Source: Solimonas terrae
Lineage (GTDB): Bacteria > Pseudomonadota > Gammaproteobacteria > Nevskiales > Nevskiaceae
Assembly (NCBI RefSeq): GCF_011067135.1
Contig: NZ_JAAMOW010000005.1
Coordinates: forward strand, 62,001 to 126,000
Direction of reading: 5' to 3'
Length of the DNA stretch: 64,000 nt
Part shown: positions 1-64,000 of the stretch, one piece after another
How positions within the stretch are numbered: position 1 is the first letter of the stretch
How the letters are laid out: each line of letters opens with the position of its first letter
Translations under genes and position numbers: made by a program
Notes under the pieces: model-generated
Told to the model about the DNA's origin: nothing
Seen by the model: only the letters and a program-made list of their open reading frames with translations
Database searches by the model: none

Positions 1-375
1 CGCACGCGCAAGCTGCTGCCGGACGCCAAGGCGGCGACCGAGGAAGACTGGCGCACCGAATACCTCGCACCGATCCTGGCGATCCGCATCGTCGACGGCC
101 TCGACCAGGCGATCGATCACATCGAGACCTACGGCTCGCATCACACCGACAGCATCGTCACCGAGAACCTCACGCATGCGCGCCGCTTCCTGCGCGAAGT
201 CGATTCGAGCTCGGTGATGGTCAATGCCTCGACACGTTTCGCCGACGGCTACGAGTACGGGTTGGGCGCCGAGATCGGCATCAGCACCGACAAGTTCCAT
301 GCGCGCGGCCCGGTCGGACTGGAAGGCCTGACCTCGCTGAAGTGGGTCGTGATGGGCGACGGTTCGGTTCGTTGA
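1..375 (+). CDS. proA: gamma-glutamyl phosphate reductase, 3' part (partial)
   Basis: This is the C-terminal 124 residues of glutamate-5-semialdehyde dehydrogenase, the second enzyme of proline synthesis, which reduces gamma-glutamyl phosphate to the semialdehyde with NADPH in the cytoplasm. The reading frame is open from base 1, so the start and the catalytic Cys lie outside the window. The visible segment shows family signatures: [14 protein letters not shown], then a [12 protein letters not shown] stretch, and the ending [16 protein letters not shown]. It lies 24 bp before nadD on the same strand; proA-nadD-rsfS-rlmH is a common order in proteobacteria. Identification is firm from these C-terminal motifs. 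Confidence 0.95.
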
Positions 376-399
376 GCGCAAGCCTGTGATGAGCGATTC

Positions 400-1062
400 G
401 TGAAGGCGATCGGCATCTTCGGTGGCGCTTTCGCGCCGTTCCACAACGGACATCTGCGCGTCGCGATCGAGGCGCGCGACAAGCTCGATCTCAACCAGGT
501 GCGGCTCATTCCCACCGCGCATGCCGCGCATCGCCCGGATTCGCGCATCTCGCCCCTGCGTCGTCTCGAATGGCTGCGCCTGGCGGTGCGTCGCGAAAAG
601 AACCTGATCCCGGACGACCGCGAAATCCAGCGCGCCGGTGTTTCCTACACCGTCGACACGCTCAGCGAACTGCGCCAGGACTTTCCGCGTGCGGCACTGG
701 TGCTGATCATGGGCAGCGATGCCTTCGAGCACTTCCATACCTGGAGCCGCTGGCAACAGATCATCGATCTGGCGCATGTCGCGGTGATCACGCGGCCCGG
801 CAGCGAACCGCGGCCGAGTGCGGAGACCCGCGAGATTCTCGCCGGCCGCCGCGCGCCCGACGCCGCGGCGCTGCATCGTCAGGCTGGCGGCCTGTGGCTG
901 CCGCTGGAAATGCCGCTGCTCGACATTTCGTCGACGCGTATCCGTCGCCTGCTCAAGCAGGAGCGTTCCGTGCGCGCACTGGTGCCGGATGCGATACTCA
1001 ATGCCATGACCGCTGCGGACGTCGCGGCGCTGACCCAGGACAACGATGCCACGCAACACTAA
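400..1062 (+). CDS. nadD: nicotinate-nucleotide adenylyltransferase
   Basis: A 220-residue cytoplasmic enzyme that joins ATP and nicotinate mononucleotide to form deamido-NAD. The N-terminus carries the nucleotidyltransferase signature GIFGGAFAPFHNGHLR, with the HxGH motif that binds the ATP phosphates. The C-terminal half has the ISSTRIRR motif. Length is normal for the family. The start is GTG; the nearby ATG at 389 runs into a stop after four codons. The gene sits between proA and rsfS and overlaps rsfS by 17 bp, so the two are probably translationally coupled. A second NAD-synthesis gene, nadE, lies about 30 kb away. Confidence 0.96.
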   Translation: MKAIGIFGGAFAPFHNGHLRVAIEARDKLDLNQVRLIPTAHAAHRPDSRISPLRRLEWLRLAVRREKNLIPDDREIQRAGVSYTVDTLSELRQDFPRAALVLIMGSDAFEHFHTWSRWQQIIDLAHVAVITRPGSEPRPSAETREILAGRRAPDAAALHRQAGGLWLPLEMPLLDISSTRIRRLLKQERSVRALVPDAILNAMTAADVAALTQDNDATQH

Positions 1063-1627
1063 GTCGATGGACCCGCTGCTCAAGCTCGCGATCGGCGCGC
1101 TTGAAGACATGAAGGCGCAGAACATCACCGTCCTCGACGTGATGAAACTGACGACGGTCACCGACACGATGATCATCTGCACCGGCACGTCGAACCGCCA
1201 CGTCAAGTCGCTGGCACAGAATGTCGCCGAAGACGCCAAGCATGCCGGCTTCCAGCCGCTCGGCATCGAAGGCACCGAGCAGGGCGAATGGGTGCTGGTC
1301 GATCTCGGCGGGGTGGTCGTGCACGTCATGCAGGCGCAGGCGCGTGCGTTCTATCAGCTCGAAAAGCTCTGGGCCGTCGCCGAAGAGGCCGAGGCCGCGC
1401 CGGTCGTGAAGAAGCCGGCCAAGCCGCAGCGCAGCACGACGACCAAGGCCAGGCGCGCCGCCGCCAAGGCGGCCGGCGTCAAGGCCAAGCCGGTCAACGC
1501 CGGCGTCAAGAAACGCGCCCCGTCCAAAGCGGCGGCCGGCGCCACCGGCAAGGCGCCCGCGAAGAACGCCGCCGCCGGCAAGCCTGCCGCGAAGAAGGCG
1601 GCACCGCGCAAGGCTGCCCGCAAGTAG
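1046..1627 (+). CDS. rsfS: ribosomal silencing factor RsfS with Lys/Ala/Pro-rich tail
   Basis: RsfS (RsfA/YbeB, Iojap family) binds ribosomal protein uL14 and blocks subunit joining in stationary phase. Residues 8-118 match the family, including DTMIICTGTSNRHVKSLAQ and GEWVLVDLGGVVVHVM. The family is normally about 105-120 residues, but this protein has 193. The last 75 or so residues (from about base 1394) are a Lys/Ala/Pro/Arg tail of the histone H1/AlgP type, rich in AAK, KPA and KKA steps. The tail is in frame, with no sign of a shift. Start choice: ATG at 1046 overlaps nadD; the ATG at 1067 is a plausible alternative. Confidence 0.93.
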   Translation: MPRNTKSMDPLLKLAIGALEDMKAQNITVLDVMKLTTVTDTMIICTGTSNRHVKSLAQNVAEDAKHAGFQPLGIEGTEQGEWVLVDLGGVVVHVMQAQARAFYQLEKLWAVAEEAEAAPVVKKPAKPQRSTTTKARRAAAKAAGVKAKPVNAGVKKRAPSKAAAGATGKAPAKNAAAGKPAAKKAAPRKAARK

Positions 1628-1651
1628 CCGCGCGTCGCGCGCGATCCGGGC

Positions 1652-2122
1652 ATGCGCATCTGGCTGATCGCCGTCGGCACGCGCATGCCGGACTGGGTGG
1701 AAACCGCGTATCGCGACTACGCTGCGCGCCTGCCGCATGAATGCCGGCTCGAACTGGTCGAGATCGCGCCGGCGCAGCGCGGCAAGAACGCCGATCTGGC
1801 GCGCGCCAAACACCAGGAAGGCGAGAAGATCCTCAAGGCCTTGCCGCGGGATGCGCTGATCATCGCGCTCGACGAACACGGCCGTCAGCATGGCAGTGTC
1901 GAATGGGCAGGCGAGCTGAAAGCCTGGATGCAGTCAGGGCGCGATACCTGTCTGCTGATCGGCGGCCCGGACGGACACTCACCCGAAGTGCTGGCACGCG
2001 CCGAACAGAAGTGGGCGCTATCGAAAATGACCTTGCCGCACGCGCTGGTGCGGGTGTTCGTTGCCGAGCAGTTGTTCCGTGCCTGGAGCCTGAATGCCAA
2101 TCACCCGTACCACCGTGCCTGA
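1652..2122 (+). CDS. rlmH: 23S rRNA pseudouridine-1915 N3-methyltransferase
   Basis: A 156-residue SPOUT methyltransferase that methylates N3 of pseudouridine 1915 in helix 69 of 23S rRNA, acting on assembled 70S ribosomes. It matches RlmH along its full length: N-terminal LIAVGTRMPDWVETAY, the RGKNAD segment, the SAM-binding knot loop LLIGGPDGHSP, and the conserved C-terminus AWSLNANHPYHRA. It follows rsfS by 24 bp as the last gene of the proA-nadD-rsfS-rlmH run. Confidence 0.97.
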   Translation: MRIWLIAVGTRMPDWVETAYRDYAARLPHECRLELVEIAPAQRGKNADLARAKHQEGEKILKALPRDALIIALDEHGRQHGSVEWAGELKAWMQSGRDTCLLIGGPDGHSPEVLARAEQKWALSKMTLPHALVRVFVAEQLFRAWSLNANHPYHRA

Positions 2123-2125
2123 GCG

Positions 2126-2167
2126 CGGGCGGGCGCTGCAAAGGAGATGCGGCGCCACGCCCGCCCG
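2126..2167. terminator. inverted repeat between convergent genes, possible terminator
   Basis: A perfect 10-bp inverted repeat (CGGGCGGGCG at 2126-2135, CGCCCGCCCG at 2158-2167) has a 22-nt loop. It is followed by a smaller hairpin at 2168-2182 (GCAGCT-TCG-AGCTGC). Both fill the 65-bp gap between convergent rlmH and the leftward hypothetical gene. There is no U-tract on either side, so a rho-independent role is only suggested. Confidence 0.35.
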
Positions 2168-2187
2168 GCAGCTTCGAGCTGCGGTCG

Positions 2188-3132
2188 TCAGTGTCCGAAC
2201 AGCGAACCGAGCGCCTTCTTCGCGGAGTCGGTGAGCTTGGCTGCCGCCTGCTCGGCCTTGCGCGGTGCGCTGGTATAGCTGCGATAGACGATGACGGTGT
2301 TTTCCGCATTGACCGGCTGCACGTCGTCGACGGTGCCGAGCTGGCCGATGCGTTCGCAGACCTGCTGCACGCGGCCGGCGAAATCTTCGGCCTTCTCGTA
2401 GCGGTCGGCTTTCTGCTGGTAGCCGATCCCCTGCAACTGCGGCTTGAGCATCGGATTGTCGGCGTAGGCGCTGCGGGTCTGCGCGTCGGACTGGTCGAGA
2501 CAGGCGGGCGCCTTTGACTTGTACTGCGAGAGTACCGCGTTGACGCTGCCGATGTAGCCCGGCAGCGCCGCGCGCAGCGCCGTGCGGTAAGCCTGCGCGG
2601 CAGGCTGCGCGCAAGCGCGGTCCACGGCGTTCAGTGCTCCCTGGCCGCAGCTTTCGGCGGCGCTCAGGTACTTGTCGGTGTCGGGCGCGAGCTTCTTCGC
2701 ATACGCGGCGCGTGCTGCGTCGAGACCATTGGCGTAGCCGGTTTCGAGATCGCTCAGGCACTGCGGTGCCGCGGCTGCAGTCAGCCCCGCGGAGCTTGCC
2801 ATTGCCTGCTGCTGCAGCTGCTGGATCGCCGCGTAGTTGCCGTTCATGACCTGGGCCTGCACCTTTGCCGCCATGGCCTGGGCCTGCGCTTCGGTCTGTG
2901 CCTGATGGTCCTCGTCGTACTGGTTCTTGAGTTCGTCGTAGTGCGTCTGCGCCTGGCCGAGTTGGTTGCGGATATCGCCGTAGCGCTGGCAATCGTCATC
3001 CGTGCCGTCCTTCAGCAGCGGGATCTGTGCGTAAGGATCGGCGTCGGCAAACGCGCTGAGCAGGGGCGCGCCTGCCGCGAACGCCAACGCAAGTGCTGTC
3101 AGGCGCAACAGGGTCGTATGGTCACGCATCAT
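2188..3132 (-). CDS. secreted coiled-coil protein of unknown function
   Basis: I do not recognise this 314-residue protein. It starts with a signal peptide (two Met, then TLLRLTALALAFAAGAPLLSA), so it is probably periplasmic. Residues 48-105 are rich in Gln, Glu, Ala and heptad-like spacing and look like a coiled coil. Several Cys residues (for example in DDDCQRYGD, PQCLSDLE and SCGQGALN) could form disulfides. The ATG overlaps the stop of the upstream glycosyltransferase gene as ATGA, so it is the last gene of a translationally coupled three-gene operon. A role near the cell envelope is the only inference I would make. Confidence 0.75.
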   Translation of the reverse strand: MMRDHTTLLRLTALALAFAAGAPLLSAFADADPYAQIPLLKDGTDDDCQRYGDIRNQLGQAQTHYDELKNQYDEDHQAQTEAQAQAMAAKVQAQVMNGNYAAIQQLQQQAMASSAGLTAAAAPQCLSDLETGYANGLDAARAAYAKKLAPDTDKYLSAAESCGQGALNAVDRACAQPAAQAYRTALRAALPGYIGSVNAVLSQYKSKAPACLDQSDAQTRSAYADNPMLKPQLQGIGYQQKADRYEKAEDFAGRVQQVCERIGQLGTVDDVQPVNAENTVIVYRSYTSAPRKAEQAAAKLTDSAKKALGSLFGH

Positions 3133-4574
3133 GGTTTCTCCGCGAGCGGCGCAGCAGTCTCGAACCGCGCGCGTGCGCCATCGGTACGCGGCTCGTCTTC
3201 AATGAGATGATCGGTTGTTGCATCGAGATTCTTCCGTGCCGCCTCGAACGTCGGATCGACTGCAAGTGCGCGCAGGAAGGCCGCGCGCGCTTGCAGTTCA
3301 CGGCCTTCGAGGCGCAGCGCGACGCCGTAGTTGTTCAGCACGCGCGGCTTGTCCGGCGACTGGGACAGGGTCTGCCGCCACAGACTCGGTTCGTCGGCGT
3401 AGTCGAGGTTGCGTTCATGCGTACGCCACGCGAGCGCCGACAGCAGCGCGATCGCCGCGATGCCGGCGCTGCGCGGTGCGTGTGCCGTCGCGGCCGCGAT
3501 CGCGTAGCCGAGCGTCCAGCACGCGGCGATTCCCGGCAGGTACCACTGGCGGTCGTTGGCGAGATCGAGGCGCGGCAGCAGTGAATTCGTCGGCAGGAAG
3601 TGCAGCACGCCCCAGGCCGCGCAGAACGGTGCCCAAGGCCAGCGCCTGCCCGACACGAGGCCGGCGAGCAGCAGCAGCGCGAGCAGCGCCGCCTGCGCGA
3701 CCAGCGTTGCATCGACGCCGTCGGGCACGTGCAGGTCCGGGTCGATGTCGAGCGGACGCAGCAACAGCGCCTGCGCGAGCAGCCAGCAGAGGCCGCGGAT
3801 TTGCGCGAGCGCGTTGTCCCAGGGCGCGCGCGTGCTCAGGCTGACCGCGAAGAATTCGTCGTAGCGCGTACGCAGCACCGCGAGCGCCAGGCCGGCAATC
3901 AGCACCAGCCAGAACGGTGCGTGGCGTACGAGCCGGCCGCGCCGCGACGGCGCCAGTGCGTCCCAGAGCAGGAGCAGCACCGGCAGCGTCGCCGCGGTTT
4001 CGCGCGCGGCGAGTCCGCCGAGAAAAAAGCCGAAGCACGCGAGCCAGCGCCACCCGCCGCCGCGTTCGAGAAAGGCGTCGTACATGGCCAGCGATGCCAG
4101 CATGAACATCGCGGAGAACGCGACCGAACTGCCACTGACATAGGTCACGGCTTCGGTGTTGACGGGCAGCACTGCGAACAGCGCGGCGCCGAAGACGGCG
4201 GCGCTTTGTGCATGTGGCGCGGGCGTTGCGCAGCGCTCGAACATGCGCCGGCCGAGATGCCAGACAAGCCCCGTGTTCAGCAGGTGGACGACGACGCTGC
4301 AGGCGTGGAACGCCAGCGGCTGGCCGCCGCCGAGCGACCAGAGCAGGGCGTCGCGCAGTTTCAGGAGCGGGCGGATGCCATGCGGCAGATAGGCGAGCAG
4401 CGCCGCGCGCGAATGGATGTCCGGGTTGTCGGCAATGACGTTGAAGTCGTCGAACTGGAAACCGGCACCCAGGACGTTGGCATAGGCGACGGCGGTCAGC
4501 GCCGCGAGCAACACCAAGCCGCCGTGACCGGGCCTGCGCACGGTGACGACGAGACCGGCGCCGGTCTCGCTCAC
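3129..4574 (-). CDS. TMTC-like membrane glycosyltransferase with C-terminal TPR
   Basis: A 481-residue polytopic membrane protein resembling the TMTC/DUF1736 family of GT-C-fold O-mannosyltransferases. The first extracytoplasmic loop has the family-like FQFDDFNVIADNPDIHS, with paired Asp residues expected in GT-C catalytic sites. About ten hydrophobic segments follow. The C-terminus has a TPR-like pair starting PRVLNNYGVALRLEGRELQA. The GTG start at 4574 overlaps the stop of the carboxypeptidase gene (GTGA), and the stop overlaps the next ATG, so the three genes are coupled. Sugar donor and acceptor cannot be read from sequence. The frame also opens farther upstream, but that would overlap the preceding gene. 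Confidence 0.78.
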   Translation of the reverse strand: MSETGAGLVVTVRRPGHGGLVLLAALTAVAYANVLGAGFQFDDFNVIADNPDIHSRAALLAYLPHGIRPLLKLRDALLWSLGGGQPLAFHACSVVVHLLNTGLVWHLGRRMFERCATPAPHAQSAAVFGAALFAVLPVNTEAVTYVSGSSVAFSAMFMLASLAMYDAFLERGGGWRWLACFGFFLGGLAARETAATLPVLLLLWDALAPSRRGRLVRHAPFWLVLIAGLALAVLRTRYDEFFAVSLSTRAPWDNALAQIRGLCWLLAQALLLRPLDIDPDLHVPDGVDATLVAQAALLALLLLAGLVSGRRWPWAPFCAAWGVLHFLPTNSLLPRLDLANDRQWYLPGIAACWTLGYAIAAATAHAPRSAGIAAIALLSALAWRTHERNLDYADEPSLWRQTLSQSPDKPRVLNNYGVALRLEGRELQARAAFLRALAVDPTFEAARKNLDATTDHLIEDEPRTDGARARFETAAPLAEKP

Positions 4575-5392
4575 GGCACGTTCCCGCCGAGTGCGTCGTC
4601 GAGCAGCCGCGTCGCGGTCCACCAGCGTTCGCGCGCGTCGAGCAGCACCAGCAGCGCCGCGTGTCCGTCGCGCTGTGCGTAGGCGACCAGGCAGCGTCCT
4701 GCGGCGGGCGTGGTGCCGCTCTTGATGCCGATTGCGCCGGGATAGCGGCCGATCAGTTCGTTGTGATTGCCGAAGCGGAACGTCCGCGGCGTCGCATCGA
4801 GCGTGGTGATGGCTGCCTCCGGCTGTGAAGTGCGCACGAGGATGCGCGGCTGCTGGATCGCGACCAGCGCGAGCGCGGCCAGTTCGCGCGCGGTGCTGAC
4901 GTGCGCCGACGCGTCGTGTCCACAGGCATTCTCGTAATGCGTATGCACGAGGCCCAGCTCGCGTGCCCGTGCATTCATGCGCGCGACAAACGCTGCTTCG
5001 CTGCCGGCCAGCGCATCGGCGAGCGCATGGCAGGCGTCATTGTCGGAGCCGATCAGGGTTGCCGCGAGCAGATCGCCGAAGCGCAGGCGCTGGCCGGCCG
5101 ACAGGCCGAGCCGGGTGCCGGTCTCCCGTGCGGCGGCGGCCGTGACGGTGACGGCCTCGCCGTCGTCGCGACCGCTTTCGACAGCGAGCAGTGCGGTCAT
5201 CAGCTTCGTCAGACTCGCCATCGGCCGCCGGGTGTCGGCCGCGTGAGCGGAGACGACGGCGTCGTCACGCATCAGCAGGTGGGCAGCGGCAAGTCCGGGG
5301 TAGCGGTCCGCCACGGGAGCGGCCGCCGCGGCCGATAGGCTCAGCATCAGCGCGGCAACGGCGACGACGCACCCGCGGCGGCGATTCGTCAT
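4571..5392 (-). CDS. D-alanyl-D-alanine carboxypeptidase (PBP5/7 family)
   Basis: A 273-residue peptidase S11 family enzyme that trims or cleaves peptidoglycan stem peptides in the periplasm. All three active-site motifs are present: SxxK in MASLTKLMTA, SxN in LIGSDNDACHA, and KSG in AIGIKSGTTPAAG (KTG in most relatives). The N-terminus is a signal peptide after MTNRRRG. The ATG at 5392 was chosen because it puts a proper signal sequence first; the upstream open frame is Arg/Pro-rich and not protein-like. At 273 residues it is closer to PBP7-type endopeptidases than to the roughly 400-residue PBP5, which has an extra C-terminal domain. It is first in the coupled envelope operon. Confidence 0.9.
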   Translation of the reverse strand: MTNRRRGCVVAVAALMLSLSAAAAAPVADRYPGLAAAHLLMRDDAVVSAHAADTRRPMASLTKLMTALLAVESGRDDGEAVTVTAAAARETGTRLGLSAGQRLRFGDLLAATLIGSDNDACHALADALAGSEAAFVARMNARARELGLVHTHYENACGHDASAHVSTARELAALALVAIQQPRILVRTSQPEAAITTLDATPRTFRFGNHNELIGRYPGAIGIKSGTTPAAGRCLVAYAQRDGHAALLVLLDARERWWTATRLLDDALGGNVP

Positions 5393-5657
5393 CGATGTTG
5401 CTTGCGAGCACGACAGGCCGCGGCGGATGCTGGCGCGGCGACGAGGAAAACCGACTCCATGGAACCCCCCTTCCCATGATGTTTCGGCGTCCGATGAGTG
5501 TAGTCGGGCTGCCGTTCCCCGTCCCGTCGACCGCCCGTCCGGCGCTGCGGCACCGGACGTGGACGAGGAGGTGCGCCTTGCCGGTACGCGGCGGGCGTGA
5601 ACCGACGGCGATCGGCGACGATCCGGCGGTGCGCACGCCGGGCTTGGCGCGCGGCGG

Positions 5658-6044
5658 TCACGCGGCGTCGGGTCCGGGCGCCGGCACCGGCGTCGCGGTC
5701 TTCGGATCGTCGCCATAGGCGTTGCGACCGCTCTGCCCGGGCTGTGCGAAGAACACGATCAGCACGATCCAGCCGATCAGCGGAATCAGGCCTATCAGTT
5801 GCAGCCAGCCGCTCTTGCCGGTGTCGTGCAGCCGTCGTGCGCCGAGCGCGAGCGACGGTACGAGCACGGCGAGGTTGTAGAGCGTGGACAGGATGCGCAG
5901 ATGCGCGATGCCGCCGACGATCGACAGGCCGAAGGTGATGAGCAAGCTGACAAGGGCGAAGGTCCAGAATTCCTCGCGATGTGCGCGGCCGTCGAACCTC
6001 GCGTAGCGGTTCTGCAGAACGTCGGGATACCAGTTCCAGTTCAT
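5658..6044 (-). CDS. DUF805 inner-membrane protein
   Basis: A 128-residue protein of the DUF805 (YhaH) family. The N-terminus shows the family pattern YARFDGRAHREEFW (usually F-x-GRxxRxEFW). Three or four hydrophobic segments follow, with the conserved ARRLHDTGKSGWL loop between them. It ends in a Pro/Ala tail. The function of the family is not established. It begins 26 bp after the OmpA-family gene on the same strand and is likely co-transcribed. The ATG at 6044 is preceded by GGAGAC on the coding strand. Confidence 0.9.
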   Translation of the reverse strand: MNWNWYPDVLQNRYARFDGRAHREEFWTFALVSLLITFGLSIVGGIAHLRILSTLYNLAVLVPSLALGARRLHDTGKSGWLQLIGLIPLIGWIVLIVFFAQPGQSGRNAYGDDPKTATPVPAPGPDAA

Positions 6045-6070
6045 GACATTTGTCTCCTCGGCCGGCGGGC

Positions 6071-7279
6071 TTACCGCTTCACCAGTTCCACTCGACGATT
6101 TCGGGCCCGGCCTTCGCCGGTCTTGTTGTCGGCGATCGGCTGATCGGGTCCGTGACCCGCCGAACTCAGGCGGTCGGCGGCGATGCCAGCCTTGACCAGT
6201 GCCGCGACGACCGACGCGGCGCGATCCTGCGAGAGCTTCAGGTTGTAGTCGTGGCTGCCGACGTTGTCGGTGTGACCTTCGATCGACAGCTTCAGTGTCG
6301 GCGCGTCCTTCAGCAGCGCGACGACCTGGGCGATCACCGGGGCGGCGTCCGGGCGCAGCGTGGCCTTGTCGAAGTCGAAGTTGATGTACAGCGCGACGTG
6401 TCCGTCCTTGTCGAGGGCGGTTTTCAGGGCACTGGCCTGCGGGGTCTGGATCGTCGCCTGGAACGCCTTCTCCTCGATGACGCCGATGTCGATTTCGGTT
6501 TCCTGACTGTAGATCCTGACCCAGATCGTCTGGCCGTCGTGTTCGAGCCGCGCATCGGTATTGCGCTCGTCGGTGAACAGCAGCTGCGCGCCGAGCGCCT
6601 TCAGGGCCGTTCGGTAGTTTTCCTGGATATCCAGATCGCTGTTCGCTTGCACGCCGTCGCGCGGCGAGTAGTTGACGCTGTACCTTGCGCCCTGAACTTC
6701 GACCGTGTCCTGTTCGTCGCTGTTTTTCACATCGAACTCGAGCTTGTCGAAGTTGCGCTTCTCGGGCGTGCCGGCGGTGTAGTTCGGCATGTGGCCGAGC
6801 AGGCGGTAGTCGTTGCCGGACGGCGCCGTCAGCACCTGTTTTGGCGGCTGCTTGACGACGACCGTGATGTCGATCTCGGTTTCCTGACTGTAGATCTTGA
6901 ACCAGGTTTCCTGACCGTTCCTGACGATCTTGCCTTCCGTATTGCGGTCGTCGCTGAAGAGCACCTGGGCCCCGAGCTTGCCGAGCTGCTCGCGGTAGTT
7001 GGACTGGATTTCGAGGTCGGACAGCGGCTCGGTGCCGTCTTTCGGTGTGTAATCCAGCTTGCAGTAGCGGCCGGCGACGGTGACGGTATGGCTGGCGTCG
7101 CCGGCCTGCACGTCGAAGTCGGCGCTCTGGTAGTCGCGCAGTTCCGGGCCGCTGCTGTCGGCCACGTAGCTCGGCAGCGAACCGAGTGGCGCGCAGTCGC
7201 GGCCGGCGGCGAAGGCCGGCGTCAGGATTGCGCCGCACAGCACGGCGGCGCCGCAATACAGCAGGTGGTTGGCTTTCAT
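6071..7279 (-). CDS. OmpA-family outer-membrane protein with duplicated N-terminal domain
   Basis: A 402-residue exported protein with a signal peptide ending ILTPAFA. Residues 30-140 and 150-265 are two copies of a domain common in OmpA-family proteins: an LPxY start, an aromatic FDV strand, a (K/S)xxYxxxDG turn, an NYR(E/T)xLxxLGAQ(V/L)LFxD helix and strand, and KIYSQETEIDI at the end. Residues 290-402 form an OmpA C-terminal peptidoglycan-binding domain, with FDFDKATLRPDA, IEGHTDNVGSHDYN and the RNRRVEL end. It probably links the outer membrane to peptidoglycan. The duplication is also visible in the DNA as an identical 21-bp stretch (6495-6515 and 6876-6896). Confidence 0.9.
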   Translation of the reverse strand: MKANHLLYCGAAVLCGAILTPAFAAGRDCAPLGSLPSYVADSSGPELRDYQSADFDVQAGDASHTVTVAGRYCKLDYTPKDGTEPLSDLEIQSNYREQLGKLGAQVLFSDDRNTEGKIVRNGQETWFKIYSQETEIDITVVVKQPPKQVLTAPSGNDYRLLGHMPNYTAGTPEKRNFDKLEFDVKNSDEQDTVEVQGARYSVNYSPRDGVQANSDLDIQENYRTALKALGAQLLFTDERNTDARLEHDGQTIWVRIYSQETEIDIGVIEEKAFQATIQTPQASALKTALDKDGHVALYINFDFDKATLRPDAAPVIAQVVALLKDAPTLKLSIEGHTDNVGSHDYNLKLSQDRAASVVAALVKAGIAADRLSSAGHGPDQPIADNKTGEGRARNRRVELVKR

Positions 7280-7322
7280 CGGGCGTTTTCCTTGTTGCGG
7301 TGTGCGAAGACCGGCTGCCGGT

Positions 7323-8816
7323 TCATTCCTGAAGCACGGTCAGTTCGGCGACGTCGTTGTCGTAGTAGGGATTGCCGGCTGTCGGCGGAAAGTCCGGCGA
7401 GCGTTCGCCGTCGCGGCCGTCGAGCAGCAGGTATTCGAAATCGACCGGGCCACGGCTCTGCGGCACGTCGGCTTCGCTGATCGTCTGGCCGGCGGCGCTG
7501 TAGACGAGATGGAAAGCCGGAACGTCGGTGACGGCGCCGCCCTTGACGATCAGGCGCAGCTTGTCGAGCGCCGGCGAGTAGCCGCCGCTGGCGTTGTCGA
7601 GCACCATCGCGTCCGTGCGATCCTGCTGGTAGGTGACCGTGCGCGTGAGGCCGTCGCCACCCGGCGGCGTGCAGGCCTGGCGGATCACCACCGAGAACGG
7701 TCCGTCGGGGGCCATCGCCGCGAAGTTGCTGGCGCTGATCTGGAAGTTGTCGTCGAGGTTGATGTCGAAACTCGTGCTGTCGTCGAGTTCGTAGTCGAGT
7801 TCGGGGATCGCCGGCGGATTGGAGCCGGCGATGACCTCGCAGACGCTGCTGAACTGCACCGCGAAGTCGACGTGGTACTTGTGCGCGAACAGATGCAGGT
7901 TCCTGACCAGGGTCACTGCCGGTCCGCCATCGGGCAGCGTGAACGTGGCGCCGATCGCAACCGGGTTGCCGGATGTCGGCAGGTGCGCCGGGGCCAGGTA
8001 ATGCGCGGTGCCGGCGCTGAGCGTGACGATGCTGCCTTGCGGCGTCGAGCTGCCGGGCTGCGGCATGCCGTCGACCGACCATTGCGGCGTCAGCGTGCTG
8101 AAGTCGTGCGGGTGGCTGCGATCCGGCAGGTAGGTCGCACCGACCGGGCCGTCGTCGGCCTGCACCGGATCGTATTGCACGACCTGCAGATCGACCTGCT
8201 GATTGACGAACGCTGCCGGCTTGCTGACCAGCAGATCGAGATAGGCGAAGAAGCTGTAGTCGGTGAAATGGGTGGTCGTCACCGCGAAGCTGCCTGCGGC
8301 CGTGTCGACCTGGCCGCCGTCGAGGATCTGCCATTCGCCGTCGCCGGTCTGGAAGGCGGCGCCGATCTGCGACAGGGCGCTGCCGGACGGCTGGGCGTCC
8401 GGCGGTGTGTAGCGCAGCGTGATCGGTGCAGCGAAGCTCTGCCCGTCCGGCGTGAGCCGATAGGCGAGGCCGAGGCCGCCCGGCGCCTGATTGTCGATCG
8501 GCTGGATGCCGATCGTCGTGTCCTGCGTCAGCGAACCGGATGGAATCGTCAGCGTCAACACGCCGTCGCGTGACGTCAGGCTGCCGCCAGCCGGCCCGAT
8601 CACGGCAGTGCTCGGCGGTGCTGCCGGCGCGCCGACATCGGTGACGGCCGGCAATGCGTCGCCGTCCCCTGATCCACCACCATCACCGCTGCCACCATTG
8701 CCGCTGCCGCTGCCGCTGCCGCTGCCGTTGCCGCCGCCGCAGGCGACGAGCAGCAGTCCGAGCAGCAATGCCGCGGCGAGGCGGCTGCGAATCGTGAGAG
8801 ATCTGGTATTCGACAT
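7323..8816 (-). CDS. large lipoprotein with ZU5-like segment, unknown function
   Basis: A 497-residue predicted lipoprotein. The lipobox LLLVACGGG follows a hydrophobic signal, and a long Gly/Ser linker (GSGS repeats, about 8690-8745) tethers the body. Residues 70-150 (AVIGPAGGSLTSRDGVLTLTI, IPSGSLTQDTTIGIQP and a TLRYTPPDAQP strand) resemble ZU5/GPS-associated beta domains of bacterial surface proteins. The rest looks beta-rich, without a recognised domain. GGGGA precedes the ATG at a suitable distance. It lies 43 bp upstream of the OmpA-family gene on the same strand. Function unknown. Confidence 0.78.
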   Translation of the reverse strand: MSNTRSLTIRSRLAAALLLGLLLVACGGGNGSGSGSGSGNGGSGDGGGSGDGDALPAVTDVGAPAAPPSTAVIGPAGGSLTSRDGVLTLTIPSGSLTQDTTIGIQPIDNQAPGGLGLAYRLTPDGQSFAAPITLRYTPPDAQPSGSALSQIGAAFQTGDGEWQILDGGQVDTAAGSFAVTTTHFTDYSFFAYLDLLVSKPAAFVNQQVDLQVVQYDPVQADDGPVGATYLPDRSHPHDFSTLTPQWSVDGMPQPGSSTPQGSIVTLSAGTAHYLAPAHLPTSGNPVAIGATFTLPDGGPAVTLVRNLHLFAHKYHVDFAVQFSSVCEVIAGSNPPAIPELDYELDDSTSFDINLDDNFQISASNFAAMAPDGPFSVVIRQACTPPGGDGLTRTVTYQQDRTDAMVLDNASGGYSPALDKLRLIVKGGAVTDVPAFHLVYSAAGQTISEADVPQSRGPVDFEYLLLDGRDGERSPDFPPTAGNPYYDNDVAELTVLQE

Positions 8817-8837
8817 GAAAATTTCCCCGTTGCGTGT

Positions 8838-9440
8838 TCAGACTTGGAGATCGTGCAGCGCGTCGCTCGGCAGCTGCAGCAGCGAGCCGGCGACAGCGCC
8901 GACCACGAGTGCGAGAACGATTGCGGCGATGATCACGGCCGCCGCATAGCGCCCGGCCTGCCCGGGCGGCGCCTGCATCAGCGGCGGCAGTCCGAGATAG
9001 AGCAGGTAAAGGCTGTACAGGCCGGCGGCTGTGGCGAGCAGCGACAGCGCCGGGAGCAGATGGAACAGCCCCCCCAGCCAGGCCGGCGTCGCGGCATAGG
9101 CGGAGAGCTTGATGGCCTGCATCGCGTCGGGGCGCGCCGAAAAATGCGCCGAAAACGCGTCGATCAGCTTGGCGAGCACGAACACGGCGAACAGCGTCAG
9201 GCCGTAGCTGACCAGTGCGTGTGCGAGACCGGATGGCAGCGGCACGCGATAGTGGCCGAGCCGCGGTACATCGATGCCGATCAGCGACATGCCGATGAAG
9301 GAACAGGCCGGCCCGATCGCGGCCAGTGGCAGCACATGACGCGCGTACAACTCGCGTGTCGTCTGCGGTTCGCAGGCGATCTGCTGCCAGGCGATGCGCG
9401 GCGCGATCAGCAACTGCCAGAGCCTGTGTGCCTGGGACAT
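8838..9440 (-). CDS. Yip1-family inner-membrane protein
   Basis: A 200-residue protein with about five hydrophobic helices and a short cytoplasmic N-terminus (MSQAHRLWQLLIAPRIAWQQI), typical of bacterial Yip1-domain proteins. The W-x-x-I and late Pro-containing helix layout also fit. Their function is poorly known. The ATG at 9440 is preferred because GGAG lies about 8 bases upstream; an upstream in-frame ATG at 9467 lacks such a site. It is transcribed divergently from the kinase gene and shares the 373-bp intergenic region with it. Confidence 0.72.
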   Translation of the reverse strand: MSQAHRLWQLLIAPRIAWQQIACEPQTTRELYARHVLPLAAIGPACSFIGMSLIGIDVPRLGHYRVPLPSGLAHALVSYGLTLFAVFVLAKLIDAFSAHFSARPDAMQAIKLSAYAATPAWLGGLFHLLPALSLLATAAGLYSLYLLYLGLPPLMQAPPGQAGRYAAAVIIAAIVLALVVGAVAGSLLQLPSDALHDLQV

Positions 9441-9683
9441 GGTGGTCGCTCCGGCTTCAGACGTCATGCCCGATTTCGAGCGCGTGCGGAAACGGCGCGG
9501 GGAAGTGGCCGCCGCGCAGGCGCTTCGAGCCGCTCCCTGGACACGGGCCACCAGGGGTGGTCCGGATTCGCTTCGACATGGCATTTCTCCCGATTGATGC
9601 GTGGCGATTCAGCGTGGCGGTCGACGGCTGGTGGATCGCCGCTGCCGACGTGTCGCAGGCTGCGCGACTGGCGGTCCGGAGTC

Positions 9684-9712
9684 CTGACAAAAAACTGACA
9701 AATCGCCGACAA
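9684..9712. promoter_or_regulatory. three direct repeats with 11-bp phasing (candidate operator)
   Basis: CTGACAA occurs at 9684-9690 and 9695-9701, and CCGACAA at 9706-9712, each separated by four bases. Direct repeats at an 11-bp step are the arrangement bound by tandem OmpR/PhoB-type winged-helix dimers. The gene downstream encodes exactly such a DNA-binding domain, so autoregulation is a reasonable inference. The repeats lie 102-130 bp before the kinase start and within the divergent region. Confidence 0.5.
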
Positions 9713-9732
9713 ATGCCGGTTGCGCGGCATTT
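9711..9732. repeat. perfect 8-bp inverted repeat
   Basis: AAATGCCG (9711-9718) and CGGCATTT (9725-9732) flank a 6-nt spacer. The dyad overlaps the last direct repeat by two bases. It could be an operator half-site pair or a hairpin; there is no U-tract after it, so a terminator for the + strand is less likely. Confidence 0.45.
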
Positions 9733-9813
9733 CCGTGAACCGCATCACGGTCTGCAGGGGTGTCATCGCCAGACAGCGCTGCCATACTCGGCCGGCGACC
9801 GAGGGGAGCCGAC

Positions 9814-12800
9814 GTGGAAGCTGCGGAGTCGTCAGGCGGCCTGCGCCGCTGGCAGTTCGGGGAATTGGTGCTCGACGAGCGCACGCTGGAACTGAGCCTG
9901 CGTGGTCAGGTACTGCGCATGCACCGCAAGCCGCTGCAGGTGCTGCTGCATCTGCTGCAGCATGCCGACGAAGTCGTGACCAAGGACGAACTGGCCGAGG
10001 CCTGCTGGCCGGGTCGCATCCTGTCCGATACCGTGCTGAGTACCACGATCAAGCGTCTGCGCGCAGTGCTCGGCGACGACGGCCAGCAGATCATCAAGAC
10101 GGTACACGGCTTCGGCTATCGCTTCGTGGCGCCGGTGTCGGTCGAACTGCTGGCAGCTGAAGCACCGCCGCGCCTGGCGCTGGCGCCCGGCGATCATCCG
10201 CCGTTGCGGCCGACCTGGTCGCTTGTCGAGCGGATCGGCGGCGGTGGCAGCGGCGAAGTCTGGCGCGTCTGCCAGGACCGCACCGGCGAGCAACGCGTGT
10301 TCAAGTTCGCGGTCGACGGCGCGGCGCTGCGCGGACTCAAACGCGAGGTCACGCTGTATCGGGTGCTGCACGACAGTCTCGGCGACCATGCGCATCTGCT
10401 GAAGGTGCTCGACTGGAATCTGGAGCGCGCGCCGTTCTTCATTGAAACCGAATACGAAGCACTCGGCAGTCTGCTGCAGTGGTCGCAGGCGCAGGGCGGA
10501 CTCCTGGAAGTACCGCGAGTGCAGCGCCTGAAAATGATCGCGCAGTGCGCCGAACTGCTCGCTTCGGCCCATCGCGTCGGCGTGCTGCACAAGGATCTGA
10601 AGCCGTCGAACGTGCTGGTCTCGGGGCAGGCGCCGGACTGGCAGATCAGGCTCGGCGACTTCGGCAGCGGTGGCATGCTCGATGCGCAGCGCCTGCACGC
10701 GCTCGGCATCACCCGTCTCGGCTTCACGCAGACGGTCGCCGCCTTCGACACCAGCGGCACCCCGCTGTATCTGGCGCCGGAAGTGCTGAGCGGACAGCCG
10801 TCGACGCTGCAATCGGACATTTATGCGCTCGGTGTCATGCTCTATCAGGCCGTGGTCGGCGACTGGAGCCGACCGCTGGCACCAGGCTGGGAACGGCAGG
10901 TCGACGACGAGACCCTGCGCGAGGACATCGCCGCCGCCGTTGACGGCGATCCGGCACGTCGCCTTGCCGATGCCGGCGAGCTTGCACGTCGCCTGCGGCG
11001 GCTCGACGAGCGACGCAACGAACGAGAGGCCCGAAAGCACGCGGCCGCCGAACAGGAGGAGTTTCAGCGCCGCCTGGAGCGTGCCGAATTGCGGCGGCGC
11101 TGGGCCCTGGCCTTGGCGGCCGTGCTGGTGCTCGGCATCGCCGCCGTGCTGGCGCTGTACGTGCAACTGCTCGGCAGCCAGCAACAGCGCCTGGCTGCGC
11201 TTGGCAAAGCGCGCGACGAAGCCGACATCTCGCACCAGGTGACCGACTACGTGGTCTCGCTGTTCGATGCCGCAAGTCCCGAGAAGAGTGGTGGCCGGCT
11301 GCTCGAGCCGCGCAAGCTCGTTGATCTCGGTCAGTCGCAGATCGAAAGCCGCTTCCGCGACCGACCGCAGTTGCGGGCGCGGATGCTCGGTACCGTCGGC
11401 GCACTGTATTGCAGCCTCGGGGTGCCGGATCGCTGTCAGGCCGATCTCGAACAGGCGCTTGCGTTGCAGAAGGGCGATCCCGAGGCTGATCCGCTGCAGA
11501 CGGCCGAACTGCTGGGCAAACTCGGGCGGGCGTATGCCGGCGAGGCACGGTGGGCGGACGACGAGCGGATGCAGCGACAGGCGCTGGCGATTTACGAAGC
11601 GCGCCTGAACGACACCCATGACCCGCGCATCGCGGAACGTCTGGCCGCGCTGGGCGATGCCCTGCAATCCGAACAGAAGACAACCGAGAGCATCGAGGTG
11701 CTCGAACGCGCGCGCAAGCTGGCGCGCGGTGCCGATGGCAAGGACCGGCTCGAATCGGCGGATGTTCTCGGCCTGCTCGCACAGAGCTACGTGCTGGCCG
11801 GGCGGACCGACGATGCGATCGCACTGGCGGCGCAGCGCAGCGCCCTGGTGCGGACGCAGGTCGGCGCCGACGATCTGCGCTACTACGATGCGCAGTCCGA
11901 TCAGGCCATCGTGCTGATGGACGCCGAGCGTTATGCCGAAGCCGAACCGATCGAACGTGCGGTGCTTGACGGCTACCTGAAGGTCTACAGCGCCGACAGT
12001 CGCCAGGTGCTCGACGTCGAGGGCAATCTCGCGGTCATACTCGATGGCGAGAACAAGGACGCCGAGTCGCTGAAATGGATGCGCGCGATCGTTGATGCCA
12101 GCAGGCGGCTGGGTCGCACCGGCGACTCCGAGTACGCGACCGAACTCGTCAATCTCGGCGAGCTGGAGGAAACCTGGGGCGATTATCCGTCGGCGCTTGA
12201 ACATCTGCGCGGCGCCTATGAGATCGCGCGGCGCCACGACCGGGAGGATTCGGTTCAGGTGCTGACGATGCGTGTCAGTCTGGCGCGCGTGCTGACGAGG
12301 ATGGGCCGCGCGCGCGAGGCCCTGCCGCTGCTGCAGCCGGAACTCGCCGGCAACCTGAACGGCCAGATCGCCGATCTCGAGCGCGGTCGTCGTCTGCTGG
12401 AACTCGCGGCCTGCTATCGCGATCTCGGCCGCCCGCAGCTCGCGGCACAGACCTACGATGCCGCCGAAACCCATTTTCGCAAGACGATGCCGGAATTCGC
12501 GATGGCGAAGATCGCGGTGCTGTCCGGTCGCGCGCGCCTGGCGCTGCATGAGCATCGCTATGGTCAGGCACTGGTCATGCTGCAACAGCTCGTCGACACC
12601 GATCACGCCGGCGAAAAGAGCGTGTCGCCGGGCACGCTGTACGACGAGGTCGGCGAGGCGCAGGCACTGCTCGGCCTGAAGCGTCGCGAGGAAGCGGTGA
12701 AGCTGCTCGCCGGCATTCGCGGCGATGTCGAGCGCGAACTCGCGCCGATCCATCCGGCACGCCTTGCGCTCGAACGGATACTCGGCACATCGGCTGGCAC

Positions 12801-12816
12801 ACTGCGGCACGGCTGA
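9814..12816 (+). CDS. winged-helix / Ser-Thr protein kinase / TPR membrane protein
   Basis: A 1000-residue protein with an unusual domain order. Residues 10-106 are an OmpR/PhoB-type winged helix (RGQVLRMHRKPLQVLLHLLQ, then KTVHGFGYRF). Residues 135-400 are a Hanks-type kinase with the expected residues: Gly loop RIGGGGSGEVW at 138, FKFA lysine, HKDLKPSN at 259, DFG at 282 and APE at 321. A transmembrane helix lies near 430-452. From about 480 the protein is a series of TPR-like helices on the far side of the membrane. The start is the GTG at 9814, behind GAGGGGA; an earlier GTG at 9760 has no such site. It resembles CadC/ToxR-style one-component regulators with a kinase inserted. Targets are unknown. 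Confidence 0.88.
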   Translation: MEAAESSGGLRRWQFGELVLDERTLELSLRGQVLRMHRKPLQVLLHLLQHADEVVTKDELAEACWPGRILSDTVLSTTIKRLRAVLGDDGQQIIKTVHGFGYRFVAPVSVELLAAEAPPRLALAPGDHPPLRPTWSLVERIGGGGSGEVWRVCQDRTGEQRVFKFAVDGAALRGLKREVTLYRVLHDSLGDHAHLLKVLDWNLERAPFFIETEYEALGSLLQWSQAQGGLLEVPRVQRLKMIAQCAELLASAHRVGVLHKDLKPSNVLVSGQAPDWQIRLGDFGSGGMLDAQRLHALGITRLGFTQTVAAFDTSGTPLYLAPEVLSGQPSTLQSDIYALGVMLYQAVVGDWSRPLAPGWERQVDDETLREDIAAAVDGDPARRLADAGELARRLRRLDERRNEREARKHAAAEQEEFQRRLERAELRRRWALALAAVLVLGIAAVLALYVQLLGSQQQRLAALGKARDEADISHQVTDYVVSLFDAASPEKSGGRLLEPRKLVDLGQSQIESRFRDRPQLRARMLGTVGALYCSLGVPDRCQADLEQALALQKGDPEADPLQTAELLGKLGRAYAGEARWADDERMQRQALAIYEARLNDTHDPRIAERLAALGDALQSEQKTTESIEVLERARKLARGADGKDRLESADVLGLLAQSYVLAGRTDDAIALAAQRSALVRTQVGADDLRYYDAQSDQAIVLMDAERYAEAEPIERAVLDGYLKVYSADSRQVLDVEGNLAVILDGENKDAESLKWMRAIVDASRRLGRTGDSEYATELVNLGELEETWGDYPSALEHLRGAYEIARRHDREDSVQVLTMRVSLARVLTRMGRAREALPLLQPELAGNLNGQIADLERGRRLLELAACYRDLGRPQLAAQTYDAAETHFRKTMPEFAMAKIAVLSGRARLALHEHRYGQALVMLQQLVDTDHAGEKSVSPGTLYDEVGEAQALLGLKRREEAVKLLAGIRGDVERELAPIHPARLALERILGTSAGTLRHG

Positions 12817-12872
12817 GCGCGAGATGCCGCTCTGCTACGCTGCCCGCCATCCGTCGCGATGATCTCCCGTCG

Positions 12873-14147
12873 ATGAGCAAGCAAGTGGCCGCGTGGTTGT
12901 TGTCCGAGCTGCCGGAACTGGAGCGCGCCGGCGTGCTCGACGCAGCCAGTGCCGCGCGCCTGCGTGCGCACTACGCCGAGGCGGGCAGCGACACGGTCGC
13001 GCCCGGCTTGTCGGCGACGCTGGGCGCGCTGCTGCTCGGCCTCGGCGTGATCCTGCTGGTTGCGCACAACTGGGACCAATGGGGTCGCGCGCTGCGCCTG
13101 CTGGTCGTCGCGTTGCCGCTGGCGGCGGGGCAGGCGGCCTGCGCATGGACGCTGTTCCGTCATCCGGATTCGCGGGGCTGGCGCGAATGCAGCGCCACGT
13201 TCGCGGCGCTCGCGTTCGCGGCGGCGCTGGCGCTGGTGTCACAGATATTCCAGCTCGGCGGCGCCCTCGATCGCTATCTGCTGGGCTGCGCGCTGGTCGG
13301 TCTGCCGCTGCTCTATGCGCTCGATTCCAGCGTGCTCGCCGTTCTGATCGGTGCGGCCCTGCTCGGCTGGGTCGGTGCGCAGGACGAGCGTATGCGGCAG
13401 CCGCTGCTGGTGCTGCTGGCGTTCGCTACCCTGCTGCCGCATGTGGTGAGCGTCTGGCGACGTGCTCCGCACTCGATGCGCAGTACCTGGCTGATTGGCT
13501 GGCTGGTGCCGCTGGTGTTTGCCGCGCTGAGCCTGACCATGCCGGCGATGCGCCAGTTCGCGGCGTTCTGGCTGAGCGCCTGGGCGCTGCTGCTGATTCA
13601 GCTCGACAGTGCGATCGGCGGCGAGGCGTCGCTGATCCGCCGGCCGCTGCGCGCCTACGGCGAGCTGGGCTGGGCGCTGGTCGCGCTGGCGGCAACCTTC
13701 CCCGATTTCTGGCGCGAGTCCTGGTTCGGCCAGGGCGGCGCCACCACGCTCTGGCAAACCGGCCTGGTCGCGATCCTGCTGCTCGCGCTCGGGCTGTTGT
13801 GCACCGTTCATGCACTGTGGCGCCGGCGGTGGCTGCTCGCCGCCCTCTCGCTGCCGATGCTGGTGACGGCGAGCACGCAGGCGGGCTTCGGCGCGCCGCC
13901 GGCATCGCTGCTGGCACTGCTGTTCAACGCCTACGTGCTGGCGATCGGCATCGCGCTGATCAGCGAAGGCCTGCGCGCACAACGGCTGCGCGCCGTCAGC
14001 AGCGGCCTGACCCTGATTGCGGTGCTGGTGCTGCTGCGCTTCTTCGGCAGCGAGTGGTCGTTTGTCCTGCGCGGCGTCGCCTTCGTCGTGGTCGGGCTCG
14101 CGTTTCTCGCCGCCAATCTCTGGCTGCGGCGCAAGGTGCGCTCATGA
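12873..14147 (+). CDS. DUF2157 polytopic membrane protein
   Basis: A 424-residue protein with a short soluble N-terminal helical region (WLLSELPELERAGVLD..., residues 1-45) and then about 12 hydrophobic helices. This matches DUF2157 membrane proteins, including the conserved LLGLGVILLVAHNWDQWG segment. Function is unknown. The stop overlaps the next start as ATGA, so it is coupled to the GDYXXLXY gene. DUF2157 and GDYXXLXY proteins are commonly encoded side by side. Confidence 0.88.
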   Translation: MSKQVAAWLLSELPELERAGVLDAASAARLRAHYAEAGSDTVAPGLSATLGALLLGLGVILLVAHNWDQWGRALRLLVVALPLAAGQAACAWTLFRHPDSRGWRECSATFAALAFAAALALVSQIFQLGGALDRYLLGCALVGLPLLYALDSSVLAVLIGAALLGWVGAQDERMRQPLLVLLAFATLLPHVVSVWRRAPHSMRSTWLIGWLVPLVFAALSLTMPAMRQFAAFWLSAWALLLIQLDSAIGGEASLIRRPLRAYGELGWALVALAATFPDFWRESWFGQGGATTLWQTGLVAILLLALGLLCTVHALWRRRWLLAALSLPMLVTASTQAGFGAPPASLLALLFNAYVLAIGIALISEGLRAQRLRAVSSGLTLIAVLVLLRFFGSEWSFVLRGVAFVVVGLAFLAANLWLRRKVRS

Positions 14148-14713
14148 CACGCCTGAAACCGACCTGGCTGCTGCTCGCGCTCGCAATGCTGTTGCAGTGG
14201 GCACTGCCGGCGGGCGTCGCGCTGCACAGCGAAGCGATCCTGCGGAGCGGCACGCGCTACTACCTGCACACGGCGCCTGTGGATCCGCTCGACGCGTTTC
14301 GCGGCCGCTACGTCGCGCTGCGTTTCGCCGACGCCAGCGTTCGCCTGCCGGCAGGGCTGCCGTGGCGCGCGGACATGCGCGTCGCCGTGCCGCTGCACGT
14401 CGGACCCGATCACTTCGCCCGGTTCGGCACCCCGTCGCCGACGCCGCCGGCACAGGGCGATTACCTGATGGCGACGCTGCGCAACGTCGACGCCGACGGC
14501 GTGGCGAGCCTGGACTTGCCGTTCGATCGCTACTATCTGGACGAACGCGCGGCGCCGGCTGCAGAGCGCGCCTATCGCGCCGCGAACGCCGGCAAGACGT
14601 CCGCCGATGCCTATGTGACGATCCGCGTGCGCAACGGCGACGCGGTGCTGGAGGCGCTGTTCATCGACAACCTGCCGATCCAGCGCTATCTGGCCGGCTC
14701 GCTGCCGCATTGA
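14144..14713 (+). CDS. GDYXXLXY-family membrane-anchored protein
   Basis: A 189-residue protein with one N-terminal hydrophobic helix (LLLALAMLLQWALPAGVAL) and an extracytoplasmic beta-rich domain. It belongs to the GDYXXLXY family: the name-giving motif appears as FRGRYVALRF, with Arg in place of Asp. PVDPLDAFRG before it and a C-terminal VRNGDAVLEALFIDNLPI are also typical. Function is unknown. It is translated from an ATG overlapping the DUF2157 stop. Confidence 0.85.
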   Translation: MTRLKPTWLLLALAMLLQWALPAGVALHSEAILRSGTRYYLHTAPVDPLDAFRGRYVALRFADASVRLPAGLPWRADMRVAVPLHVGPDHFARFGTPSPTPPAQGDYLMATLRNVDADGVASLDLPFDRYYLDERAAPAAERAYRAANAGKTSADAYVTIRVRNGDAVLEALFIDNLPIQRYLAGSLPH

Positions 14714-14780
14714 ATTCGCGCAGCGAAATCGCGAATGAATTGGCGCAGCGCGACCGCACTGCGGATCGACGGGCCTGTGC

Positions 14781-15665
14781 TCAGTCGCTGCTGCCGCCTT
14801 CCTGCACGGCCAGCGCGTAAAGCTCCTTCTTGCGGGCGCCGCTGATTTCCGCGGCGAGCCGCGCGGCACTCGATGCCGGCAGGCTGCCGAGCAGGATGCG
14901 CAGGATGCGTTCACCTTCGGCCTGGCGTTGATCGACGGCATCGGGCGCGCCGCCGACGATCAGCACGAACTCGCCGCGGCGACGGTTGTCATCGGCTTGC
15001 AACCACGCGGCCACCTCCGCTGCGCTGGCGCTGTGACTTTCTTCGTAGAGCTTGGTCAGTTCGCGCGCCAGACACAGCGGCCGTTCGGCGCCGAGCACCG
15101 TGACGATGTCGGCAACGCAGTCGGCGATGCGATGACTGGATTCGTACAGGATCAGGGTGCGCGACTCCGGCGCCAGCGCCGTCAGCCGCTCGCGGCGCGC
15201 CGAGGTCCGGGACGGCAGAAAGCCTTCGAACACGAAGCGATCGCTCGGCAGTCCCGAGATCGACAGCGCCGCGATCGCCGCGCACGGGCCGGGGATCGTC
15301 ACGACCGGCACGTTCGCCGCGCGTGCCGCACGCACCAGCGCAAAACCGGGATCGGAAACCAGCGGCGTGCCGGCGTCCGACACCAGTGCCAGCGCATCGC
15401 CGCCGCGCAGACGCTCGACCAGCCTGGCGCAGATCTCGTCCTCGTTGTGTTCGTGTACCGCGATCAGGGCCTTGTGGATGCCGAAACGCGTCAGCAGGTT
15501 GGCGGTCGTGCGCGTGTCCTCGGCGCAGATCGCGGCGACCCCTTCGAGTACGTCCTGTGCGCGCGGCGTCAGATCGCCGAGGTTGCCGATCGGCGTGGCG
15601 ACCACGTACAGATGGCCGGCCACCAGTTTGGTCGGGCTGCTCAAGGGGAAAGGCAAAACGGGCAT
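14781..15665 (-). CDS. rsmI: 16S rRNA 2'-O-ribose C1402 methyltransferase
   Basis: A 294-residue SAM-dependent methyltransferase of the tetrapyrrole-methylase fold that modifies C1402 in the ribosomal P site. Family motifs are clear: YVVATPIGNLGDLTPRA, CAEDTRTT, ALVSDAGTPLVSDPG, IPGPCAAIAAL and a late LARELTKLYEE. The ATG at 15665 gives the standard N-terminus; the longer open frame would run into the divergent lpoA gene. It is divergent from the LppC gene with only 15 bp between the start codons. The E. coli rsmI-lpoA-yraN-diaA arrangement is the same. Confidence 0.96.
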   Translation of the reverse strand: MPVLPFPLSSPTKLVAGHLYVVATPIGNLGDLTPRAQDVLEGVAAICAEDTRTTANLLTRFGIHKALIAVHEHNEDEICARLVERLRGGDALALVSDAGTPLVSDPGFALVRAARAANVPVVTIPGPCAAIAALSISGLPSDRFVFEGFLPSRTSARRERLTALAPESRTLILYESSHRIADCVADIVTVLGAERPLCLARELTKLYEESHSASAAEVAAWLQADDNRRRGEFVLIVGGAPDAVDQRQAEGERILRILLGSLPASSAARLAAEISGARKKELYALAVQEGGSSD

Positions 15666-15680
15666 GTCATACTTGGCATT

Positions 15681-16904
15681 ATGGTGCTGAAACCGTCGCT
15701 GCCCAAAACCCTGCTGCTCCTGTTGCCGGTGCTGCTGTACGCCTGCGCGACGCCGCCGCCACGTCCCGAGCCGGTGCCGACCGGTGGGCCGGCGCCAATG
15801 CCGAATCCGCCACCTGCGTACGGCAACGCGTATCCGGCTGCGCCGCCGATGATGGTGCCGCGCACCCAGGGCAGTATCGCCCTGCTGTTGCCGCTCAGCG
15901 GCACCTTCTCGTCGACCGCCGAATCGGTGCGCGACGGCTTCTTCAGTGCGTATTTTGCCGATGCCGGGCATCCGGCGGTTCGCGTCTATGACGTCGGCTC
16001 ATCGGCCGAGACGCTGCGCGTCGCCTACCAGACCGCCCTGCGCGAAGGCGCGAATTTCATCGTCGGTCCGCTGCGCAAGGAATATGTCGCACAGCTGGCG
16101 GCGTTCGCGCCGCCGGTGCCGGTGCTCAGCCTCAACTATCTCGACAATGGCGCGGTCACTCCCGCCAACTTCCTGCAGTTCGGTCTGGCGCCCGCCGACG
16201 AGGCACGATCGGCGGCCGAACAGGCGAGTGCGGCCGGCCTGCATCGCGCGGCGGCGCTCGTGCCGGATGCCGACTGGGGCGGCCGCGCGTTGACGGCGTT
16301 CGACGAAGGCCTGCGCGCCAACGGCGGCGCGGTGGTCAGCGCGCAGCGCTACCAGCAGAGCCAGTTCGACCAGACCAAGGCGATCGCCGATTTGATGGGA
16401 GTCGGTGCCAGCCAGGACCGCCATCGCGCCCTGACCACCGCGCTCGGCGAGAAAAGCGAATTCGAACCGCAGCGCCGCAACGATCTCGACATGGTCTTCA
16501 TCGGCGCCCGCGAACAGGACGCGCGCGCGCTGATTCCGCAGCTGCTGTTCAATCGCGCCGGCGGACTGCCGATCTACGCGACGGCACTGGTCTATGACGG
16601 CACGCCGACGCCGGACATCAACGGCGTGCGCTTCTGCGACGCGCCGTGGATCATCGGCCAGTCCGAGCAGCTGCAGCAGCAGCGTGGTGCCACGGCCGGA
16701 CTGACGATCATCAACCCGCGCCTGTTCGCACTCGGTCGCGATGCGTACACGCTCTCGGCTGGCCTGGCGCAGGGCCGTCTGCGGCCGGGCGAGGAGTTCG
16801 ATGGCGCCAGCGGTCATCTGCTGTGGCGTTCGGGCAATGTCATCGGCCGCAAACTGTCCTGCGTGCAGATCGGCAGTGACGGACTGCAGCCGCTGACGCC
16901 GTGA
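15681..16904 (+). CDS. LppC/LpoA-type penicillin-binding protein activator (short form)
   Basis: A 407-residue outer-membrane lipoprotein: lipobox LLYACA, a Pro-rich tether (residues 22-65), then a periplasmic-binding-protein-like fold beginning SIALLLPLSGTFSSTAESVRDGF. In enterobacteria LpoA activates the peptidoglycan synthase PBP1a. The E. coli protein has about 680 residues with an N-terminal TPR-like domain; here only the C-terminal LppC domain is present, as in many other gammaproteobacteria. Whether the short form still activates a PBP is not shown by the sequence. It is first of a coupled run with yraN (GTGA overlap) and diaA. Confidence 0.9.
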   Translation: MVLKPSLPKTLLLLLPVLLYACATPPPRPEPVPTGGPAPMPNPPPAYGNAYPAAPPMMVPRTQGSIALLLPLSGTFSSTAESVRDGFFSAYFADAGHPAVRVYDVGSSAETLRVAYQTALREGANFIVGPLRKEYVAQLAAFAPPVPVLSLNYLDNGAVTPANFLQFGLAPADEARSAAEQASAAGLHRAAALVPDADWGGRALTAFDEGLRANGGAVVSAQRYQQSQFDQTKAIADLMGVGASQDRHRALTTALGEKSEFEPQRRNDLDMVFIGAREQDARALIPQLLFNRAGGLPIYATALVYDGTPTPDINGVRFCDAPWIIGQSEQLQQQRGATAGLTIINPRLFALGRDAYTLSAGLAQGRLRPGEEFDGASGHLLWRSGNVIGRKLSCVQIGSDGLQPLTP

Positions 16905-17239
16905 ACGGTGCCGACGCCGAGGACGCCGCGTTGCGGCTGCTTCAGCGTCGCGGGCTGAAGCTGGTGGCGCGCAATGCACGTTTTCGCGGCGGCGAACTCG
17001 ATCTGGTGATGCGCGACGGTGCGGTGCTGGTGATCGTCGAGGTCCGCGCGCGCAGCGCCAGCCGTTTCGCCACGGCGGTGGAGTCGGTGGATGCGCGCAA
17101 GCGCCGGAAGGTCATGCTGGCAGCGCAGATGTTCGTCGCGGCACACCCGGAACACGCCGAGCGCGCACTGCGTTTCGACGTCGTCGCCTACGATGGCGAG
17201 CAGGTGCAGTGGATCGAAAATGCGTTCGACAGCAACTGA
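16901..17239 (+). CDS. UPF0102 (YraN-like) endonuclease-fold protein
   Basis: A 112-residue member of the UPF0102/YraN family with a restriction-endonuclease-like core. The core motifs are GGELDLVMRDG and VLVIVEVRARS, which supply the Glu, Asp and ExR/K positions. Its role is not firmly established. The GTG start overlaps the lpoA stop. The position between lpoA and diaA is conserved from E. coli, which supports the assignment. Confidence 0.92.
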   Translation: MNGADAEDAALRLLQRRGLKLVARNARFRGGELDLVMRDGAVLVIVEVRARSASRFATAVESVDARKRRKVMLAAQMFVAAHPEHAERALRFDVVAYDGEQVQWIENAFDSN

Positions 17240-17321
17240 AGCATGTTCACGGATTGGTGCGCGCCGTGAAGCGCGCGACAATGACGGCTGAATCCGGATT
17301 CCGAACCCTCACGAGCGGGCC

Positions 17322-17909
17322 ATGATCGAACAACGACTGCAGGCGCAGTTCGCGGCCAGCATCGCCGCCAAGCAGGCGACGCAGGCACAGGCGCTGCCGG
17401 CGCTGGCGCGCGCCGCGCAGGCGCTCGCGAGTGCCTTGGCCGATGGCTACAAGGTACTGGCCTGCGGCAACGGCGGTTCCGCAGCCGACGCCCAGCATTT
17501 CGCCGCAGAGCTGACCGGCCGCTACGAGCGCGAGCGACCGGGGCTGCCGGGCATCGCGCTGTCGGTCGATACCTCGGCGCTGACCGCGATCGGCAACGAT
17601 TACGGCTTCGACCGCGTGTTCGCCAAGCAGGTGGACGCACTGGGTCGCTCCGGCGACTGGCTGCTGGCGATTTCGACCTCCGGCAATTCGACGAACGTCA
17701 TCAAGGCGATCGAGGCGGCGCAGGCCCGCGGTCTGCACGTGATCGCGTTGACCGGCAAGAGCGGCGGCGCGATCGCGAAGCTGCTGCGGACCACGGACAT
17801 CGAGCTGCGCGCGGTCAGCGAGGTCACGGCCCGCATCCAGGAAGTGCACATCCTGTTCCTGCACTGCCTGTGCGACGCGATCGACGAGTTGCTGTATCCG
17901 GCGCCATGA
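17322..17909 (+). CDS. diaA: DiaA-type SIS-domain protein
   Basis: A 195-residue SIS-domain protein of the GmhA/DiaA family. Sugar-phosphate-binding motifs are present: [29 protein letters not shown] and the C-terminal [15 protein letters not shown]. DiaA binds DnaA and promotes initiation of replication at oriC; GmhA makes heptose phosphate for LPS. The gene order after lpoA and yraN matches E. coli diaA (yraO), so DiaA is preferred. The two cannot be told apart with certainty from the sequence alone. Its stop overlaps the start of the FAD-linked oxidase gene as ATGA. Confidence 0.82.
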
Positions 17910-19297
17910 ATCCGGCTGCCCTGTCGTCCACGATCGTCGCGCGCCTGCACGCGGTCCTGCCGCGCGATCGCGTGCTGCTCGATCCGGCCGATTGCATCGC
18001 CTACGGCTACGACAACTCCAAGCGCGTCGCCGTGCCGCAGGCGGTGGTGTTCGCGCTGAGCCATGACGAAGTCGTCGCCGTCGTGCAGCTCTGCAACGAA
18101 TTTGCCGTGCCGCTGGTGGTCCGCGGCCGCGGCACCAACACCACCGGCGCGACCGTGCCGATCGCCGGCGGCATCGTGCTGTCGCTGGAGCGCATGAACC
18201 GCATCCTGCGCATCTCGCCCGGCGACCGTCTGCTCGAGTGCGAGGCCGGTGCGTTGAACGGCGAGGTGCAGGCGGCGGCGGCGGAGCACGGCCTGTTCTG
18301 GGCGCCGGACCCGACCAGCCTCGCGTATTCGACGGTCGGCGGCAATCTCGGCTGCTGCGCGGGTGGTCCGCGCGCCGTCAAGTACGGCACGGCGCGCGAC
18401 AACGTGCTCGGCCTGCGCGCGGTGACCGGCGCCGGCACCTCGATCAAGACCGGCTGCACGACCACCAAGGGCGTCGTCGGGTACGACCTCACGCGTCTGA
18501 TCGTCGGCAGTGAAGGCACGCTGGCGATCATCACCGAGGCGACGCTGAAGTTGCTGCCGAAAGCGCAGACGACGAAGACGCTGCGTGCCTGCTACGTCGA
18601 CGTGAAATCGGCCGCTGAAGCCGTGGCGCGTGTGATGAACCAGCCGGAGACGCCGAGCGCGCTGGAGTTCATGGATGGCGAGGCGGTGCAGCTCGCCGAG
18701 GCCTGGCAGCCGACCGGCGTGCCGGCCGGTGTCGGGGCCATGCTGCTGATGGAAGTCGACGGCAACCGCGAGTCGATCGATGCAGCGCTGCGCGCCGTGG
18801 TCGCGGCGGCGCAGGGGCCCGGTCTGGTCGAGCTGAAGACCGCGAACAGCGAAGCCGAGACCGAGGCGCTGTGGGCCTGCCGCAAGGCGCTGTCGCCGAG
18901 CCTGCGCAAGATCGCACCGAAGAAGGTCAACGAGGACGTGGTGGTGCCGGTCACGAGGATTCCGGAGCTGGTTGCCGGACTCGCGGCGCTGTCGGCGAAG
19001 CACGGCATCCGCATCGTCAACTTCGGCCACGCCGGCAACGGCAACATGCACACCAACCTGCTCGCCGATCCGGACGATCCGGCGCAGATGCAGGCGGTGC
19101 ATGCCTGCCTGCGCGAGGTGTTCCGGCTGGTGCTCGATCTCGACGGCACGCTGTCCGGCGAACACGGGGTCGGCATCGAGAAGCGCGATTTCGTCGGCTG
19201 GGAGATCGCCGCCGATACGCTCGCCGTCATGCACGGCCTGAAGAAGACGCTGGACCCCGTAGGCATCCTCAATCCGGGCAAGGCCCTGCCGGACTGA
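17906..19297 (+). CDS. FAD-binding 2-hydroxyacid oxidase/dehydrogenase (GlcD-like)
   Basis: A 463-residue flavoprotein of the GlcD/D-lactate dehydrogenase family. The PCMH-type FAD domain covers residues 40-220, with [19 protein letters not shown] and [19 protein letters not shown]. The C-terminal FAD-oxidase domain holds [17 protein letters not shown] and [13 protein letters not shown], whose His residues serve the substrate site. It probably oxidises glycolate or D-lactate and passes electrons to the respiratory chain; the substrate is not readable. No GlcE or GlcF partner is adjacent, so it acts alone or as a D-lactate dehydrogenase. Translation is coupled to diaA. Confidence 0.87.
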
Positions 19298-19311
19298 CAG
19301 CCGGCCTGGCG

Positions 19312-19737
19312 CTACTTGATGACGCGCAGGTGCGAACGGCCCGGCTTCGTCGGCGGTTTCGGCGGATCGGGATCGACCGGCGGTGTCGACGCCGGAGCGG
19401 CCGCGGCCTTGTTCGGATCGACCGGTTCGGTCTCGCCGAAGATCACGCCCTCGCCATTCTCCCGCGCAAAGATGCCCAGCACGGCGCCGCTGGGAATCTG
19501 CACGTCGAACGGTTTGCCGCCGAAGCGGGCCGAGAACCACATCGGCTCGCTTTGCAGGTCGAGGCTCTGCACCGCGACCGGGCTGACGTTGAGCGTGATG
19601 CGACCGTCCTGCACGTATTGCATCGGCACGATCACGCCGGGATAGTCGGCCGACACCAGCATGTGCGGCGTGTGACCGTTCTCGCAGGCCCATTCGTGGA
19701 TGGCGCGGATCAGATAGGGACGGCGGGATCTGGACAT
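19312..19737 (-). CDS. sspB: ClpXP protease specificity-enhancing factor SspB
   Basis: A 141-residue adaptor that delivers ssrA-tagged proteins to ClpXP. The N-terminus RPYLIRAIHEWACENGHTPH and the core PMQYVQDGRITLNVSP are diagnostic. The middle is followed by a Pro/Ala-rich flexible linker and the short C-terminal GRSHLRVIK, the ClpX-binding tail. The ATG at 19737 gives the standard N-terminus. It lies 14 bp downstream of sspA, forming the usual sspAB pair. Confidence 0.96.
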   Translation of the reverse strand: MSRSRRPYLIRAIHEWACENGHTPHMLVSADYPGVIVPMQYVQDGRITLNVSPVAVQSLDLQSEPMWFSARFGGKPFDVQIPSGAVLGIFARENGEGVIFGETEPVDPNKAAAAPASTPPVDPDPPKPPTKPGRSHLRVIK

Positions 19738-19751
19738 CGTGTTCGGAGTTT

Positions 19752-20387
19752 TCAGCGAAGCGCCGATTGTACGGCGGGGCGTGACAGGACGCGTTCGGCG
19801 TAGCGGCCGAGGGCGGCGTCGGCCGGCAGCTTGAGGCCGAGCGCCGGCATCGCACCGAACAGTGCGGCCCAGGCGCAGTCGGCGAGGTTGTAGTCGAGCC
19901 CCAGACACCAGCCGCGCGCGGGAAACAGACGGGTGCTGCCGACCAGTGCTTCCTGCAGCTGCTTGCGCGCGGCCTTGGCATCCGGCGATTTCGGCGCGTC
20001 GCGAATGACGGCAGCCGCCGGAAACAGTTCGTGGTCGAAGCGCATCAGCACCATGCGCACGCGTGCGCGCGCCGCCGGATCGGCAGGAAGCAGTGCCGGA
20101 TGCGGATAGCGCTCGTCGAGATACTCGGCGACGATCGTGGCCGGATAGAGCACGGTGTCGCGGTCGACCAGCGTCGGCAGCTCGCCGGACGGGTTCAATA
20201 CCAGCAGATCCTGATGCGGCTTGCCGGGCGTCAGCTGTTCGACGCGGGCGCCATCGACGTCCTTCTCCGCCAGCACGATGCGCACCCAGCTGCTCGGCAG
20301 TTCGCCACGCGCACAGAACAGCGAGACGCCGGCGCGCGGTGCCGGGCGCGCGTCCATCACGTAACGGCTTTTGCCTGGCAACGGCAT
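19752..20387 (-). CDS. sspA: stringent starvation protein A (GST fold)
   Basis: A 211-residue glutathione-S-transferase-like protein that binds RNA polymerase and acts in stress and stationary-phase regulation. The N-terminal thioredoxin-like half has SSWVRIVLAEKDVD, NPSGELPTLVDRD and AEYLDERYPHPALLP, matching SspA closely. The C-terminal half is helical. An in-frame Met at residue 11 is an alternative start. The gene precedes sspB and lies just past the pet operon terminator, a frequent arrangement in gammaproteobacteria. Confidence 0.93.
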   Translation of the reverse strand: MPLPGKSRYVMDARPAPRAGVSLFCARGELPSSWVRIVLAEKDVDGARVEQLTPGKPHQDLLVLNPSGELPTLVDRDTVLYPATIVAEYLDERYPHPALLPADPAARARVRMVLMRFDHELFPAAAVIRDAPKSPDAKAARKQLQEALVGSTRLFPARGWCLGLDYNLADCAWAALFGAMPALGLKLPADAALGRYAERVLSRPAVQSALR

Positions 20388-20450
20388 GGGGCTTCAGTCC
20401 GGTCGAAAAAGCATCACGGCCAAAGATTAACCGCTAACCGGGGCCGGCCC

Positions 20451-20488
20451 CAAATGAAAACGGCGCCGTTCAGAACCGAACGGCGCCG
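20451..20488 (-). terminator. rho-independent terminator of the pet operon
   Basis: A perfect 11-bp stem (20461-20471 with 20478-20488, loop of six) is followed, reading leftward, by TTTTCATTTG. It lies 26 bp past the petC stop codon and ends petABC transcription before sspA. Confidence 0.78.
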
Positions 20489-20513
20489 CAGAACTGCAAA
20501 AAGCGAGACGGCC

Positions 20514-21272
20514 CTAGTGGACGTCCTTCCACCATTCACGCTTCATCAGATACGCCAGCACCGTGAACACGAGCAGGAACAGCAGCACTTTCTTGCCGAC
20601 GGCAAGGCGATGCGCGCGGCCCGGCTCGCCGGCGTAGACCATGAAATTGGTCGTGTCGGCGACGAACTGCTTGTACTCCTCGGGCGACAGCTTGCCCTTG
20701 GTGGCGAGTTCGAACTGCGGCTCGCCGTGCTCGGCTTCCTTGTCTTCGCCTTCGGCCGCGCTTTCCTTCAAGACCTGCAGACCCTGCAGTTCCCACAGCA
20801 CGTCCGGCATCGATGCGTTCGGCAGCACGATGTTGTTGGTGCCGAGCGGGCGCTTCGGGTCGACGTAGAACGTCAGCAGGTAGTTGTAGATCCAGTCCGG
20901 ACCACGGTAGCGCGACTCGACGGTCAGATCCGGCGGCGCCTTGCCGAACCAGGCATCGGCTTCGTCGCCCGGCATCGCCGAAATGATGTGATCGCTGATC
21001 TTGTCGCTGGTGAACATCAGATCGGCTTTCAGCATGTCATCGGGAATGCCGAGATCCTGACCGAGCCGGTTGTAGCGCAGGTTGCGCATCGAATGGCAGG
21101 CGGAGCAGTAGTTCATGAAATTGCGTGCGCCGCGCTGCACCGATGCCTGATTGTCGGGATCGGGCTTGAAGCGGTAGGGCAGATCCACGCCTTCGGACGC
21201 AAATGCCTGACCGGCGACCAACAGCGTGGCCGCGGCCAGCAGAATCTGGATGCTGGACTTAATGCGCTTCAT
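20514..21272 (-). CDS. petC: ubiquinol-cytochrome c reductase, cytochrome c1
   Basis: A 252-residue c-type cytochrome of respiratory complex III that accepts electrons from the Rieske centre and passes them to cytochrome c. A signal peptide (to VAGQAFAS) is followed by the heme-binding CSACH in RNFMNYCSACHSMRN. A C-terminal helix (VLLFLLVFTVLAYLMKREWW) anchors it. The 14-bp overlap with petB and the order petA-petB-petC show one operon. Confidence 0.97.
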   Translation of the reverse strand: MKRIKSSIQILLAAATLLVAGQAFASEGVDLPYRFKPDPDNQASVQRGARNFMNYCSACHSMRNLRYNRLGQDLGIPDDMLKADLMFTSDKISDHIISAMPGDEADAWFGKAPPDLTVESRYRGPDWIYNYLLTFYVDPKRPLGTNNIVLPNASMPDVLWELQGLQVLKESAAEGEDKEAEHGEPQFELATKGKLSPEEYKQFVADTTNFMVYAGEPGRAHRLAVGKKVLLFLLVFTVLAYLMKREWWKDVH

Positions 21273-22521
21273 GGGTCACGCGCTCCGGAACGGGCTTGGT
21301 CTTTTCCATCTTCGTGTAGAACGGCATCAGCAGGAAGAACAAGTAGTACAGGATGGTGCCGACCTGCGAGATCAGCTTGCCCATCGGGCTCGGCGGCTGC
21401 ATGCCGTAGTAGTTCAGCAGCACGAACGACACCGTGAAGATCGCCAGCGCGATCTTGAAGATCGGGCCCTTGTAGCGGATCGACTTGACCGGCGAGCGGT
21501 CCAGCCACGGCATCAGGAACAGCAGGATCACGGCACCGAACATGACGATGACGCCCCAGATCTGCGTACCGGCGAACGACGGCGTCGCGCGCAACATCGC
21601 GTAGAACGAACCGAAGTACCAGGCCGGCGTGATGTGCGGCGGCGTCGACAGCGGATTGGCCGGCGTGAAGTTCGGCTGCTCGAGGAAGTAGCCGCCGCCG
21701 TCCGGTGCCAGGAACACGATGCCGAGGAAGATGATCAGGAACACGCTGACGCCGACGATGTCCTTCACCGTGTAATACGGATGGAAGGGAATGCCGTCGA
21801 GCGGAATGCCGGTCTTCGGGTCCTTGTGCTTCTTGATCTCGATGCCGTCCGGATTGTTCGAGCCGACTTCATGCAGCGCGATGATGTGCGCGACGACCAG
21901 GCCGACGAGCACGAACGGCAGTGCGATGACGTGCAGCGAGAACAGACGGTTGAGGGTCGCGTCCGACGGCACGTAGTCGCCCTGGATCCAGACCACGAGG
22001 TCGGGGCCGACGAACGGAATCGTGCCGAACAGATTGATGATGACCTTCGCGCCCCAGTAGCTCATGTTGCCCCACGGCAGCACGTAACCGCAGAAGGCTT
22101 CGGCCATCAGGCACAGGAAGATCAGGCAGCCGAACAGCCAGATCAGTTCGCGCGGCTTGCGGTGCGAGCCGTACAGGATGCCGCGATACATGTGCAGGTA
22201 GACGACGATGAAGAACGCCGACGCGCCGGTCGAGTGCAGATAGCGCAGCGTGTCGCCCCAGGGGACGTCGCGCATGATGTATTCGACGCTGTCCCAGGCC
22301 TGCGTGGCATCGGGCTTGTAGTGCATCACCAGCCAGATGCCGGTCAGCAGCTGGTTGACCAGCACCAGCAAGGCCAGCGAACCGAAGAAGTACCAGAAGT
22401 TGAAGTTCTTCGGTGCGTAGTATTCGGCGAGATGATCCTTCCACAGCTTGGTCAGCGGGAAGCGATCGTCGATCCAGCCGAGGAAGCCGGTCGTCTTGTA
22501 CGGATTCGGCGTGATGCCCAT
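21259..22521 (-). CDS. petB: ubiquinol-cytochrome c reductase, cytochrome b
   Basis: A 420-residue polytopic protein with two b hemes and both quinone sites. Heme-ligand His residues are visible in LRYLHSTGASAFFIVVYLHM and in the RLFSLHVIALP...VVAHIIALH helix. The Qo-site motif is PAWY in THE segment ITPAWYFGSFYAML, where PEWY or PVWY is usual. Length is normal for the single-chain bacterial form. The petA stop and petB start overlap by one base (TAATG). Confidence 0.97.
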   Translation of the reverse strand: MGITPNPYKTTGFLGWIDDRFPLTKLWKDHLAEYYAPKNFNFWYFFGSLALLVLVNQLLTGIWLVMHYKPDATQAWDSVEYIMRDVPWGDTLRYLHSTGASAFFIVVYLHMYRGILYGSHRKPRELIWLFGCLIFLCLMAEAFCGYVLPWGNMSYWGAKVIINLFGTIPFVGPDLVVWIQGDYVPSDATLNRLFSLHVIALPFVLVGLVVAHIIALHEVGSNNPDGIEIKKHKDPKTGIPLDGIPFHPYYTVKDIVGVSVFLIIFLGIVFLAPDGGGYFLEQPNFTPANPLSTPPHITPAWYFGSFYAMLRATPSFAGTQIWGVIVMFGAVILLFLMPWLDRSPVKSIRYKGPIFKIALAIFTVSFVLLNYYGMQPPSPMGKLISQVGTILYYLFFLLMPFYTKMEKTKPVPERVTHEAH

Positions 22522-23117
22522 TACGCGGCTCCCTTCGGATCTTCACCGATGACGACCTTGGTGTCGCCGTCGAAGTGGTAGGGCGGTACGACCAGGTTCA
22601 GCGGTGCCGGCACGCCCTTGTAGACGCGGCCCGAGAGGTCGAACTTCGAGCCGTGGCAGGGGCAGTAGAAGCCGCCCTGCCAGTTCGGGTCGATGTCCGG
22701 AGCCGGATGGTCCGGACGAAAGCCCGGCGAGCAGCCGAGGTGGGTGCAGACGCCGACCAGCACCAGGATTTCCGGCTTGATCGCGCGCGCCTCGCCCTTG
22801 ATGTAGTCGGGCTGCTGATCCTGCTTGCATTCCGGGTCGAGCAGGTTGGGGTCGACTTTCGGCAGGCTTGCCAGCATCTCCGGCGTGCGCTTGAGCACCC
22901 AGGTCGGCTTGCCGCGCCAGGCGACGACAAGGCGCTGGCCGGGCTCGATGTTGCTGATGTCCACTTCGACCGGAGCGCCCAGCGCCTTGGCGCGTTCGCT
23001 CGGTTTCCAGGATGCGAGAAATGGCACCGCGGCTGCCACGATGCCTGCGCCACCGACCACTGTCGTGGTCAGCGTCAGGAACCGGCGCCGGCCGGGATCC
23101 ACGCCTTGATTGCTCAT
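22521..23117 (-). CDS. petA: ubiquinol-cytochrome c reductase, Rieske iron-sulfur subunit
   Basis: A 198-residue subunit with a 2Fe-2S cluster bound by CTHLGC (in GVCTHLGCSPGF) and CPCHGS (in FYCPCHGSKFD). The N-terminus is a twin-arginine signal anchor: GRRRFLTLTTTVVGGAG. The ATG at 23117 is chosen because it starts this signal and has AAAGAGG about ten bases upstream. It is first in the petABC operon. Confidence 0.97.
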   Translation of the reverse strand: MSNQGVDPGRRRFLTLTTTVVGGAGIVAAAVPFLASWKPSERAKALGAPVEVDISNIEPGQRLVVAWRGKPTWVLKRTPEMLASLPKVDPNLLDPECKQDQQPDYIKGEARAIKPEILVLVGVCTHLGCSPGFRPDHPAPDIDPNWQGGFYCPCHGSKFDLSGRVYKGVPAPLNLVVPPYHFDGDTKVVIGEDPKGAA

Positions 23118-23206
23118 TAAAAAAGGCCTCTTTACGGGATGTCTTAGACCACAGTCGCGGGCGTCTGCCGGACCGGCACGAGGTACTGCGCCCATGAAAC
23201 CCGACA

Positions 23207-23237
23207 AGTATAACGGTCAGCTGGCGGTCAGCGTAAA
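23207..23237 (-). promoter_or_regulatory. candidate promoter of petABC
   Basis: On the leftward strand, TATACT (23207-23212) is a good -10 match. TTTACG (23232-23237) is a weak -35 at a long 19-bp spacing. This would give an 80-90 nt leader before petA. There is no other likely promoter in the 166-bp gap. Confidence 0.35.
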
Positions 23238-23283
23238 CCCTTGCGTGCCGAATCCCGGTGTCGGCCGATGCCGCTCCCTGCGC

Positions 23284-23928
23284 TCAGGTCAGCAGACCGC
23301 GCAGCGCGGCAAAGCGCACGACCTCGGCGGTGTTGCGCAGGCCGAGTTTCTCCATCATGCGGGCGCGATGGTTCTCGGCGGTCTTCACGCCGATGTCGAG
23401 AATCTGCGCGATCTCCTTGGTGGTCTTGCCCTGGATCACCAGATGGAAGGCTTCGCGCTCGCGCGCCGTCAGGCTCGCGTACGGATCGTCGCCGTGGTCG
23501 CGCGAGCGGTGCTGGCGCTCGGCCAGCGCCTTGGTGGCGCGCGGCCCGAAATACGGCTTGCCGGCGTGGATCGACTTGATCGCCATCATCAGCTCGGACA
23601 CCGAGGTGTCCTTGTTGAGAAAACCGTTGGCGCCGGCGCGCAGGATCGGCAGGATGTATTCGTCCTCCTCGTGCACGGTCAGCACCAGCGTGCGCGTGTT
23701 CGGCAGTTCTGCGCGCACGCGCTTGACCACTTCGAGGCCGGACATGCGCGGCATCGAGATGTCGGTGACGACGACATCGGGTTTGGTCTTCTCGGCGAGC
23801 GAAAAGGCTTCGAAGCCATCGGCAGCCTGTGCGACGACCTGGCATTCGCCGGTCTCTTCGAGCATGGAGACGAGGCCCTGGCGGACGATGGTGTGATCGT
23901 CGGCGACGAGCAGGCGGATCGGGTTCAT
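23284..23928 (-). CDS. NarL/FixJ-type response regulator
   Basis: A 214-residue regulator with an N-terminal receiver and a C-terminal LuxR-type helix-turn-helix. The receiver has the acidic pair in LVADDHTIVRQG, the phospho-acceptor Asp in DVVVTDISMPRMSG and the Lys in GFLNKDTS. The DNA-binding part is SLTAREREAFHLVIQGKTTK and EIAQILDIGVKTAENHRARM. The start overlaps the stop of the kinase gene as ATGA, so the pair is coupled. Target genes are unknown; the pet operon directly downstream is one candidate. Confidence 0.93.
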   Translation of the reverse strand: MNPIRLLVADDHTIVRQGLVSMLEETGECQVVAQAADGFEAFSLAEKTKPDVVVTDISMPRMSGLEVVKRVRAELPNTRTLVLTVHEEDEYILPILRAGANGFLNKDTSVSELMMAIKSIHAGKPYFGPRATKALAERQHRSRDHGDDPYASLTAREREAFHLVIQGKTTKEIAQILDIGVKTAENHRARMMEKLGLRNTAEVVRFAALRGLLT

Positions 23929-24776
23929 GTGGGGGCGTCCGTATCCGGACCGTCGAGGGTGAGTGTCAGTTGCACGACTGTACCCTGTGCGGGCGCCGAG
24001 CGGATTTCGACGCGACCGCCGAACAGCTCGGCGCGGTCACGCATGCCACGCAGTCCGGAACTCGACGCGCTGCGTTCGGCGTGGGCGACCTTGGCGGTGT
24101 CGAAGCCGTGGCCGTCGTCCTCGACGCGCAGGATGAGCAGCATCGGTGTGTGCCTGATCTGCACGCGCGCGGTCCGCGCGGCGCTGTGGCGGATGACATT
24201 GGTCAGCGCTTCCTGCGTGATCCGGAACAGCAGGGTCTCGACGTCCGGATGCAGGCGCTGTTCGTCGAGCTCGGAATGGAAGGCGATGACCAGACCGGTG
24301 CGCTCCGAAAGGGTGCGCGCGAGCCACGCCAGTGCAGCGTCGAGGCCGAGATCGTCGAGCAAGGTCGGCCGCAGCAGGCGCGACAGCTCGCGCGTGTCGT
24401 GCAGCGCGCTGCGGGTGATGTCGAGGGCGCCGTCGAGGCGATGCTTGAGGCCGAGATTGCCGACGCCCAGGGCGTCGTCGTAGATGCGCTGCAGTTGATT
24501 GACGAGCGCGGTCAGGGTCTGGCCGATGCCGTCGTGAAGGTCGCGCGCCAGGCGGCGACGTTCCTCTTCCTGTACATGCCAGACCGATTTCGCCAGCGTG
24601 CGGAAGCGCTTCTCGCTGCGCACCACCGACTGCAGCAGGCGCTGATTGTCGGCTGTCAGTTCCTGGACCTGACGCAGGACCGCCTGACGGAAGGCCTCCG
24701 GATCGTCGATGCGTGGTCCGCTGCCCGGATTGGGGGGGGCGTCCGGACTCGCTGGCGGATGCCGCAACACGTCCAC
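23925..24776 (-). CDS. NarX-like sensor histidine kinase (HisKA_3), soluble
   Basis: A kinase of about 283 residues with no membrane segment. A coiled-coil lead-in (QELTADNQRLLQSVVRSEKR) is followed by the HisKA_3 H-box ARDLHDGIGQTL with its phospho-His. The HATPase_c domain has an N-box ITQEALTNVIRHS and glycine motifs VEDDGHGFD and SSGLRGMRDRA. The GTG at 24776 was chosen because it lies two bases past the GAF gene stop. An in-frame GTG at 24845 would add 23 residues but overlap that gene by 67 bp. The GAF protein encoded upstream probably supplies the sensory input. Confidence 0.88.
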   Translation of the reverse strand: MDVLRHPPASPDAPPNPGSGPRIDDPEAFRQAVLRQVQELTADNQRLLQSVVRSEKRFRTLAKSVWHVQEEERRRLARDLHDGIGQTLTALVNQLQRIYDDALGVGNLGLKHRLDGALDITRSALHDTRELSRLLRPTLLDDLGLDAALAWLARTLSERTGLVIAFHSELDEQRLHPDVETLLFRITQEALTNVIRHSAARTARVQIRHTPMLLILRVEDDGHGFDTAKVAHAERSASSSGLRGMRDRAELFGGRVEIRSAPAQGTVVQLTLTLDGPDTDAPT

Positions 24777-24778
24777 GC

Positions 24779-25438
24779 TCAGGACGTCAGCGGCCCGATC
24801 GCGTTGAGGCTGGCTTCGAGGCGACTCAGGGCAGTGCGCTGGCACGATGCAGCGAGCGCCAACGCCGCCTGATCGGCGAGGGCATCGAGAATTTCGAAGT
24901 CGAGTTCGCGCAGCTGGCGTTCGGTGTTGCTGCGCAGCAGACAGAATGCGCCCTGACGGCGCGGCCCGAGTTCAAGCGGCAGGCTGACGACGGCGGGTGC
25001 CGCCACGTGTGCCGGCTCGACCAGCAGTTCGCCCTGCGCACAGGCCAGCCCGCGGCGCGATTCGAGCAAGGTTCGATGCAGCGCGCGTGCAGCATTGCCG
25101 AGTACCGCATCGAGCACGTCCTGCCCCGGCAGGGCATGTGTGCAGGCGATTTCGAGCACCGTGTCGTCACGCAGCTGCACGACGAAGCCGCCGCGTGCGC
25201 CGACCACGTCGCAGGCAGATCGCAGCGTGTTGTTGAGAACCTGCATGGCCGTGTCGTCGGCCGCTGCCGCGGCCCAGGCGATGCCGGCCGGGGCGTTTTC
25301 CGAAGGGGCGATCCGGCGCCGGCGCAAGGCCATGCGCGGAAAGCTGCGAGCGCCGCGCGGCAGCGCGAACGAGCGGTGTCGATTGGACAATGAACTCTCC
25401 TGAAGGCTGCCGTATCGCAAGCTCTGTGCCAGCGGCAT
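24779..25438 (-). CDS. GAF-domain sensory protein
   Basis: A 219-residue soluble protein with a single GAF-like domain at residues 65-215 (DDTAMQVLNNTLRSACDVVG, then VVSLPLELGPRRQGAFCLLR). The first 50 residues are basic and low in predicted structure. There is no output domain, so it is probably a separate sensor module for the kinase encoded directly downstream, with which it appears co-transcribed. The ATG at 25438 has AGGAGA five bases upstream; a TTG at 25390 also has AGGAG and is an alternative. The ligand is unknown. Confidence 0.78.
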   Translation of the reverse strand: MPLAQSLRYGSLQESSLSNRHRSFALPRGARSFPRMALRRRRIAPSENAPAGIAWAAAAADDTAMQVLNNTLRSACDVVGARGGFVVQLRDDTVLEIACTHALPGQDVLDAVLGNAARALHRTLLESRRGLACAQGELLVEPAHVAAPAVVSLPLELGPRRQGAFCLLRSNTERQLRELDFEILDALADQAALALAASCQRTALSRLEASLNAIGPLTS

Positions 25439-25604
25439 GCGTCTCCTGACTGCAACCTCTATTGCCGGGGTTGGGACCGCCGATCTGGCCCGGAGTGTAA
25501 CAGACCGATCCGGTCTGTCCTGCCGACCCTGACCATGGTGTGGCGCATGCTGCCGCCCGGGCGAAACGCCGACGCCGATGTGGCCGCGCCACTGCAGTCC
25601 CGCG

Positions 25605-26933
25605 CTATTCGTTGTCGATGCCGAGCTTCTTGATGCGGTAGCGCAAGGCGCGGAACGACATGCCGAGCAATTCGGCGGCGCGGGTCTTGTTGTAGCGCGT
25701 CTTCTGCAGCGCCTCGCGGATCGCCTGCTTCTCGATCTCTTCCATCTGTTCGCCCAGCGCCGATGCGCTCTGCGTCGACGGCATCGCCGAATGCGGACGC
25801 AACTGCAGGTCGGCGATCGTGATGTGTTCGCCATCGGACAACGTCGCGGCCCGTTCGAGGATGTTCTCGAGTTCGCGGACGTTGCCGGGGAAGGCGTAGT
25901 TCTGCAGCGCGGCCAGCGCCGCCGGATCGAGCGCCGGCAGGCGCGGCAGGCCCAGATCGCGCGCCAGCTTGGTGAGCACGAACTGGGCAAGTGCCGGAAT
26001 GTCGCTGACGCGTGCGCGCAACGGCGGTGCGTGCACCTCGATGACATTCAGACGGTAGTAGAGGTCCTGACGGAAATGGCCGCCGGCGACCAGATCTCCG
26101 AGGTTCTTGTGCGTTGCCGAGATCACGCGCACGTTGACGACGGTCTCGCTTTCGGCGCCGACCGGTCGTACCGCTCGCTCCTGCAGTGCGCGCAGCAGCT
26201 TGACCTGCATGTGCGCTGGCAGATCGGCGACCTCGTCGAGAAACAGCGTGCCGTTCTCGGCAGCCTGGAACAGGCCGGTCTTGTCCCGATGTGCGCCGGT
26301 GAAGCTGCCCTTGAGATGGCCGAAGAATTCGCTTTCCATCAGCTCGGACGGAATCGCGCCGCAATTGACCGGCACGAACGGACCGGTCGCGCGCGGGCCC
26401 TTCTGGTGAATGAGCTTGGCGACCAGCTCCTTGCCGGTACCGGATTCGCCGGCAATGTGCACCGGGGCCTGGCTGCGTGCGAGGCGTTCGATCAGTCCGC
26501 GCAGCTGACGGATGCTCTCGTGCTCGCCGAGCAGTGCCGGGCCGCCACCCGGGACTTCCACGCGCAGTCGCAGCGCGGTGTCGACCAGCTTGCGCAGGAT
26601 CTCGATATCGACCGGTTTCGAGACGAAATCGAACGCGCCGGCCTTGAGACTCTCGACCGCGGCTTCGGTGTTGCCGTAGGCCGTGATGACGGCCACCGGG
26701 GTTTGCGGATGGCGACTCTGGATTTCGCCGACCAGCTCGATGCCGTTGCCATCCGGCAGGCGCATGTCGGTGATGCACAGGTCGAAATGCTGGCGCGCGA
26801 GCAGGGCACGCGCCTCGGCCAGCGTGCCGGCGGCAGCGGTTGCCAGGTTCATGCGGCCAAGCGCGATCTCGACGAGTTCGCGGATGTCCGCTTCATCATC
26901 GACGATCAGGACACTGGCTTTGGCGGCGGTCAT
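25605..26933 (-). CDS. pilR: PilR, NtrC-family sigma-54 response regulator
   Basis: A 442-residue activator of sigma-54 promoters, in Pseudomonas the activator of pilA (type IV pilin). The receiver has LIVDDEADIRE and the phospho-Asp in LCITDMRLPDGNG. The AAA+ domain has Walker A GESGTGKE, the sigma-54 contact loop as GSFTGA (as in Pseudomonas PilR rather than GAFTGA), and Walker B GTLFLDEVADL. The C-terminal Fis-type helix-turn-helix is NKTRAAELLGMSFRALRYRI. The ATG overlaps the pilS stop (ATGA). No pilin gene lies in this window. Confidence 0.95.
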   Translation of the reverse strand: MTAAKASVLIVDDEADIRELVEIALGRMNLATAAAGTLAEARALLARQHFDLCITDMRLPDGNGIELVGEIQSRHPQTPVAVITAYGNTEAAVESLKAGAFDFVSKPVDIEILRKLVDTALRLRVEVPGGGPALLGEHESIRQLRGLIERLARSQAPVHIAGESGTGKELVAKLIHQKGPRATGPFVPVNCGAIPSELMESEFFGHLKGSFTGAHRDKTGLFQAAENGTLFLDEVADLPAHMQVKLLRALQERAVRPVGAESETVVNVRVISATHKNLGDLVAGGHFRQDLYYRLNVIEVHAPPLRARVSDIPALAQFVLTKLARDLGLPRLPALDPAALAALQNYAFPGNVRELENILERAATLSDGEHITIADLQLRPHSAMPSTQSASALGEQMEEIEKQAIREALQKTRYNKTRAAELLGMSFRALRYRIKKLGIDNE

Positions 26934-28537
26934 GGCGGCACGGGAGTGGAGAAGACGATGCGGAAACACGCACCGTGCTGACTCGGTACGCAGCTCAATC
27001 GCGCCTGATTGTATTCGCAGAGTTCGCGCGACAGATAAAGCCCCAGCCCGGTGCCGGCGGCGTGGGTGGTGAAGAACGGCTCGAACACGCGATCGAGCAG
27101 CTCGGCCGGCAGGCCGACGCCGTTGTCGCCGAGTTCCAGCCACGGCAGTCCGCTGTCGGCTTCGATGCCGGACTGCAGCAGTACCGTGATCGTGCGGCCA
27201 TCGGCACCGCCATGTTCGAAACTGTTGTCCCAGAGATTGAACAGCACCTGCTGCAGCTGGTCGGGGGCGAACAGCACGTCCAGATCGGACGGCACGTCGG
27301 CCAGTTCGATCGGGCGAATCTGCTGGGCATAGCTCTCGTGATAGAGCGCGGCGCTGCGGCGCAGATGATCGCGCAGGTTCAGCGGTTCGCGCGCGGCCGG
27401 TTCGCGGCGGCTGATGTCGAGCACGCTGCGGACGATGTGTTCGATGCGCACGGCGTGACGCTGGATCATGTCGAGCAGGCGGCGATTGCCCGGCTCGAAA
27501 TCCGACTGTTCGGCGAGCAGCTGACCGGCCTGCGTGATGGCCGACAGCGGGTTGCGGATTTCGTGCGCGATGTTGGCGGACAGGCGACCGAGTGCCGCCA
27601 GCTTCATCTGCTGCGCCTGCATGCGCAGCGTGCCGGCGTCCTCGAGCATGATCAGCGTGGGCGCCTGGTCGCCCCAGCCGAGCCGCGTGAAGCGCGGCAG
27701 CAGCTCGCGGCCCGATGGCCCGGCGATCGCCGCATTGCTGGCGGGGCTCACGCCATTGCGCCAGTCGAGCAGGGCTGCGTGCAGGCTCGGCAGCGCGGTA
27801 TCGAGCCGGCTGTCGACGCTGGCCTGGTCGCCGGTCAGCCTGAGCGCGGCGGCGTTGGCGGTGCGCACGCGGCCGTCGACATCGACGACCAGTACACCGG
27901 CCTGCATCGCGGCGATGATGTTGTCGTTCAGACGCGTGAGATTGATGAATTCACTGCCGACCCGGGCGGCGACCGCCTCGCTGCGCCTTGCGCGCAGACC
28001 GACCATGGCCGCCGTCAGGCTGGTCGCGAAGAACATGAGGCCAAGCAAGCCCGCCTGCGAGAAATCGCCGCTGTCCAGCTGCGGCGCATGCAATTGGCGC
28101 GCGGCCTCCTCACCGAACACGGTCAGCGTCGCCGCCGCCGCGAACACCAGACCGAGGCGCGGCGTCAGCACCAGGCTGCAGCCCACCAGCGGCGGTACCA
28201 GCAGGATGCCAAGGCCGCCGCCAACGCCGCCGGTGGTGTAGACCAGCAGGCCGAGCGCGGTCAGATCGACCGCGAAATGCAACAGCGCCTGGGCGGTCAG
28301 CGAGAAGCGCTGGTTGAGCGCGAGAAACTGCAGGGTCAGTGCGAGGCCGGCGTACGCGAAGCACGAGAACATCAACAGGTGCGCCGACACCTCGCGGAAG
28401 TAATCCGGCGCGAGGTTGAAGCGGAACAGGAACAGCAGCGCCGCAACCAGCAGCAGCCGGTACGGTCCGAGGATCGCGAGGATGCGCCAGTCGTCGCTGC
28501 GCGCGTTTGTCGGCGGCTTCGTCGCCTGCTCGGTCAT
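26930..28537 (-). CDS. pilS: PilS, sensor histidine kinase
   Basis: A 535-residue kinase partner of PilR. Six hydrophobic helices fill residues 20-190, as in Pseudomonas PilS, which senses pilin levels in the membrane. A PAS-like domain (NDNIIAAMQAGVLVVDVDG) follows. The HisKA H-box is SANIAHEIRNPLSAI and the HATPase_c motifs include NLWDNSFEHGG, GDNGVGLP and GTGLGLYLS. The ATG at 28537 gives the expected short cytoplasmic start; an upstream open frame runs into another gene. It lies 11 bp after the PP0621-like gene. Confidence 0.94.
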   Translation of the reverse strand: MTEQATKPPTNARSDDWRILAILGPYRLLLVAALLFLFRFNLAPDYFREVSAHLLMFSCFAYAGLALTLQFLALNQRFSLTAQALLHFAVDLTALGLLVYTTGGVGGGLGILLVPPLVGCSLVLTPRLGLVFAAAATLTVFGEEAARQLHAPQLDSGDFSQAGLLGLMFFATSLTAAMVGLRARRSEAVAARVGSEFINLTRLNDNIIAAMQAGVLVVDVDGRVRTANAAALRLTGDQASVDSRLDTALPSLHAALLDWRNGVSPASNAAIAGPSGRELLPRFTRLGWGDQAPTLIMLEDAGTLRMQAQQMKLAALGRLSANIAHEIRNPLSAITQAGQLLAEQSDFEPGNRRLLDMIQRHAVRIEHIVRSVLDISRREPAAREPLNLRDHLRRSAALYHESYAQQIRPIELADVPSDLDVLFAPDQLQQVLFNLWDNSFEHGGADGRTITVLLQSGIEADSGLPWLELGDNGVGLPAELLDRVFEPFFTTHAAGTGLGLYLSRELCEYNQARLSCVPSQHGACFRIVFSTPVPP

Positions 28538-28548
28538 CCGCCGTCGAC

Positions 28549-28752
28549 TCAGCTGCAGCGTCGGCAGCGACCGCCGGCCGAGAGGCTGGCGACCGGCATG
28601 TGGGTGCCGCACTGCACGCAGCGCGCCATCGGCTCGTAGTCGGGCGGCGCCGCGCGACGCTGACGGTCGTCGGATCGGCGTAGCGGCGGATTGAGCATGC
28701 GCCAGACCAGGTAGGCGATGGCGCCGAACAGCAGCAGACGGGCGAAATTCAT
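28549..28752 (-). CDS. PP0621-family small zinc-ribbon-like protein
   Basis: A 67-residue protein: one N-terminal membrane helix (MNFARLLLFGAIAYLVWRML), then a charged linker and a C-terminal CVQCGTHMP...CRRC pair of Cys pairs that could bind zinc. It matches the PP0621 family found upstream of pilS in Pseudomonas and relatives. The ATG at 28752 starts directly at the helix. Function is unknown. It is first gene of the pilSR operon and divergent from sucC. Confidence 0.85.
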   Translation of the reverse strand: MNFARLLLFGAIAYLVWRMLNPPLRRSDDRQRRAAPPDYEPMARCVQCGTHMPVASLSAGGRCRRCS

Positions 28753-28905
28753 GGAGGGGCGCAAGGCAGTGGCCCCGCATTCTATCGCCGGGACGGCCGT
28801 GCGGCCCGGAAACCGGCGGCTTGCGGTCAATGATTTTTGCGTCCGGTCGCCCACTAGGCGAGAATGCCGCGCGCTTCAATACGCCCCCATCGCTTAAAGA
28901 AGGCC

Positions 28906-30072
28906 ATGAACCTCCACGAATACCAAGCAAAAGACCTCTTTGCGCGCTACGGCATCGCCGTGCCGCAGGGCCAGCTCGCATCGAGCCCCGAGGCTGCCCG
29001 TGCGGCCGCCAAGCAACTCGGCACCGAGAAAGTCGTCGTCAAGGCGCAGATTCACGCGGGTGCCCGCGGCAAGGCCGGCGGCGTCAAGCTGGTCAACGGC
29101 CCGGACGAGGCCGAAGAAGCGGCCAAGGGCATGCTCGGCAAGCATCTGGTCACCATCCAGACCGATGCCAAGGGTCTGCCGGTGAACTCGGTCTACGTCG
29201 AGAAGCCGTCGAACATCGCGCGCGAGCTGTACCTGTCGGCGCTCGTCGACCGCACGCAGGAAAAGATCGTGTTCATGGCCTCGCCGGATGGCGGCATGGA
29301 TATCGAGAAAGTCGCCCACGAGACGCCGGAACGCATCAAGCACGTGTTCGTCTCGCCGACCGCCGGCCTGCAGCCCTATCAGGCGCGCGAGCTGGGCTTC
29401 TTCCTCGGCCTCAACAAAGATCAGGTCGACCAGTTCACGAAGACCCTGACCGGCCTGTACCGCATCTTCACCGAGTGCGACGCCAGCCTCGTCGAGATCA
29501 ATCCGCTGATCGTCACCGCCGAAGGCAACATCATGGCGCTCGACGGCAAGCTCAACTTCGACGACAACGCGCTGTTCCGTCAGAAGGAAATCGCCGCGCA
29601 GCGCGATCCGACGCAGGAAGACGAAGTCGAACGCGCTGCCGCCAAGTACGACCTCAATTACGTGACGCTGGAAGGCAACATCGGCTGCATGGTCAATGGC
29701 GCCGGTCTGGCCATGGCGACCATGGACATTGTCAAGCTGCACGGCGGCCAGCCGGCGAACTTCCTCGACGTCGGCGGTGGCACGACGGCCGAGAAGGTGA
29801 CCGAAGCGTTCAAGCTGATCACCTCGAGCCCGAGCGTCAAGGCGATCTTCATCAACATCTTCGGCGGCATCGTGCGTTGCGATCTGATCGCCGAAGGCAT
29901 CATCGCCGCCGTCAAGCAGACCGGCCTGAAGCTGCCGGTGGTGGCACGCCTGCAGGGCACCAACATGGAGAAGGGTCAGGCGCTGTTGCGCGAATCGGGT
30001 TTCGCGATCACGCCGGTTTCCGATCTCACCGAGGCGGCCCAGACCGTCGTCAAGCTCGCGCAAGGTAAGTAA
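28906..30072 (+). CDS. sucC: succinyl-CoA synthetase, beta subunit
   Basis: A 388-residue subunit that binds nucleotide and makes ATP or GTP from succinyl-CoA in the TCA cycle. It begins with the invariant [16 protein letters not shown]. The ATP-grasp fold shows [19 protein letters not shown], and the C-terminal half has [11 protein letters not shown] and the [13 protein letters not shown] segment. AAGAAGG precedes the ATG. It is followed by sucD after 3 bp. Unlike in E. coli, the other TCA genes are not adjacent. Confidence 0.98.
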
Positions 30073-30075
30073 TCC

Positions 30076-30951
30076 ATGTCCATCCTCATCAACAAGAACA
30101 CCAAGGTCATCTGCCAGGGCTTCACCGGCAAGCAGGGCACCTTCCATTCCGAACAGGCGATCGCCTATGGCACCAAGATGGTCGGCGGCGTGTCGCCGGG
30201 CAAGGGCGGCAACACGCATCTGAACCTGCCGGTGTTCAACACCGCACACGACGCCGTCAGGCAAACCGGCGCCGAAGCGACGATGATCTACGTGCCGGCG
30301 CCGGGCGCTGCGGACGCGATCCTCGAAGCGGCCGATGCCGGCGTCAAGGTGATCATCTGCATCACCGAGGGCATCCCGGTCAACGACATGATCAAGGTCA
30401 AGGCCACGCTGCGTGCGCAGTATCCGGACGCCGTGCTGGTCGGTCCGAACTGCCCGGGCGTGATCACGCCGGGTGAATGCAAGATCGGCATCATGCCGGG
30501 CCACATCCACAAGCCGGGCAAGATCGGCGTGGTCTCGCGCTCGGGCACGCTGACCTACGAAACCGTCTACCAGACCACGCAGAACGGTCTCGGCCAGTCG
30601 ACCTGCGTCGGCATCGGCGGCGACCCGGTGCGCGGCATGGGCTTCATCGACGTGATCTCGCTGTTCGAGAAGGATCCGGCCACCGAAGGCATCATCATGG
30701 TCGGCGAAATCGGCGGCTCTTCGGAAGAAGAAGCGGCTGCCTACATCAAGGCCAACGTCAAGAAGCCGGTGGTTGCCTACATCGCCGGCGTCACGGCACC
30801 GGCCGGCAAGCGCATGGGTCATGCCGGCGCGATCATCGCCGGTGGCAAGGGCACGGCCGACGAGAAGTTCGCGGCGCTCGAAGCCGCGGGCGTCAAGACG
30901 GTGCGTTCACCCGCCGATCTCGGCGCAGCGATGCTGTCGCTGTTGAAGTAG
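30076..30951 (+). CDS. sucD: succinyl-CoA synthetase, alpha subunit
   Basis: A 291-residue subunit with a CoA-binding Rossmann domain ([19 protein letters not shown]) and the active-site His in the C-terminal domain ([15 protein letters not shown]), which is phosphorylated during catalysis. The mid-segment [20 protein letters not shown] is also diagnostic. It forms the sucCD operon with the beta-subunit gene. Confidence 0.98.
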
Positions 30952-31040
30952 CGCAGTGGGCAGCGTGGAGGGCCCCATGCGTGGCACGGGGATCCTGGCG
31001 TCGCGAATCTGCGCGCTGCTCGCGGTGCACTCGTAAACGA

Positions 31041-31068
31041 CGGCGGCCCAAGGGCCGCCGTTTCTTTT
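31041..31068 (+). terminator. rho-independent terminator of sucCD
   Basis: The stem CGGCGGCC (31041-31048) pairs with GGCCGCCG (31053-31060) around a four-base loop, and TTTCTTTT follows at 31061-31068. It lies about 90 bp after the sucD stop and before nadE. Confidence 0.75.
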
Positions 31069-31121
31069 CCGCTCGCCATCAAGGTTTTGTCCCCCCGGAT
31101 TCGCGCTACGCTCGTCACCCT

Positions 31122-32774
31122 ATGGCCCCGACTCCAAAATCACTGAAGCTTGCTCTCGCCCAGCTCAATCTCTGGGTCGGTGATGTCGAAGGCAATGTGC
31201 AGAAGATCATCGATGCCGCCGTGCAGGCGCGCGATGAGCTGCATGCCGACCTGCTGGCGACGCCGGAGTTGTCCCTGATCGGCTATCCGCCGGACGATCT
31301 GTTGCTGCGCTCGGCGATGCCGCGCGTGATCGGCGAAGGCGTGCAGCGCCTGATCGACGAAGTGCAGGGCATCACGCTGATCGTCGGCCTGCCCGAGTAC
31401 GTCGACGACGGTGAAGGGCGCACGATCTACAACGCCGCCTACGTGATCCGCGACGGCCGCGTCATCGCGCGCACACGCAAGCAATTGCTGCCGAACTACG
31501 GCGTGTTCGACGAACGCCGTCATTTTCGTGCCGGCCATCAGCCGACGCTGGTGTTCGAACAGGGCGGCGTGCGCGTCGGCCTGTGCATCTGCGAAGACAT
31601 CTGGGGGCCAAATCCGGCGGCTGCCGCCAGGGCGGCCGGCGCCGAATTGCTGCTCAACATCAATGCTTCGCCGTTCGATATCGGCAAGACTGCCGATCGC
31701 CGTCGGGTGTTCGCCGCGCGCGTCGCCGAAACCGGTCTGCCGATCGCCTACGTCAACAGCGTCGGCGGCCAGGACGATGTGCTGTTCGATGGTGATTCGA
31801 CGGCGGTCGACGGCACCGGCCACATCGCGTTCGCCGCGCCCCTGTTCGAAGAGGGTGTGTTCGGGCTGAGTTTCGTCGACGGCCGCTGGCAGCATGCGGA
31901 AGTTCGCGAGGCGCTGCCGATCGAAGCCGCAGTCTATCGGGGCCTTGTGCAGTCGGTGCGCGACTACGTGAACCGCAACGGCTTTCCCGGTGCCGTGCTG
32001 GGCCTGTCCGGCGGCATCGATTCGGCACTGGTCGCCGCCATTGCCGCCGATGCACTCGGCCCGGAGCGGGTCTGGGGCGTGTCGCTGCCGTCGCGCTACA
32101 CCGCCGACATGTCGAATGACGACGCACGGCTGGAAGCCGAGGCACTCGGCATCCGCTATTCGGTGCTGCCGATCGAGCCGGCGTTCGAGACCTTCAGCGC
32201 GACGCTGGCGCCGCTGTTCGAAGGCCGGGCACCGGACCTGACCGAGGAAAACATCCAGTCGCGCAGTCGCGGCGTGCTGTTGATGGCGCTGTCGAACAAG
32301 TTCGGCCATGTCGTGCTGACGACCGGCAACAAGTCGGAAATGGCGGTCGGCTACTCGACGCTGTACGGCGACATGTGCGGCGGTTTTGCGCCGATCAAGG
32401 ATGTCTACAAGACCTTGGTGTACCGGCTCGCCGTCTATCGCAACAGCCTCGCGCCGGCCGCGCAGCCGGTCATACCGGAACGCGTCATCACCCGGCCGCC
32501 CAGCGCCGAGCTGCGACACGAGCAGAAGGACTCGGACTCGCTGCCGCCGTACGAGGTACTCGATCCGCTGCTGGAACTCTACGTCGAACAGCAGTTGTCG
32601 ATTCCCGAGATCGTCGCCCGCGGATTCGACGAGGCGACCGTCAAGCGCGTGGCGATGCTGGTACGGCGCTCCGAATACAAGCGCCGCCAGGCGCCGCCGG
32701 GCCCGAAGGTGACGAATCGCGCATTCGGTCGCGAGCGACGATACCCGCTGACGGCGGTGTACGGCGACATCTGA
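31122..32774 (+). CDS. nadE: glutamine-dependent NAD+ synthetase
   Basis: A 550-residue enzyme that amidates deamido-NAD to NAD with ammonia from glutamine. The N-terminal nitrilase-like amidase has Glu in ATPELSLIGYPPDD, Lys in RKQLLPNYGVF and nucleophile Cys in GLCICEDIWGP. The C-terminal synthetase has the PP-loop LSGGIDSALVA and the substrate segment TGNKSEMAVGYSTLYGD. Length is normal for the two-domain bacterial type. It converges on bamD across a shared terminator. Confidence 0.97.
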   Translation: MAPTPKSLKLALAQLNLWVGDVEGNVQKIIDAAVQARDELHADLLATPELSLIGYPPDDLLLRSAMPRVIGEGVQRLIDEVQGITLIVGLPEYVDDGEGRTIYNAAYVIRDGRVIARTRKQLLPNYGVFDERRHFRAGHQPTLVFEQGGVRVGLCICEDIWGPNPAAAARAAGAELLLNINASPFDIGKTADRRRVFAARVAETGLPIAYVNSVGGQDDVLFDGDSTAVDGTGHIAFAAPLFEEGVFGLSFVDGRWQHAEVREALPIEAAVYRGLVQSVRDYVNRNGFPGAVLGLSGGIDSALVAAIAADALGPERVWGVSLPSRYTADMSNDDARLEAEALGIRYSVLPIEPAFETFSATLAPLFEGRAPDLTEENIQSRSRGVLLMALSNKFGHVVLTTGNKSEMAVGYSTLYGDMCGGFAPIKDVYKTLVYRLAVYRNSLAPAAQPVIPERVITRPPSAELRHEQKDSDSLPPYEVLDPLLELYVEQQLSIPEIVARGFDEATVKRVAMLVRRSEYKRRQAPPGPKVTNRAFGRERRYPLTAVYGDI

Positions 32775-32833
32775 GCTGTTGCCCGGTCCGGGGACCGCGC
32801 TTTCGCCAGCGACCTTGGCAGTTCCGCGATCCG

Positions 32834-32864
32834 GCAAAAAAACCCGCTGCGCGCGGTTTTTTGC
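32834..32864. terminator. bidirectional terminator between nadE and bamD
   Basis: An imperfect hairpin has an A-run in the 5' arm (from 32836) and a T-run in the 3' arm (32857-32862), with a GC core CCGC/GCGG. Because both strands then read stem plus U-tract, it could stop both nadE and bamD transcripts. One or two bulged bases weaken the stem. Confidence 0.55.
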
Positions 32865-32880
32865 TGGATGCAGCGGCTTT

Positions 32881-33822
32881 CTACTGCGCCGGTGGCGGGG
32901 TATCCGGCAGGGTCTGCGAGGTCGGTGCCTGTGGCGCGTCCGCAGCGGGTTCCGGCAGCGGTGCCGAAGGCGGCAGGGCCGGGGGCGGTGCGACCGGCGC
33001 GGGCTTGGCCACGGCTTCGGCCGGAACGGCCGGCACCGTGTCCGGATGCAGATACGCTTCGTGCAGCTTGTGCGCATCGGCGGCCTGATCCTTCATGCCG
33101 ACACTGTTGTAGGCCTTCTCCAGAGCAGCCAGCGCTTCGACCGTGATCGGCGAGCCCGGATACTCGGCGACGATCTGCTCGGCGCGCTTGGCGGCGGCGA
33201 TATAGGCACCGCGACGCATGTAGTAGCGCACCACGGTCATCTCGTGATCGGCCATGCGGTTGCGCAGATCGATCATGCGCAGGCGCGCATCGGCGATATA
33301 GCGGCTGTCCGGATATTTCTGGACCAGCAACTGGAAGTCGTCGAACGAGCGGCGCAGATTGGTGATGTCGCGCTTCGAGACATCAAATCCGAGCATGGCC
33401 TCGAGGCCGCGGTCGCGATCGAAATTCACCAGACCCTTCAGGTACTGCACGTAGTCGACACCGGGATTGCGCGGGTAGTCGCGCAGGAAGTGATCGGCGT
33501 CGGTCAGTGCCTCGTCCGACTTGAATGCGCGGTATTCGGCGTAGACCTTCTCCATCTCGCCCTGAATCGCGTAGTCGGTGAACGGGAAGCGGGTCGCCAG
33601 CGTGTTGTAGCGCTGGATGGCGGTGTCGTAGTCCGCCGAATCGAGCGATTCGCGGGCGGCGGCGTACAATGCGCCGGCCTGCAGACGCTGTTCGCGCTGC
33701 GAGATCTCCTCGGGGTGCAACGGATTGCGCGAAGGCGCCTTGTCCGGATTGGAACTGCAGGCTGCCAGACCGGCAACGACGAGCGTCGCGGCGATAATTC
33801 TGAGTTTCATTGATTGCAACAT
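32881..33822 (-). CDS. bamD: outer-membrane assembly lipoprotein BamD with Pro/Ala-rich tail
   Basis: A 313-residue essential lipoprotein of the BAM complex, which inserts beta-barrel proteins into the outer membrane. The lipobox is AGLAACSS. TPR repeats follow, with YNTLATRFPFTDYA, DHFLRDYPRNPGVDYVQYL and PDSRYIADARLRM typical of BamD. Residues 265-313 are a Pro/Ala-rich tail not seen in the roughly 245-residue E. coli protein. The ATG at 33822 gives MLQSMKL; the Met at 33810 is an equally good start. It is divergent from rluD as in many gammaproteobacteria. Confidence 0.95.
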   Translation of the reverse strand: MLQSMKLRIIAATLVVAGLAACSSNPDKAPSRNPLHPEEISQREQRLQAGALYAAARESLDSADYDTAIQRYNTLATRFPFTDYAIQGEMEKVYAEYRAFKSDEALTDADHFLRDYPRNPGVDYVQYLKGLVNFDRDRGLEAMLGFDVSKRDITNLRRSFDDFQLLVQKYPDSRYIADARLRMIDLRNRMADHEMTVVRYYMRRGAYIAAAKRAEQIVAEYPGSPITVEALAALEKAYNSVGMKDQAADAHKLHEAYLHPDTVPAVPAEAVAKPAPVAPPPALPPSAPLPEPAADAPQAPTSQTLPDTPPPAQ

Positions 33823-33848
33823 CTTGAGCGCTGTCCGCCGAGTATAAC

Positions 33849-34829
33849 TTGAGCACTGCCAGTTCGGACGAAGAAGACATCAGATTGCAGGCCGAGGTTC
33901 CGGAGGCCCTGAACGGCGCGCGCCTCGATGTCGCCTGCGCGAAGCTGTTCGACCAGTATTCACGCGGTCGTCTGCAGGGCTGGATCGAAGCCGGACGTCT
34001 GTTGTTGAACGATGTGCCGCAGACGCGCAGTCGTCATCCGGTCGTCGCCGGCGATCGCATCGAGATCGACGCGGAGCCCGAGCAGAGCGACACGATCGAG
34101 CCGCAGGACATGCCGCTGGAGGTCGTGCATGTCGACAAGGCGATCGCCATCATCAACAAGCCACCGGGCCTGACCGTGCACCCGGGCGCCGGCCAGCGCG
34201 CCGGAACCTTGCAGAACGCGCTGCTGCATCATTTCCCGCAGACCGCGGCCGTGCCGCGTGCCGGTATCGTTCACAGGCTCGACAAGGATACGTCCGGCCT
34301 GCTGGTGATCGCGCTGACGCTGACCGCACATTCGCGTCTGGTCGCCGAGCTGTCGCGGCGCGAATTCACGCGCGAATACGACGCGATCATCCAGGGCGAG
34401 ATGATTGCCGGTGCCACCATCGACGAGCCGATCGGCCGCCATCCGCGCGAGCGCCTGAAAATGGCAGTGGTCGACAACGGTCGTCCGGCCGTGACGCACT
34501 ACCGCGTGCAGGAGCGTTTCGAGCAGCACACGCATCTGCGTGTGCGTCTGGAAACCGGCCGCACGCACCAGATCCGCGTGCACATGGCCCATATCCGCAA
34601 GCCGATCGTCGGCGACTTTCTCTACGGCGGACCGATGCGCGGTGCCGGATTGCCGGTCGTCCTGCGTGAAGCGCTGAAGGCGTTTCCGCGTCAGGCGCTG
34701 CACGCACGCGAGCTTGAAGTCACGCATCCCGTCAGCCGCAAGCGCATCGGTGTCGTTGCGGAGCCGCCAGCCGATATCCAGGAACTGCTGCGGCTGCTGC
34801 GTGCACACGCGCGCGGCGAGCTGAAATGA
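33849..34829 (+). CDS. rluD: 23S rRNA pseudouridine synthase D
   Basis: A 326-residue synthase that makes pseudouridines 1911, 1915 and 1917 in helix 69; RlmH, encoded near the start of this window, then methylates 1915. An S4 RNA-binding domain occupies residues 18-85. The catalytic motif is HRLDKDTSGLLVIA. GRTHQIRVHMAHI and the C-terminal HARELEVTHPVS are also typical. The start is TTG; no other start codon gives a complete S4 domain. The stop overlaps pgeF (ATGA). Confidence 0.95.
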   Translation: MSTASSDEEDIRLQAEVPEALNGARLDVACAKLFDQYSRGRLQGWIEAGRLLLNDVPQTRSRHPVVAGDRIEIDAEPEQSDTIEPQDMPLEVVHVDKAIAIINKPPGLTVHPGAGQRAGTLQNALLHHFPQTAAVPRAGIVHRLDKDTSGLLVIALTLTAHSRLVAELSRREFTREYDAIIQGEMIAGATIDEPIGRHPRERLKMAVVDNGRPAVTHYRVQERFEQHTHLRVRLETGRTHQIRVHMAHIRKPIVGDFLYGGPMRGAGLPVVLREALKAFPRQALHARELEVTHPVSRKRIGVVAEPPADIQELLRLLRAHARGELK

Positions 34830-35572
34830 TCGAAGTGGTTGCGGCCGACTGGCCGGCACCGCCGCAGATTCATGCCGTGCAGACCACGCGGCGCGGCGGT
34901 GTTTCGCGCGAGCCCTATGACAGCCTCAATCTGCGCAGCTACACCGACGACGATTCGGCAGCCGTGCAAGCCAATCGCCAACGCCTGCGCGATGAGCTGC
35001 GGCTTCCCGGTGAGCCGCTGTGGCTGCGGCAGGTACACGGCACGGCGGTAGTCGATGCTGCTCGTTGCGGGGCAGGCGAGCCGGTTGCCGATGCCAGCGA
35101 CACGACGGCCAGCAACGTGGTCTGCGCCGTATTGACCGCCGACTGCCTGCCGGTGCTGATGTGTGCCGACGACGGCAGCTGGATCGGTGCTGCACATGCC
35201 GGTTGGCGCGGCCTCGCGGCCGGCGTGCTGGAGGCCCTGGTCGCGCGAGCCGGCTTGCCGCCGCCGCGGCTGATGGCCTGGTTTGGTGCGGCGATCGGCC
35301 CGGCACACTTCGAGGTCGGACCCGAAGTGCGCGAGACTTTCGTGCGCGCGCAGGCGTCGGCGGCCCTCGCGTTCCGCGCAGGCCGTGGCGATCGCTGGTA
35401 CGCGGATCTCTACGCGCTGGCGCGCCTGCGTCTGCAGCAGGCCGGCGTGCAGCGCATTCATGGCGGCGGCCTTTGCACGTACGCCGATTCCGCGCGCTTC
35501 TATTCTTATCGGCGGACGCCGGATACCGGCCGCATGGCGACGCTGATCTGGCGCAGCGCTTTGCCGGACTGA
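34826..35572 (+). CDS. pgeF: PgeF/YfiH-family purine nucleoside phosphorylase / peptidoglycan editing factor
   Basis: A 248-residue multi-copper-polyphenol-oxidase-like protein (DUF152). Members act on purine nucleosides and, in E. coli, help keep the correct residue in the peptidoglycan stem. The zinc and catalytic residues are in VHGTAVV, LTADCLPVLMCADD and AAHAGWRGLAAGV, and the C-terminal segment is CTYADSARFYSYRR. Coupling to rluD by ATGA overlap, next to bamD, is the same as in E. coli (rluD-yfiH). Confidence 0.95.
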   Translation: MIEVVAADWPAPPQIHAVQTTRRGGVSREPYDSLNLRSYTDDDSAAVQANRQRLRDELRLPGEPLWLRQVHGTAVVDAARCGAGEPVADASDTTASNVVCAVLTADCLPVLMCADDGSWIGAAHAGWRGLAAGVLEALVARAGLPPPRLMAWFGAAIGPAHFEVGPEVRETFVRAQASAALAFRAGRGDRWYADLYALARLRLQQAGVQRIHGGGLCTYADSARFYSYRRTPDTGRMATLIWRSALPD

Positions 35573-35631
35573 CCGCCGCGCCCTGCGCTCCGGCGATGGC
35601 GAGCGCCGGGCACCCCGCCTACACTCCGGCG

Positions 35632-37071
35632 ATGGGTTCTGTTCGAGGAGAGGACCAGCGGGCGCCTAGAACGATAAAGAAGGCGCTGCGCTCATCATGT
35701 GCCGTCGCGGCCGCCATCATCTGTGGCGCGCTGCTGAGCGCGCGCGCGCAGGCGCAGACCGATGCCGCAAGCACCACGCCGCCGCCTTCGATTCCGGCGA
35801 ATCTGACGCCGTTCGGGGCGGAAGTCGCCGGCAACGCCAGCGGCAGCATTCCGGCGTGGAACGGCGGCCTTGCCGGGCCGCCGCCCTGCTTTGCGTCTTC
35901 CCACGGCCGCTATTGCGACCCGTTTGCCGATGACCAGCCGCTCTATACGGTGACCGCTGAAAACGTCGACGACCATGCCGCGGTGCTGAGCCCCGGCCAG
36001 CGCGCGCTGTTCGCGAAATTCCCGGACAGCTATCGGATGCGGGTGTTTCCGACGCGACGCAGCTTCGCCAATCCACCCGCGGTTTACGCAGCGACGCAGG
36101 CCAACATGGCACGCGCGGTGCTGGCCGATGGCGTGCTGAAGAAGGCCGCGACCGGTCTGCCGTTCCCGTTGCCGGCCAACGGTGCGGAGGCCTTGTGGAA
36201 TCACCGCCTGCGCTGGCGACCGCTGGTCACCGAGCGGGTCTCGGCGCAGTTCGCGGTTGCCGAGAGCGGCGATTTCGCGCAGACCCAGGAGCGCGAATTC
36301 GTGCGCTTCGACTATGGCGCGACGGACTACGACCTGCAGGCCGCACGCGGCATTCTGTCGCGGCGCCTGCAGTGGCTGGAGCAGCCGGCGCGACAGGCCG
36401 GCGTCGGCATCCTGATCGATGATGTCGCCGACCCCGGCGACTTTGCGCGTCGTGCCTGGCAGTTCGGAACCGGCGACGAGCAGGCCAAACATGCGCCGAA
36501 TCTTGGTTACGACACGCCGGGCATCGGCACCGACGATCTGCGCAGCAATGACCAGATCGACATGTTCTTCGGGCCGCTGGACCGCTATGACCTGAAGCTG
36601 CTCGGCAAGCAGGAAATGCTGGTGCCCGCCAACAGCTATGCCTTGCACAGCGCCGATCTGCCGTATCGCGAACTGATCGGCCGGCATCATCTGAATCCGG
36701 ACTTCGCCCGTTATGAATTGCGTCGGGTCTGGGTCGTCGATGCCACGCTCAAACGCGGTTCCGTGCACGCCTGTCGGCACCGGCGTTTCTATCTCGACGA
36801 GGACGGCTGGCAGATTCGCGTGGTCGACAACTATGACAACCGCGGCGAGCTCTGGCGCGTACAGGAAGCGCATACGGTGATGGCCTATGACCGGGGCTTC
36901 GAATTGCCGGTCGCCGAGACGGTGTACGATCTTCCGGGCAGCCGTTATCTTGTACAGGGGCTGAACAATGAAGAACCCGAAGTCGCGTACCCGGAGATGG
37001 CGGCCGACGACTTCGGTGCGAATGATCTGGCGCGGCGGGGCCGCAAGCTGAGGCTGGCCGCGCAACCATGA
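35632..37071 (+). CDS. DUF1329 exported protein
   Basis: A 479-residue DUF1329-family protein, predicted to be periplasmic or outer-membrane. A signal sequence lies at residues 20-45 (AVAAAIICGALLSARAQA). After it come LTPFGAEVAGNASGSIPAWNGG, a hallmark of the family, and later DQIDMFFGPLDRYD and CRHRRFYLDEDGWQ. DUF1329 members often occur with a DUF1302 partner, a YCF48-like protein and an RND transporter. Here the last two follow directly, and DUF1302 is absent from the window. The exact start is uncertain: ATG at 35632 or 35596, neither with a clear ribosome-binding site. Confidence 0.85.
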   Translation: MGSVRGEDQRAPRTIKKALRSSCAVAAAIICGALLSARAQAQTDAASTTPPPSIPANLTPFGAEVAGNASGSIPAWNGGLAGPPPCFASSHGRYCDPFADDQPLYTVTAENVDDHAAVLSPGQRALFAKFPDSYRMRVFPTRRSFANPPAVYAATQANMARAVLADGVLKKAATGLPFPLPANGAEALWNHRLRWRPLVTERVSAQFAVAESGDFAQTQEREFVRFDYGATDYDLQAARGILSRRLQWLEQPARQAGVGILIDDVADPGDFARRAWQFGTGDEQAKHAPNLGYDTPGIGTDDLRSNDQIDMFFGPLDRYDLKLLGKQEMLVPANSYALHSADLPYRELIGRHHLNPDFARYELRRVWVVDATLKRGSVHACRHRRFYLDEDGWQIRVVDNYDNRGELWRVQEAHTVMAYDRGFELPVAETVYDLPGSRYLVQGLNNEEPEVAYPEMAADDFGANDLARRGRKLRLAAQP

Positions 37072-37143
37072 GCGCAGCCGCGGACGCGAGAAAAATTACG
37101 ATTTCAAACGGCATGCTGCCGTGAGCGTTGGGGAGTTCTGAAC

Positions 37144-38148
37144 GTGAAAAAAGCGTGGACAATTGCCGGAGCGGCCCTGCTGGGTGTGCTCGTCAGCTCG
37201 GGGGCCTGGGCCCAGGACGATGATGGCGACGGGTCGGCCAAGGCGCCGGCAGTGGCGGTCAAGCCGATGCCTGCGGAAATCATGCCGTTGTCGCCGAAGT
37301 CGCTGTTGCTCGGTGTCGAGAATACCGGCGAGCACCTGATCGCGGTCGGCGACCGTGGCGCGATTCTCGCCTCGAACGACGGCAAGAACTGGACGCAGGT
37401 GAATGTGCCGGTGCGCTCGACGCTGACCACGGTGGCTTTCGCCGACGGGCAGCATGGCTGGGCGGCCGGACACGATGCCGCGATCGTCCATACCGATGAC
37501 GGCGGCAAGACCTGGAAGTTGCAGAACTTCCAGCCGGAACTCGAGAAGCCGGTACTCGGCCTGCTCGCGCTCGACGCGCAGCACTGCATCGCGACCGGTG
37601 CCTACGGCCTGCTGCTGGAGACCCAGGATGGCGGCCAGACCTGGAATTCGGTCGACAGCCACGGCTTCGATGAAGACGAGCTGCATCTGAATTCGATCAA
37701 CAGGCTTGCCAATGGCGATCTGCTGATCGCCGGCGAGCAGGGCTTGCTCGCGATCTCCACCGATGGCGGCGCGACCTGGACCAAGCAGGCGTCGCCGTAC
37801 GAGGGTTCGTATTTCGGCGTGCTGCCGCGCGGCGACAAGGGTGCGCTGATCTACGGCCTGCGTGGCAACGTCTATGTGAGCGACGACGCGCGTGCCGGGA
37901 AATGGACGGCGCTGCAGACCAACACGGTCGCGTCGATGTTCGGCGGCGCCGCCGTGCCGGGTGACGGCGACGTGCTGGTCGGCCTCAATGGCGTGATCAT
38001 GGTGATTTCGAAGAACGACGACGTGCAGCTGTTGCGCTCGCCGGATGGAACCCCCCTGTCGGACGTCGTGCCTTACGGCGACAACGTCTTCCTCGCCGTC
38101 GGTGAATCCGGCGTGCAGCCGATCTCCGTCAAGGCGCTGAGCCAATAA
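37144..38148 (+). CDS. YCF48-like secreted beta-propeller protein
   Basis: A 334-residue exported protein with a signal peptide ending SSGAWAQ. The body holds repeated strands of the BNR/YCF48 type: ILASNDGKNWTQV, AAIVHTDDGGKTWKLQNF, LLLETQDGGQTWNSV and LLAISTDGGATWTKQ. These repeats predict a beta-propeller. YCF48-like proteins in plants and cyanobacteria assist photosystem II assembly; in proteobacteria they are usually beside RND transporters, with unknown function. The GTG start at 37144 has GGGGAG upstream. It lies between the DUF1329 and RND genes. Confidence 0.87.
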   Translation: MKKAWTIAGAALLGVLVSSGAWAQDDDGDGSAKAPAVAVKPMPAEIMPLSPKSLLLGVENTGEHLIAVGDRGAILASNDGKNWTQVNVPVRSTLTTVAFADGQHGWAAGHDAAIVHTDDGGKTWKLQNFQPELEKPVLGLLALDAQHCIATGAYGLLLETQDGGQTWNSVDSHGFDEDELHLNSINRLANGDLLIAGEQGLLAISTDGGATWTKQASPYEGSYFGVLPRGDKGALIYGLRGNVYVSDDARAGKWTALQTNTVASMFGGAAVPGDGDVLVGLNGVIMVISKNDDVQLLRSPDGTPLSDVVPYGDNVFLAVGESGVQPISVKALSQ

Positions 38149-38160
38149 GCGGGCACGACC

Positions 38161-40986
38161 ATGAACTCCAACAACGAACTGACCCGCACGCAACGCCTCC
38201 TGCGCACGATCGAACCGGTCATCTACGCCAAGCGCTGGCTGACGATGACGATACTTGTCGTCGCCACCGTGCTGCTTGCCTGGCAGATGGTGCAGATCAA
38301 GCGTGACGCCGGCTTCGACAAGTCGATCCCGCTCGAGCATCCGTACATGAAGGTGCTCAAGCAGTACATGGCCGACTTCGGCGGCGCCAACACGGTGCTG
38401 GTGGCCTTGATGCAGAAGCCGGGGCACGGTGACATCTACAACGCACAGTTCCTGACCTCGCTGAAGACCGCGACCGACGAGCTGTTCTTCCTGCCCGGCG
38501 TCGACCGCTCGCGCGTGTCGTCGATCTTCACGCCGGACGTACGCTACATCGAAGTCGTCGAAGGCGGCTTCTCGGGCGGCAACGTCATTCCGGCCGATTA
38601 CCAGCCGACGCAGAAGTACTTCGATCTGGTGCGCGCCAACGTCGGCAAGGGTGGCCATGTCGGCCGCTATGTCGCCAAGGATCAGGACGGCGCGATGATC
38701 TACTCCGAGCTGCTCGAAGTCGATCCGGTGACCGGCGAGAAGCTCGACTACGAAAAGGTCGCGAAGGGGCTCGAAGAGAAGCTGCGCGGCCGCTTCATGA
38801 ATCCGAACAAGATCATCTACACGCTGAAGAAGGATCACGGTCCGCTGAAGGCCGGCAGCAAGGTCGCCGAAGGTTTCGTCGACTACGGCTGGAAGCTGAT
38901 GCTGCAGGACTTCGAGGTTGCCAATCCGGCCGGTGAAGGGCTCAAGCCGATTGTCGTGCACGGCTACGAAGTGAAGACCCAGACCGTGCCGAATCCGCAG
39001 TACAACCCGAACATCACCGTTCACATCGTCGGTTTCGCCAAGGTCGTCGGCGACGTCATCGACGCGACCATGCAGGTCGTGCTGTTCTTCCTGATGACGC
39101 TGGTCATGACGATGATCCTGCTGTGGCTCTACGTCGGCAGCTTCAAGCTGGCGGTATTGCCGCTGATCTGCTCGATCACCGCCGTGATCTGGGAATTCGG
39201 CCTGCTGCGCCTGATGGGCAAGGGCCTCGATCCGTTCGCGATCCTCGTGCCGTTCCTGATACTCGCGGTTTCCGTCAGCCACGGCGTGCAATACGTCAAT
39301 GCCTGGGTCGGCGAGATCACCATGAACCGCCGCAACAGTTTCGATGCCTCACTTGAAACCTGGCGGCGCCTGGCGATCTACGGGACGATGGCGATCATGA
39401 CCGACGTCGTCGGCTTCGCGCTGATCGGTCTGATCCCGATCGACATCATTCGCGAGATGGCACTCAACGCCACACTCGGCATGGCGGCGATCATCGTCAC
39501 CAACAAGGTGATGATGCCGATCATGCTGACCTGGGTGGACATCGGCGATCCGGTGGCGTTCCAGGACAAGCAGGACAGCCGCGACGGCATCTTCGATCCG
39601 CTCTGGCGCCTGATTTCGAACATGGTGCGGCCGGCGCCGGCGGTGATCGCGATCCTGCTCGCGTCCGCGCTGTTCGGCTGGAGCCTGTGGAAGGGCGAGG
39701 GTCTGCAGGTCGGCGACAGCCAGGCCGGCGTGCCGGAGCTGCTGCCGCACTCGCGCTTCAACAACGACATGGCGGCGATCAACGCCAACTTCACGATCGG
39801 CACCGACATCTTCAAGGTGATCGCCGAGATGGATCCTGAATCCTGCGTGCGCTACGACATGATCGAACAGGTCGATCGTTTCGACGCACACATGGAGAAC
39901 ACGGTCGGCGTGCAGAGTATCCTGTCGCTGCCATGGGCGGCCAAGCAGGTCAATTCGGCGTTCTCCGAGGCGGCACCGAAGTTCCGCGTGCTGCCGCGCA
40001 ACCAGTACGCGATCGTGCAGGCGATCACGCCGATCCCGACCTCGTCCGGCCTGCTCAATCCCGATTGCTCGGCGCTGGCCGTCTTCGTCTTCACCAAGGA
40101 CCACACCGCGGCAACGCTCGAACGCATCGTCGACAAGACCAAGGCGTTCAACAAGAGCAATGCCGCCGAGTTCTACGAGACGCACAAGGATGTCGACGCC
40201 AAGTACTGCGGCGACAAGATGGATGCGCGACGTGAGGTCGGCGACACCAAGGTCAAGCTCGAGAAGTTCATCGAAGGACTGCGCAAGAGCCATCCGGGCA
40301 TCGGCTACGACGCGATCAACGGCAACGGCACTGTTGTCGCGTTGACCAAGAAGAACGACGAAGCCAAGGAAAAGCTCAAGGGCATGGACAAGGCCTGTCC
40401 GGTCAACTTCGCGCTGGCGTCCGGCAACGTCGGCGTGATGGCGGCGACCAACGAGGAAGTGCATCGCCTCGAGCGGCCGATCCTCTACATCGTCTACGCC
40501 GGCATCATCGTCTGCGTGTTCCTGTCGTTCTTCGAATGGCAGTCGATCGTGTCGATCATGCTGCCGCTGGCGCTGGTGTCGTTCATGGCCTACGCGGTGA
40601 TGACGATTCTTGGCATCGGCATGAAGGTGGCGACCCTGCCGGTCGTCGCGCTGGCCGCCGGCATCGGTGTCGACTACGGCATTTACGTCTACGCGACGCT
40701 GGCAGACGCGACGGCTGGCGGATACAAGCTGCGCGATGCCTATTTCAAGACCCTGAAGATGACCGGCAAGGCGGTGGTGTTCACCGGTATCACGCTGGGT
40801 ATCGGCGTGGCGACCTGGCTCTGGTCCGGCCTGCAGTTCCAGCGCGACATGGGCAAGCTGCTGGTCTTCATGTTCACGGCCAACATGTTCGGTGCGATCC
40901 TGCTGCTGCCGGCGATCGCCTCGTTCCTGCTCAAGCCCAGGGAACTGGCGCCCGGCGAGGAGCCGGTGTTCAAGCCGCGCCACTGA
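38161..40986 (+). CDS. RND/MMPL-family inner-membrane transporter
   Basis: A 941-residue transporter with one helix near residues 28-44, a large periplasmic loop (45-300), five more helices (307-465), a second loop and a final helix bundle (from about 778). This is the two-fold RND layout with SSD-like domains. The second half has LPVVALAAGIGVDYGIYVYA, a conserved transmembrane segment with Asp for proton relay. It is the size of MMPL/HpnN-like lipid or hydrophobic-molecule exporters rather than AcrB (about 1040). It lies 12 bp after the YCF48-like gene. The substrate is unknown, perhaps a lipid or hydrocarbon. Confidence 0.9.
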   Translation: MNSNNELTRTQRLLRTIEPVIYAKRWLTMTILVVATVLLAWQMVQIKRDAGFDKSIPLEHPYMKVLKQYMADFGGANTVLVALMQKPGHGDIYNAQFLTSLKTATDELFFLPGVDRSRVSSIFTPDVRYIEVVEGGFSGGNVIPADYQPTQKYFDLVRANVGKGGHVGRYVAKDQDGAMIYSELLEVDPVTGEKLDYEKVAKGLEEKLRGRFMNPNKIIYTLKKDHGPLKAGSKVAEGFVDYGWKLMLQDFEVANPAGEGLKPIVVHGYEVKTQTVPNPQYNPNITVHIVGFAKVVGDVIDATMQVVLFFLMTLVMTMILLWLYVGSFKLAVLPLICSITAVIWEFGLLRLMGKGLDPFAILVPFLILAVSVSHGVQYVNAWVGEITMNRRNSFDASLETWRRLAIYGTMAIMTDVVGFALIGLIPIDIIREMALNATLGMAAIIVTNKVMMPIMLTWVDIGDPVAFQDKQDSRDGIFDPLWRLISNMVRPAPAVIAILLASALFGWSLWKGEGLQVGDSQAGVPELLPHSRFNNDMAAINANFTIGTDIFKVIAEMDPESCVRYDMIEQVDRFDAHMENTVGVQSILSLPWAAKQVNSAFSEAAPKFRVLPRNQYAIVQAITPIPTSSGLLNPDCSALAVFVFTKDHTAATLERIVDKTKAFNKSNAAEFYETHKDVDAKYCGDKMDARREVGDTKVKLEKFIEGLRKSHPGIGYDAINGNGTVVALTKKNDEAKEKLKGMDKACPVNFALASGNVGVMAATNEEVHRLERPILYIVYAGIIVCVFLSFFEWQSIVSIMLPLALVSFMAYAVMTILGIGMKVATLPVVALAAGIGVDYGIYVYATLADATAGGYKLRDAYFKTLKMTGKAVVFTGITLGIGVATWLWSGLQFQRDMGKLLVFMFTANMFGAILLLPAIASFLLKPRELAPGEEPVFKPRH

Positions 40987-41006
40987 CGGGCTGCCCTGTC
41001 GAGTTG

Positions 41007-41039
41007 ATGAAATGGCCCGCCTTCTGCGGGCCATTTCAT
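41007..41039 (+). terminator. strong hairpin after the RND gene
   Basis: A stem of about 13 bp (41007-41020 with 41026-41039, TGAAATGGCCCGC paired with its complement) has a five-base loop. It starts 21 bp after the RND stop. T-rich sequence follows only briefly, so termination is likely but not certain. It separates the trio from the exporter genes. Confidence 0.6.
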
Positions 41040-41056
41040 TGGACACACATATTTAC

Positions 41057-41110
41057 AAGACAAGCGGCGCGCTGCTTGGCCATAATGCGTCGCACGACAT
41101 GAGTGTCGTG
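41057..41110 (+). promoter_or_regulatory. candidate promoter and operator dyad of the exporter operon
   Basis: AAGACA (41057-41062) and CATAAT (41081-41086) form a possible -35/-10 pair with an 18-bp spacer. The perfect 7-bp dyad CACGACA (41093-41099) and TGTCGTG (41104-41110), with a 4-bp spacer, lies just downstream, where transcription would start. This is the expected place for a repressor operator, for example of the TetR type. No such regulator is in the window. Confidence 0.42.
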
Positions 41111-41180
41111 TCATACGACGGCACGGCATCGGGAGTGACGGCCAACGGCCGTGCTGCGCGATTACAAACGGGGAGCGTGG

Positions 41181-42608
41181 ATGTCGCTTACAAGCAAGTC
41201 ACTGTGGTCGTGCTGCACGGCCATGCTGCTCGGCGCCTGTCTCGGTTCATCGGCGTCGGCACAGGGCGCCACCGGCAGCCAGGCTGCGGCGAGCGATCTG
41301 CTGACGATCTGCAACGATGCCCTGCAGTTCAATCCGGCCTATGAATCGGCGCGCGCAAGCTATTACGCGGCCAAGGAGCTGGTCCCGCAGGCGCGCGGCA
41401 AGCTGTTGCCGCAGGTGGGCCTGCTCGGCGAATACGACTGGCTGCGTCAGCATCAGGACGCGACCTATCATGGTGATTTCGAAATCGCCAACCGCAGCTA
41501 CGACACGCGTTTCATCGTCAACGGCAGCGATACGTTCACGCGCGGCCTGTACGGCGCGCAGCTGACGCAAGCGCTGTACCGGCCGCAGTTGTTTCTCGGC
41601 CTGAGCGCCGCCAAGCTCAAGGGCGAGCAGGCCGAGCTGGCATTGACCGCCGCACAGGACGAGCTGCTGATCAATGTGGCCGACAGTTATTTCGCGGTGC
41701 TCGCGGCGCGCGACGCCGCGGCTTTTGCGCACGCTGAAACCGAGGCCCTGCACGAGCAGTTCCAGCATGCGAGCTCGCGCAGCGATGCCGGTCTGGCGAC
41801 ACTGGCGGACGTCAAGGCGGCCGAGGCCTCGTATGCGATCGCATCGGTGGACGAGGCCGATGCCCGGAATACACTGCTGGCTGCGCAGATGGCACTGGAG
41901 GCGCTGACCGGACGCAGTTATCCGAGCCTCAAGGTGTTGCCGCCAAACGTCGGTCTGTCGGCGCCGCAGCCGATGGACGAGGACGCGTGGGTGGCACGCG
42001 CGCAGACCGACAATCCGGCGATCCTCGCGCAGAAGGCCGGTCTCGAGATCGCCCGCATCAATCGTCGCGCGAGCGAGCGCGCACGCTATCCGCAGGTCGA
42101 TCTGGTCGGCACCGCATCGGCGATCGACAACACCGGCGGCGTCAGCGGCGAGGTCGACGGCGATGACGAAAGCATCGGCGTGCGGCTGACGATGCCGATC
42201 TACAGCGGCGGTCAGGTCAGCTCGGCGATCCGTCAGTCCGAAGAGCTGGAGAAAAAGGCCGACGCCGATGTGCGCGACACGCAGGCAACGACGATCCGCA
42301 ACACGCGACTGGCGTTCCTGAATACCTCCACGGGGCTGCAGCGCATTGCCGCGTTGAAGCGTGCAGTCGAGGCGGCCAGCGACGCGGAAGACGCTGCCCG
42401 CTCGGGTTTCGACGCCGGCACGCGCAGCAATACCGATGTGCTCGATGCGGTCGAGAAACGCTACGGCGCCGAACGCGACTACGCCGCCGCGCGATATCGC
42501 CTGCTCGTCAATTCGCTGCGTCTCAAGCAGCTGTCCGGCAATCTGCTGACCGCCGATCTGGCGCAGATCAACCGTCTGCTGCAGCCGCCGCAGCCTGCTT
42601 CACCGTAA
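41181..42608 (+). CDS. TolC-family outer-membrane efflux protein
   Basis: A 475-residue outer-membrane channel. A signal peptide ends near GSSASAQG. The mature protein has the long alpha-helical repeats of TolC: NPAYESARASYYAAKELVPQ at the start, SDAGLATLADVKAAEASYAI in the middle, and FDAGTRSNTDVLDAVEKRYG near the end. Length is that of AggA/TolC-type type I secretion channels. The ATG at 41181 has GGGGAG five bases upstream; an earlier GTG lacks one. It heads a four-gene operon with an HlyD-type fusion protein, so it provides the outer-membrane exit. Confidence 0.92.
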   Translation: MSLTSKSLWSCCTAMLLGACLGSSASAQGATGSQAAASDLLTICNDALQFNPAYESARASYYAAKELVPQARGKLLPQVGLLGEYDWLRQHQDATYHGDFEIANRSYDTRFIVNGSDTFTRGLYGAQLTQALYRPQLFLGLSAAKLKGEQAELALTAAQDELLINVADSYFAVLAARDAAAFAHAETEALHEQFQHASSRSDAGLATLADVKAAEASYAIASVDEADARNTLLAAQMALEALTGRSYPSLKVLPPNVGLSAPQPMDEDAWVARAQTDNPAILAQKAGLEIARINRRASERARYPQVDLVGTASAIDNTGGVSGEVDGDDESIGVRLTMPIYSGGQVSSAIRQSEELEKKADADVRDTQATTIRNTRLAFLNTSTGLQRIAALKRAVEAASDAEDAARSGFDAGTRSNTDVLDAVEKRYGAERDYAAARYRLLVNSLRLKQLSGNLLTADLAQINRLLQPPQPASP

Positions 42609-42629
42609 GGGCGCGCCCGGCACTTCGTC

Positions 42630-44957
42630 ATGGCCATGTTCGGGAGTCGCTATCGGCGTTTGAGCGTCAGTCGCAGTCGCGAGCTTGACGGCGGACGCAT
42701 CGAGCTGATCGGCGGAATCGAGGGCGAGCCGCCGCTGATCCTGAACGCCGACGAGTACCGTCTGGCGCAGTTGTTCGACGGTGCCCGTTCGGCGGCGGCG
42801 GTCAATGCCGAGGCGGCGAAGCAGTTCACGCCGGTGCCCAACGCCGCGCAGATCGAGGCCTACGCGGCCGAACTGGCCGTGCACGGTCTTCTGGAACCGG
42901 GTTATGCCGAAGCGCTGCCGTCGCCGACGGTGACCGAACCGCAGATCGATATCGCCGGCGCCCGTTTCGACAGCGGACCCCTGCTGGCGTCGACCTTGCC
43001 CGGTTCGCTGGCCGGACCCGGCCTGATGGACGGACTGCTCGGCATCGTCGTCGACGAGCGCGGGCGGCAGCGGCCGCTGTTGCATGCGCTGGGCGCCGCG
43101 CCATGGCTGGCCATCGGCTCCGTGCTGAACTGGCCCTTGCGCAACGCCGCGAGTCTGACGGCCTTCGTCCTGCTGGCGGCCGCGGCCGTGTACGGCGTCG
43201 TCCATCATTATCTCGATGCCGGAGACAGCCTGCTGCTGATGTTGCAACCGGCGCGCTGGCCCTTGCTGGTGCTGTTCAGTTTCGTGGCCGTGCAGGTCTT
43301 CGGAACGGCCGCGCGCGCTGCGGCGATACGGCAGCAGGCGGGTGTCGAGCCGGTGATCGGCTTCATTCGCGGACCGCTGGGGATTCCGTTGCTGCACGTC
43401 GACACCGGCGGTGCGGCGGAACGCGCACCGCGACCGCAACGCATGCGCATCGTTGGTGCCGGCTTGACGTCGATGGCGGCGCTGGCCATCGGTGCTGCGC
43501 TGATCTGGATGATGAGCTGGCGTGTCCGGCCGCTGCTGGCGGGGCTGAGCATCGTCGTGTCCCTGATCGCGACGATCGCGCTGCTGCTGCGCGCCAATCC
43601 CCTGGTGCGCCGCGACGGCTACTTCCTGCTCGCCCAGCACTTCGGCATACCGGATCTGCGCGAGCAGGCCGGCGCGTCCTGGTTCAATTATTTCCGGCGC
43701 GGCTGGGTCGGTCAGCAGCGGGTGCTGTCGTCATCGACGCTGCTCACCTACTGGGCGCTGGTCATCGCTTTCATCGTGCTGGTGCTGTTCCTGTTTTCGC
43801 GGGTCGCGGCCTTGTTGCTGGACCGCTATCGCGGTCCGGGTTTTGTCATTCTGCTAGTGGTCATGGGGGTCATCGTGAGTCAGACGTTCCGCAATTCCCG
43901 CGAGGGAACCAATCTCGACCTGGGCAAGCTGCCCGGCAAGTCTTGGTACGTGCGCTGGGCGGCCCTGCTGGTGGCCGTGGCGGTGATCTCCGTGATCCCG
44001 TACCGCTATGACCCGAGCGGCGATCTGCTCGTGCTGCCCGGCGATCGTGCCGACGTGCGCGCGCTGATCGCCGGCGATGTGCGCGAGGTGCTCGTCAAGG
44101 AGGGCGATCTGGTCAAGGCCGGCGACGTACTGGCGAAGATCTCCGACGACGAGGAACGCGCGCAGGTGGCGGTTGCCCAGGCCAAACTGGCCCAGGCCAA
44201 GGCCGATCTGGCGCTGGCCAAGAAGGGCAGCAAGGCCGAGGAAATCCAGGTCGCCGAAAGCGCGGTCGACACGGCCAGGCAGCGTGCCGAGGTGTCGGCG
44301 CAACAGGCACAGCGTCTGGCCACGGCCTACAGGCACAACTCGGTGACGGCGCAGGAATACGAGCGCGCGCGCGGTCAGGCCGAGGTCGATCAGAAGACAC
44401 TGGTGGAGACCCAGAGCAAGCTCGATCTGGTGCGCAGCGGTGCCGACGCCGAACGCCTCGATGCGCTCGAGGCACAGATGCACGAAGCGGCGGCGACACT
44501 GGCCTACGCCCGCCAGCAGCTCACCTACACCGAGATCAAGGCGCCGATCGCCGGCCGCGTGGTCTCGGGAACCCTGCTGTTCGCGCGCGGCTCGTACCTG
44601 AATCGCGGTGACCAGCTTGCCGTCATCGAGGACGCGCAGTTGCGGCTCGCCGAGGTCAAGCTGCCGGAATCGTCCATCGATCAGGTTCGCGACGGCAGTC
44701 ATGCCTGGGGCAAGGTCTGGGCATTTCCGAATGGCACGTTCGACGGCAAGGTTCGTTCGATCGCGCCGAGCGCGGAAGTCGGGCCCTACGGCAAGATCGT
44801 GCGCGTGCAGCTCGAACTCCAGGATCCGGATCATCAGCTACTGCCCGGCATGACCGGCAACGCCAAGGTCGCCGGTCACTGGTATCCGGCGATCTTCGTG
44901 TTCAGCCGCGCGCTGCTGCGCTTCCTGTTCGTCGAGGTCTGGTCCTGGATTCCATGA
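42630..44957 (+). CDS. PqqD-like / degenerate M50 / HlyD fusion export protein
   Basis: A 775-residue membrane protein with three parts. Residues 20-95 look like a PqqD-type winged helix (LNADEYRLAQLFDGAR...LLEPG). Residues 150-460 are a polytopic core resembling M50 metalloprotease-like exporters: an LVLFSFVAVQVFGTAARAAA helix, HVDTGG, RMRIVGAG and RANPLVRRDGYFLLAQHFGI. The HExxH zinc site expected in the first helix is replaced by G225, T226 and R229, while Asp329 of DGY is kept. Residues 465-775 are an HlyD-type adaptor (VREVLVKEGDLVKAGDVLAK and TEIKAPIAGRVV, with a long coiled-coil). It probably pairs with the TolC protein encoded 21 bp upstream. Confidence 0.85.
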   Translation: MAMFGSRYRRLSVSRSRELDGGRIELIGGIEGEPPLILNADEYRLAQLFDGARSAAAVNAEAAKQFTPVPNAAQIEAYAAELAVHGLLEPGYAEALPSPTVTEPQIDIAGARFDSGPLLASTLPGSLAGPGLMDGLLGIVVDERGRQRPLLHALGAAPWLAIGSVLNWPLRNAASLTAFVLLAAAAVYGVVHHYLDAGDSLLLMLQPARWPLLVLFSFVAVQVFGTAARAAAIRQQAGVEPVIGFIRGPLGIPLLHVDTGGAAERAPRPQRMRIVGAGLTSMAALAIGAALIWMMSWRVRPLLAGLSIVVSLIATIALLLRANPLVRRDGYFLLAQHFGIPDLREQAGASWFNYFRRGWVGQQRVLSSSTLLTYWALVIAFIVLVLFLFSRVAALLLDRYRGPGFVILLVVMGVIVSQTFRNSREGTNLDLGKLPGKSWYVRWAALLVAVAVISVIPYRYDPSGDLLVLPGDRADVRALIAGDVREVLVKEGDLVKAGDVLAKISDDEERAQVAVAQAKLAQAKADLALAKKGSKAEEIQVAESAVDTARQRAEVSAQQAQRLATAYRHNSVTAQEYERARGQAEVDQKTLVETQSKLDLVRSGADAERLDALEAQMHEAAATLAYARQQLTYTEIKAPIAGRVVSGTLLFARGSYLNRGDQLAVIEDAQLRLAEVKLPESSIDQVRDGSHAWGKVWAFPNGTFDGKVRSIAPSAEVGPYGKIVRVQLELQDPDHQLLPGMTGNAKVAGHWYPAIFVFSRALLRFLFVEVWSWIP

Positions 44958-46432
44958 TCCAGACGGCGGGCATTCCGCTCGACGCGGAGGATTTCCGGCT
45001 GACCTGCCGCAGTGGTTTCGGCGACGGCTGGAACCACTACGCGCACAGCATGGCGGCGTTTCGTGGCAAGGTGTATGTCGGCACCACGCGCGGCAGTTTC
45101 GCCGGCCTCAAGCTGACCAATCCGGCACCGGATCTCAAGCCGTGGCCGGTCGAGAGCCCGAACGATCTGTACGCGGTCGATCGGCGCGCCGAGATCTGGG
45201 AATACACGCCGGAAACGGCCGACTGGCGGCTGGCCTTCCGTTCGCCCACGGTCACCGGCGTCAACGGGCGCGCCGGTGTGCCGAGCTACATCGGCTATCG
45301 CGGCATGACGGTATTCCAGGCCCGCCACGACCGCGAGCCCTGCCTGTACGTGGCAACCTGGTCGCCGCATCTGGCGCATTCGCCGGACCTGCTGCGCAGC
45401 GAAGACGGCGTGCATTTCGCGCCGGTGCAGCGACCGCCGTTCGGGCCGACGGTGCGTGCATTCCGTACCGTGCAGCCGTTCGGCGGACGCGTGCATCTGA
45501 GCGCCACCGCGACCGGCACCGCCAAGGGCTTCAACCAGGATTTCGCTTCGGAGGCGGTGATCTACGCCAGCGACGATGTCGCCGGCGCGCCCTGGACGCC
45601 GGCCAACGTCGAGGGCTTCGGCAACGCCGACAACACCACCGTGTTCGAAATGACCGAATACGACGGTCATCTGTACGCCGGTACCGCCAATCCGATTACC
45701 GGCGGCGAGCTGTGGAAGACGCGCGGCGGCGAGTTGCCGTATCGGTGGACCAAGGTCTTCGATCGCGGTGCCGGCCGTGGCCTGCACAACGAAGTCGCCG
45801 GCACGCTGTGCGAGTTCAAGGGTGCGCTGTATGTCGCCAGCGGCGTCATCAACGGCGGCTATCACCGCGCGTTCCGCATCGGCCCGGCGGCGGCCGAGAT
45901 CATGCGCTTCTGGCCCGACGACAGCTGGGACCTGATCATGGGCGAGGCGCGCATGACCGAACAGGGTCTCAAGTATCCGCTGTCCGGCATCACGCCGGGC
46001 TTCGACAATCTGTTCAACGGCTACGTCTGGCGCATGCAGGTCCACGAGGGCTGGCTCTATGCCAGCACCATGAGCTGGGCGAGCCTGCTGCCCTATCTGC
46101 CAACCTACGCCTGGCCGCCGGATATTGCCGCGGTGCTGCGCCGCTGGACACCGGAGCGGCTTGCCGAAACCGGCGGCTTCTCGCTGTGGCGCACCGAGGA
46201 CGGTATCCACTGGGAGCCGGTCACGCGCGACGGCTTCGGCAACAAGTACAACTGGGGCGGCCGCACGTTCGCGTCGACGCCGCAGGGGCTGTTCATCGGT
46301 ACCGCGAATCCCTACGGGCCGCGGCTGGCGATGCGTCGCAATGGCGGATGGGAGTACGCGTTCAATCCGCGTGGCGGCTGCGAGGTCTGGCTGGGCAGCA
46401 AGCAGCACCACGAACCGGCGACCCATCCGTGA
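44954..46432 (+). CDS. beta-propeller-like protein of unknown function
   Basis: I do not recognise this 492-residue protein. It has no signal peptide or membrane helix, so it is probably cytoplasmic. Six copies of an (L/V)(Y/F)(V/A/I)(G/A)(T/S) motif occur at about residues 40, 131, 240, 292, 368 and 446, often after a G and before a turn, which suggests a six-bladed beta-propeller (Kelch/BNR-like). The ATG overlaps the preceding stop (ATGA) and its stop overlaps the sulfotransferase start (GTGA). It is therefore tied to the exporter and a sulfotransferase; a scaffold or substrate-binding role is inference. Confidence 0.78.
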   Translation: MIQTAGIPLDAEDFRLTCRSGFGDGWNHYAHSMAAFRGKVYVGTTRGSFAGLKLTNPAPDLKPWPVESPNDLYAVDRRAEIWEYTPETADWRLAFRSPTVTGVNGRAGVPSYIGYRGMTVFQARHDREPCLYVATWSPHLAHSPDLLRSEDGVHFAPVQRPPFGPTVRAFRTVQPFGGRVHLSATATGTAKGFNQDFASEAVIYASDDVAGAPWTPANVEGFGNADNTTVFEMTEYDGHLYAGTANPITGGELWKTRGGELPYRWTKVFDRGAGRGLHNEVAGTLCEFKGALYVASGVINGGYHRAFRIGPAAAEIMRFWPDDSWDLIMGEARMTEQGLKYPLSGITPGFDNLFNGYVWRMQVHEGWLYASTMSWASLLPYLPTYAWPPDIAAVLRRWTPERLAETGGFSLWRTEDGIHWEPVTRDGFGNKYNWGGRTFASTPQGLFIGTANPYGPRLAMRRNGGWEYAFNPRGGCEVWLGSKQHHEPATHP

Positions 46433-47334
46433 CGCCGGCACCGATCGTCATCGTCGCGGCGCCGTTCTCCGGCAGTTCGTGGCTGGCCGGTGTGCTCGGC
46501 ACGCAGCCGGGCTTGTACGCCGTGCCGCAACTGTGCGCGTTCATGGCCGATCGCGTCGACGAGCTGCTGCAGATCTTCGCGCTCAGCCAGGACGAGCATG
46601 GCGACGGTCTGCATCGCACGGTTGCCGAGCTGTATTTCGGCGGCCAGCAGGACGAGCAGCTGCAGGCGGCGCGTGGCTGGCTGGTCGAGCGTCGCGGTCG
46701 GTTGGTCGGCGAACTGCTCGACGAGTTGGCTGCCAAGGTGGCGCCGCGGCGTCTGGTGATTCCCGAAACCGAAGCGCCGCTGCGGCCGATCCAGCTGCGC
46801 CGTCTGCGGCAATGGCGCGCCGACACGCAGTTCATCCATCTTCATCGTCATCCCTGGAGTCAGGGCTGCCGTTTTGCAGCGTGGCTGCAGGATCGCCTGT
46901 TCGTACCGATCGACTACCGCGACTACAGTCGTTATCCGCCGCTGCCGGACCCGCAGATTCCGTGGCTGCGCGCCAACGAGACGCTCGACCGTTTCTTCGC
47001 GACGCTGCCGGACGTGAGCGTCCTGCGGATTGCGAGCGAAGCCTTCGATGAGGACTTTCGTGCCGCCCTGACGCGGCTCGCCGATTTTCTGCAACTCGGT
47101 GGCGACGCCGCGGCCTGGGCCTCGCTGCGCGACGCGTCGGACTGGATTTACGCAGCACGAGGGCCGCGTGCGGCACCCGGTGGTCTGGAGGCCGAGGTCT
47201 GGGCGCCGTGGTCGGACGAAGTCGAGCGCCTTGCGCAGGTGCCGCAACTCGATGCCGCGCTGCCGTGGCGGCCCGATGGTCTGGGCTTCGATCCTGCCGT
47301 CGTCGCGCTCGCACGGCGCTACGCCTACCGTTGA
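46429..47334 (+). CDS. sulfotransferase-family protein
   Basis: A 301-residue protein that looks like a PAPS-dependent sulfotransferase. The N-terminal P-loop-like segment APFSGSSWLAGVLGTQPGLY fits the 5'-phosphosulfate-binding motif (often R-S-G-T-T-W-L). The HLHRHPWSQGCRF segment could form the 3'-phosphate site. A late FDEDFRAALTRLADFLQLGG helix is also typical. The acceptor is unknown. The GTG start overlaps the preceding stop, ending the coupled run TolC-HlyD-propeller-sulfotransferase, and the gene converges on the synthase cluster. No PAPS-making genes are in the window. Confidence 0.72.
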   Translation: MTPAPIVIVAAPFSGSSWLAGVLGTQPGLYAVPQLCAFMADRVDELLQIFALSQDEHGDGLHRTVAELYFGGQQDEQLQAARGWLVERRGRLVGELLDELAAKVAPRRLVIPETEAPLRPIQLRRLRQWRADTQFIHLHRHPWSQGCRFAAWLQDRLFVPIDYRDYSRYPPLPDPQIPWLRANETLDRFFATLPDVSVLRIASEAFDEDFRAALTRLADFLQLGGDAAAWASLRDASDWIYAARGPRAAPGGLEAEVWAPWSDEVERLAQVPQLDAALPWRPDGLGFDPAVVALARRYAYR

Positions 47335-47472
47335 GGCATTGCCGCCACTACGGGCACAGAGCGGTTCTTGCGTTGCTGCGGTTCCGGTCACGCGCCGCAG
47401 TCACGGACGTGACGCGCGACCGTTCCCGCTTCCTGCTGCCTGCTGCGCGCGGCAGCGAACCGTGTGTGAGGC

Positions 47473-48369
47473 TCAGTTCTTCTTCTGGTACTTCGAGAAG
47501 AAGCTCCAGATTTTCTGGCTGGCGTTGAAGCGCTCGTTGTTCGCGCCGAGCAGGAACTTCAGATAGGTCTTGCCGCCCGGCCACTGATGGCCCGCGCCGG
47601 CCAGACCGCACCACGACACCTCGTCGCCGCTGCGGCAGCCGCCCAGCGTCAGGCACTGCACGCCATCGGCGTCATAAGTCTGTTGTTCCTGCGTCGAGCA
47701 TTCGTTGCGCTTGCCGAAGCGGCTGACGATGTCCTTGATCGATGGCCGGTAGCTGCCCTGGAAGACGCCACCGTCCCAGGGAATGCGCGGATCGGCGCGA
47801 CCCTGGATCAGCAGGGTGGGGATCGGCTGGCGCTCATTGCAGTTGCTCACCATCGGCCCGCCCGATACCGGCGCGATCGCCACGAAGGTGTCCGGCGCGT
47901 CGCAGGCAATGCGGTGCAGCAGCATCGCGCCGTTCGAAAAGCCGGTGCCATAGACGCGCGAGGTGTCGACTGCATAGTGATGCTTCACGTCGGCGATCAC
48001 CGCGCGCACGAAACCGACGTCGTCGACATTGTCCTTCATCGGCGTCGCGCAGCAGCTGCCGGCATTCCAGGCGCGACCGATGCCGTCCGGGTAGACGACG
48101 ATGAAGCCGTTCTGGTCGGCGACGGAATCCAGGCCGGTCTGCGATTCCATGATCGCGCCGGTGCCGGCCCCGCCATGCAGCGCGACGACCAGCGGCGCCG
48201 GGCGATTGCCGATGCCGTCCGGCGTGTGGACCACGTAGTGGCGCTCGTTGCCACCGAAGCTGATGTCGGTTTCAGTGGTTGCCGCACAAGCTGTGAGGGA
48301 AGCGAACAGGCTGCCGCTCGCCAGCAGGCCGAGCAGCACGTTACGGACGGACAAGGGGGACGTCGTCAT
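47473..48369 (-). CDS. secreted esterase, PHB-depolymerase/LpqC family
   Basis: A 298-residue alpha/beta-hydrolase of the LpqC/PHB-depolymerase-like carbohydrate esterase 1 group. The N-terminus has a signal and a possible lipobox (SLTACAA). Nucleophile Ser is in YGTGFSNGAMLLH, Asp in IQGRADPRIPWDGG and His in AGAGHQWPGG. LVVALHGGAGTG forms the oxyanion loop. Several Cys pairs suggest disulfides. It lies 69 bp after the CoA-transferase gene and is the last gene of the leftward cluster. A role in product release or ester trimming outside the cell is inference. Confidence 0.88.
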   Translation of the reverse strand: MTTSPLSVRNVLLGLLASGSLFASLTACAATTETDISFGGNERHYVVHTPDGIGNRPAPLVVALHGGAGTGAIMESQTGLDSVADQNGFIVVYPDGIGRAWNAGSCCATPMKDNVDDVGFVRAVIADVKHHYAVDTSRVYGTGFSNGAMLLHRIACDAPDTFVAIAPVSGGPMVSNCNERQPIPTLLIQGRADPRIPWDGGVFQGSYRPSIKDIVSRFGKRNECSTQEQQTYDADGVQCLTLGGCRSGDEVSWCGLAGAGHQWPGGKTYLKFLLGANNERFNASQKIWSFFSKYQKKN

Positions 48370-48438
48370 GATCAGAACTCCGGCAGCAGTACGGTGAACC
48401 TTATGGCAGTTTCCTTAACGCAGCATGAGACCGTAATC

Positions 48439-50721
48439 TCAGGGACGAAGTTCGTAGGCGGTACGCAGCTTCGACGGGCTGATGTCGGGCAGCGCCAGAC
48501 CGAGCGGCGTGAAGAAGGTCGCGTTGGCTTCGCCGAGATCCGGCCCGCTGTGGCGGACACGGCCGCCACCACGCGCGAAGTGGAACGGCAGGCCCGGCAG
48601 CCGTCGTCCGCCGTCGACCTGCTGCAGCCAGTCACGGGCCTGCAGATGCGGGTCGACCGCGATGTCGGCGGCGTTGTAGACCCTGCCGGCGGCCAGGCCG
48701 TCGTGCTGCAGCGCCTGGACCAGCGTCTCCGCGTCCTGGCCGGCGGTCCAGTTGTTGATCAGGTCATCGATCGCGTCATGGGCCGCGCGCCGGCCTTCGA
48801 CGCCCGCATAGGCCGGGTCGAGCGCAGCGCCGCCGATGCGAGCTGCGAGCTTTGACCACTCGGTGTCGCTGCGCACCGACAGCACCAGCCAGCGATCGTC
48901 GCCGCTGCAGCGATAACAGCCCTGCGGCGCGAACTGCGCATGACGGTTGCCGCGCGGTGCGACACTGCCCGGCGCTCGCGCCGCCGCAATCAGCTGCTCG
49001 CCCATCAGCCAGGCCGCGGTTTCCGATTCGGCGAGATCGATCCACTGGCCGTCGCCGTTGTGCGCCCGGTGCCAGAGCGCGGTCATCACCGCGCAGGCTC
49101 CGGCCATGCCGTTGGTGACATCCATTTCCCGCACCCGGAAGCGCCGGCCGTCAGCGCTGTACGCGGTCAGATCCTGAATGCCGCAGATCGCTTCGAGCGT
49201 GCCGCCGTAGCCGGCGTACTGCGCGTACGGGCCGTCGCTGCCGAACGCCGACATCGAAACGAGAATGATGTCGGACTTGAGTTTGCGCAGCGCCGCGTAG
49301 TCATAACCGAGCTTGGCCATCACGCCGGGCCGCGAATTCTCGACCACGACATCGGCCTGCCGGACGAGGGCCGAGAACACCTGGCGATGCGCGTCGTCGC
49401 GCAGGTCCAGGGTCAGCGAACGCTTGTTGCGATGCAGTTGCCAGAGGCGTGGATGTTCGTTGACCCTGGCTGGCATGCCGCCGCGCATGCCGTCGAGCCG
49501 TTGCGGGTACTCGATCTTGATCACTTCGGCGCCGTAGTCGGCGAGCACGCGCGCGCAATGCGGACCGGCCCAGTCGTGCGTGAGGTCGAGCACGCGCAGC
49601 CCTGCCAGCGGCGGCGCACTGGTGCTCGCAACTTGGCGTGGCGATCGATCGCCGGTGAAGCCCGCTGCCGCTGCGCTGGCGGGCGCCGGTTCGGTCCGCC
49701 AGCGCAGGGCGGAGCCGCGAAACGGTGCGCCCGGCATGCGGACGCGCCCGAGCCGTGCGTCCTCGAGCTCGACGAAGAAGCCGCGTGCCGCAAACTGCGG
49801 ATCGGCGATCGCCTCGGCGATGCTGGCGAGGTACGACCAGGCGAGGCCAGCCTGCTGACCGCGATGGAAGAGTTCGCGCTTGGGCTGGGTCGCGAGCCAG
49901 GGTTTGATCAGCGCTTCGAGCTGTTCGCGGTTCTGCATGCGCCCGCCCATGTCGGCGAGCCTGCCTTCCAGCAGCTCGGGCTCGCCGAACATCTCGGCGG
50001 CGCGCAGCCAGTGCCGGATCGGGCCGCCGACGATCGCCGCTTCGCCGTCTGCGCAGGGATAGGTGCGCCACGGCACCATCGGATGATTGTCGCCGCTGCG
50101 CCGTGCGAGCTTGCCGATCGCGAGATATTCGGTGATCGCGATCTCGCCGTTCTCGATCGCCGATTCCTGCATCGACAGGTCGATGCAGTCGCCACCACCA
50201 TCGCGTGCGCGGCGCAGCAAGGCCATGAGGCAGGCGATGTACGCGTTGAAGCCGGCCGACAGCTGCGTGATCCGCACGCCGGCATTCAGCGGTTCGCGCG
50301 TGCCGTCGCCGGTGCAGTGCATGAGACCCGACATGGCGTACAGCGTGATGTCTTCCGCCTGCCAGTCGCGATGCGGCCCGTCCTGGCCGAACGGCGAAAT
50401 CCGGCAGACGATCACCCGTTCGGCGAGGCCGGCAACATCGATGCCGCGGGCCTCCAGCGCCGCCGGCGGCCAGCCGTCGACGACGATGTCGGCGCCGTCG
50501 AGCAGCTCGCGCAGTTGCGGGTCGGCGGCGGCCGAGCCGTTTGCCTGCCAGTCGCGCTTGCCGGTGTCCAGCCACGCGCGTTCTTCGTCGCTGCGCGTTG
50601 CGCCACGCTGCGTTTCGACTCGCAGCACCTCGGCGCCGAAGCCGGCCAGCAGCTTGCAGCAGTAGGCGCCGGCGATGTGGCCGACCAGTTCAACGACCCT
50701 GATTCCTTCCAGTCCCTGCAC
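48439..50721 (-). CDS. tandem class III CoA-transferase (CaiB/BaiF family)
   Basis: A 760-residue protein made of two CaiB/BaiF-type CoA-transferase units in tandem. Unit 1 (residues 1-365) begins LEGIRVVELVGHIAGAYCCK, and unit 2 (from about 372) begins LAGLRVLDLTHDWAGPHCAR. Each has its own Asp-containing segment in the position of the catalytic Asp: GGGDCIDLSMQES and GDGQWIDLAESET. Usual family members are about 400 residues and dimerise; the fusion may be a built-in dimer. It is probably a CoA transferase on a carboxylic acid feeding or leaving the synthases, although the substrate is unknown. The GTG start is preceded by GGGGAG. Confidence 0.87.
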   Translation of the reverse strand: MQGLEGIRVVELVGHIAGAYCCKLLAGFGAEVLRVETQRGATRSDEERAWLDTGKRDWQANGSAAADPQLRELLDGADIVVDGWPPAALEARGIDVAGLAERVIVCRISPFGQDGPHRDWQAEDITLYAMSGLMHCTGDGTREPLNAGVRITQLSAGFNAYIACLMALLRRARDGGGDCIDLSMQESAIENGEIAITEYLAIGKLARRSGDNHPMVPWRTYPCADGEAAIVGGPIRHWLRAAEMFGEPELLEGRLADMGGRMQNREQLEALIKPWLATQPKRELFHRGQQAGLAWSYLASIAEAIADPQFAARGFFVELEDARLGRVRMPGAPFRGSALRWRTEPAPASAAAAGFTGDRSPRQVASTSAPPLAGLRVLDLTHDWAGPHCARVLADYGAEVIKIEYPQRLDGMRGGMPARVNEHPRLWQLHRNKRSLTLDLRDDAHRQVFSALVRQADVVVENSRPGVMAKLGYDYAALRKLKSDIILVSMSAFGSDGPYAQYAGYGGTLEAICGIQDLTAYSADGRRFRVREMDVTNGMAGACAVMTALWHRAHNGDGQWIDLAESETAAWLMGEQLIAAARAPGSVAPRGNRHAQFAPQGCYRCSGDDRWLVLSVRSDTEWSKLAARIGGAALDPAYAGVEGRRAAHDAIDDLINNWTAGQDAETLVQALQHDGLAAGRVYNAADIAVDPHLQARDWLQQVDGGRRLPGLPFHFARGGGRVRHSGPDLGEANATFFTPLGLALPDISPSKLRTAYELRP

Positions 50722-50787
50722 GGCGATCTCCCCGATTGTCCTGATCTTGTATGTGATGACGCTTGTCCGGCCGCCGCCTTCGGGCGC

Positions 50788-51612
50788 TCAGCGCAGGAAA
50801 GCCTGCAGTTCGGTCAGTGTCTCGGCGACATGGCTGACCGGAAAGAAATGCCCGCCGCCTGCCACCCGGCGCCACTGCGTATTCGGCAACAGCGCCGTCA
50901 GTTGTTCGCCCGAACGCAGGGCTCGCGAGTGTTCGGCGTACATCAGCAGGCAGGGCAGGTTCAGGCCGCGCAGCGCGTCGGTCGTCGCACCCGGCGTCAC
51001 GAATTCTCTGCGTGCCGAGGTTTCGTCGAGCAGTCGCAGCCAGGCGCGCGCCGCGCGCTTTGCGCCGCGCCCTTCGCCGAAGGGCGTGAAGGCATCACGC
51101 ACTTCGAGATCAATGCCGTCCACCACGCAGCGTGCGGCCGCTTCGAGAAAGCGGAAGCCGATTTCCGGGTCGTTCTGCCAGTCGCCGCCATCCTGTGCGG
51201 CGACCGCGCGCTCGAAAGCGGTCAGGGCATCGATGTCATGCAGGCGCAGCTGCGGCTGCAGGCGCTGGATGCGCGTGTCCATCAGGCACAGATGCGTGAA
51301 GCGTGCGGCTTGCGCGGCAACCGCCTCGAGCGCGACCGCGCCGCCGTAGCTGTGGCCGACCAATGCCGCTTGCGCGATACCACGCTCGTCCATCAGTTCG
51401 AGCAGGTCCTGCGCCATCACCGTCGTGCTGTAGCCGGACGGTGGCGTGTCGCTGTAACCGTGGCCGCGCAGATCGTAGATCGTGACGCGGCAGGTTTGCG
51501 CCAGTGCCGACGCCAGGCGCGGATACCAGAACGCGCGGTTGGCGCCGAGGCCGTGAATCATCACGACGTCCGGGCCGCTGCCGAACTGCTGCGAGGCCAG
51601 CTTCACGCTCAC
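50788..51612 (-). CDS. alpha/beta-fold hydrolase
   Basis: A 274-residue hydrolase. The oxyanion motif is MIHGLGANRAFW, the nucleophile elbow GHSYGGAV and the C-terminal His in GGGHFFPVSH. YDLRGHGYSDTPPSGY is typical of the MhpC/haloalkane-hydrolase-like group. There is no signal peptide, so it is cytoplasmic. In this cluster it could serve as a stand-alone thioesterase or product hydrolase, but that is inference. The start is a GTG at 51612 (another GTG lies two codons on). It lies 66 bp before the CoA-transferase gene. Confidence 0.84.
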   Translation of the reverse strand: MSVKLASQQFGSGPDVVMIHGLGANRAFWYPRLASALAQTCRVTIYDLRGHGYSDTPPSGYSTTVMAQDLLELMDERGIAQAALVGHSYGGAVALEAVAAQAARFTHLCLMDTRIQRLQPQLRLHDIDALTAFERAVAAQDGGDWQNDPEIGFRFLEAAARCVVDGIDLEVRDAFTPFGEGRGAKRAARAWLRLLDETSARREFVTPGATTDALRGLNLPCLLMYAEHSRALRSGEQLTALLPNTQWRRVAGGGHFFPVSHVAETLTELQAFLR

Positions 51613-51685
51613 GTTCGCGCCCGCGGCGTCTGCGACGCGACGCGCCCGCGGTGCGCAAGATCCGGGCAGCGCGACACGCGCATGC

Positions 51686-51976
51686 TCAGCTTGCGGACAT
51701 GTACGGCACGAGGAAGTCGGCGATCTGACCGATCGACAGGTCGTCGACGTAGCGGCCGTTGTTCATCAGCAGCTGATCGAACGCAACCTTGCGATGCGTG
51801 ATGTCTTCCTCGATCGCGACCACGAGCTGGATGATGTCGATCGATTCGAAACCCAGATCGGCGAGCAGCTTGGTCTCGCGCGTCATCGCACCTTCGTCTT
51901 CGCGGTCCCAGTCCTGCGTGAATTCGTCGAGCAGGGCGATCAGTTGCTGCAACAGCTCATTGCTGGCGGTGGTCAT
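51686..51976 (-). CDS. stand-alone acyl carrier protein
   Basis: A 96-residue four-helix carrier protein. Ser45 in LLADLGFESIDIIQLV is the likely phosphopantetheine site; the segment is FESI where DSL or DSI is usual. The acidic recognition helix and later KVAFDQLLMNN and LSIGQIADFLVPY resemble other ACPs. It sits between the acyltransferase and hydrolase genes, seven or fewer bases from the former. It could load the LbH acyltransferase, act with the synthases, or carry a starter unit. Confidence 0.9.
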   Translation of the reverse strand: MTTASNELLQQLIALLDEFTQDWDREDEGAMTRETKLLADLGFESIDIIQLVVAIEEDITHRKVAFDQLLMNNGRYVDDLSIGQIADFLVPYMSAS

Positions 51977-51982
51977 AGGGCA

Positions 51983-52807
51983 TCAAGTGTAAAGCGGACG
52001 AGGAAGGAGTTCGCTGCTGAAACGGCCGCGTTCGCGCGTGAGGCGATAGGTCGGCGGCAGCAGGGTCTGCAGCTTGCCGGCCGCGAGTAGCGCTTCGAGC
52101 GTCGCGACCGCCGTTTCCATGTCGCGGAAATCGATGCTGCGCTTGTGCGGTGCCAGATCGTAGCGCCACCACTGCAGCTTCGACAGGCGCTCGACGAGGG
52201 CTTCGCTGGTACGCAGCCGCAGCACCTTGGCCGGTGCTCCGACGACGATCGCATACGGCGGCACGTCACGCGTGACGACCGCGTGGGCGGCAATGATCGC
52301 GCCGTCGCCGATCGTCAGGCCGCGCTTGACGAAAGCGCCGGCGCCGATCCAGACATCGTGTCCGATCGTCGTCTGGCCGGGCATGCGATAGGTTTCCGGC
52401 GCGTCTTCGTCCGGCGCCAGTCGCGTGAACTCCTCGAGCTGGTAGAAGTGCGGCAGATGTTCGCGACGCGTGAACGAAAACGGATGCGTGGTGAACTGAT
52501 CGACCGGATGTTCGGGCGCGCCGACGATCACCGACTCGGCGATCGAGCAGTACCGTCCCATCTTCGTGCCGTACAGGCTCGAGGTGTAGTGGCCGTTGAT
52601 GTAGCTGAACGCGCCAAGCGTGCAGTTCTTGATCCGGCGCGGGTCGAAGACATAGGCCGGCCGCTCATAGACGAGCTGGCCGGTGATGCCTTTGCCTTCG
52701 ATGACGCACAGACCCTGCTCAAGCAGGTCGGCGGGTTTCAGGCCGCCGGGCTGCTGCTCGGCGGCGGGGTAGAACGGTGCCCCGGGGGCGGGCCTCTCTG
52801 CAGTCAT
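51983..52807 (-). CDS. hexapeptide-repeat acyl/acetyltransferase (CatB-like)
   Basis: A 274-residue protein with a left-handed beta-helix of the xenobiotic acetyltransferase type. The hexapeptide core includes [20 protein letters not shown] and the ending [46 protein letters not shown] resembles the catalytic His region of the family. The N-terminal 45 residues are Pro-rich and extra. It probably transfers an acyl group from CoA or from the adjacent ACP to a hydroxyl or amine; the acceptor is unknown. The ATG at 52807 follows the phosphodiesterase stop by 7 bp. Confidence 0.85.
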
Positions 52808-52814
52808 GCGCGGC

Positions 52815-54416
52815 TTATTCCATGTAGCCCAGCATCTGCAGCTGTTCGATGATCTGCTGCTTCTCGCCGCTGTCCATTTCCTGCGCGTCCTCGTCACGCT
52901 TGATCGCCTGCGTGCGCGCACCTTTCTTGACCGGCCTGGCTTCCATCCATTCCGGCGTGAAGAACGTGCTCGGGACTTCACCTTCGAAGTCGGAAGGCAC
53001 CGAGACGCCGGCGCTGTACAACAGGGTGGGCGCGACATCGACGATCTTGCGCAGGCCGACTTCGCCGGCGGCCGGAATGCCCGGGCCGGCGGCCATGAAG
53101 ATGCCGTCCGGGTGGTGGGTGCCGATCGCGGCCGGGCGCTTCACCAGCGACGGCTTGAAGTTGCGGATCGACACGAAACCGTTGTCGCGCAGCACCAGCG
53201 TCAGATCCGGCGCACGGTTCATGTGGCGGCCCTGGAACCAGTCCTCGCGCTTGAGCACATCGACGATCACCGGTTCGCCGGTTTCCGGATCGCGGAACGA
53301 CAGCAGGTCTTCCGTGAGCTTGGCGCGGAACGCCTCGTAGTCTTTCGGATCGATGCCGGGATCGCCGGGCTTTTCGGCGACGCGGATGTTGATTCCATTC
53401 GACGACGGCGTCAGGCAGCAGGCCGTGGTCTTGCTCCAGTCGAGGTTCGCGAAGTCCGATGCTTCGCGCCGCTTGGCCATCTCGCTGCCGTCATTGTCGG
53501 CCCAGGCGAGATAGCCCTTTTCCTCGAGCAGCGTGTTGATGCGCAGCACGAAGGTCGAGGCGGTGAAGCCGTGATCGCTGGCGAAGAACACCTGCGCGTC
53601 CGGGCCGACCATTTTCACGAGCTTCTCGATGTAGCCGTCGAGCTTGTGGAAGTACTCGAGGCAGACCTCGCGCATTTCCTTGTCGTGGCCCTGCGGGTTC
53701 TTCGGCAGCAGCGTCTTGTCGAGCCACGGCCAGGCCTGGTGCTGGATCTTGTCGGTGCCGTCGAACATCACCGCCATCAGATCCGGCTTGTCGTTTTCGA
53801 GAATGTACTCGGCAACGCGGAACCACTGCTCCTCGCGCGGCAGGTGATAGCGCACCCACTTCGCGGTTTCGTCGGCCGACAGCGATTCCATCGCCTGCTT
53901 TTCCTTGTCGAAGTCCCAGGCCAGCTCCTTCGGATCGAATCCCGGAATCTCGTTCTTGATGCGCTCGAACAGTTCGCGCGGATGCGTGTTGCGGCGCAAG
54001 TGCTTGGCCGGCACGAAACCCGGCACGATCGCGCCGTTGATGCCCTCCGGCGCCGGCGCGGTCAGCGGGAAATTCAGCGCGGCGATGGTCTTCTTCTTGC
54101 GCGAGGCGATCGACCAGATCGTCTCGGTATCGACGTCGCGCGCGTCATACAGTGTCCAGTAGACCTCGTCGCCACGGTCTTCGGCGCGGATGAATTCGAA
54201 GACGCCATGCTCGCCCGGGCCCTTGCCGGTCATGATGCTGGTCCAGGCTGGCGGTGTCAGCGGATTCGGTGTCGAGCGCAGCTTGGCGCGCACACCTTTT
54301 TCCATCAGCGATTTGATGAACGGCATCGTCACGCCCTCGCCGGGCAGATCGCTGATCATCTGATCCAGCACGGTGAAGGTGCAGCCGTCGAGGCCGATAA
54401 AGAGAGTCGTGGTCAT
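52815..54416 (-). CDS. type I phosphodiesterase / alkaline-phosphatase-superfamily enzyme
   Basis: A 533-residue alkaline phosphatase superfamily protein of the type I phosphodiesterase/nucleotide pyrophosphatase group. Metal ligands are evident: Asp in [10 protein letters not shown], nucleophile Thr in [13 protein letters not shown], Asp-His in [11 protein letters not shown] and His in GTHHPDGIF. The last 60 residues are charged and may be disordered. There is no signal peptide at the start, so a cytoplasmic location is likely. It lies 7 bp after the second synthase gene and could hydrolyse or transfer phospho-headgroups of a lipid product; this is inference. Confidence 0.87.
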
Positions 54417-54423
54417 GGAGTTT

Positions 54424-57400
54424 TCAGGCTAACGATGGGGGATTTTGAATCGGCGGATGTGTTGCGGTCGTGACGCATAGTGCCAGCACTGCGCCACTGT
54501 TTTCGAAGTGCAGGGCGATATCGTAGTCGTGCTCGCCGTGGCGCACGCGCGCGACGGTCGGGCTGCTGCTGCGGCGGTCGAGTTGCGCGGCGATCACCTG
54601 CCAGTCGCGTGGCCGGCCCAGCAGGCCGCTGCCGGCGGCCTTGGCCGCCGCTTCCTTGGCGGCCCACAACGCGAGGGCAATGCGGCTGCGATCGACGCCG
54701 TGCGTGGTCTGCAGCCAGACATGCTCGGACGGTGCGAAGCCGCCGGTGATCAGGTCTTCCGTGTTGACGTGATCGGGTCGCTGATAGTCGAGCCCGAGAT
54801 CGACACTGCTCGCGCTGGCAACGGCATAGGCCCAGCGCCGGCTGTGGGCGATCGACACCGATGGTGGCGTCAGCTGCGGCACGACGGGACAGCGCAGGAA
54901 CGGCTTGCCCCGTGCGTCGGTGTCGATCTCGACGTCGGCGGGTGCCAGTTCGACACCGGCGTTGAGCCGGTACCAGTCGCGCGCGGCGTCCTTGGCAGCC
55001 AGCCGGCCCATCAGCCATTCCTCGCGGCGTGGGCCCTGCGCGGGCAGTGCGTAGAACTGCCGGCGTTCGGCGCGGCTCAGCACCATGTGCGCGAACATGC
55101 GCTTCCAGATCGTGCCGCCTTCGTCGAGCATGCCTTCCGGCAGTGGTTCGAGCTTGCGTACGCAGAGTTCGGCCGGCAGCTGACCTTCGAGCGCCGGCGT
55201 CGACAGCCGCGCACGCGCCGGGTCGAGGCGGAACGCGAAGAAACGATCGGCCGCGGTGAACACGCGATCTTCCCAGCCTTCGGCGCGCATCAGCAGTTGC
55301 CCGGTGCCGTTGCTGATATCCCAGCGCGCGTCGAGTTGCTTGTCGCCGCGCATGACGATCGCGCCATCGCAGCGCAGGCGCAGACCGGCGGCCGGTGGCG
55401 GCGCATACAGGGTCAGGCTGCGGACGCGGAACGGGAAACAGTTCGGTACGCCGGTATTGCGTTCCCGCAGCCAGAAGCCGGCGAGCTGACCGGCCGCATC
55501 GAGCAGGGCGGCATCGAACTGCAGCCGTGGTGTGGCGATGCCGGCGAAGTAATCGTGGGTCGGCAGGGTCGTCAGTTCGGCCACCATGCCATCGCCGTTG
55601 TGCCCGTCGATCCGCGTGCAGCCCTGCAGCCGCGGGCCGTGGAACATGCCGTGCGCATACAACTGGCCGGGCAGGTGGATGTGCGGCGCCTGCAGTCCCG
55701 CGCCCAGTGGCTGCACCGCCGGTGCGGGCGGATAGGCGGCGGCGAGCCGTACCTGGCCTTCGAACACCAGCATGCCGCCGGCTGGAGTGCCGTCGCCGAG
55801 CAGGAACACGCGGCAGGCAATTTCGTCGGCATTGTCGGGCGTCGCCTCGGCGACGATGCGCAGCGTGACGCCGCCATCGTCCAGCGACAGCCAGCGGCTG
55901 CCACGCGAATGCTCGATGGCGACCACGACGCGATCGCTGCGGCCGGCGAGACGCATCGCGGCTTGCGCAATCATTTCCATGCTGAAGGTGAACGGAATGA
56001 CGGCGAGGCCGGTCAGTGACGGGTCCTGCGCGCTCGGCGCGTTGCCCAGGGTGTGGTCGCGCAGGAACAGATCGCGATCAAGATCGTAGCGGCGCTCCAT
56101 CACCATGCGACCGGGCGCCTGCTCGGTGATCGTGCCGAGCATCGGAAACAGCGGATCGATATCGGTGCCGGCAACAGGCGCTGTTGCGGGCGCTGCGGCC
56201 GGCGCGACACTGAGCGGGTGCTGGCCTGCTGTCGCCGACGGCATCATGACGCCGCCGGGGACACCGGCGGCCAGACCGAGCACGCGCGCCTGACTGTCGA
56301 GGAAGTCCTGCATCAAGGCGAAGTGCGCGTTGAGCATGTCGAGACGCGGATCGCTGACGCTCGGCGCCTTCGCTGCCGGGGCCGCTGGTGGCGGCGTCGC
56401 GCTGGCTGAAGGCCTGGCCGCTTCCGGGTTCACCGCTTTTGCGGCGCTGGTCGTCGACGGTAGCGGGCGGCGGAATTCCTCCGGCAGCTTCCAGACCGGA
56501 TTGATGAGCTTGAGTTGTGGCAGCGGCTTGGCCGCCGCCTTCGGTGTCGTCAGCAGGTCGATCTCGGCGATGCTGCGATGCGCGAACAGGCGCGCCGGCT
56601 CGAAATCGACGCCGGCGGCAAACAGTTGCGCCAGGGTCTGATGCAGATGCGCGAGCCCGGACTTGCGGCGGCTGTTGCTCGACACCGCCAGCACATCGTC
56701 CTTGCCGCGCAGTATGTCGCCGACGAACGAGCTCAGATTGCCGCTGGGGCCGACTTCGAGAAACACGCGGTAGCCGTCCTCGTAGAGGCGCTGCACGGTT
56801 TCGGTGAACCGCACCGGATGTTCCCATTGCCGCGCCGCGAGTTCGCGTATGCCCGGCGCATCGTCCGGGAACGGAGCGCAGGTCGAGGCGCTGTAGACGA
56901 TGGTCGTGCCGGGGCCGAAGTCCAGGGTCTGGAAATACGCGCGGAACGCATCGGCCAGCGGCTTGAACAGCGCGGTGTGATAGGCGCGGCCAAACGGCAG
57001 CTCCTGGCAGATTGCACCTTCGCTGCGCAGCCGCTCGTGCAGTTTGGCGGCCTGTTCATGTGGTCCGAACAGCACCAGCTGGTTCGGACAGTTGTCCATT
57101 GCCAGATGCATCGGCCCGAGATTGGCGAGCAACTCGCTGCGCAAGGCCGGCGTCAGGCCGCCGATCGTCAGCAAGGAACCCTCGGCGATCTGGCCGGCCG
57201 CTTCGAGTTCGCGATAGATGCGGTGGAACTGCTGGGCGGCGTCGGCGGTTTCCTCGCGATGACGGACGCGACCGACACCGGCGGCGGTCAGTACGGTGTT
57301 CTCGCCGGTGCTGTGGCCGAGCATCGCATCGGCCTTGATGCCGAGATCCTCGAACAGTGCGTGCAGGCCGAGGCTGGCAGCGAACACGCTTTCAGCAGCG

Positions 57401-59325
57401 ACATCCATTTCGAACAAACGGCTTTCGAGCGCCTTGCGGCCGTTCTCGCCGAGCACGGTCGGCGGCGGAAACAGCATCGGCGCGCGCGAATCGCTGCCGC
57501 GGCGAACGGCGTTGCGTTCGATGAAGTCGAACCAGTCGCGCACCTGCGGGAACTGTACGCACAGCTCGGACAGCATGTCCGGGTACTGCGAGCCTTCGCC
57601 GGGAAACAGGAAGCACAGCTTGCCGGGTGGATCGCCGACGCCGTAGTGAATGCCGCCGCGGGTCTTGAACGGTTTGGCGTCGACGCGCTCGATCTTCTCG
57701 ATCGCGTGTTCGAGCTTCTTGTGCAGGTCGTCGCCGCCGCTGCAGATCAGCGCCAGACGGTGCGGGCCGCGCGCGTAGGCGCTGCAGGCCTTGGCGACTT
57801 CAGCCAGCGATGCCGACTGCAGATGCGCCATCGCCGTGCGCGCGCGCAGCAGCAGTTCCTCGCGCGACTCGGCGGCGAGCACGAGCAGTTCGGAGTGGCT
57901 GGGTGCATGCAGGACCTGCACCTGCGTCACTTTCGGACCGCGATACTCTTCGAGGATCACGTGCGAATTGATGCCGCCGAAGCCGAAGGCGTTGACCCCG
58001 GCGCGGCGCGGATGCTTGCGGCCGTGGATCCACGGCCGCGTTTCGGTGTTCAGGTAGAACGGCGAAGTTTCCAGCTGCAGCGTCGGGTCGACCTCGTCGC
58101 ACAGCATCGGCGGCAAGACCTTGTGATGCAGCGCCAGTGCCATCTTGATCAGCGATGCGCCGCCGCTTGCCGGCATGCAGTGGCCGATCATCGATTTGAC
58201 CGCGGTGATGCCGATCTGCTGGTCGTGCCCGCGCTCGCCGAACACGGCGCGCAGCGATTCGATCTCGGTCTTGTCGCCGACGCTGGTGCCGGTGCCATGT
58301 GCCTCGATCAGGTCGATCGACATCGGGTCGATGCCGCTGCTCTGGTAGGCGCGGCGCACCGCAAGGATCTCGCCTTCGAGACGCGGTGCGAGCAGGCCCT
58401 TGGCGCGGCCGTCCGATGCCGTGCCGATACCACGCACGACGGCATAGATGCGGTCGCCGTCGCGCTCGGCGTCGGCGCGGCGCTTGAGCACCAGCATGCC
58501 GACGCCCTCGCCGAGCAGCGTGCCTTCCGAACCCTTCTGGAACGGCCGGATGCGGTCGCGCGACAGCGCATTGATGCGGCAGAACTGCATGAAGATCTGC
58601 GGCGGCGTGTGTGCGTGCGAGCCGCCGACCAGCATCAGGTCGCAGCGGCCGCTGTTGAGCTCGCGGACCGCCGATTCGAGCGCGATCATGGTCGTCGCGC
58701 AGGCGGCATCGACGATGTAGCTCGGGCCCATCAGGTTGAGGCGGTTGGCGATCAAGCCGGCGATCACGTTCGGCGTCAGCACGCCGATGTGCTCGCCCAT
58801 GAACGGCGGCAGCTGATCTTTCAGCATGGTCTGCAGGCGGCGCACATCCTGGGCGCTGAAATCCGGACGCAGGCCGCGGATCAGGTCCATCGCCTGATCG
58901 AGGAACAGGGTGCGCGACATCGTGCCGGCCATGCCGCGATTGCCGTAGGTCCCGCGACCGACGACCACGCCGGCACGTTCGCGGTCGAACGGCTTGTGCA
59001 GGTAGCCGGCGTCGTCGAGCGCGTCGTGCGCGCATTTCAGCGACAGCAGATGATCGGGATCGGCACCCGCCGCGACCGTCGGCATGACACCGTACAGCTG
59101 CGGATTGACGCGCGCGTGTTCGCCGAGAAAGCCGCCGCGCGTCGTGTAGATGCGATCGTCGTCGGTGGCGTTTTCCTCGAAGTACGGACCGACCCATTCC
59201 GGATCGGCCTCGCGCACGGCGTCGACCTTGTCGAGGATGTTCTGCCAGTACTGGCGGGCATTGCCGGCGCCGGGATAAATCCCGGCGACGCCGATGATCG
59301 CGATGTCGAGCGGCTGCTGGCTCAT
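54424..59325 (-). CDS. modular synthase KS-AT-DH-phosphopantetheinyl transferase
   Basis: A 1633-residue type I synthase of the PUFA/polyketide kind. Ketosynthase (1-460) has active-site Cys209 in IVDAACATTM and His residues at 343 (EAHGTGTSVG) and 382 (IGHCMPASGG). Acyltransferase (565-880) has GHSTGE with Ser672 and AYH at 783. A helical linker (995-1015) follows. The dehydratase (1055-1360) has His1091 (RDHTLG) and Asp1276 with Q1280. The C-terminus (1435-1625) is a phosphopantetheinyl transferase with SIAHS, GLDYQ (Gln where Glu is usual) and WAAKEA. No ACP or ketoreductase is present, so it must work on carriers of the partner synthase. Confidence 0.93.
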   Translation of the reverse strand: MSQQPLDIAIIGVAGIYPGAGNARQYWQNILDKVDAVREADPEWVGPYFEENATDDDRIYTTRGGFLGEHARVNPQLYGVMPTVAAGADPDHLLSLKCAHDALDDAGYLHKPFDRERAGVVVGRGTYGNRGMAGTMSRTLFLDQAMDLIRGLRPDFSAQDVRRLQTMLKDQLPPFMGEHIGVLTPNVIAGLIANRLNLMGPSYIVDAACATTMIALESAVRELNSGRCDLMLVGGSHAHTPPQIFMQFCRINALSRDRIRPFQKGSEGTLLGEGVGMLVLKRRADAERDGDRIYAVVRGIGTASDGRAKGLLAPRLEGEILAVRRAYQSSGIDPMSIDLIEAHGTGTSVGDKTEIESLRAVFGERGHDQQIGITAVKSMIGHCMPASGGASLIKMALALHHKVLPPMLCDEVDPTLQLETSPFYLNTETRPWIHGRKHPRRAGVNAFGFGGINSHVILEEYRGPKVTQVQVLHAPSHSELLVLAAESREELLLRARTAMAHLQSASLAEVAKACSAYARGPHRLALICSGGDDLHKKLEHAIEKIERVDAKPFKTRGGIHYGVGDPPGKLCFLFPGEGSQYPDMLSELCVQFPQVRDWFDFIERNAVRRGSDSRAPMLFPPPTVLGENGRKALESRLFEMDVAAESVFAASLGLHALFEDLGIKADAMLGHSTGENTVLTAAGVGRVRHREETADAAQQFHRIYRELEAAGQIAEGSLLTIGGLTPALRSELLANLGPMHLAMDNCPNQLVLFGPHEQAAKLHERLRSEGAICQELPFGRAYHTALFKPLADAFRAYFQTLDFGPGTTIVYSASTCAPFPDDAPGIRELAARQWEHPVRFTETVQRLYEDGYRVFLEVGPSGNLSSFVGDILRGKDDVLAVSSNSRRKSGLAHLHQTLAQLFAAGVDFEPARLFAHRSIAEIDLLTTPKAAAKPLPQLKLINPVWKLPEEFRRPLPSTTSAAKAVNPEAARPSASATPPPAAPAAKAPSVSDPRLDMLNAHFALMQDFLDSQARVLGLAAGVPGGVMMPSATAGQHPLSVAPAAAPATAPVAGTDIDPLFPMLGTITEQAPGRMVMERRYDLDRDLFLRDHTLGNAPSAQDPSLTGLAVIPFTFSMEMIAQAAMRLAGRSDRVVVAIEHSRGSRWLSLDDGGVTLRIVAEATPDNADEIACRVFLLGDGTPAGGMLVFEGQVRLAAAYPPAPAVQPLGAGLQAPHIHLPGQLYAHGMFHGPRLQGCTRIDGHNGDGMVAELTTLPTHDYFAGIATPRLQFDAALLDAAGQLAGFWLRERNTGVPNCFPFRVRSLTLYAPPPAAGLRLRCDGAIVMRGDKQLDARWDISNGTGQLLMRAEGWEDRVFTAADRFFAFRLDPARARLSTPALEGQLPAELCVRKLEPLPEGMLDEGGTIWKRMFAHMVLSRAERRQFYALPAQGPRREEWLMGRLAAKDAARDWYRLNAGVELAPADVEIDTDARGKPFLRCPVVPQLTPPSVSIAHSRRWAYAVASASSVDLGLDYQRPDHVNTEDLITGGFAPSEHVWLQTTHGVDRSRIALALWAAKEAAAKAAGSGLLGRPRDWQVIAAQLDRRSSSPTVARVRHGEHDYDIALHFENSGAVLALCVTTATHPPIQNPPSLA

Positions 59326-59380
59326 GAGCTCACGCGACCGTGCCGCTGCGTGGGGCCGGGCTGAAGGAAGGCATGCTGTT

Positions 59381-62300
59381 TCATGCGCTCTCGTTCGGCT
59401 GGCTCTTGGTGTTCGCGGCCTGACCGCCGAGACGGTTCAGTGCTGCGCTCATCGTGCCCTCGCAGCGGCGCATCTCCAGACGCACGCGATCCTGATCGTC
59501 GACGAACAGCGCGTCGTAGAGCACACCGGCGTCATGCGGCGCCTCGCGCATGCGCAGCACCAGCCGCAGCGACGGCGGCAACGCCCCGACACCGTAACGC
59601 AGCACGGCGCCGAAGCTCGACGGCAGCGCCGTCATGTTGCGGTTCAGTCGCGACCAGACGATCGCCATCTGCGGCGCGACATCGACCAGGCCCGGATCGA
59701 ACAGCCAGCTGCCGGGCGCGGCGACCAGCCAGTCCTGCGGCTGGCAGGGTTTGACCAGTGCGTCGATGCCGCCGGCCGCGACGGCCGGGATCGACGTCAC
59801 CAGCTGGAAGCGCGGTCCGTGGAACAGGAGGTGGGCATAGGCATCGCCGGCCGCGAACGGCTTGCCGCCATCCAGCGTCTCGGCCGGCGCCGGCGGGGCA
59901 TCCGGCATCTGCTGCTGCAGCACGGCGGTGGCACGGTACAGCGGCAGCTTCTTCGCGGGATCGATGATTTCGACCGTGATGTTCTGACCGGTGTGATCGG
60001 CGTGCGAGGATGCGCGTGCGCGCAGCTGCACGCTGCGCTTGCCGTCATTGATGGCGGGGTCGATCGTGATGCCGCCCATCTGGCGAACGTCCCGCATTTC
60101 GACGACATGCCAGCCCGGCCAGGCGGCGGTGACGAACTGCGCCATCCACTCGACCGCGCCTGCTGCCGGCAGCACGCCGCGGCCGTCGATGCGGTGATCG
60201 AGCAGATACGGATCGGTGGCGAGGCTGAACTGGTGATCCAGCATCATGTTGCCGCCAGGTCCCATGCGCGGTACCGAGCGAACCAGCGGCAGCACTGGAT
60301 CGGTGTCACTGCCGGCCGGCGCGCTCGCCGCTTCGCTGGCCCCGACGTACCAGGGGCCGGCACCGGCGACGATTTCGACATCGTGGCGTGTGCCGTAGAG
60401 GATTTCGTCGACGAAGAAGCGCCGGCCCGACGGCACCGGGATCGCCTCGATGCCGCGCTCCTTGAACGCACGACGCACGCCTTCGCTGGCCATGCCCGCA
60501 TCCCAGGGGCCCCAGTTGATCGCGAGCACGCGCGCCTGCGGCCATTCGCGATGCAGCTGCCAGGCGAGACGGTTCAGGGTTTCATTGGCGGCGGCGTAGT
60601 CGCCCTGGCCGCGGTTGCCGTAACGTCCGGCGACCGAGGTGAAGAACGCGAGCAGCTTGAGCGATTCAGGCTTCAGCTTGCGCGAGAGCACGAAGGCGGC
60701 GTCGAGCTTGGTGCCGAGAACGCGCTCGAACGATTCGGCGGTCTTGTCGGTGAACAGCTTGTCTTCGATGACGCCGGCGCCGTGCAGCACGGCATCGATG
60801 CGGCCGTAGTCCGCGTACAGCCGATCGACGATCGCCGACAGTGCCGCTTCGTCGCGCACATCGCAGGCCAGATACTCGACCTGGGCGCCCGCGGCGCCGA
60901 GGCGCGCAAGATTGCCGCGAATTTCGCGATCGGTGAGCACGCGCGTGACCGCCCGTTCGATCTCGACCGGTTTCGGTTTTTCACCGCGCGCCAGCGCCTG
61001 CCTGAGCAGGCCGCTCTTCAGTTGCGCAGCGTCCGCGAAGGCCTGCGTGTCTGCTGCCTCGGCGCCCGGCGCCGCCGTGCGGCCCAGCAGCACCAGACGC
61101 ATGCCCGGGCGTACCAGCTCTTCGACGATCTCGGCGGTGATGCCGCGCGCGCCGCCGGTGACCAGCACCACCCAATCGCCTTCCGGTGTCACTGCAGCCG
61201 GGAACGGACTCGGTGTCAGTGGCCGGCTGACCGTGCTGCTGCCATGACGGACCGTGCCCACGTAGCCGACTTCCGGCTCGGCGCATTCGGCGTACAGCTC
61301 GCCGGCCAGCAGTTCGGCGATTTCGACATCGCTCTGGCCATCGAAATCGACGGCGCGCATTGTCGCCTGCGGATATTCCTGACGCAGGCAATTCAGCAAG
61401 CCGTTGCCGGCGCCGGCGGGCGCCGCCCCATTGCTGAACGAGTCGCGACCGAAGGTGCCGCCGAAGCGGCTGGCGACCAGCACGCGTGCCGTTGCCAGGT
61501 CCTCGCCACTGCCCTGCAGACCGTGGAACAGACTCAGGGCCTCGCTCGCGCAGCGCGCACGCCAGGCCGCCAGATCGCCGATCTCGCCGGCACTCAGGCC
61601 GTGCAGATGCATGACGCCGCCGATCCGGCCGTGCCTGGCACGGGCTGCGGCAATTGCCGCGCGCAGGGCGTCGCCCTCGTGTTCGGCAATGTGCACCGGG
61701 ATCAGCCTCTGCGCCTTCAGTTTCTCGCTCAAGGCCTTGGCGATCGGTGCCGGGCCGCCGAGCAGCAGCATCAGTCCGCTCAGGCTTGCGCGCGCTTCCG
61801 GCAGGGGCGCCGGACGCGATCGGATGACATAGCGTGGTGTCGCTGCGAAGACGGTTGCAGACGGCGCGCTGCCGGGCTGCGTCGCCGTGCTCGTGACGGG
61901 AGCAGCCGCGGCCGGCGCGACGGCATCGAGGGCGGCGAGCGCCTGCACGATGGCCTGCAGCGACTTGGCCTTGGTGAAGCGTTCCATGCCAACCTGCATC
62001 TGTGCCCCCTGCGCGGCAGGCAGCAGCTTCTGCAGGGCGCCGAGAATTTCGACGCGCTTGATCGAGTCGATGCCGAGATCGGCCTCGAGGTCGGCATCCA
62101 TGGCCAGCATTTCCGGCGGATAGCCGGTGCGCTCGGCGACGATGCCGATCAGGGTTGCCGCGAAATCGACCGGTGCAGCGACGACGACGGCCGCGCTCGG
62201 CGCTGATGCGGCGACGCTGGTCGTGGGCGTTGCGGCCGGCGCCAGCTTCTGCAGCTCGGCGACGATCGCGCCCAGCGACTTGGCTTTGGTGAAGCGCTCC

Positions 62301-64000
62301 ATGCCGGCCTGCATCTGCGCGGCGAGCTCGCCGGGCAGGGCCTTCTGGAACGCACCGAGGATTTCGACGCGCTTGATCGAGTCGATGCCGAGATCGGCTT
62401 CAAGGTCGGCCTCGAACCCGAGCATCTCGACCGGATAACCGGTGCGCTCGGCGACCAGCGTCGTCAGCGTGCCGGCGTAATCGATCGCGACGGCGGCAAC
62501 CGCCACGGCTGCGGCCGGCGCTGCGGTGGCAGCCGGCGCGGCCGCCGGTGCGATGTGCCGCAATTCGGCAAGGATCGCGCTCAGCGACCTGGCCTTGGTG
62601 AAACGTTCCATGCCGGCCTGCATCTGCGCAGCGGCAGTGGCCGGCATTGCCTTCTGCACCGCGCCGAGGATTTCGACCCGTTTGATCGAATCGATGCCGA
62701 GATCGGCTTCGAGATCGGCGTCGAGGCCGAGCATTTCCGGCGGATAGCCGGTGCGCTCGGCGACGATGCCGGTCAGCAGCGCCTGATGATCGACGGCCGG
62801 GGCGCTGCCCGCGAGCGCGACGGCGCTCGCAGCCGGCGCGGCGGCCGGCATCGCGGCCTGGAAGCCGGACGATTGCGCCAGGATCGCGCTCAGCGACTTG
62901 GCCTTGGTGAAGCGCTCCATGCCGGCCTGCATCTGCGCCGCGGCATCCGCCGGCAGGGCTTTCTGGAACGCGCCGAGGATTTCGACCCGCTTGATCGAAT
63001 CGATCCCCAGGTCGGCTTCCAGATCCGCTTCGAGACCGAGCATGTCACTCGGATAGCCGGTGCGCTCGGCGACGATGCCGATCAGCAGCGCCTGCAGGTC
63101 GACGGCGGGTGCGGCGGCCGGCGCCATCGCCGGCATCGCGGCCGCTGCCGGCGCCGATCCCAGCGGCAGGGTGCGGGTCTGCGCGAGGATCGCGTTCAGC
63201 GACTTGGCCTTGGTGAATCCCTCCATCTGCGCCTGCATCTGCGTCGCGGCAGCAGCCGGCAGGGCTTTCTGGAAGGCGCCGAGAATTTCGACGCGCTTGA
63301 TCGAATCGATCCCCAGATCCGCTTCGAGATCGGCGTCGAGGCCGAGCATCTCGCCGGGATAGCCGGTGCGTTCGGCGACGATGCCGAGCAGCGTCTGCTG
63401 CGCATCGAACGCCGGCACGGCCGCGACGGCGACCGCAGCCACCGGCGTCGGCGTCGGCGCGGGCGCCGCGACAACCGCTGCCGGCGGCGTGAATGCGTGT
63501 ACCGCCGGCATGGCCGGCATTGACGCGGATGCGGTACTGCCGCCGCCGAGGTACTGCTGGAGCACGCGTTCCTGCAGCGAGAGGAACTGCCGCATCGTCT
63601 GCTGATAGGCGACCAGCGCATCGCCGGCCATCGCCGGCAGGGCGGGCATCGCAGCGGGCATGGCCGGCGACGGTATCACCTGGCCGGCTGCGGCAGGCGC
63701 CGCTGCGGCGACCCCGGAAACCGGTGTGCGTGCGGAGAGGGCGGCGCGCGCGCGCTCGGCGCTGGCCGCCGTCAGCGGCGGCAGGCTGCCGCTGCGCAGC
63801 AGCGGGTCGGCAATCGGCCGTGCGCAGCCACCGCTGAGCAGCCACATGTGCTTGGGGACGACCAGCGGCTTGGACAGCTCATCGAACTGGGCGTCATCGA
63901 GCAGCGCCAGATCGCGTCGCGCAAACAGGGCCGACGGCTGCCACGCGGCACCGGCGACGAACAGTTCCGCCAGGCCCATCAGCAGGCCGCGCATGCCACC
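59381..64000 (-). CDS. PfaA-like synthase: (KS-AT)-ACP5-KR-DH, 5' part outside window
   Basis: The frame is open to the end of the window, so the N-terminus is missing. The first visible residues (LAELFVAGAAWQPSALF) resemble the end of the AT region of the second synthase, suggesting KS-AT upstream. A helical VAYQQTMRQFLSLQERV segment follows, then five ACPs, each with GIDSIKRVEIL, spaced about 103 residues. A ketoreductase (about 720-1165 from the visible Met) has TGGARGIT, Ser1120, Tyr1133 and Asn1137. A dehydratase ends the protein with His1267 (LLDHRIDG) and a DVAPQ motif. KS-AT-ACPn-KR-DH is the layout of PUFA synthase PfaA and secondary-lipid synthases. Confidence 0.93.
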   Translation of the reverse strand, partial: GGMRGLLMGLAELFVAGAAWQPSALFARRDLALLDDAQFDELSKPLVVPKHMWLLSGGCARPIADPLLRSGSLPPLTAASAERARAALSARTPVSGVAAAAPAAAGQVIPSPAMPAAMPALPAMAGDALVAYQQTMRQFLSLQERVLQQYLGGGSTASASMPAMPAVHAFTPPAAVVAAPAPTPTPVAAVAVAAVPAFDAQQTLLGIVAERTGYPGEMLGLDADLEADLGIDSIKRVEILGAFQKALPAAAATQMQAQMEGFTKAKSLNAILAQTRTLPLGSAPAAAAMPAMAPAAAPAVDLQALLIGIVAERTGYPSDMLGLEADLEADLGIDSIKRVEILGAFQKALPADAAAQMQAGMERFTKAKSLSAILAQSSGFQAAMPAAAPAASAVALAGSAPAVDHQALLTGIVAERTGYPPEMLGLDADLEADLGIDSIKRVEILGAVQKAMPATAAAQMQAGMERFTKARSLSAILAELRHIAPAAAPAATAAPAAAVAVAAVAIDYAGTLTTLVAERTGYPVEMLGFEADLEADLGIDSIKRVEILGAFQKALPGELAAQMQAGMERFTKAKSLGAIVAELQKLAPAATPTTSVAASAPSAAVVVAAPVDFAATLIGIVAERTGYPPEMLAMDADLEADLGIDSIKRVEILGALQKLLPAAQGAQMQVGMERFTKAKSLQAIVQALAALDAVAPAAAAPVTSTATQPGSAPSATVFAATPRYVIRSRPAPLPEARASLSGLMLLLGGPAPIAKALSEKLKAQRLIPVHIAEHEGDALRAAIAAARARHGRIGGVMHLHGLSAGEIGDLAAWRARCASEALSLFHGLQGSGEDLATARVLVASRFGGTFGRDSFSNGAAPAGAGNGLLNCLRQEYPQATMRAVDFDGQSDVEIAELLAGELYAECAEPEVGYVGTVRHGSSTVSRPLTPSPFPAAVTPEGDWVVLVTGGARGITAEIVEELVRPGMRLVLLGRTAAPGAEAADTQAFADAAQLKSGLLRQALARGEKPKPVEIERAVTRVLTDREIRGNLARLGAAGAQVEYLACDVRDEAALSAIVDRLYADYGRIDAVLHGAGVIEDKLFTDKTAESFERVLGTKLDAAFVLSRKLKPESLKLLAFFTSVAGRYGNRGQGDYAAANETLNRLAWQLHREWPQARVLAINWGPWDAGMASEGVRRAFKERGIEAIPVPSGRRFFVDEILYGTRHDVEIVAGAGPWYVGASEAASAPAGSDTDPVLPLVRSVPRMGPGGNMMLDHQFSLATDPYLLDHRIDGRGVLPAAGAVEWMAQFVTAAWPGWHVVEMRDVRQMGGITIDPAINDGKRSVQLRARASSHADHTGQNITVEIIDPAKKLPLYRATAVLQQQMPDAPPAPAETLDGGKPFAAGDAYAHLLFHGPRFQLVTSIPAVAAGGIDALVKPCQPQDWLVAAPGSWLFDPGLVDVAPQMAIVWSRLNRNMTALPSSFGAVLRYGVGALPPSLRLVLRMREAPHDAGVLYDALFVDDQDRVRLEMRRCEGTMSAALNRLGGQAANTKSQPNESA
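61925..63409 (-). repeat. five tandem ACP modules
   Basis: Five carrier modules at spacings of 102-105 residues (about 309 bp) share nearly the same core (VAERTGYP, DLEADLGIDSIKRVEIL, and a KAKSL end). They are joined by Ala/Pro-rich linkers. The phosphopantetheine Ser residues, numbered from the first Met visible, are 231, 333, 436, 539 and 644. Tandem ACPs raise throughput in PUFA synthases. This is part of the gene, not a separate element. Confidence 0.92.

Follow-up and report, generated by a model that had tools for sequence, protein, structure and literature searches.

The genome of Solimonas terrae contains a gene cluster built around two giant synthases, S1 and S2, which on balance probably encodes a Pfa-like "secondary lipid" pathway leading to an exported, headgroup-modified long acyl chain, as judged from predicted domains and gene neighborhood. 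The cluster lies in a 64-kb stretch of DNA, hereafter termed the window, where ORFs and profile matches place eight genes in one tight run at 47473-64000 on the minus strand. An earlier note on this DNA had named a pair of giant synthases followed by six other genes, all of which are indeed present; its gene list, correct for these eight, missed the recurring plus-strand genes at 42630-47334 and a further gene upstream of S1. Neither tRNAs nor Rfam matches above the gathering score were found in the 64-kb window. The genes concerned are listed below with the underlying evidence in brackets.

59381..64000, minus strand: synthase 1 (S1), C-terminal half in the window (Pfam/NCBIfam, contig extension, AlphaFold/Foldseek of a relative, active sites)
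54424..59325, minus strand: synthase 2 (S2), 1633 aa, KS-AT-DH-PPTase (Pfam, active-site conservation in 69 rows)
52815..54416, minus strand: PF01663 phosphodiesterase of the alkaline-phosphatase superfamily, 533 aa (profile match, neighbor counts, conserved residues)
51983..52807, minus strand: hexapeptide-repeat (CatB/Vat-like) acyltransferase (profile match, neighbor counts)
51686..51976, minus strand: discrete acyl carrier protein (ACP), 96 aa (weak profile match below curated cut-offs; Ser45 conserved)
50788..51612, minus strand: alpha/beta hydrolase, candidate thioesterase or acyl hydrolase (profile match; Ser88/His255 conserved; neighbor counts)
48439..50721, minus strand: tandem CoA-transferase family III protein with two PF02515 stretches (profile match, neighbor counts)
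47473..48369, minus strand: PHB-depolymerase-type esterase, probably secreted (profile match; signal/lipobox-like N-terminus by eye)
46429..47334, plus strand: sulfotransferase-like protein, PF13469 (profile match, neighbor counts)
44954..46432, plus strand: beta-propeller protein, 492 aa, without Pfam or NCBIfam family (profile searches, co-occurrence with S2, Foldseek)
42630..44957, plus strand: membrane protein fused to a HlyD-type periplasmic adaptor, 775 aa (profile match, neighbor counts)
41223..42608, plus strand: TolC-type outer membrane efflux protein, perhaps taking part in export but of uncertain membership (profile match)
68686-69501, minus strand: sulfatase-like gene just upstream of S1, past the window end (contig extension)

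Repeats stand ahead of the sulfatase-like gene.

Extension on contig G000:C16 revealed that S1 comprises 3087 aa and runs on for 4.6 kb past the window end to 68644, with the domain order ER-ER-KS-AT-ACP5-KR-DH according to Pfam and NCBIfam profiles. Two FabK-type enoyl reductase domains (ER1 and ER2), the KS and a malonyl-type AT lie outside the window; the tail of the AT, the five ACP repeats, the KR and the DH lie inside. The PfaA layout attributed earlier to the first synthase is borne out by the five ACPs, by the KS-AT found past 64000 and by a score of 1418.6 bits against the NCBIfam PfaA model TIGR02813 (cut-off 1010.1). On the contrary, the claim that an enoyl reductase is missing does not hold: S1 bears a double FabK-type reductase at its N-terminus, just past the window, which escaped notice because the window end cuts S1 and the reductase domains are N-terminal. 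Profile matches identify this region as two FabK/NMO-type domains in tandem, and the corresponding N-terminus of an S1 relative was modelled by AlphaFold as two barrels (pLDDT 93.4, pTM 0.94), for which the best Foldseek matches were FabK-type proteins with a TM score (target) of 0.85-0.88. These two fused FabK-like barrels, which may bind FMN, correspond to the FMN TIM-barrel that marks a PfaD-type enoyl reductase. ER2 carries the His of the GGH motif in 56/56 aligned S1 sequences, whereas ER1 lacks a His there in all 56. The Cys-His-His residues of the KS, the Ser-Arg-His residues of the AT and the malonyl-binding Gln of the latter are likewise retained in 56/56.

The second synthase features a single KS and gave neither ACP nor KR matches with Pfam profiles; therefore, S2 depends on S1. 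Its KS-AT-DH-PPTase order agrees with the earlier view that it is neither PfaB nor PfaC, and since S1 and S2 possess one KS stretch each, the chain-length factor (CLF) reported as lacking was not found in either. Among 69 aligned S2 sequences, the KS C-H-H, AT S-H and DH H-D residues are invariant, and the PPTase His is replaced by another residue in 9. The malonyl-binding Gln of the AT is replaced in all 69 (Ser in 32, Ala in 31, others in 6), and profile alignment against the S1 Arg places a Gln of the window's S2 at the malonyl Arg position; an initial assignment of a Phe to this position was discarded on the basis of that alignment. Nevertheless, of the 68 S2 sequences in which the Ser motif is clear, 47 exhibit an Arg 24-27 residues farther on, no more than two places away from the S1 Arg position, so that malonyl may still be bound by many of the S2 ATs. 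The notion that the S2 AT is devoid of both malonyl residues was accordingly abandoned. PF21607, a FabD insert, is uninformative here. In the DH, the HxxxGxxxxP motif appears by eye to be interrupted by an insertion. As for the PPTase, the motifs RGKP and VSIAHS, identified by eye, fit the pattern of Types M-T, x(G/D)xP and hShxH, as given in the text of PMC3098273.

S2 occurs in 46 of 58 Nevskiaceae genomes and is otherwise scattered; the synthase pair spans seven phyla, in six of which the propeller is encoded nearby. Of the 67 named loci where 3 kb or more of sequence precedes S2, 65 have an S1-type synthase there, a pairing thus beyond chance, and the S1 and S2 clades are largely parallel. 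The S1 of a Rhodobacteraceae plasmid groups within the S1 clade, with a long branch, although its partner is without a KS. Where the flank after S2 extends for 7.5 kb or more (33 loci from Nevskiales, 33 from other groups), phosphodiesterase (31/33 and 25/33, respectively) and hydrolase (31/33 and 24/33) are the commonest S2 partners, joined by the ACP (30/33 and 18/33). The phosphodiesterase, with conserved residues D10, T54, D281, H282 and H434 and no relative at E <= 0.001 in a PDB sequence search, has a gene that adjoins that of the ACP in many distant loci; one gene separates the two in the window. The tandem CoA-transferase (13/33 and 2/33) and the hexapeptide acyltransferase, a neighbor almost only in Nevskiales, are confined mostly to that order.

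The HlyD-type exporter (9/33 Nevskiales, 14/33 others), the beta-propeller (13/33, 22/33) and the sulfotransferase-like protein (16/33, 11/33) of the plus strand also recur with the synthase pair. That these three genes constitute a separate envelope locus, only accompanying a genuine synthase pair, is unlikely. Their opposite strand is consistent with such a locus, as are their absence from the available flank of many Nevskiales loci, a cyanobacterium (G719) possessing the propeller without detectable S2, and the distance of about 43 kb between propeller and synthases in Sinimarinibacterium. This is opposed by the co-occurrence of propeller and S2: in 398 genomes across the phylum, the propeller is present in 4, the same 4 that show an S2 match at E <= 1e-60 (Fisher p about 1e-7 with the own genome left out, two of the three others being of one genus), although at a looser S2 cut-off of 1e-10 the propeller is missing in 6 of 10 genomes with a match. 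Moreover, 33 of 37 S2 genomes hand-picked from 79 loci contain the propeller and 4 lack it. Same-strand gene runs follow S2 in Neptuniibacter, Desulfobulbaceae and Brocadia, and a genome from another family of the same class (G468) unites ten of the twelve gene kinds, with the sulfotransferase-like gene beside the cluster. The propeller itself retrieved generic propellers only in Foldseek (best E 1.6e-8, TM over query <=0.46 among the 50 matches listed). For the TolC-type gene, a related gene was found in 2 other loci. DUF1329, YCF48-like and MMPL genes at 35950-40986, considered as export partners, showed no grouping with other loci in flanks of up to 10 kb. The sulfotransferase-like protein reaches only 33.7 bits with PF13469 and shares 25-47% identity with 25 of 26 relatives; given this divergence, the idea of sulfation is weak.

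The domain split, described earlier as uncommon, has been published before, as fused pfaDA plus pfaBC-PPTase in Aquimarina sp. TRL1, Flavobacterium sp. N502540 and Renibacterium salmoninarum, according to the text of PMC13291983. The Renibacterium cluster, whose product is uncharacterised, belongs to Type M of Shulse and Allen 2011. Compared by description rather than by sequence alignment, S1 resembles these Type M-like systems in carrying the ER on a PfaA-like protein, and S2 in combining AT and DH, functions of the pfaBC type, with a PPTase. Unlike the present cluster, the flavobacterial ones (Aquimarina, Flavobacterium) are stated to sit with PKS-NRPS genes, and phosphodiesterase, beta-propeller, HlyD and sulfotransferase-like partners are unmentioned in the text on the published fused clusters. 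Actinomycetota are represented in the KS tree by a Streptomyces pair together with one row from Rhodococcus and one S2 row from Pseudonocardiales. Hence, of the suggestion that the system is undescribed, the part concerning the domain split falls, and what stands is the larger set with phosphodiesterase, free ACP, hydrolase, sulfatase-like, HlyD, beta-propeller and sulfotransferase-like genes, which was not found described. No published description of the cluster was recognised in a literature search covering texts; an earlier drawing (e.g., under Types M or O) may exist in the figures or supplements of PMC3098273 and PMC13291983. Two further pairs are similar in part: the first protein of a Streptomyces sp. 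NBC_00984 plasmid pair (NMO-KS-AT-ACP-KR, with ACP and hydrolase annotated adjacent) resembles S1, and the second protein of another Nevskiaceae pair (L134) is KS-AT-DH-PPTase, as is S2. Their KS domains nonetheless fall outside both clades of the S1-S2 system, and a glycosyltransferase is nearby with no phosphodiesterase or propeller match.

Regarding the product, a polyene or partly reduced polyketide, in which an enediyne-PKS-like S2 would build unsaturated segments and S1 reduced ones, appears improbable. It would accommodate the competent-looking KS and DH of S2, which has no KR or ER of its own, the Arg kept near the malonyl position in many S2 ATs and the terminal PPTase, presumably reminiscent of enediyne PKSs; however, S1 possesses a complete reductive loop, and the missing ACP and KR matches of S2 argue against it as well.

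A phenolic-lipid pathway of the Ars kind (Type P), passing a C22-26 chain to a type III PKS to yield an alkylresorcinol or alkylpyrone, is very unlikely. The likeness stems from Beijerinckia, listed under Type P in the text of PMC3098273, whose plasmid pBIND02 encodes a synthase (NMO x2-KS-AT-ACP2-KR) sharing the NMO x2-KS-AT-ACP-KR order of S1, with its KS near S1 in the tree, as well as a partner with DH-PPTase at its end; between them lie two KAS-III-type genes, read as putative type III PKSs. That partner, however, has 629 aa and no KS or AT match, in contrast to S2, and 14 non-synthase proteins of the window contig gave no tblastn match in the Beijerinckia stretch. Above all, the ArsA/ArsD systems of Type P (Azotobacter, Beijerinckia) rely on type III PKSs, and the phenolic-lipid pathway was largely ruled out because the S. 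terrae genome gave no PF00195 match.

S1 shares the PfaA-like KS-AT-ACPn-KR order with PfaABCDE PUFA synthases (Types A and B), and the S2 AT is altered in one of two malonyl positions, recalling PfaB, which is described as a terminal acyltransferase and has neither Gln nor Arg; S2 retains the Cys-His-His of its KS, which the KS' of PfaB is said to lack (text of PMC12895367). An ordinary EPA/DHA-type synthase rearranged by fusion is nevertheless extremely unlikely despite the TIGR02813 score, the tandem ACPs and the PfaB-like loss of the malonyl Gln, since neither a CLF (KS-CLF didomain) nor a FabA-type dehydratase/isomerase was found in S1 or S2 at E <= 0.001, both DHs being PKS-type (PF21089, PF14765), and the earlier judgment that the product is no standard PUFA is likely correct.

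In the favored secondary-lipid pathway, for which the order of events, the role of the S2 KS and the headgroup are inferred, the S2 PPTase would arm the five ACPs of S1, whose AT would load malonyl. Iterative, fully reducing cycles would then be carried out by the KS, KR and DH of S1 with the second ER barrel and its GGH motif, ER1, which lacks the catalytic His, serving as the structural half of an intramolecular pseudo-dimer. The KS and DH of S2 would contribute a second set of cycles that differ chemically from the first. In the least certain step, the S2 AT with its altered malonyl pocket would shift the acyl chain off the synthase in a PfaB-like manner, the acceptor probably being the free ACP or some other molecule, and the hydrolase would act as release or editing enzyme. 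Subsequently, phosphodiesterase, sulfatase-like enzyme and sulfotransferase-like protein might put a polar group on the chain, the beta-propeller may be a dedicated tailoring or binding protein, and export would proceed via HlyD and an outer-membrane channel. The resulting long-chain lipid would be polar and for the most part saturated, and either displayed at the surface or secreted.

A more far-reaching proposal, put forward tentatively at slightly under an even chance, holds that the S1-S2 pair, together with the free ACP, a dedicated phosphodiesterase, the hydrolase, the HlyD exporter and a beta-propeller family specific to it, constitutes an undescribed pathway to an exported polar, possibly sulfated or phospho-modified, very-long-chain lipid, present in most Nevskiaceae and scattered widely beyond. 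In its boldest form, the phosphodiesterase would act on an acyl-carrier or headgroup phosphodiester, such that release or headgroup transfer would occur by phosphodiester chemistry instead of a thioesterase.

A 2011 list of secondary-lipid synthases distinguishes 20 types, and for 14 of these the products were uncharacterised (text of PMC3098273). One such system now has a defined gene set, a selective partner in the beta-propeller, a family that commonly carries it, and isolates with names (Solimonas, Stagnimonas, Hydrocarboniphaga), and thus its product can be sought directly. In addition, the system allows one to ask whether paired ERs must work as a pseudo-dimer when one of the two active sites is dead, and which role an AT fulfills in a competent KS-AT pair after its malonyl pocket has changed. 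Since related sets exist in several unrelated bacterial groups, identification of the product would explain a widespread trait.

The cluster of two adjacent giant synthases proposed in the earlier note is real, and the domain content of both proteins is well supported by sequence. The genome comprises 4.42 Mb in 20 contigs, and the end of the window (G000:C16:62001-126000) cuts the first synthase, S1, mid-gene; the contig was followed for a further 24 kb, numbered in extended window coordinates.

68644 (ATG start) to 59381 (end), (-): S1, 3087 aa, ER-ER-KS-AT-ACP5-KR-DH
54424-59325, (-): S2, 1633 aa, KS-AT-DH-PPTase (Pfam)
44954-46432, (+): beta-propeller protein, 492 aa
42630-44957, (+): membrane/HlyD-type adaptor (HlyD)

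The earlier note, which saw no enoyl reductase in the window, had pointed beyond 64000 for a KS-AT of S1 and a reductase, and both are found there: S1 carries KS and AT (Pfam), and a FabK-type double reductase is fused N-terminally to its KS. Numbered on a longer 3131-aa ORF, the Pfam domains of S1 are KS 728-1118, AT 1285-1610, five ACPs, KR 2537-2759 and a PKS-type DH 2841-3110. N-terminal of the KS, each half is matched by the FabK model of NCBIfam and by FabK sequences in the PDB, and three stretches of the first 740 aa match the NMO model of Pfam. In Solimonas sp. SE-A11, the corresponding 680 residues are modelled by AlphaFold as two barrels (alignment of 24; pLDDT 93.4, pTM 0.94), for which FabK and its relatives are the best Foldseek matches. 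In such reductases, the proposed catalytic His ends motif III (passages of PMC13311796). Since this His is kept by the second barrel in 56 of 56 S1 rows and never by the first (0/56; Trp in 36, Phe in 8, otherwise another residue), S1 would combine one working (second) and one structural (first) barrel. An ERb-ERc heterodimer is reported for a thraustochytrid synthase in the same passages.

All 69 rows of S2 share the active-site residues of KS (Cys209/His343/His382), AT (Ser672/His783) and DH (His1091/Asp1276); those of the PPTase vary in some, e.g. His1494 in 9/69. Reading by eye gives RGKP and VSIAHS as the PPTase motifs, which match the pattern given for Types M-T in PMC3098273. Unlike the PfaB KS' described in parts of PMC12895367, the S2 KS retains its catalytic triad. 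According to the same parts, PfaB, termed a terminal acyltransferase, has neither the Gln nor the Arg with which the PfaA AT binds malonyl. Both residues are kept by the S1 AT (56/56). In S2 the Gln is replaced in 69/69 rows, and the picture for the Arg is mixed: of the 68 rows whose Ser motif is clear, 47 have an Arg 24-27 residues after the AT Ser and 21 do not, and in the profile alignment the Arg position holds Gln in the S2 of the window. The S2 AT is therefore altered, but these rows do not establish it as PfaB-like throughout.

The domain split, which the earlier note considered uncommon, is already in print: for Aquimarina and Flavobacterium, PMC13291983 describes a fused pfaDA gene together with a fused pfaBC gene that also encodes a PPTase. 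This arrangement is there said to closely resemble that of Renibacterium salmoninarum, placed under Type M in PMC3098273. A Beijerinckia cluster shares the N-terminal layout of S1 but, unlike the window locus, contains two KAS-III-type genes, which we read as type III PKSs; a PF00195 search of the window's genome gave no match. Related synthase pairs with a glycosyltransferase nearby or adjoining occur on a Streptomyces plasmid and in L134, a second Nevskiaceae locus. The L134 synthases (G017:C34:134001-154000; 5768-10204 and ~10126-17265, both (-)) have KS domains outside the clades of the S1/S2 system, and other family members hold further frames of similar size. The window's own genome has only three strong KS matches: S1, S2 and one 434-aa frame. 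The set of S1, S2, ACP, phosphodiesterase, hydrolase and propeller was not found described in the literature covered, which for PMC3098273 and PMC13291983 comprised running text. From its host range, Dinoroseobacter, Gloeobacter and Parvularcula (PMC3098273), we suspect that Type O may be the same system.

With S2 residues 476-1633 as query (E <= 1e-90), a match was obtained in 46 of 58 genomes of the Nevskiaceae (own genome counted), in 6/27 from other families of the order and in 0/15 from other families of the class. In a phylum-wide draw of 398 genomes, residues 870-1633 matched in 10 at E <= 1e-10, 4 of which (own included) reached E <= 1e-60, a line set afterwards inside the gap between 3e-31 and 5e-62. 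Among GTDB contigs, 400 stretches encode an S2 relative; the best 80 of these, representing 79 distinct loci, include members of Pseudomonadota, Cyanobacteriota, Acidobacteriota, Planctomycetota, Myxococcota, Thermodesulfobacteriota and Actinomycetota, many being metagenome bins. In KS trees, Solimonas and other Nevskiaceae are the closest named relatives, and the S1 and S2 clades are largely parallel. Some placements, e.g. of Desulfobulbaceae among Gammaproteobacteria and of Acidiferrobacterales with Acidobacteriota, suggest horizontal transfer. The S1 of L122, a plasmid locus of Rhodobacteraceae bacterium SC52 (12892-27508), is placed within the S1 clade, where its branch is long, though its partner, AT-DH-PPTase, has no KS; TauD-type dioxygenase and methyltransferase genes lie between the two. 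Hydrocarboniphaga effusa AP103 carries two copies on one contig (L046 and L065), 203 kb apart and with equal identities to each query, which would reflect either recent duplication of the cluster or faulty assembly.

The surroundings were compared by gene calls in 73 loci plus the window (n=74) and annotation-free, single-linkage clustering. Phosphodiesterase and hydrolase each occur in 60, ACP in 52, propeller in 39, sulfatase-like in 34, hexapeptide acyltransferase in 30, sulfotransferase-like in 28, HlyD in 24, esterase in 21 and CoA-transferase in 16; a family without window member, SDR-like by eye, occurs in 18. S1 precedes S2 in 65/67 loci (exceptions L067 and L100).

Table. Gene kinds in loci with >= 7.5 kb after S2, grouped from record titles (Nevskiales; others).
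Phosphodiesterase: 31/33; 25/33
Hydrolase: 31/33; 24/33
ACP: 30/33; 18/33
Propeller: 13/33; 22/33
HlyD: 9/33; 14/33
Sulfotransferase-like: 16/33; 11/33
Sulfatase-like (precedes S1; undetected in flanks that end within S1): 25/33; 4/33
Hexapeptide acyltransferase: 28/33; 0/33
CoA-transferase: 13/33; 2/33
Esterase: 12/33; 8/33

By these counts, five genes therefore form the conserved core: S1, S2, ACP, phosphodiesterase and hydrolase. Their frequent partners are the propeller, HlyD, sulfotransferase-like and sulfatase-like genes; the CoA-transferase and hexapeptide enzyme have for the most part been added locally. In whole-genome searches of 37 genomes, hand-picked from the 79 loci, the sulfatase-like gene was found in 18. 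G468, a genome from another family of the class, unites core, all four partners and a partial esterase homologue in one stretch; searches there for the hexapeptide enzyme and CoA-transferase gave no match.

The propeller gave no match in Pfam (E <= 0.01) or NCBIfam (E <= 0.001) and at best E 0.85 against PDB sequences. Its AlphaFold model (alignment of 26) is confident and mostly beta (pLDDT 91.8), and propellers of many kinds make up most Foldseek matches. A homologue occurs in 33 of the 37 named S2 genomes, in some far from S2 or on another contig, and in 4/398 phylum-wide genomes, the same 4 with strong S2 (Fisher ~1e-7 excluding the own genome, 2 of the remaining 3 being of one genus and not independent; ~8e-6 when all 9 loose S2 matches are counted). 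Among 244 cyanobacterial genomes (seed included), the propeller occurs in 3 and S2 in 2; G719 holds a homologue (C1:2188269-2189675, 36%) and no detectable S2. In four distant relatives tested, the propeller is fused to a further domain, which points to a tailoring role: a methyltransferase in L082 and L083, an NAD-dependent epimerase in L094 and a hydrolase-like domain in L090.

Residues conserved in >= 97% of rows include D10, T54, D281, H282 and H434 of the phosphodiesterase (60 rows), D11, T42, D239, H240 and H252 of the sulfatase-like protein (32), S88 and H255 of the hydrolase (59) and S45 of the ACP (54); from our reading of the families, these are probably the catalytic ones. For the sulfotransferase-like protein (25 rows), P12 is the sole such residue in the PAPS-loop region and H141-P142 reaches this level outside it, making the family case appear weaker than for the other four. 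Ahead of a TolC-type gene, DUF1329, YCF48-like and MMPL/HAE3 exporter genes lie in a row (35950-40986, (+)), which looks like an export block that may be linked to the lipid cluster.

The role of the S2 AT, chain length, head group, sulfation and export are what we infer from these genes. Taken together, the enzyme architecture is a known, rarely reported arrangement, and it is the surrounding gene set that makes the locus a well-defined, product-unknown lipid pathway, as predicted from its genes.
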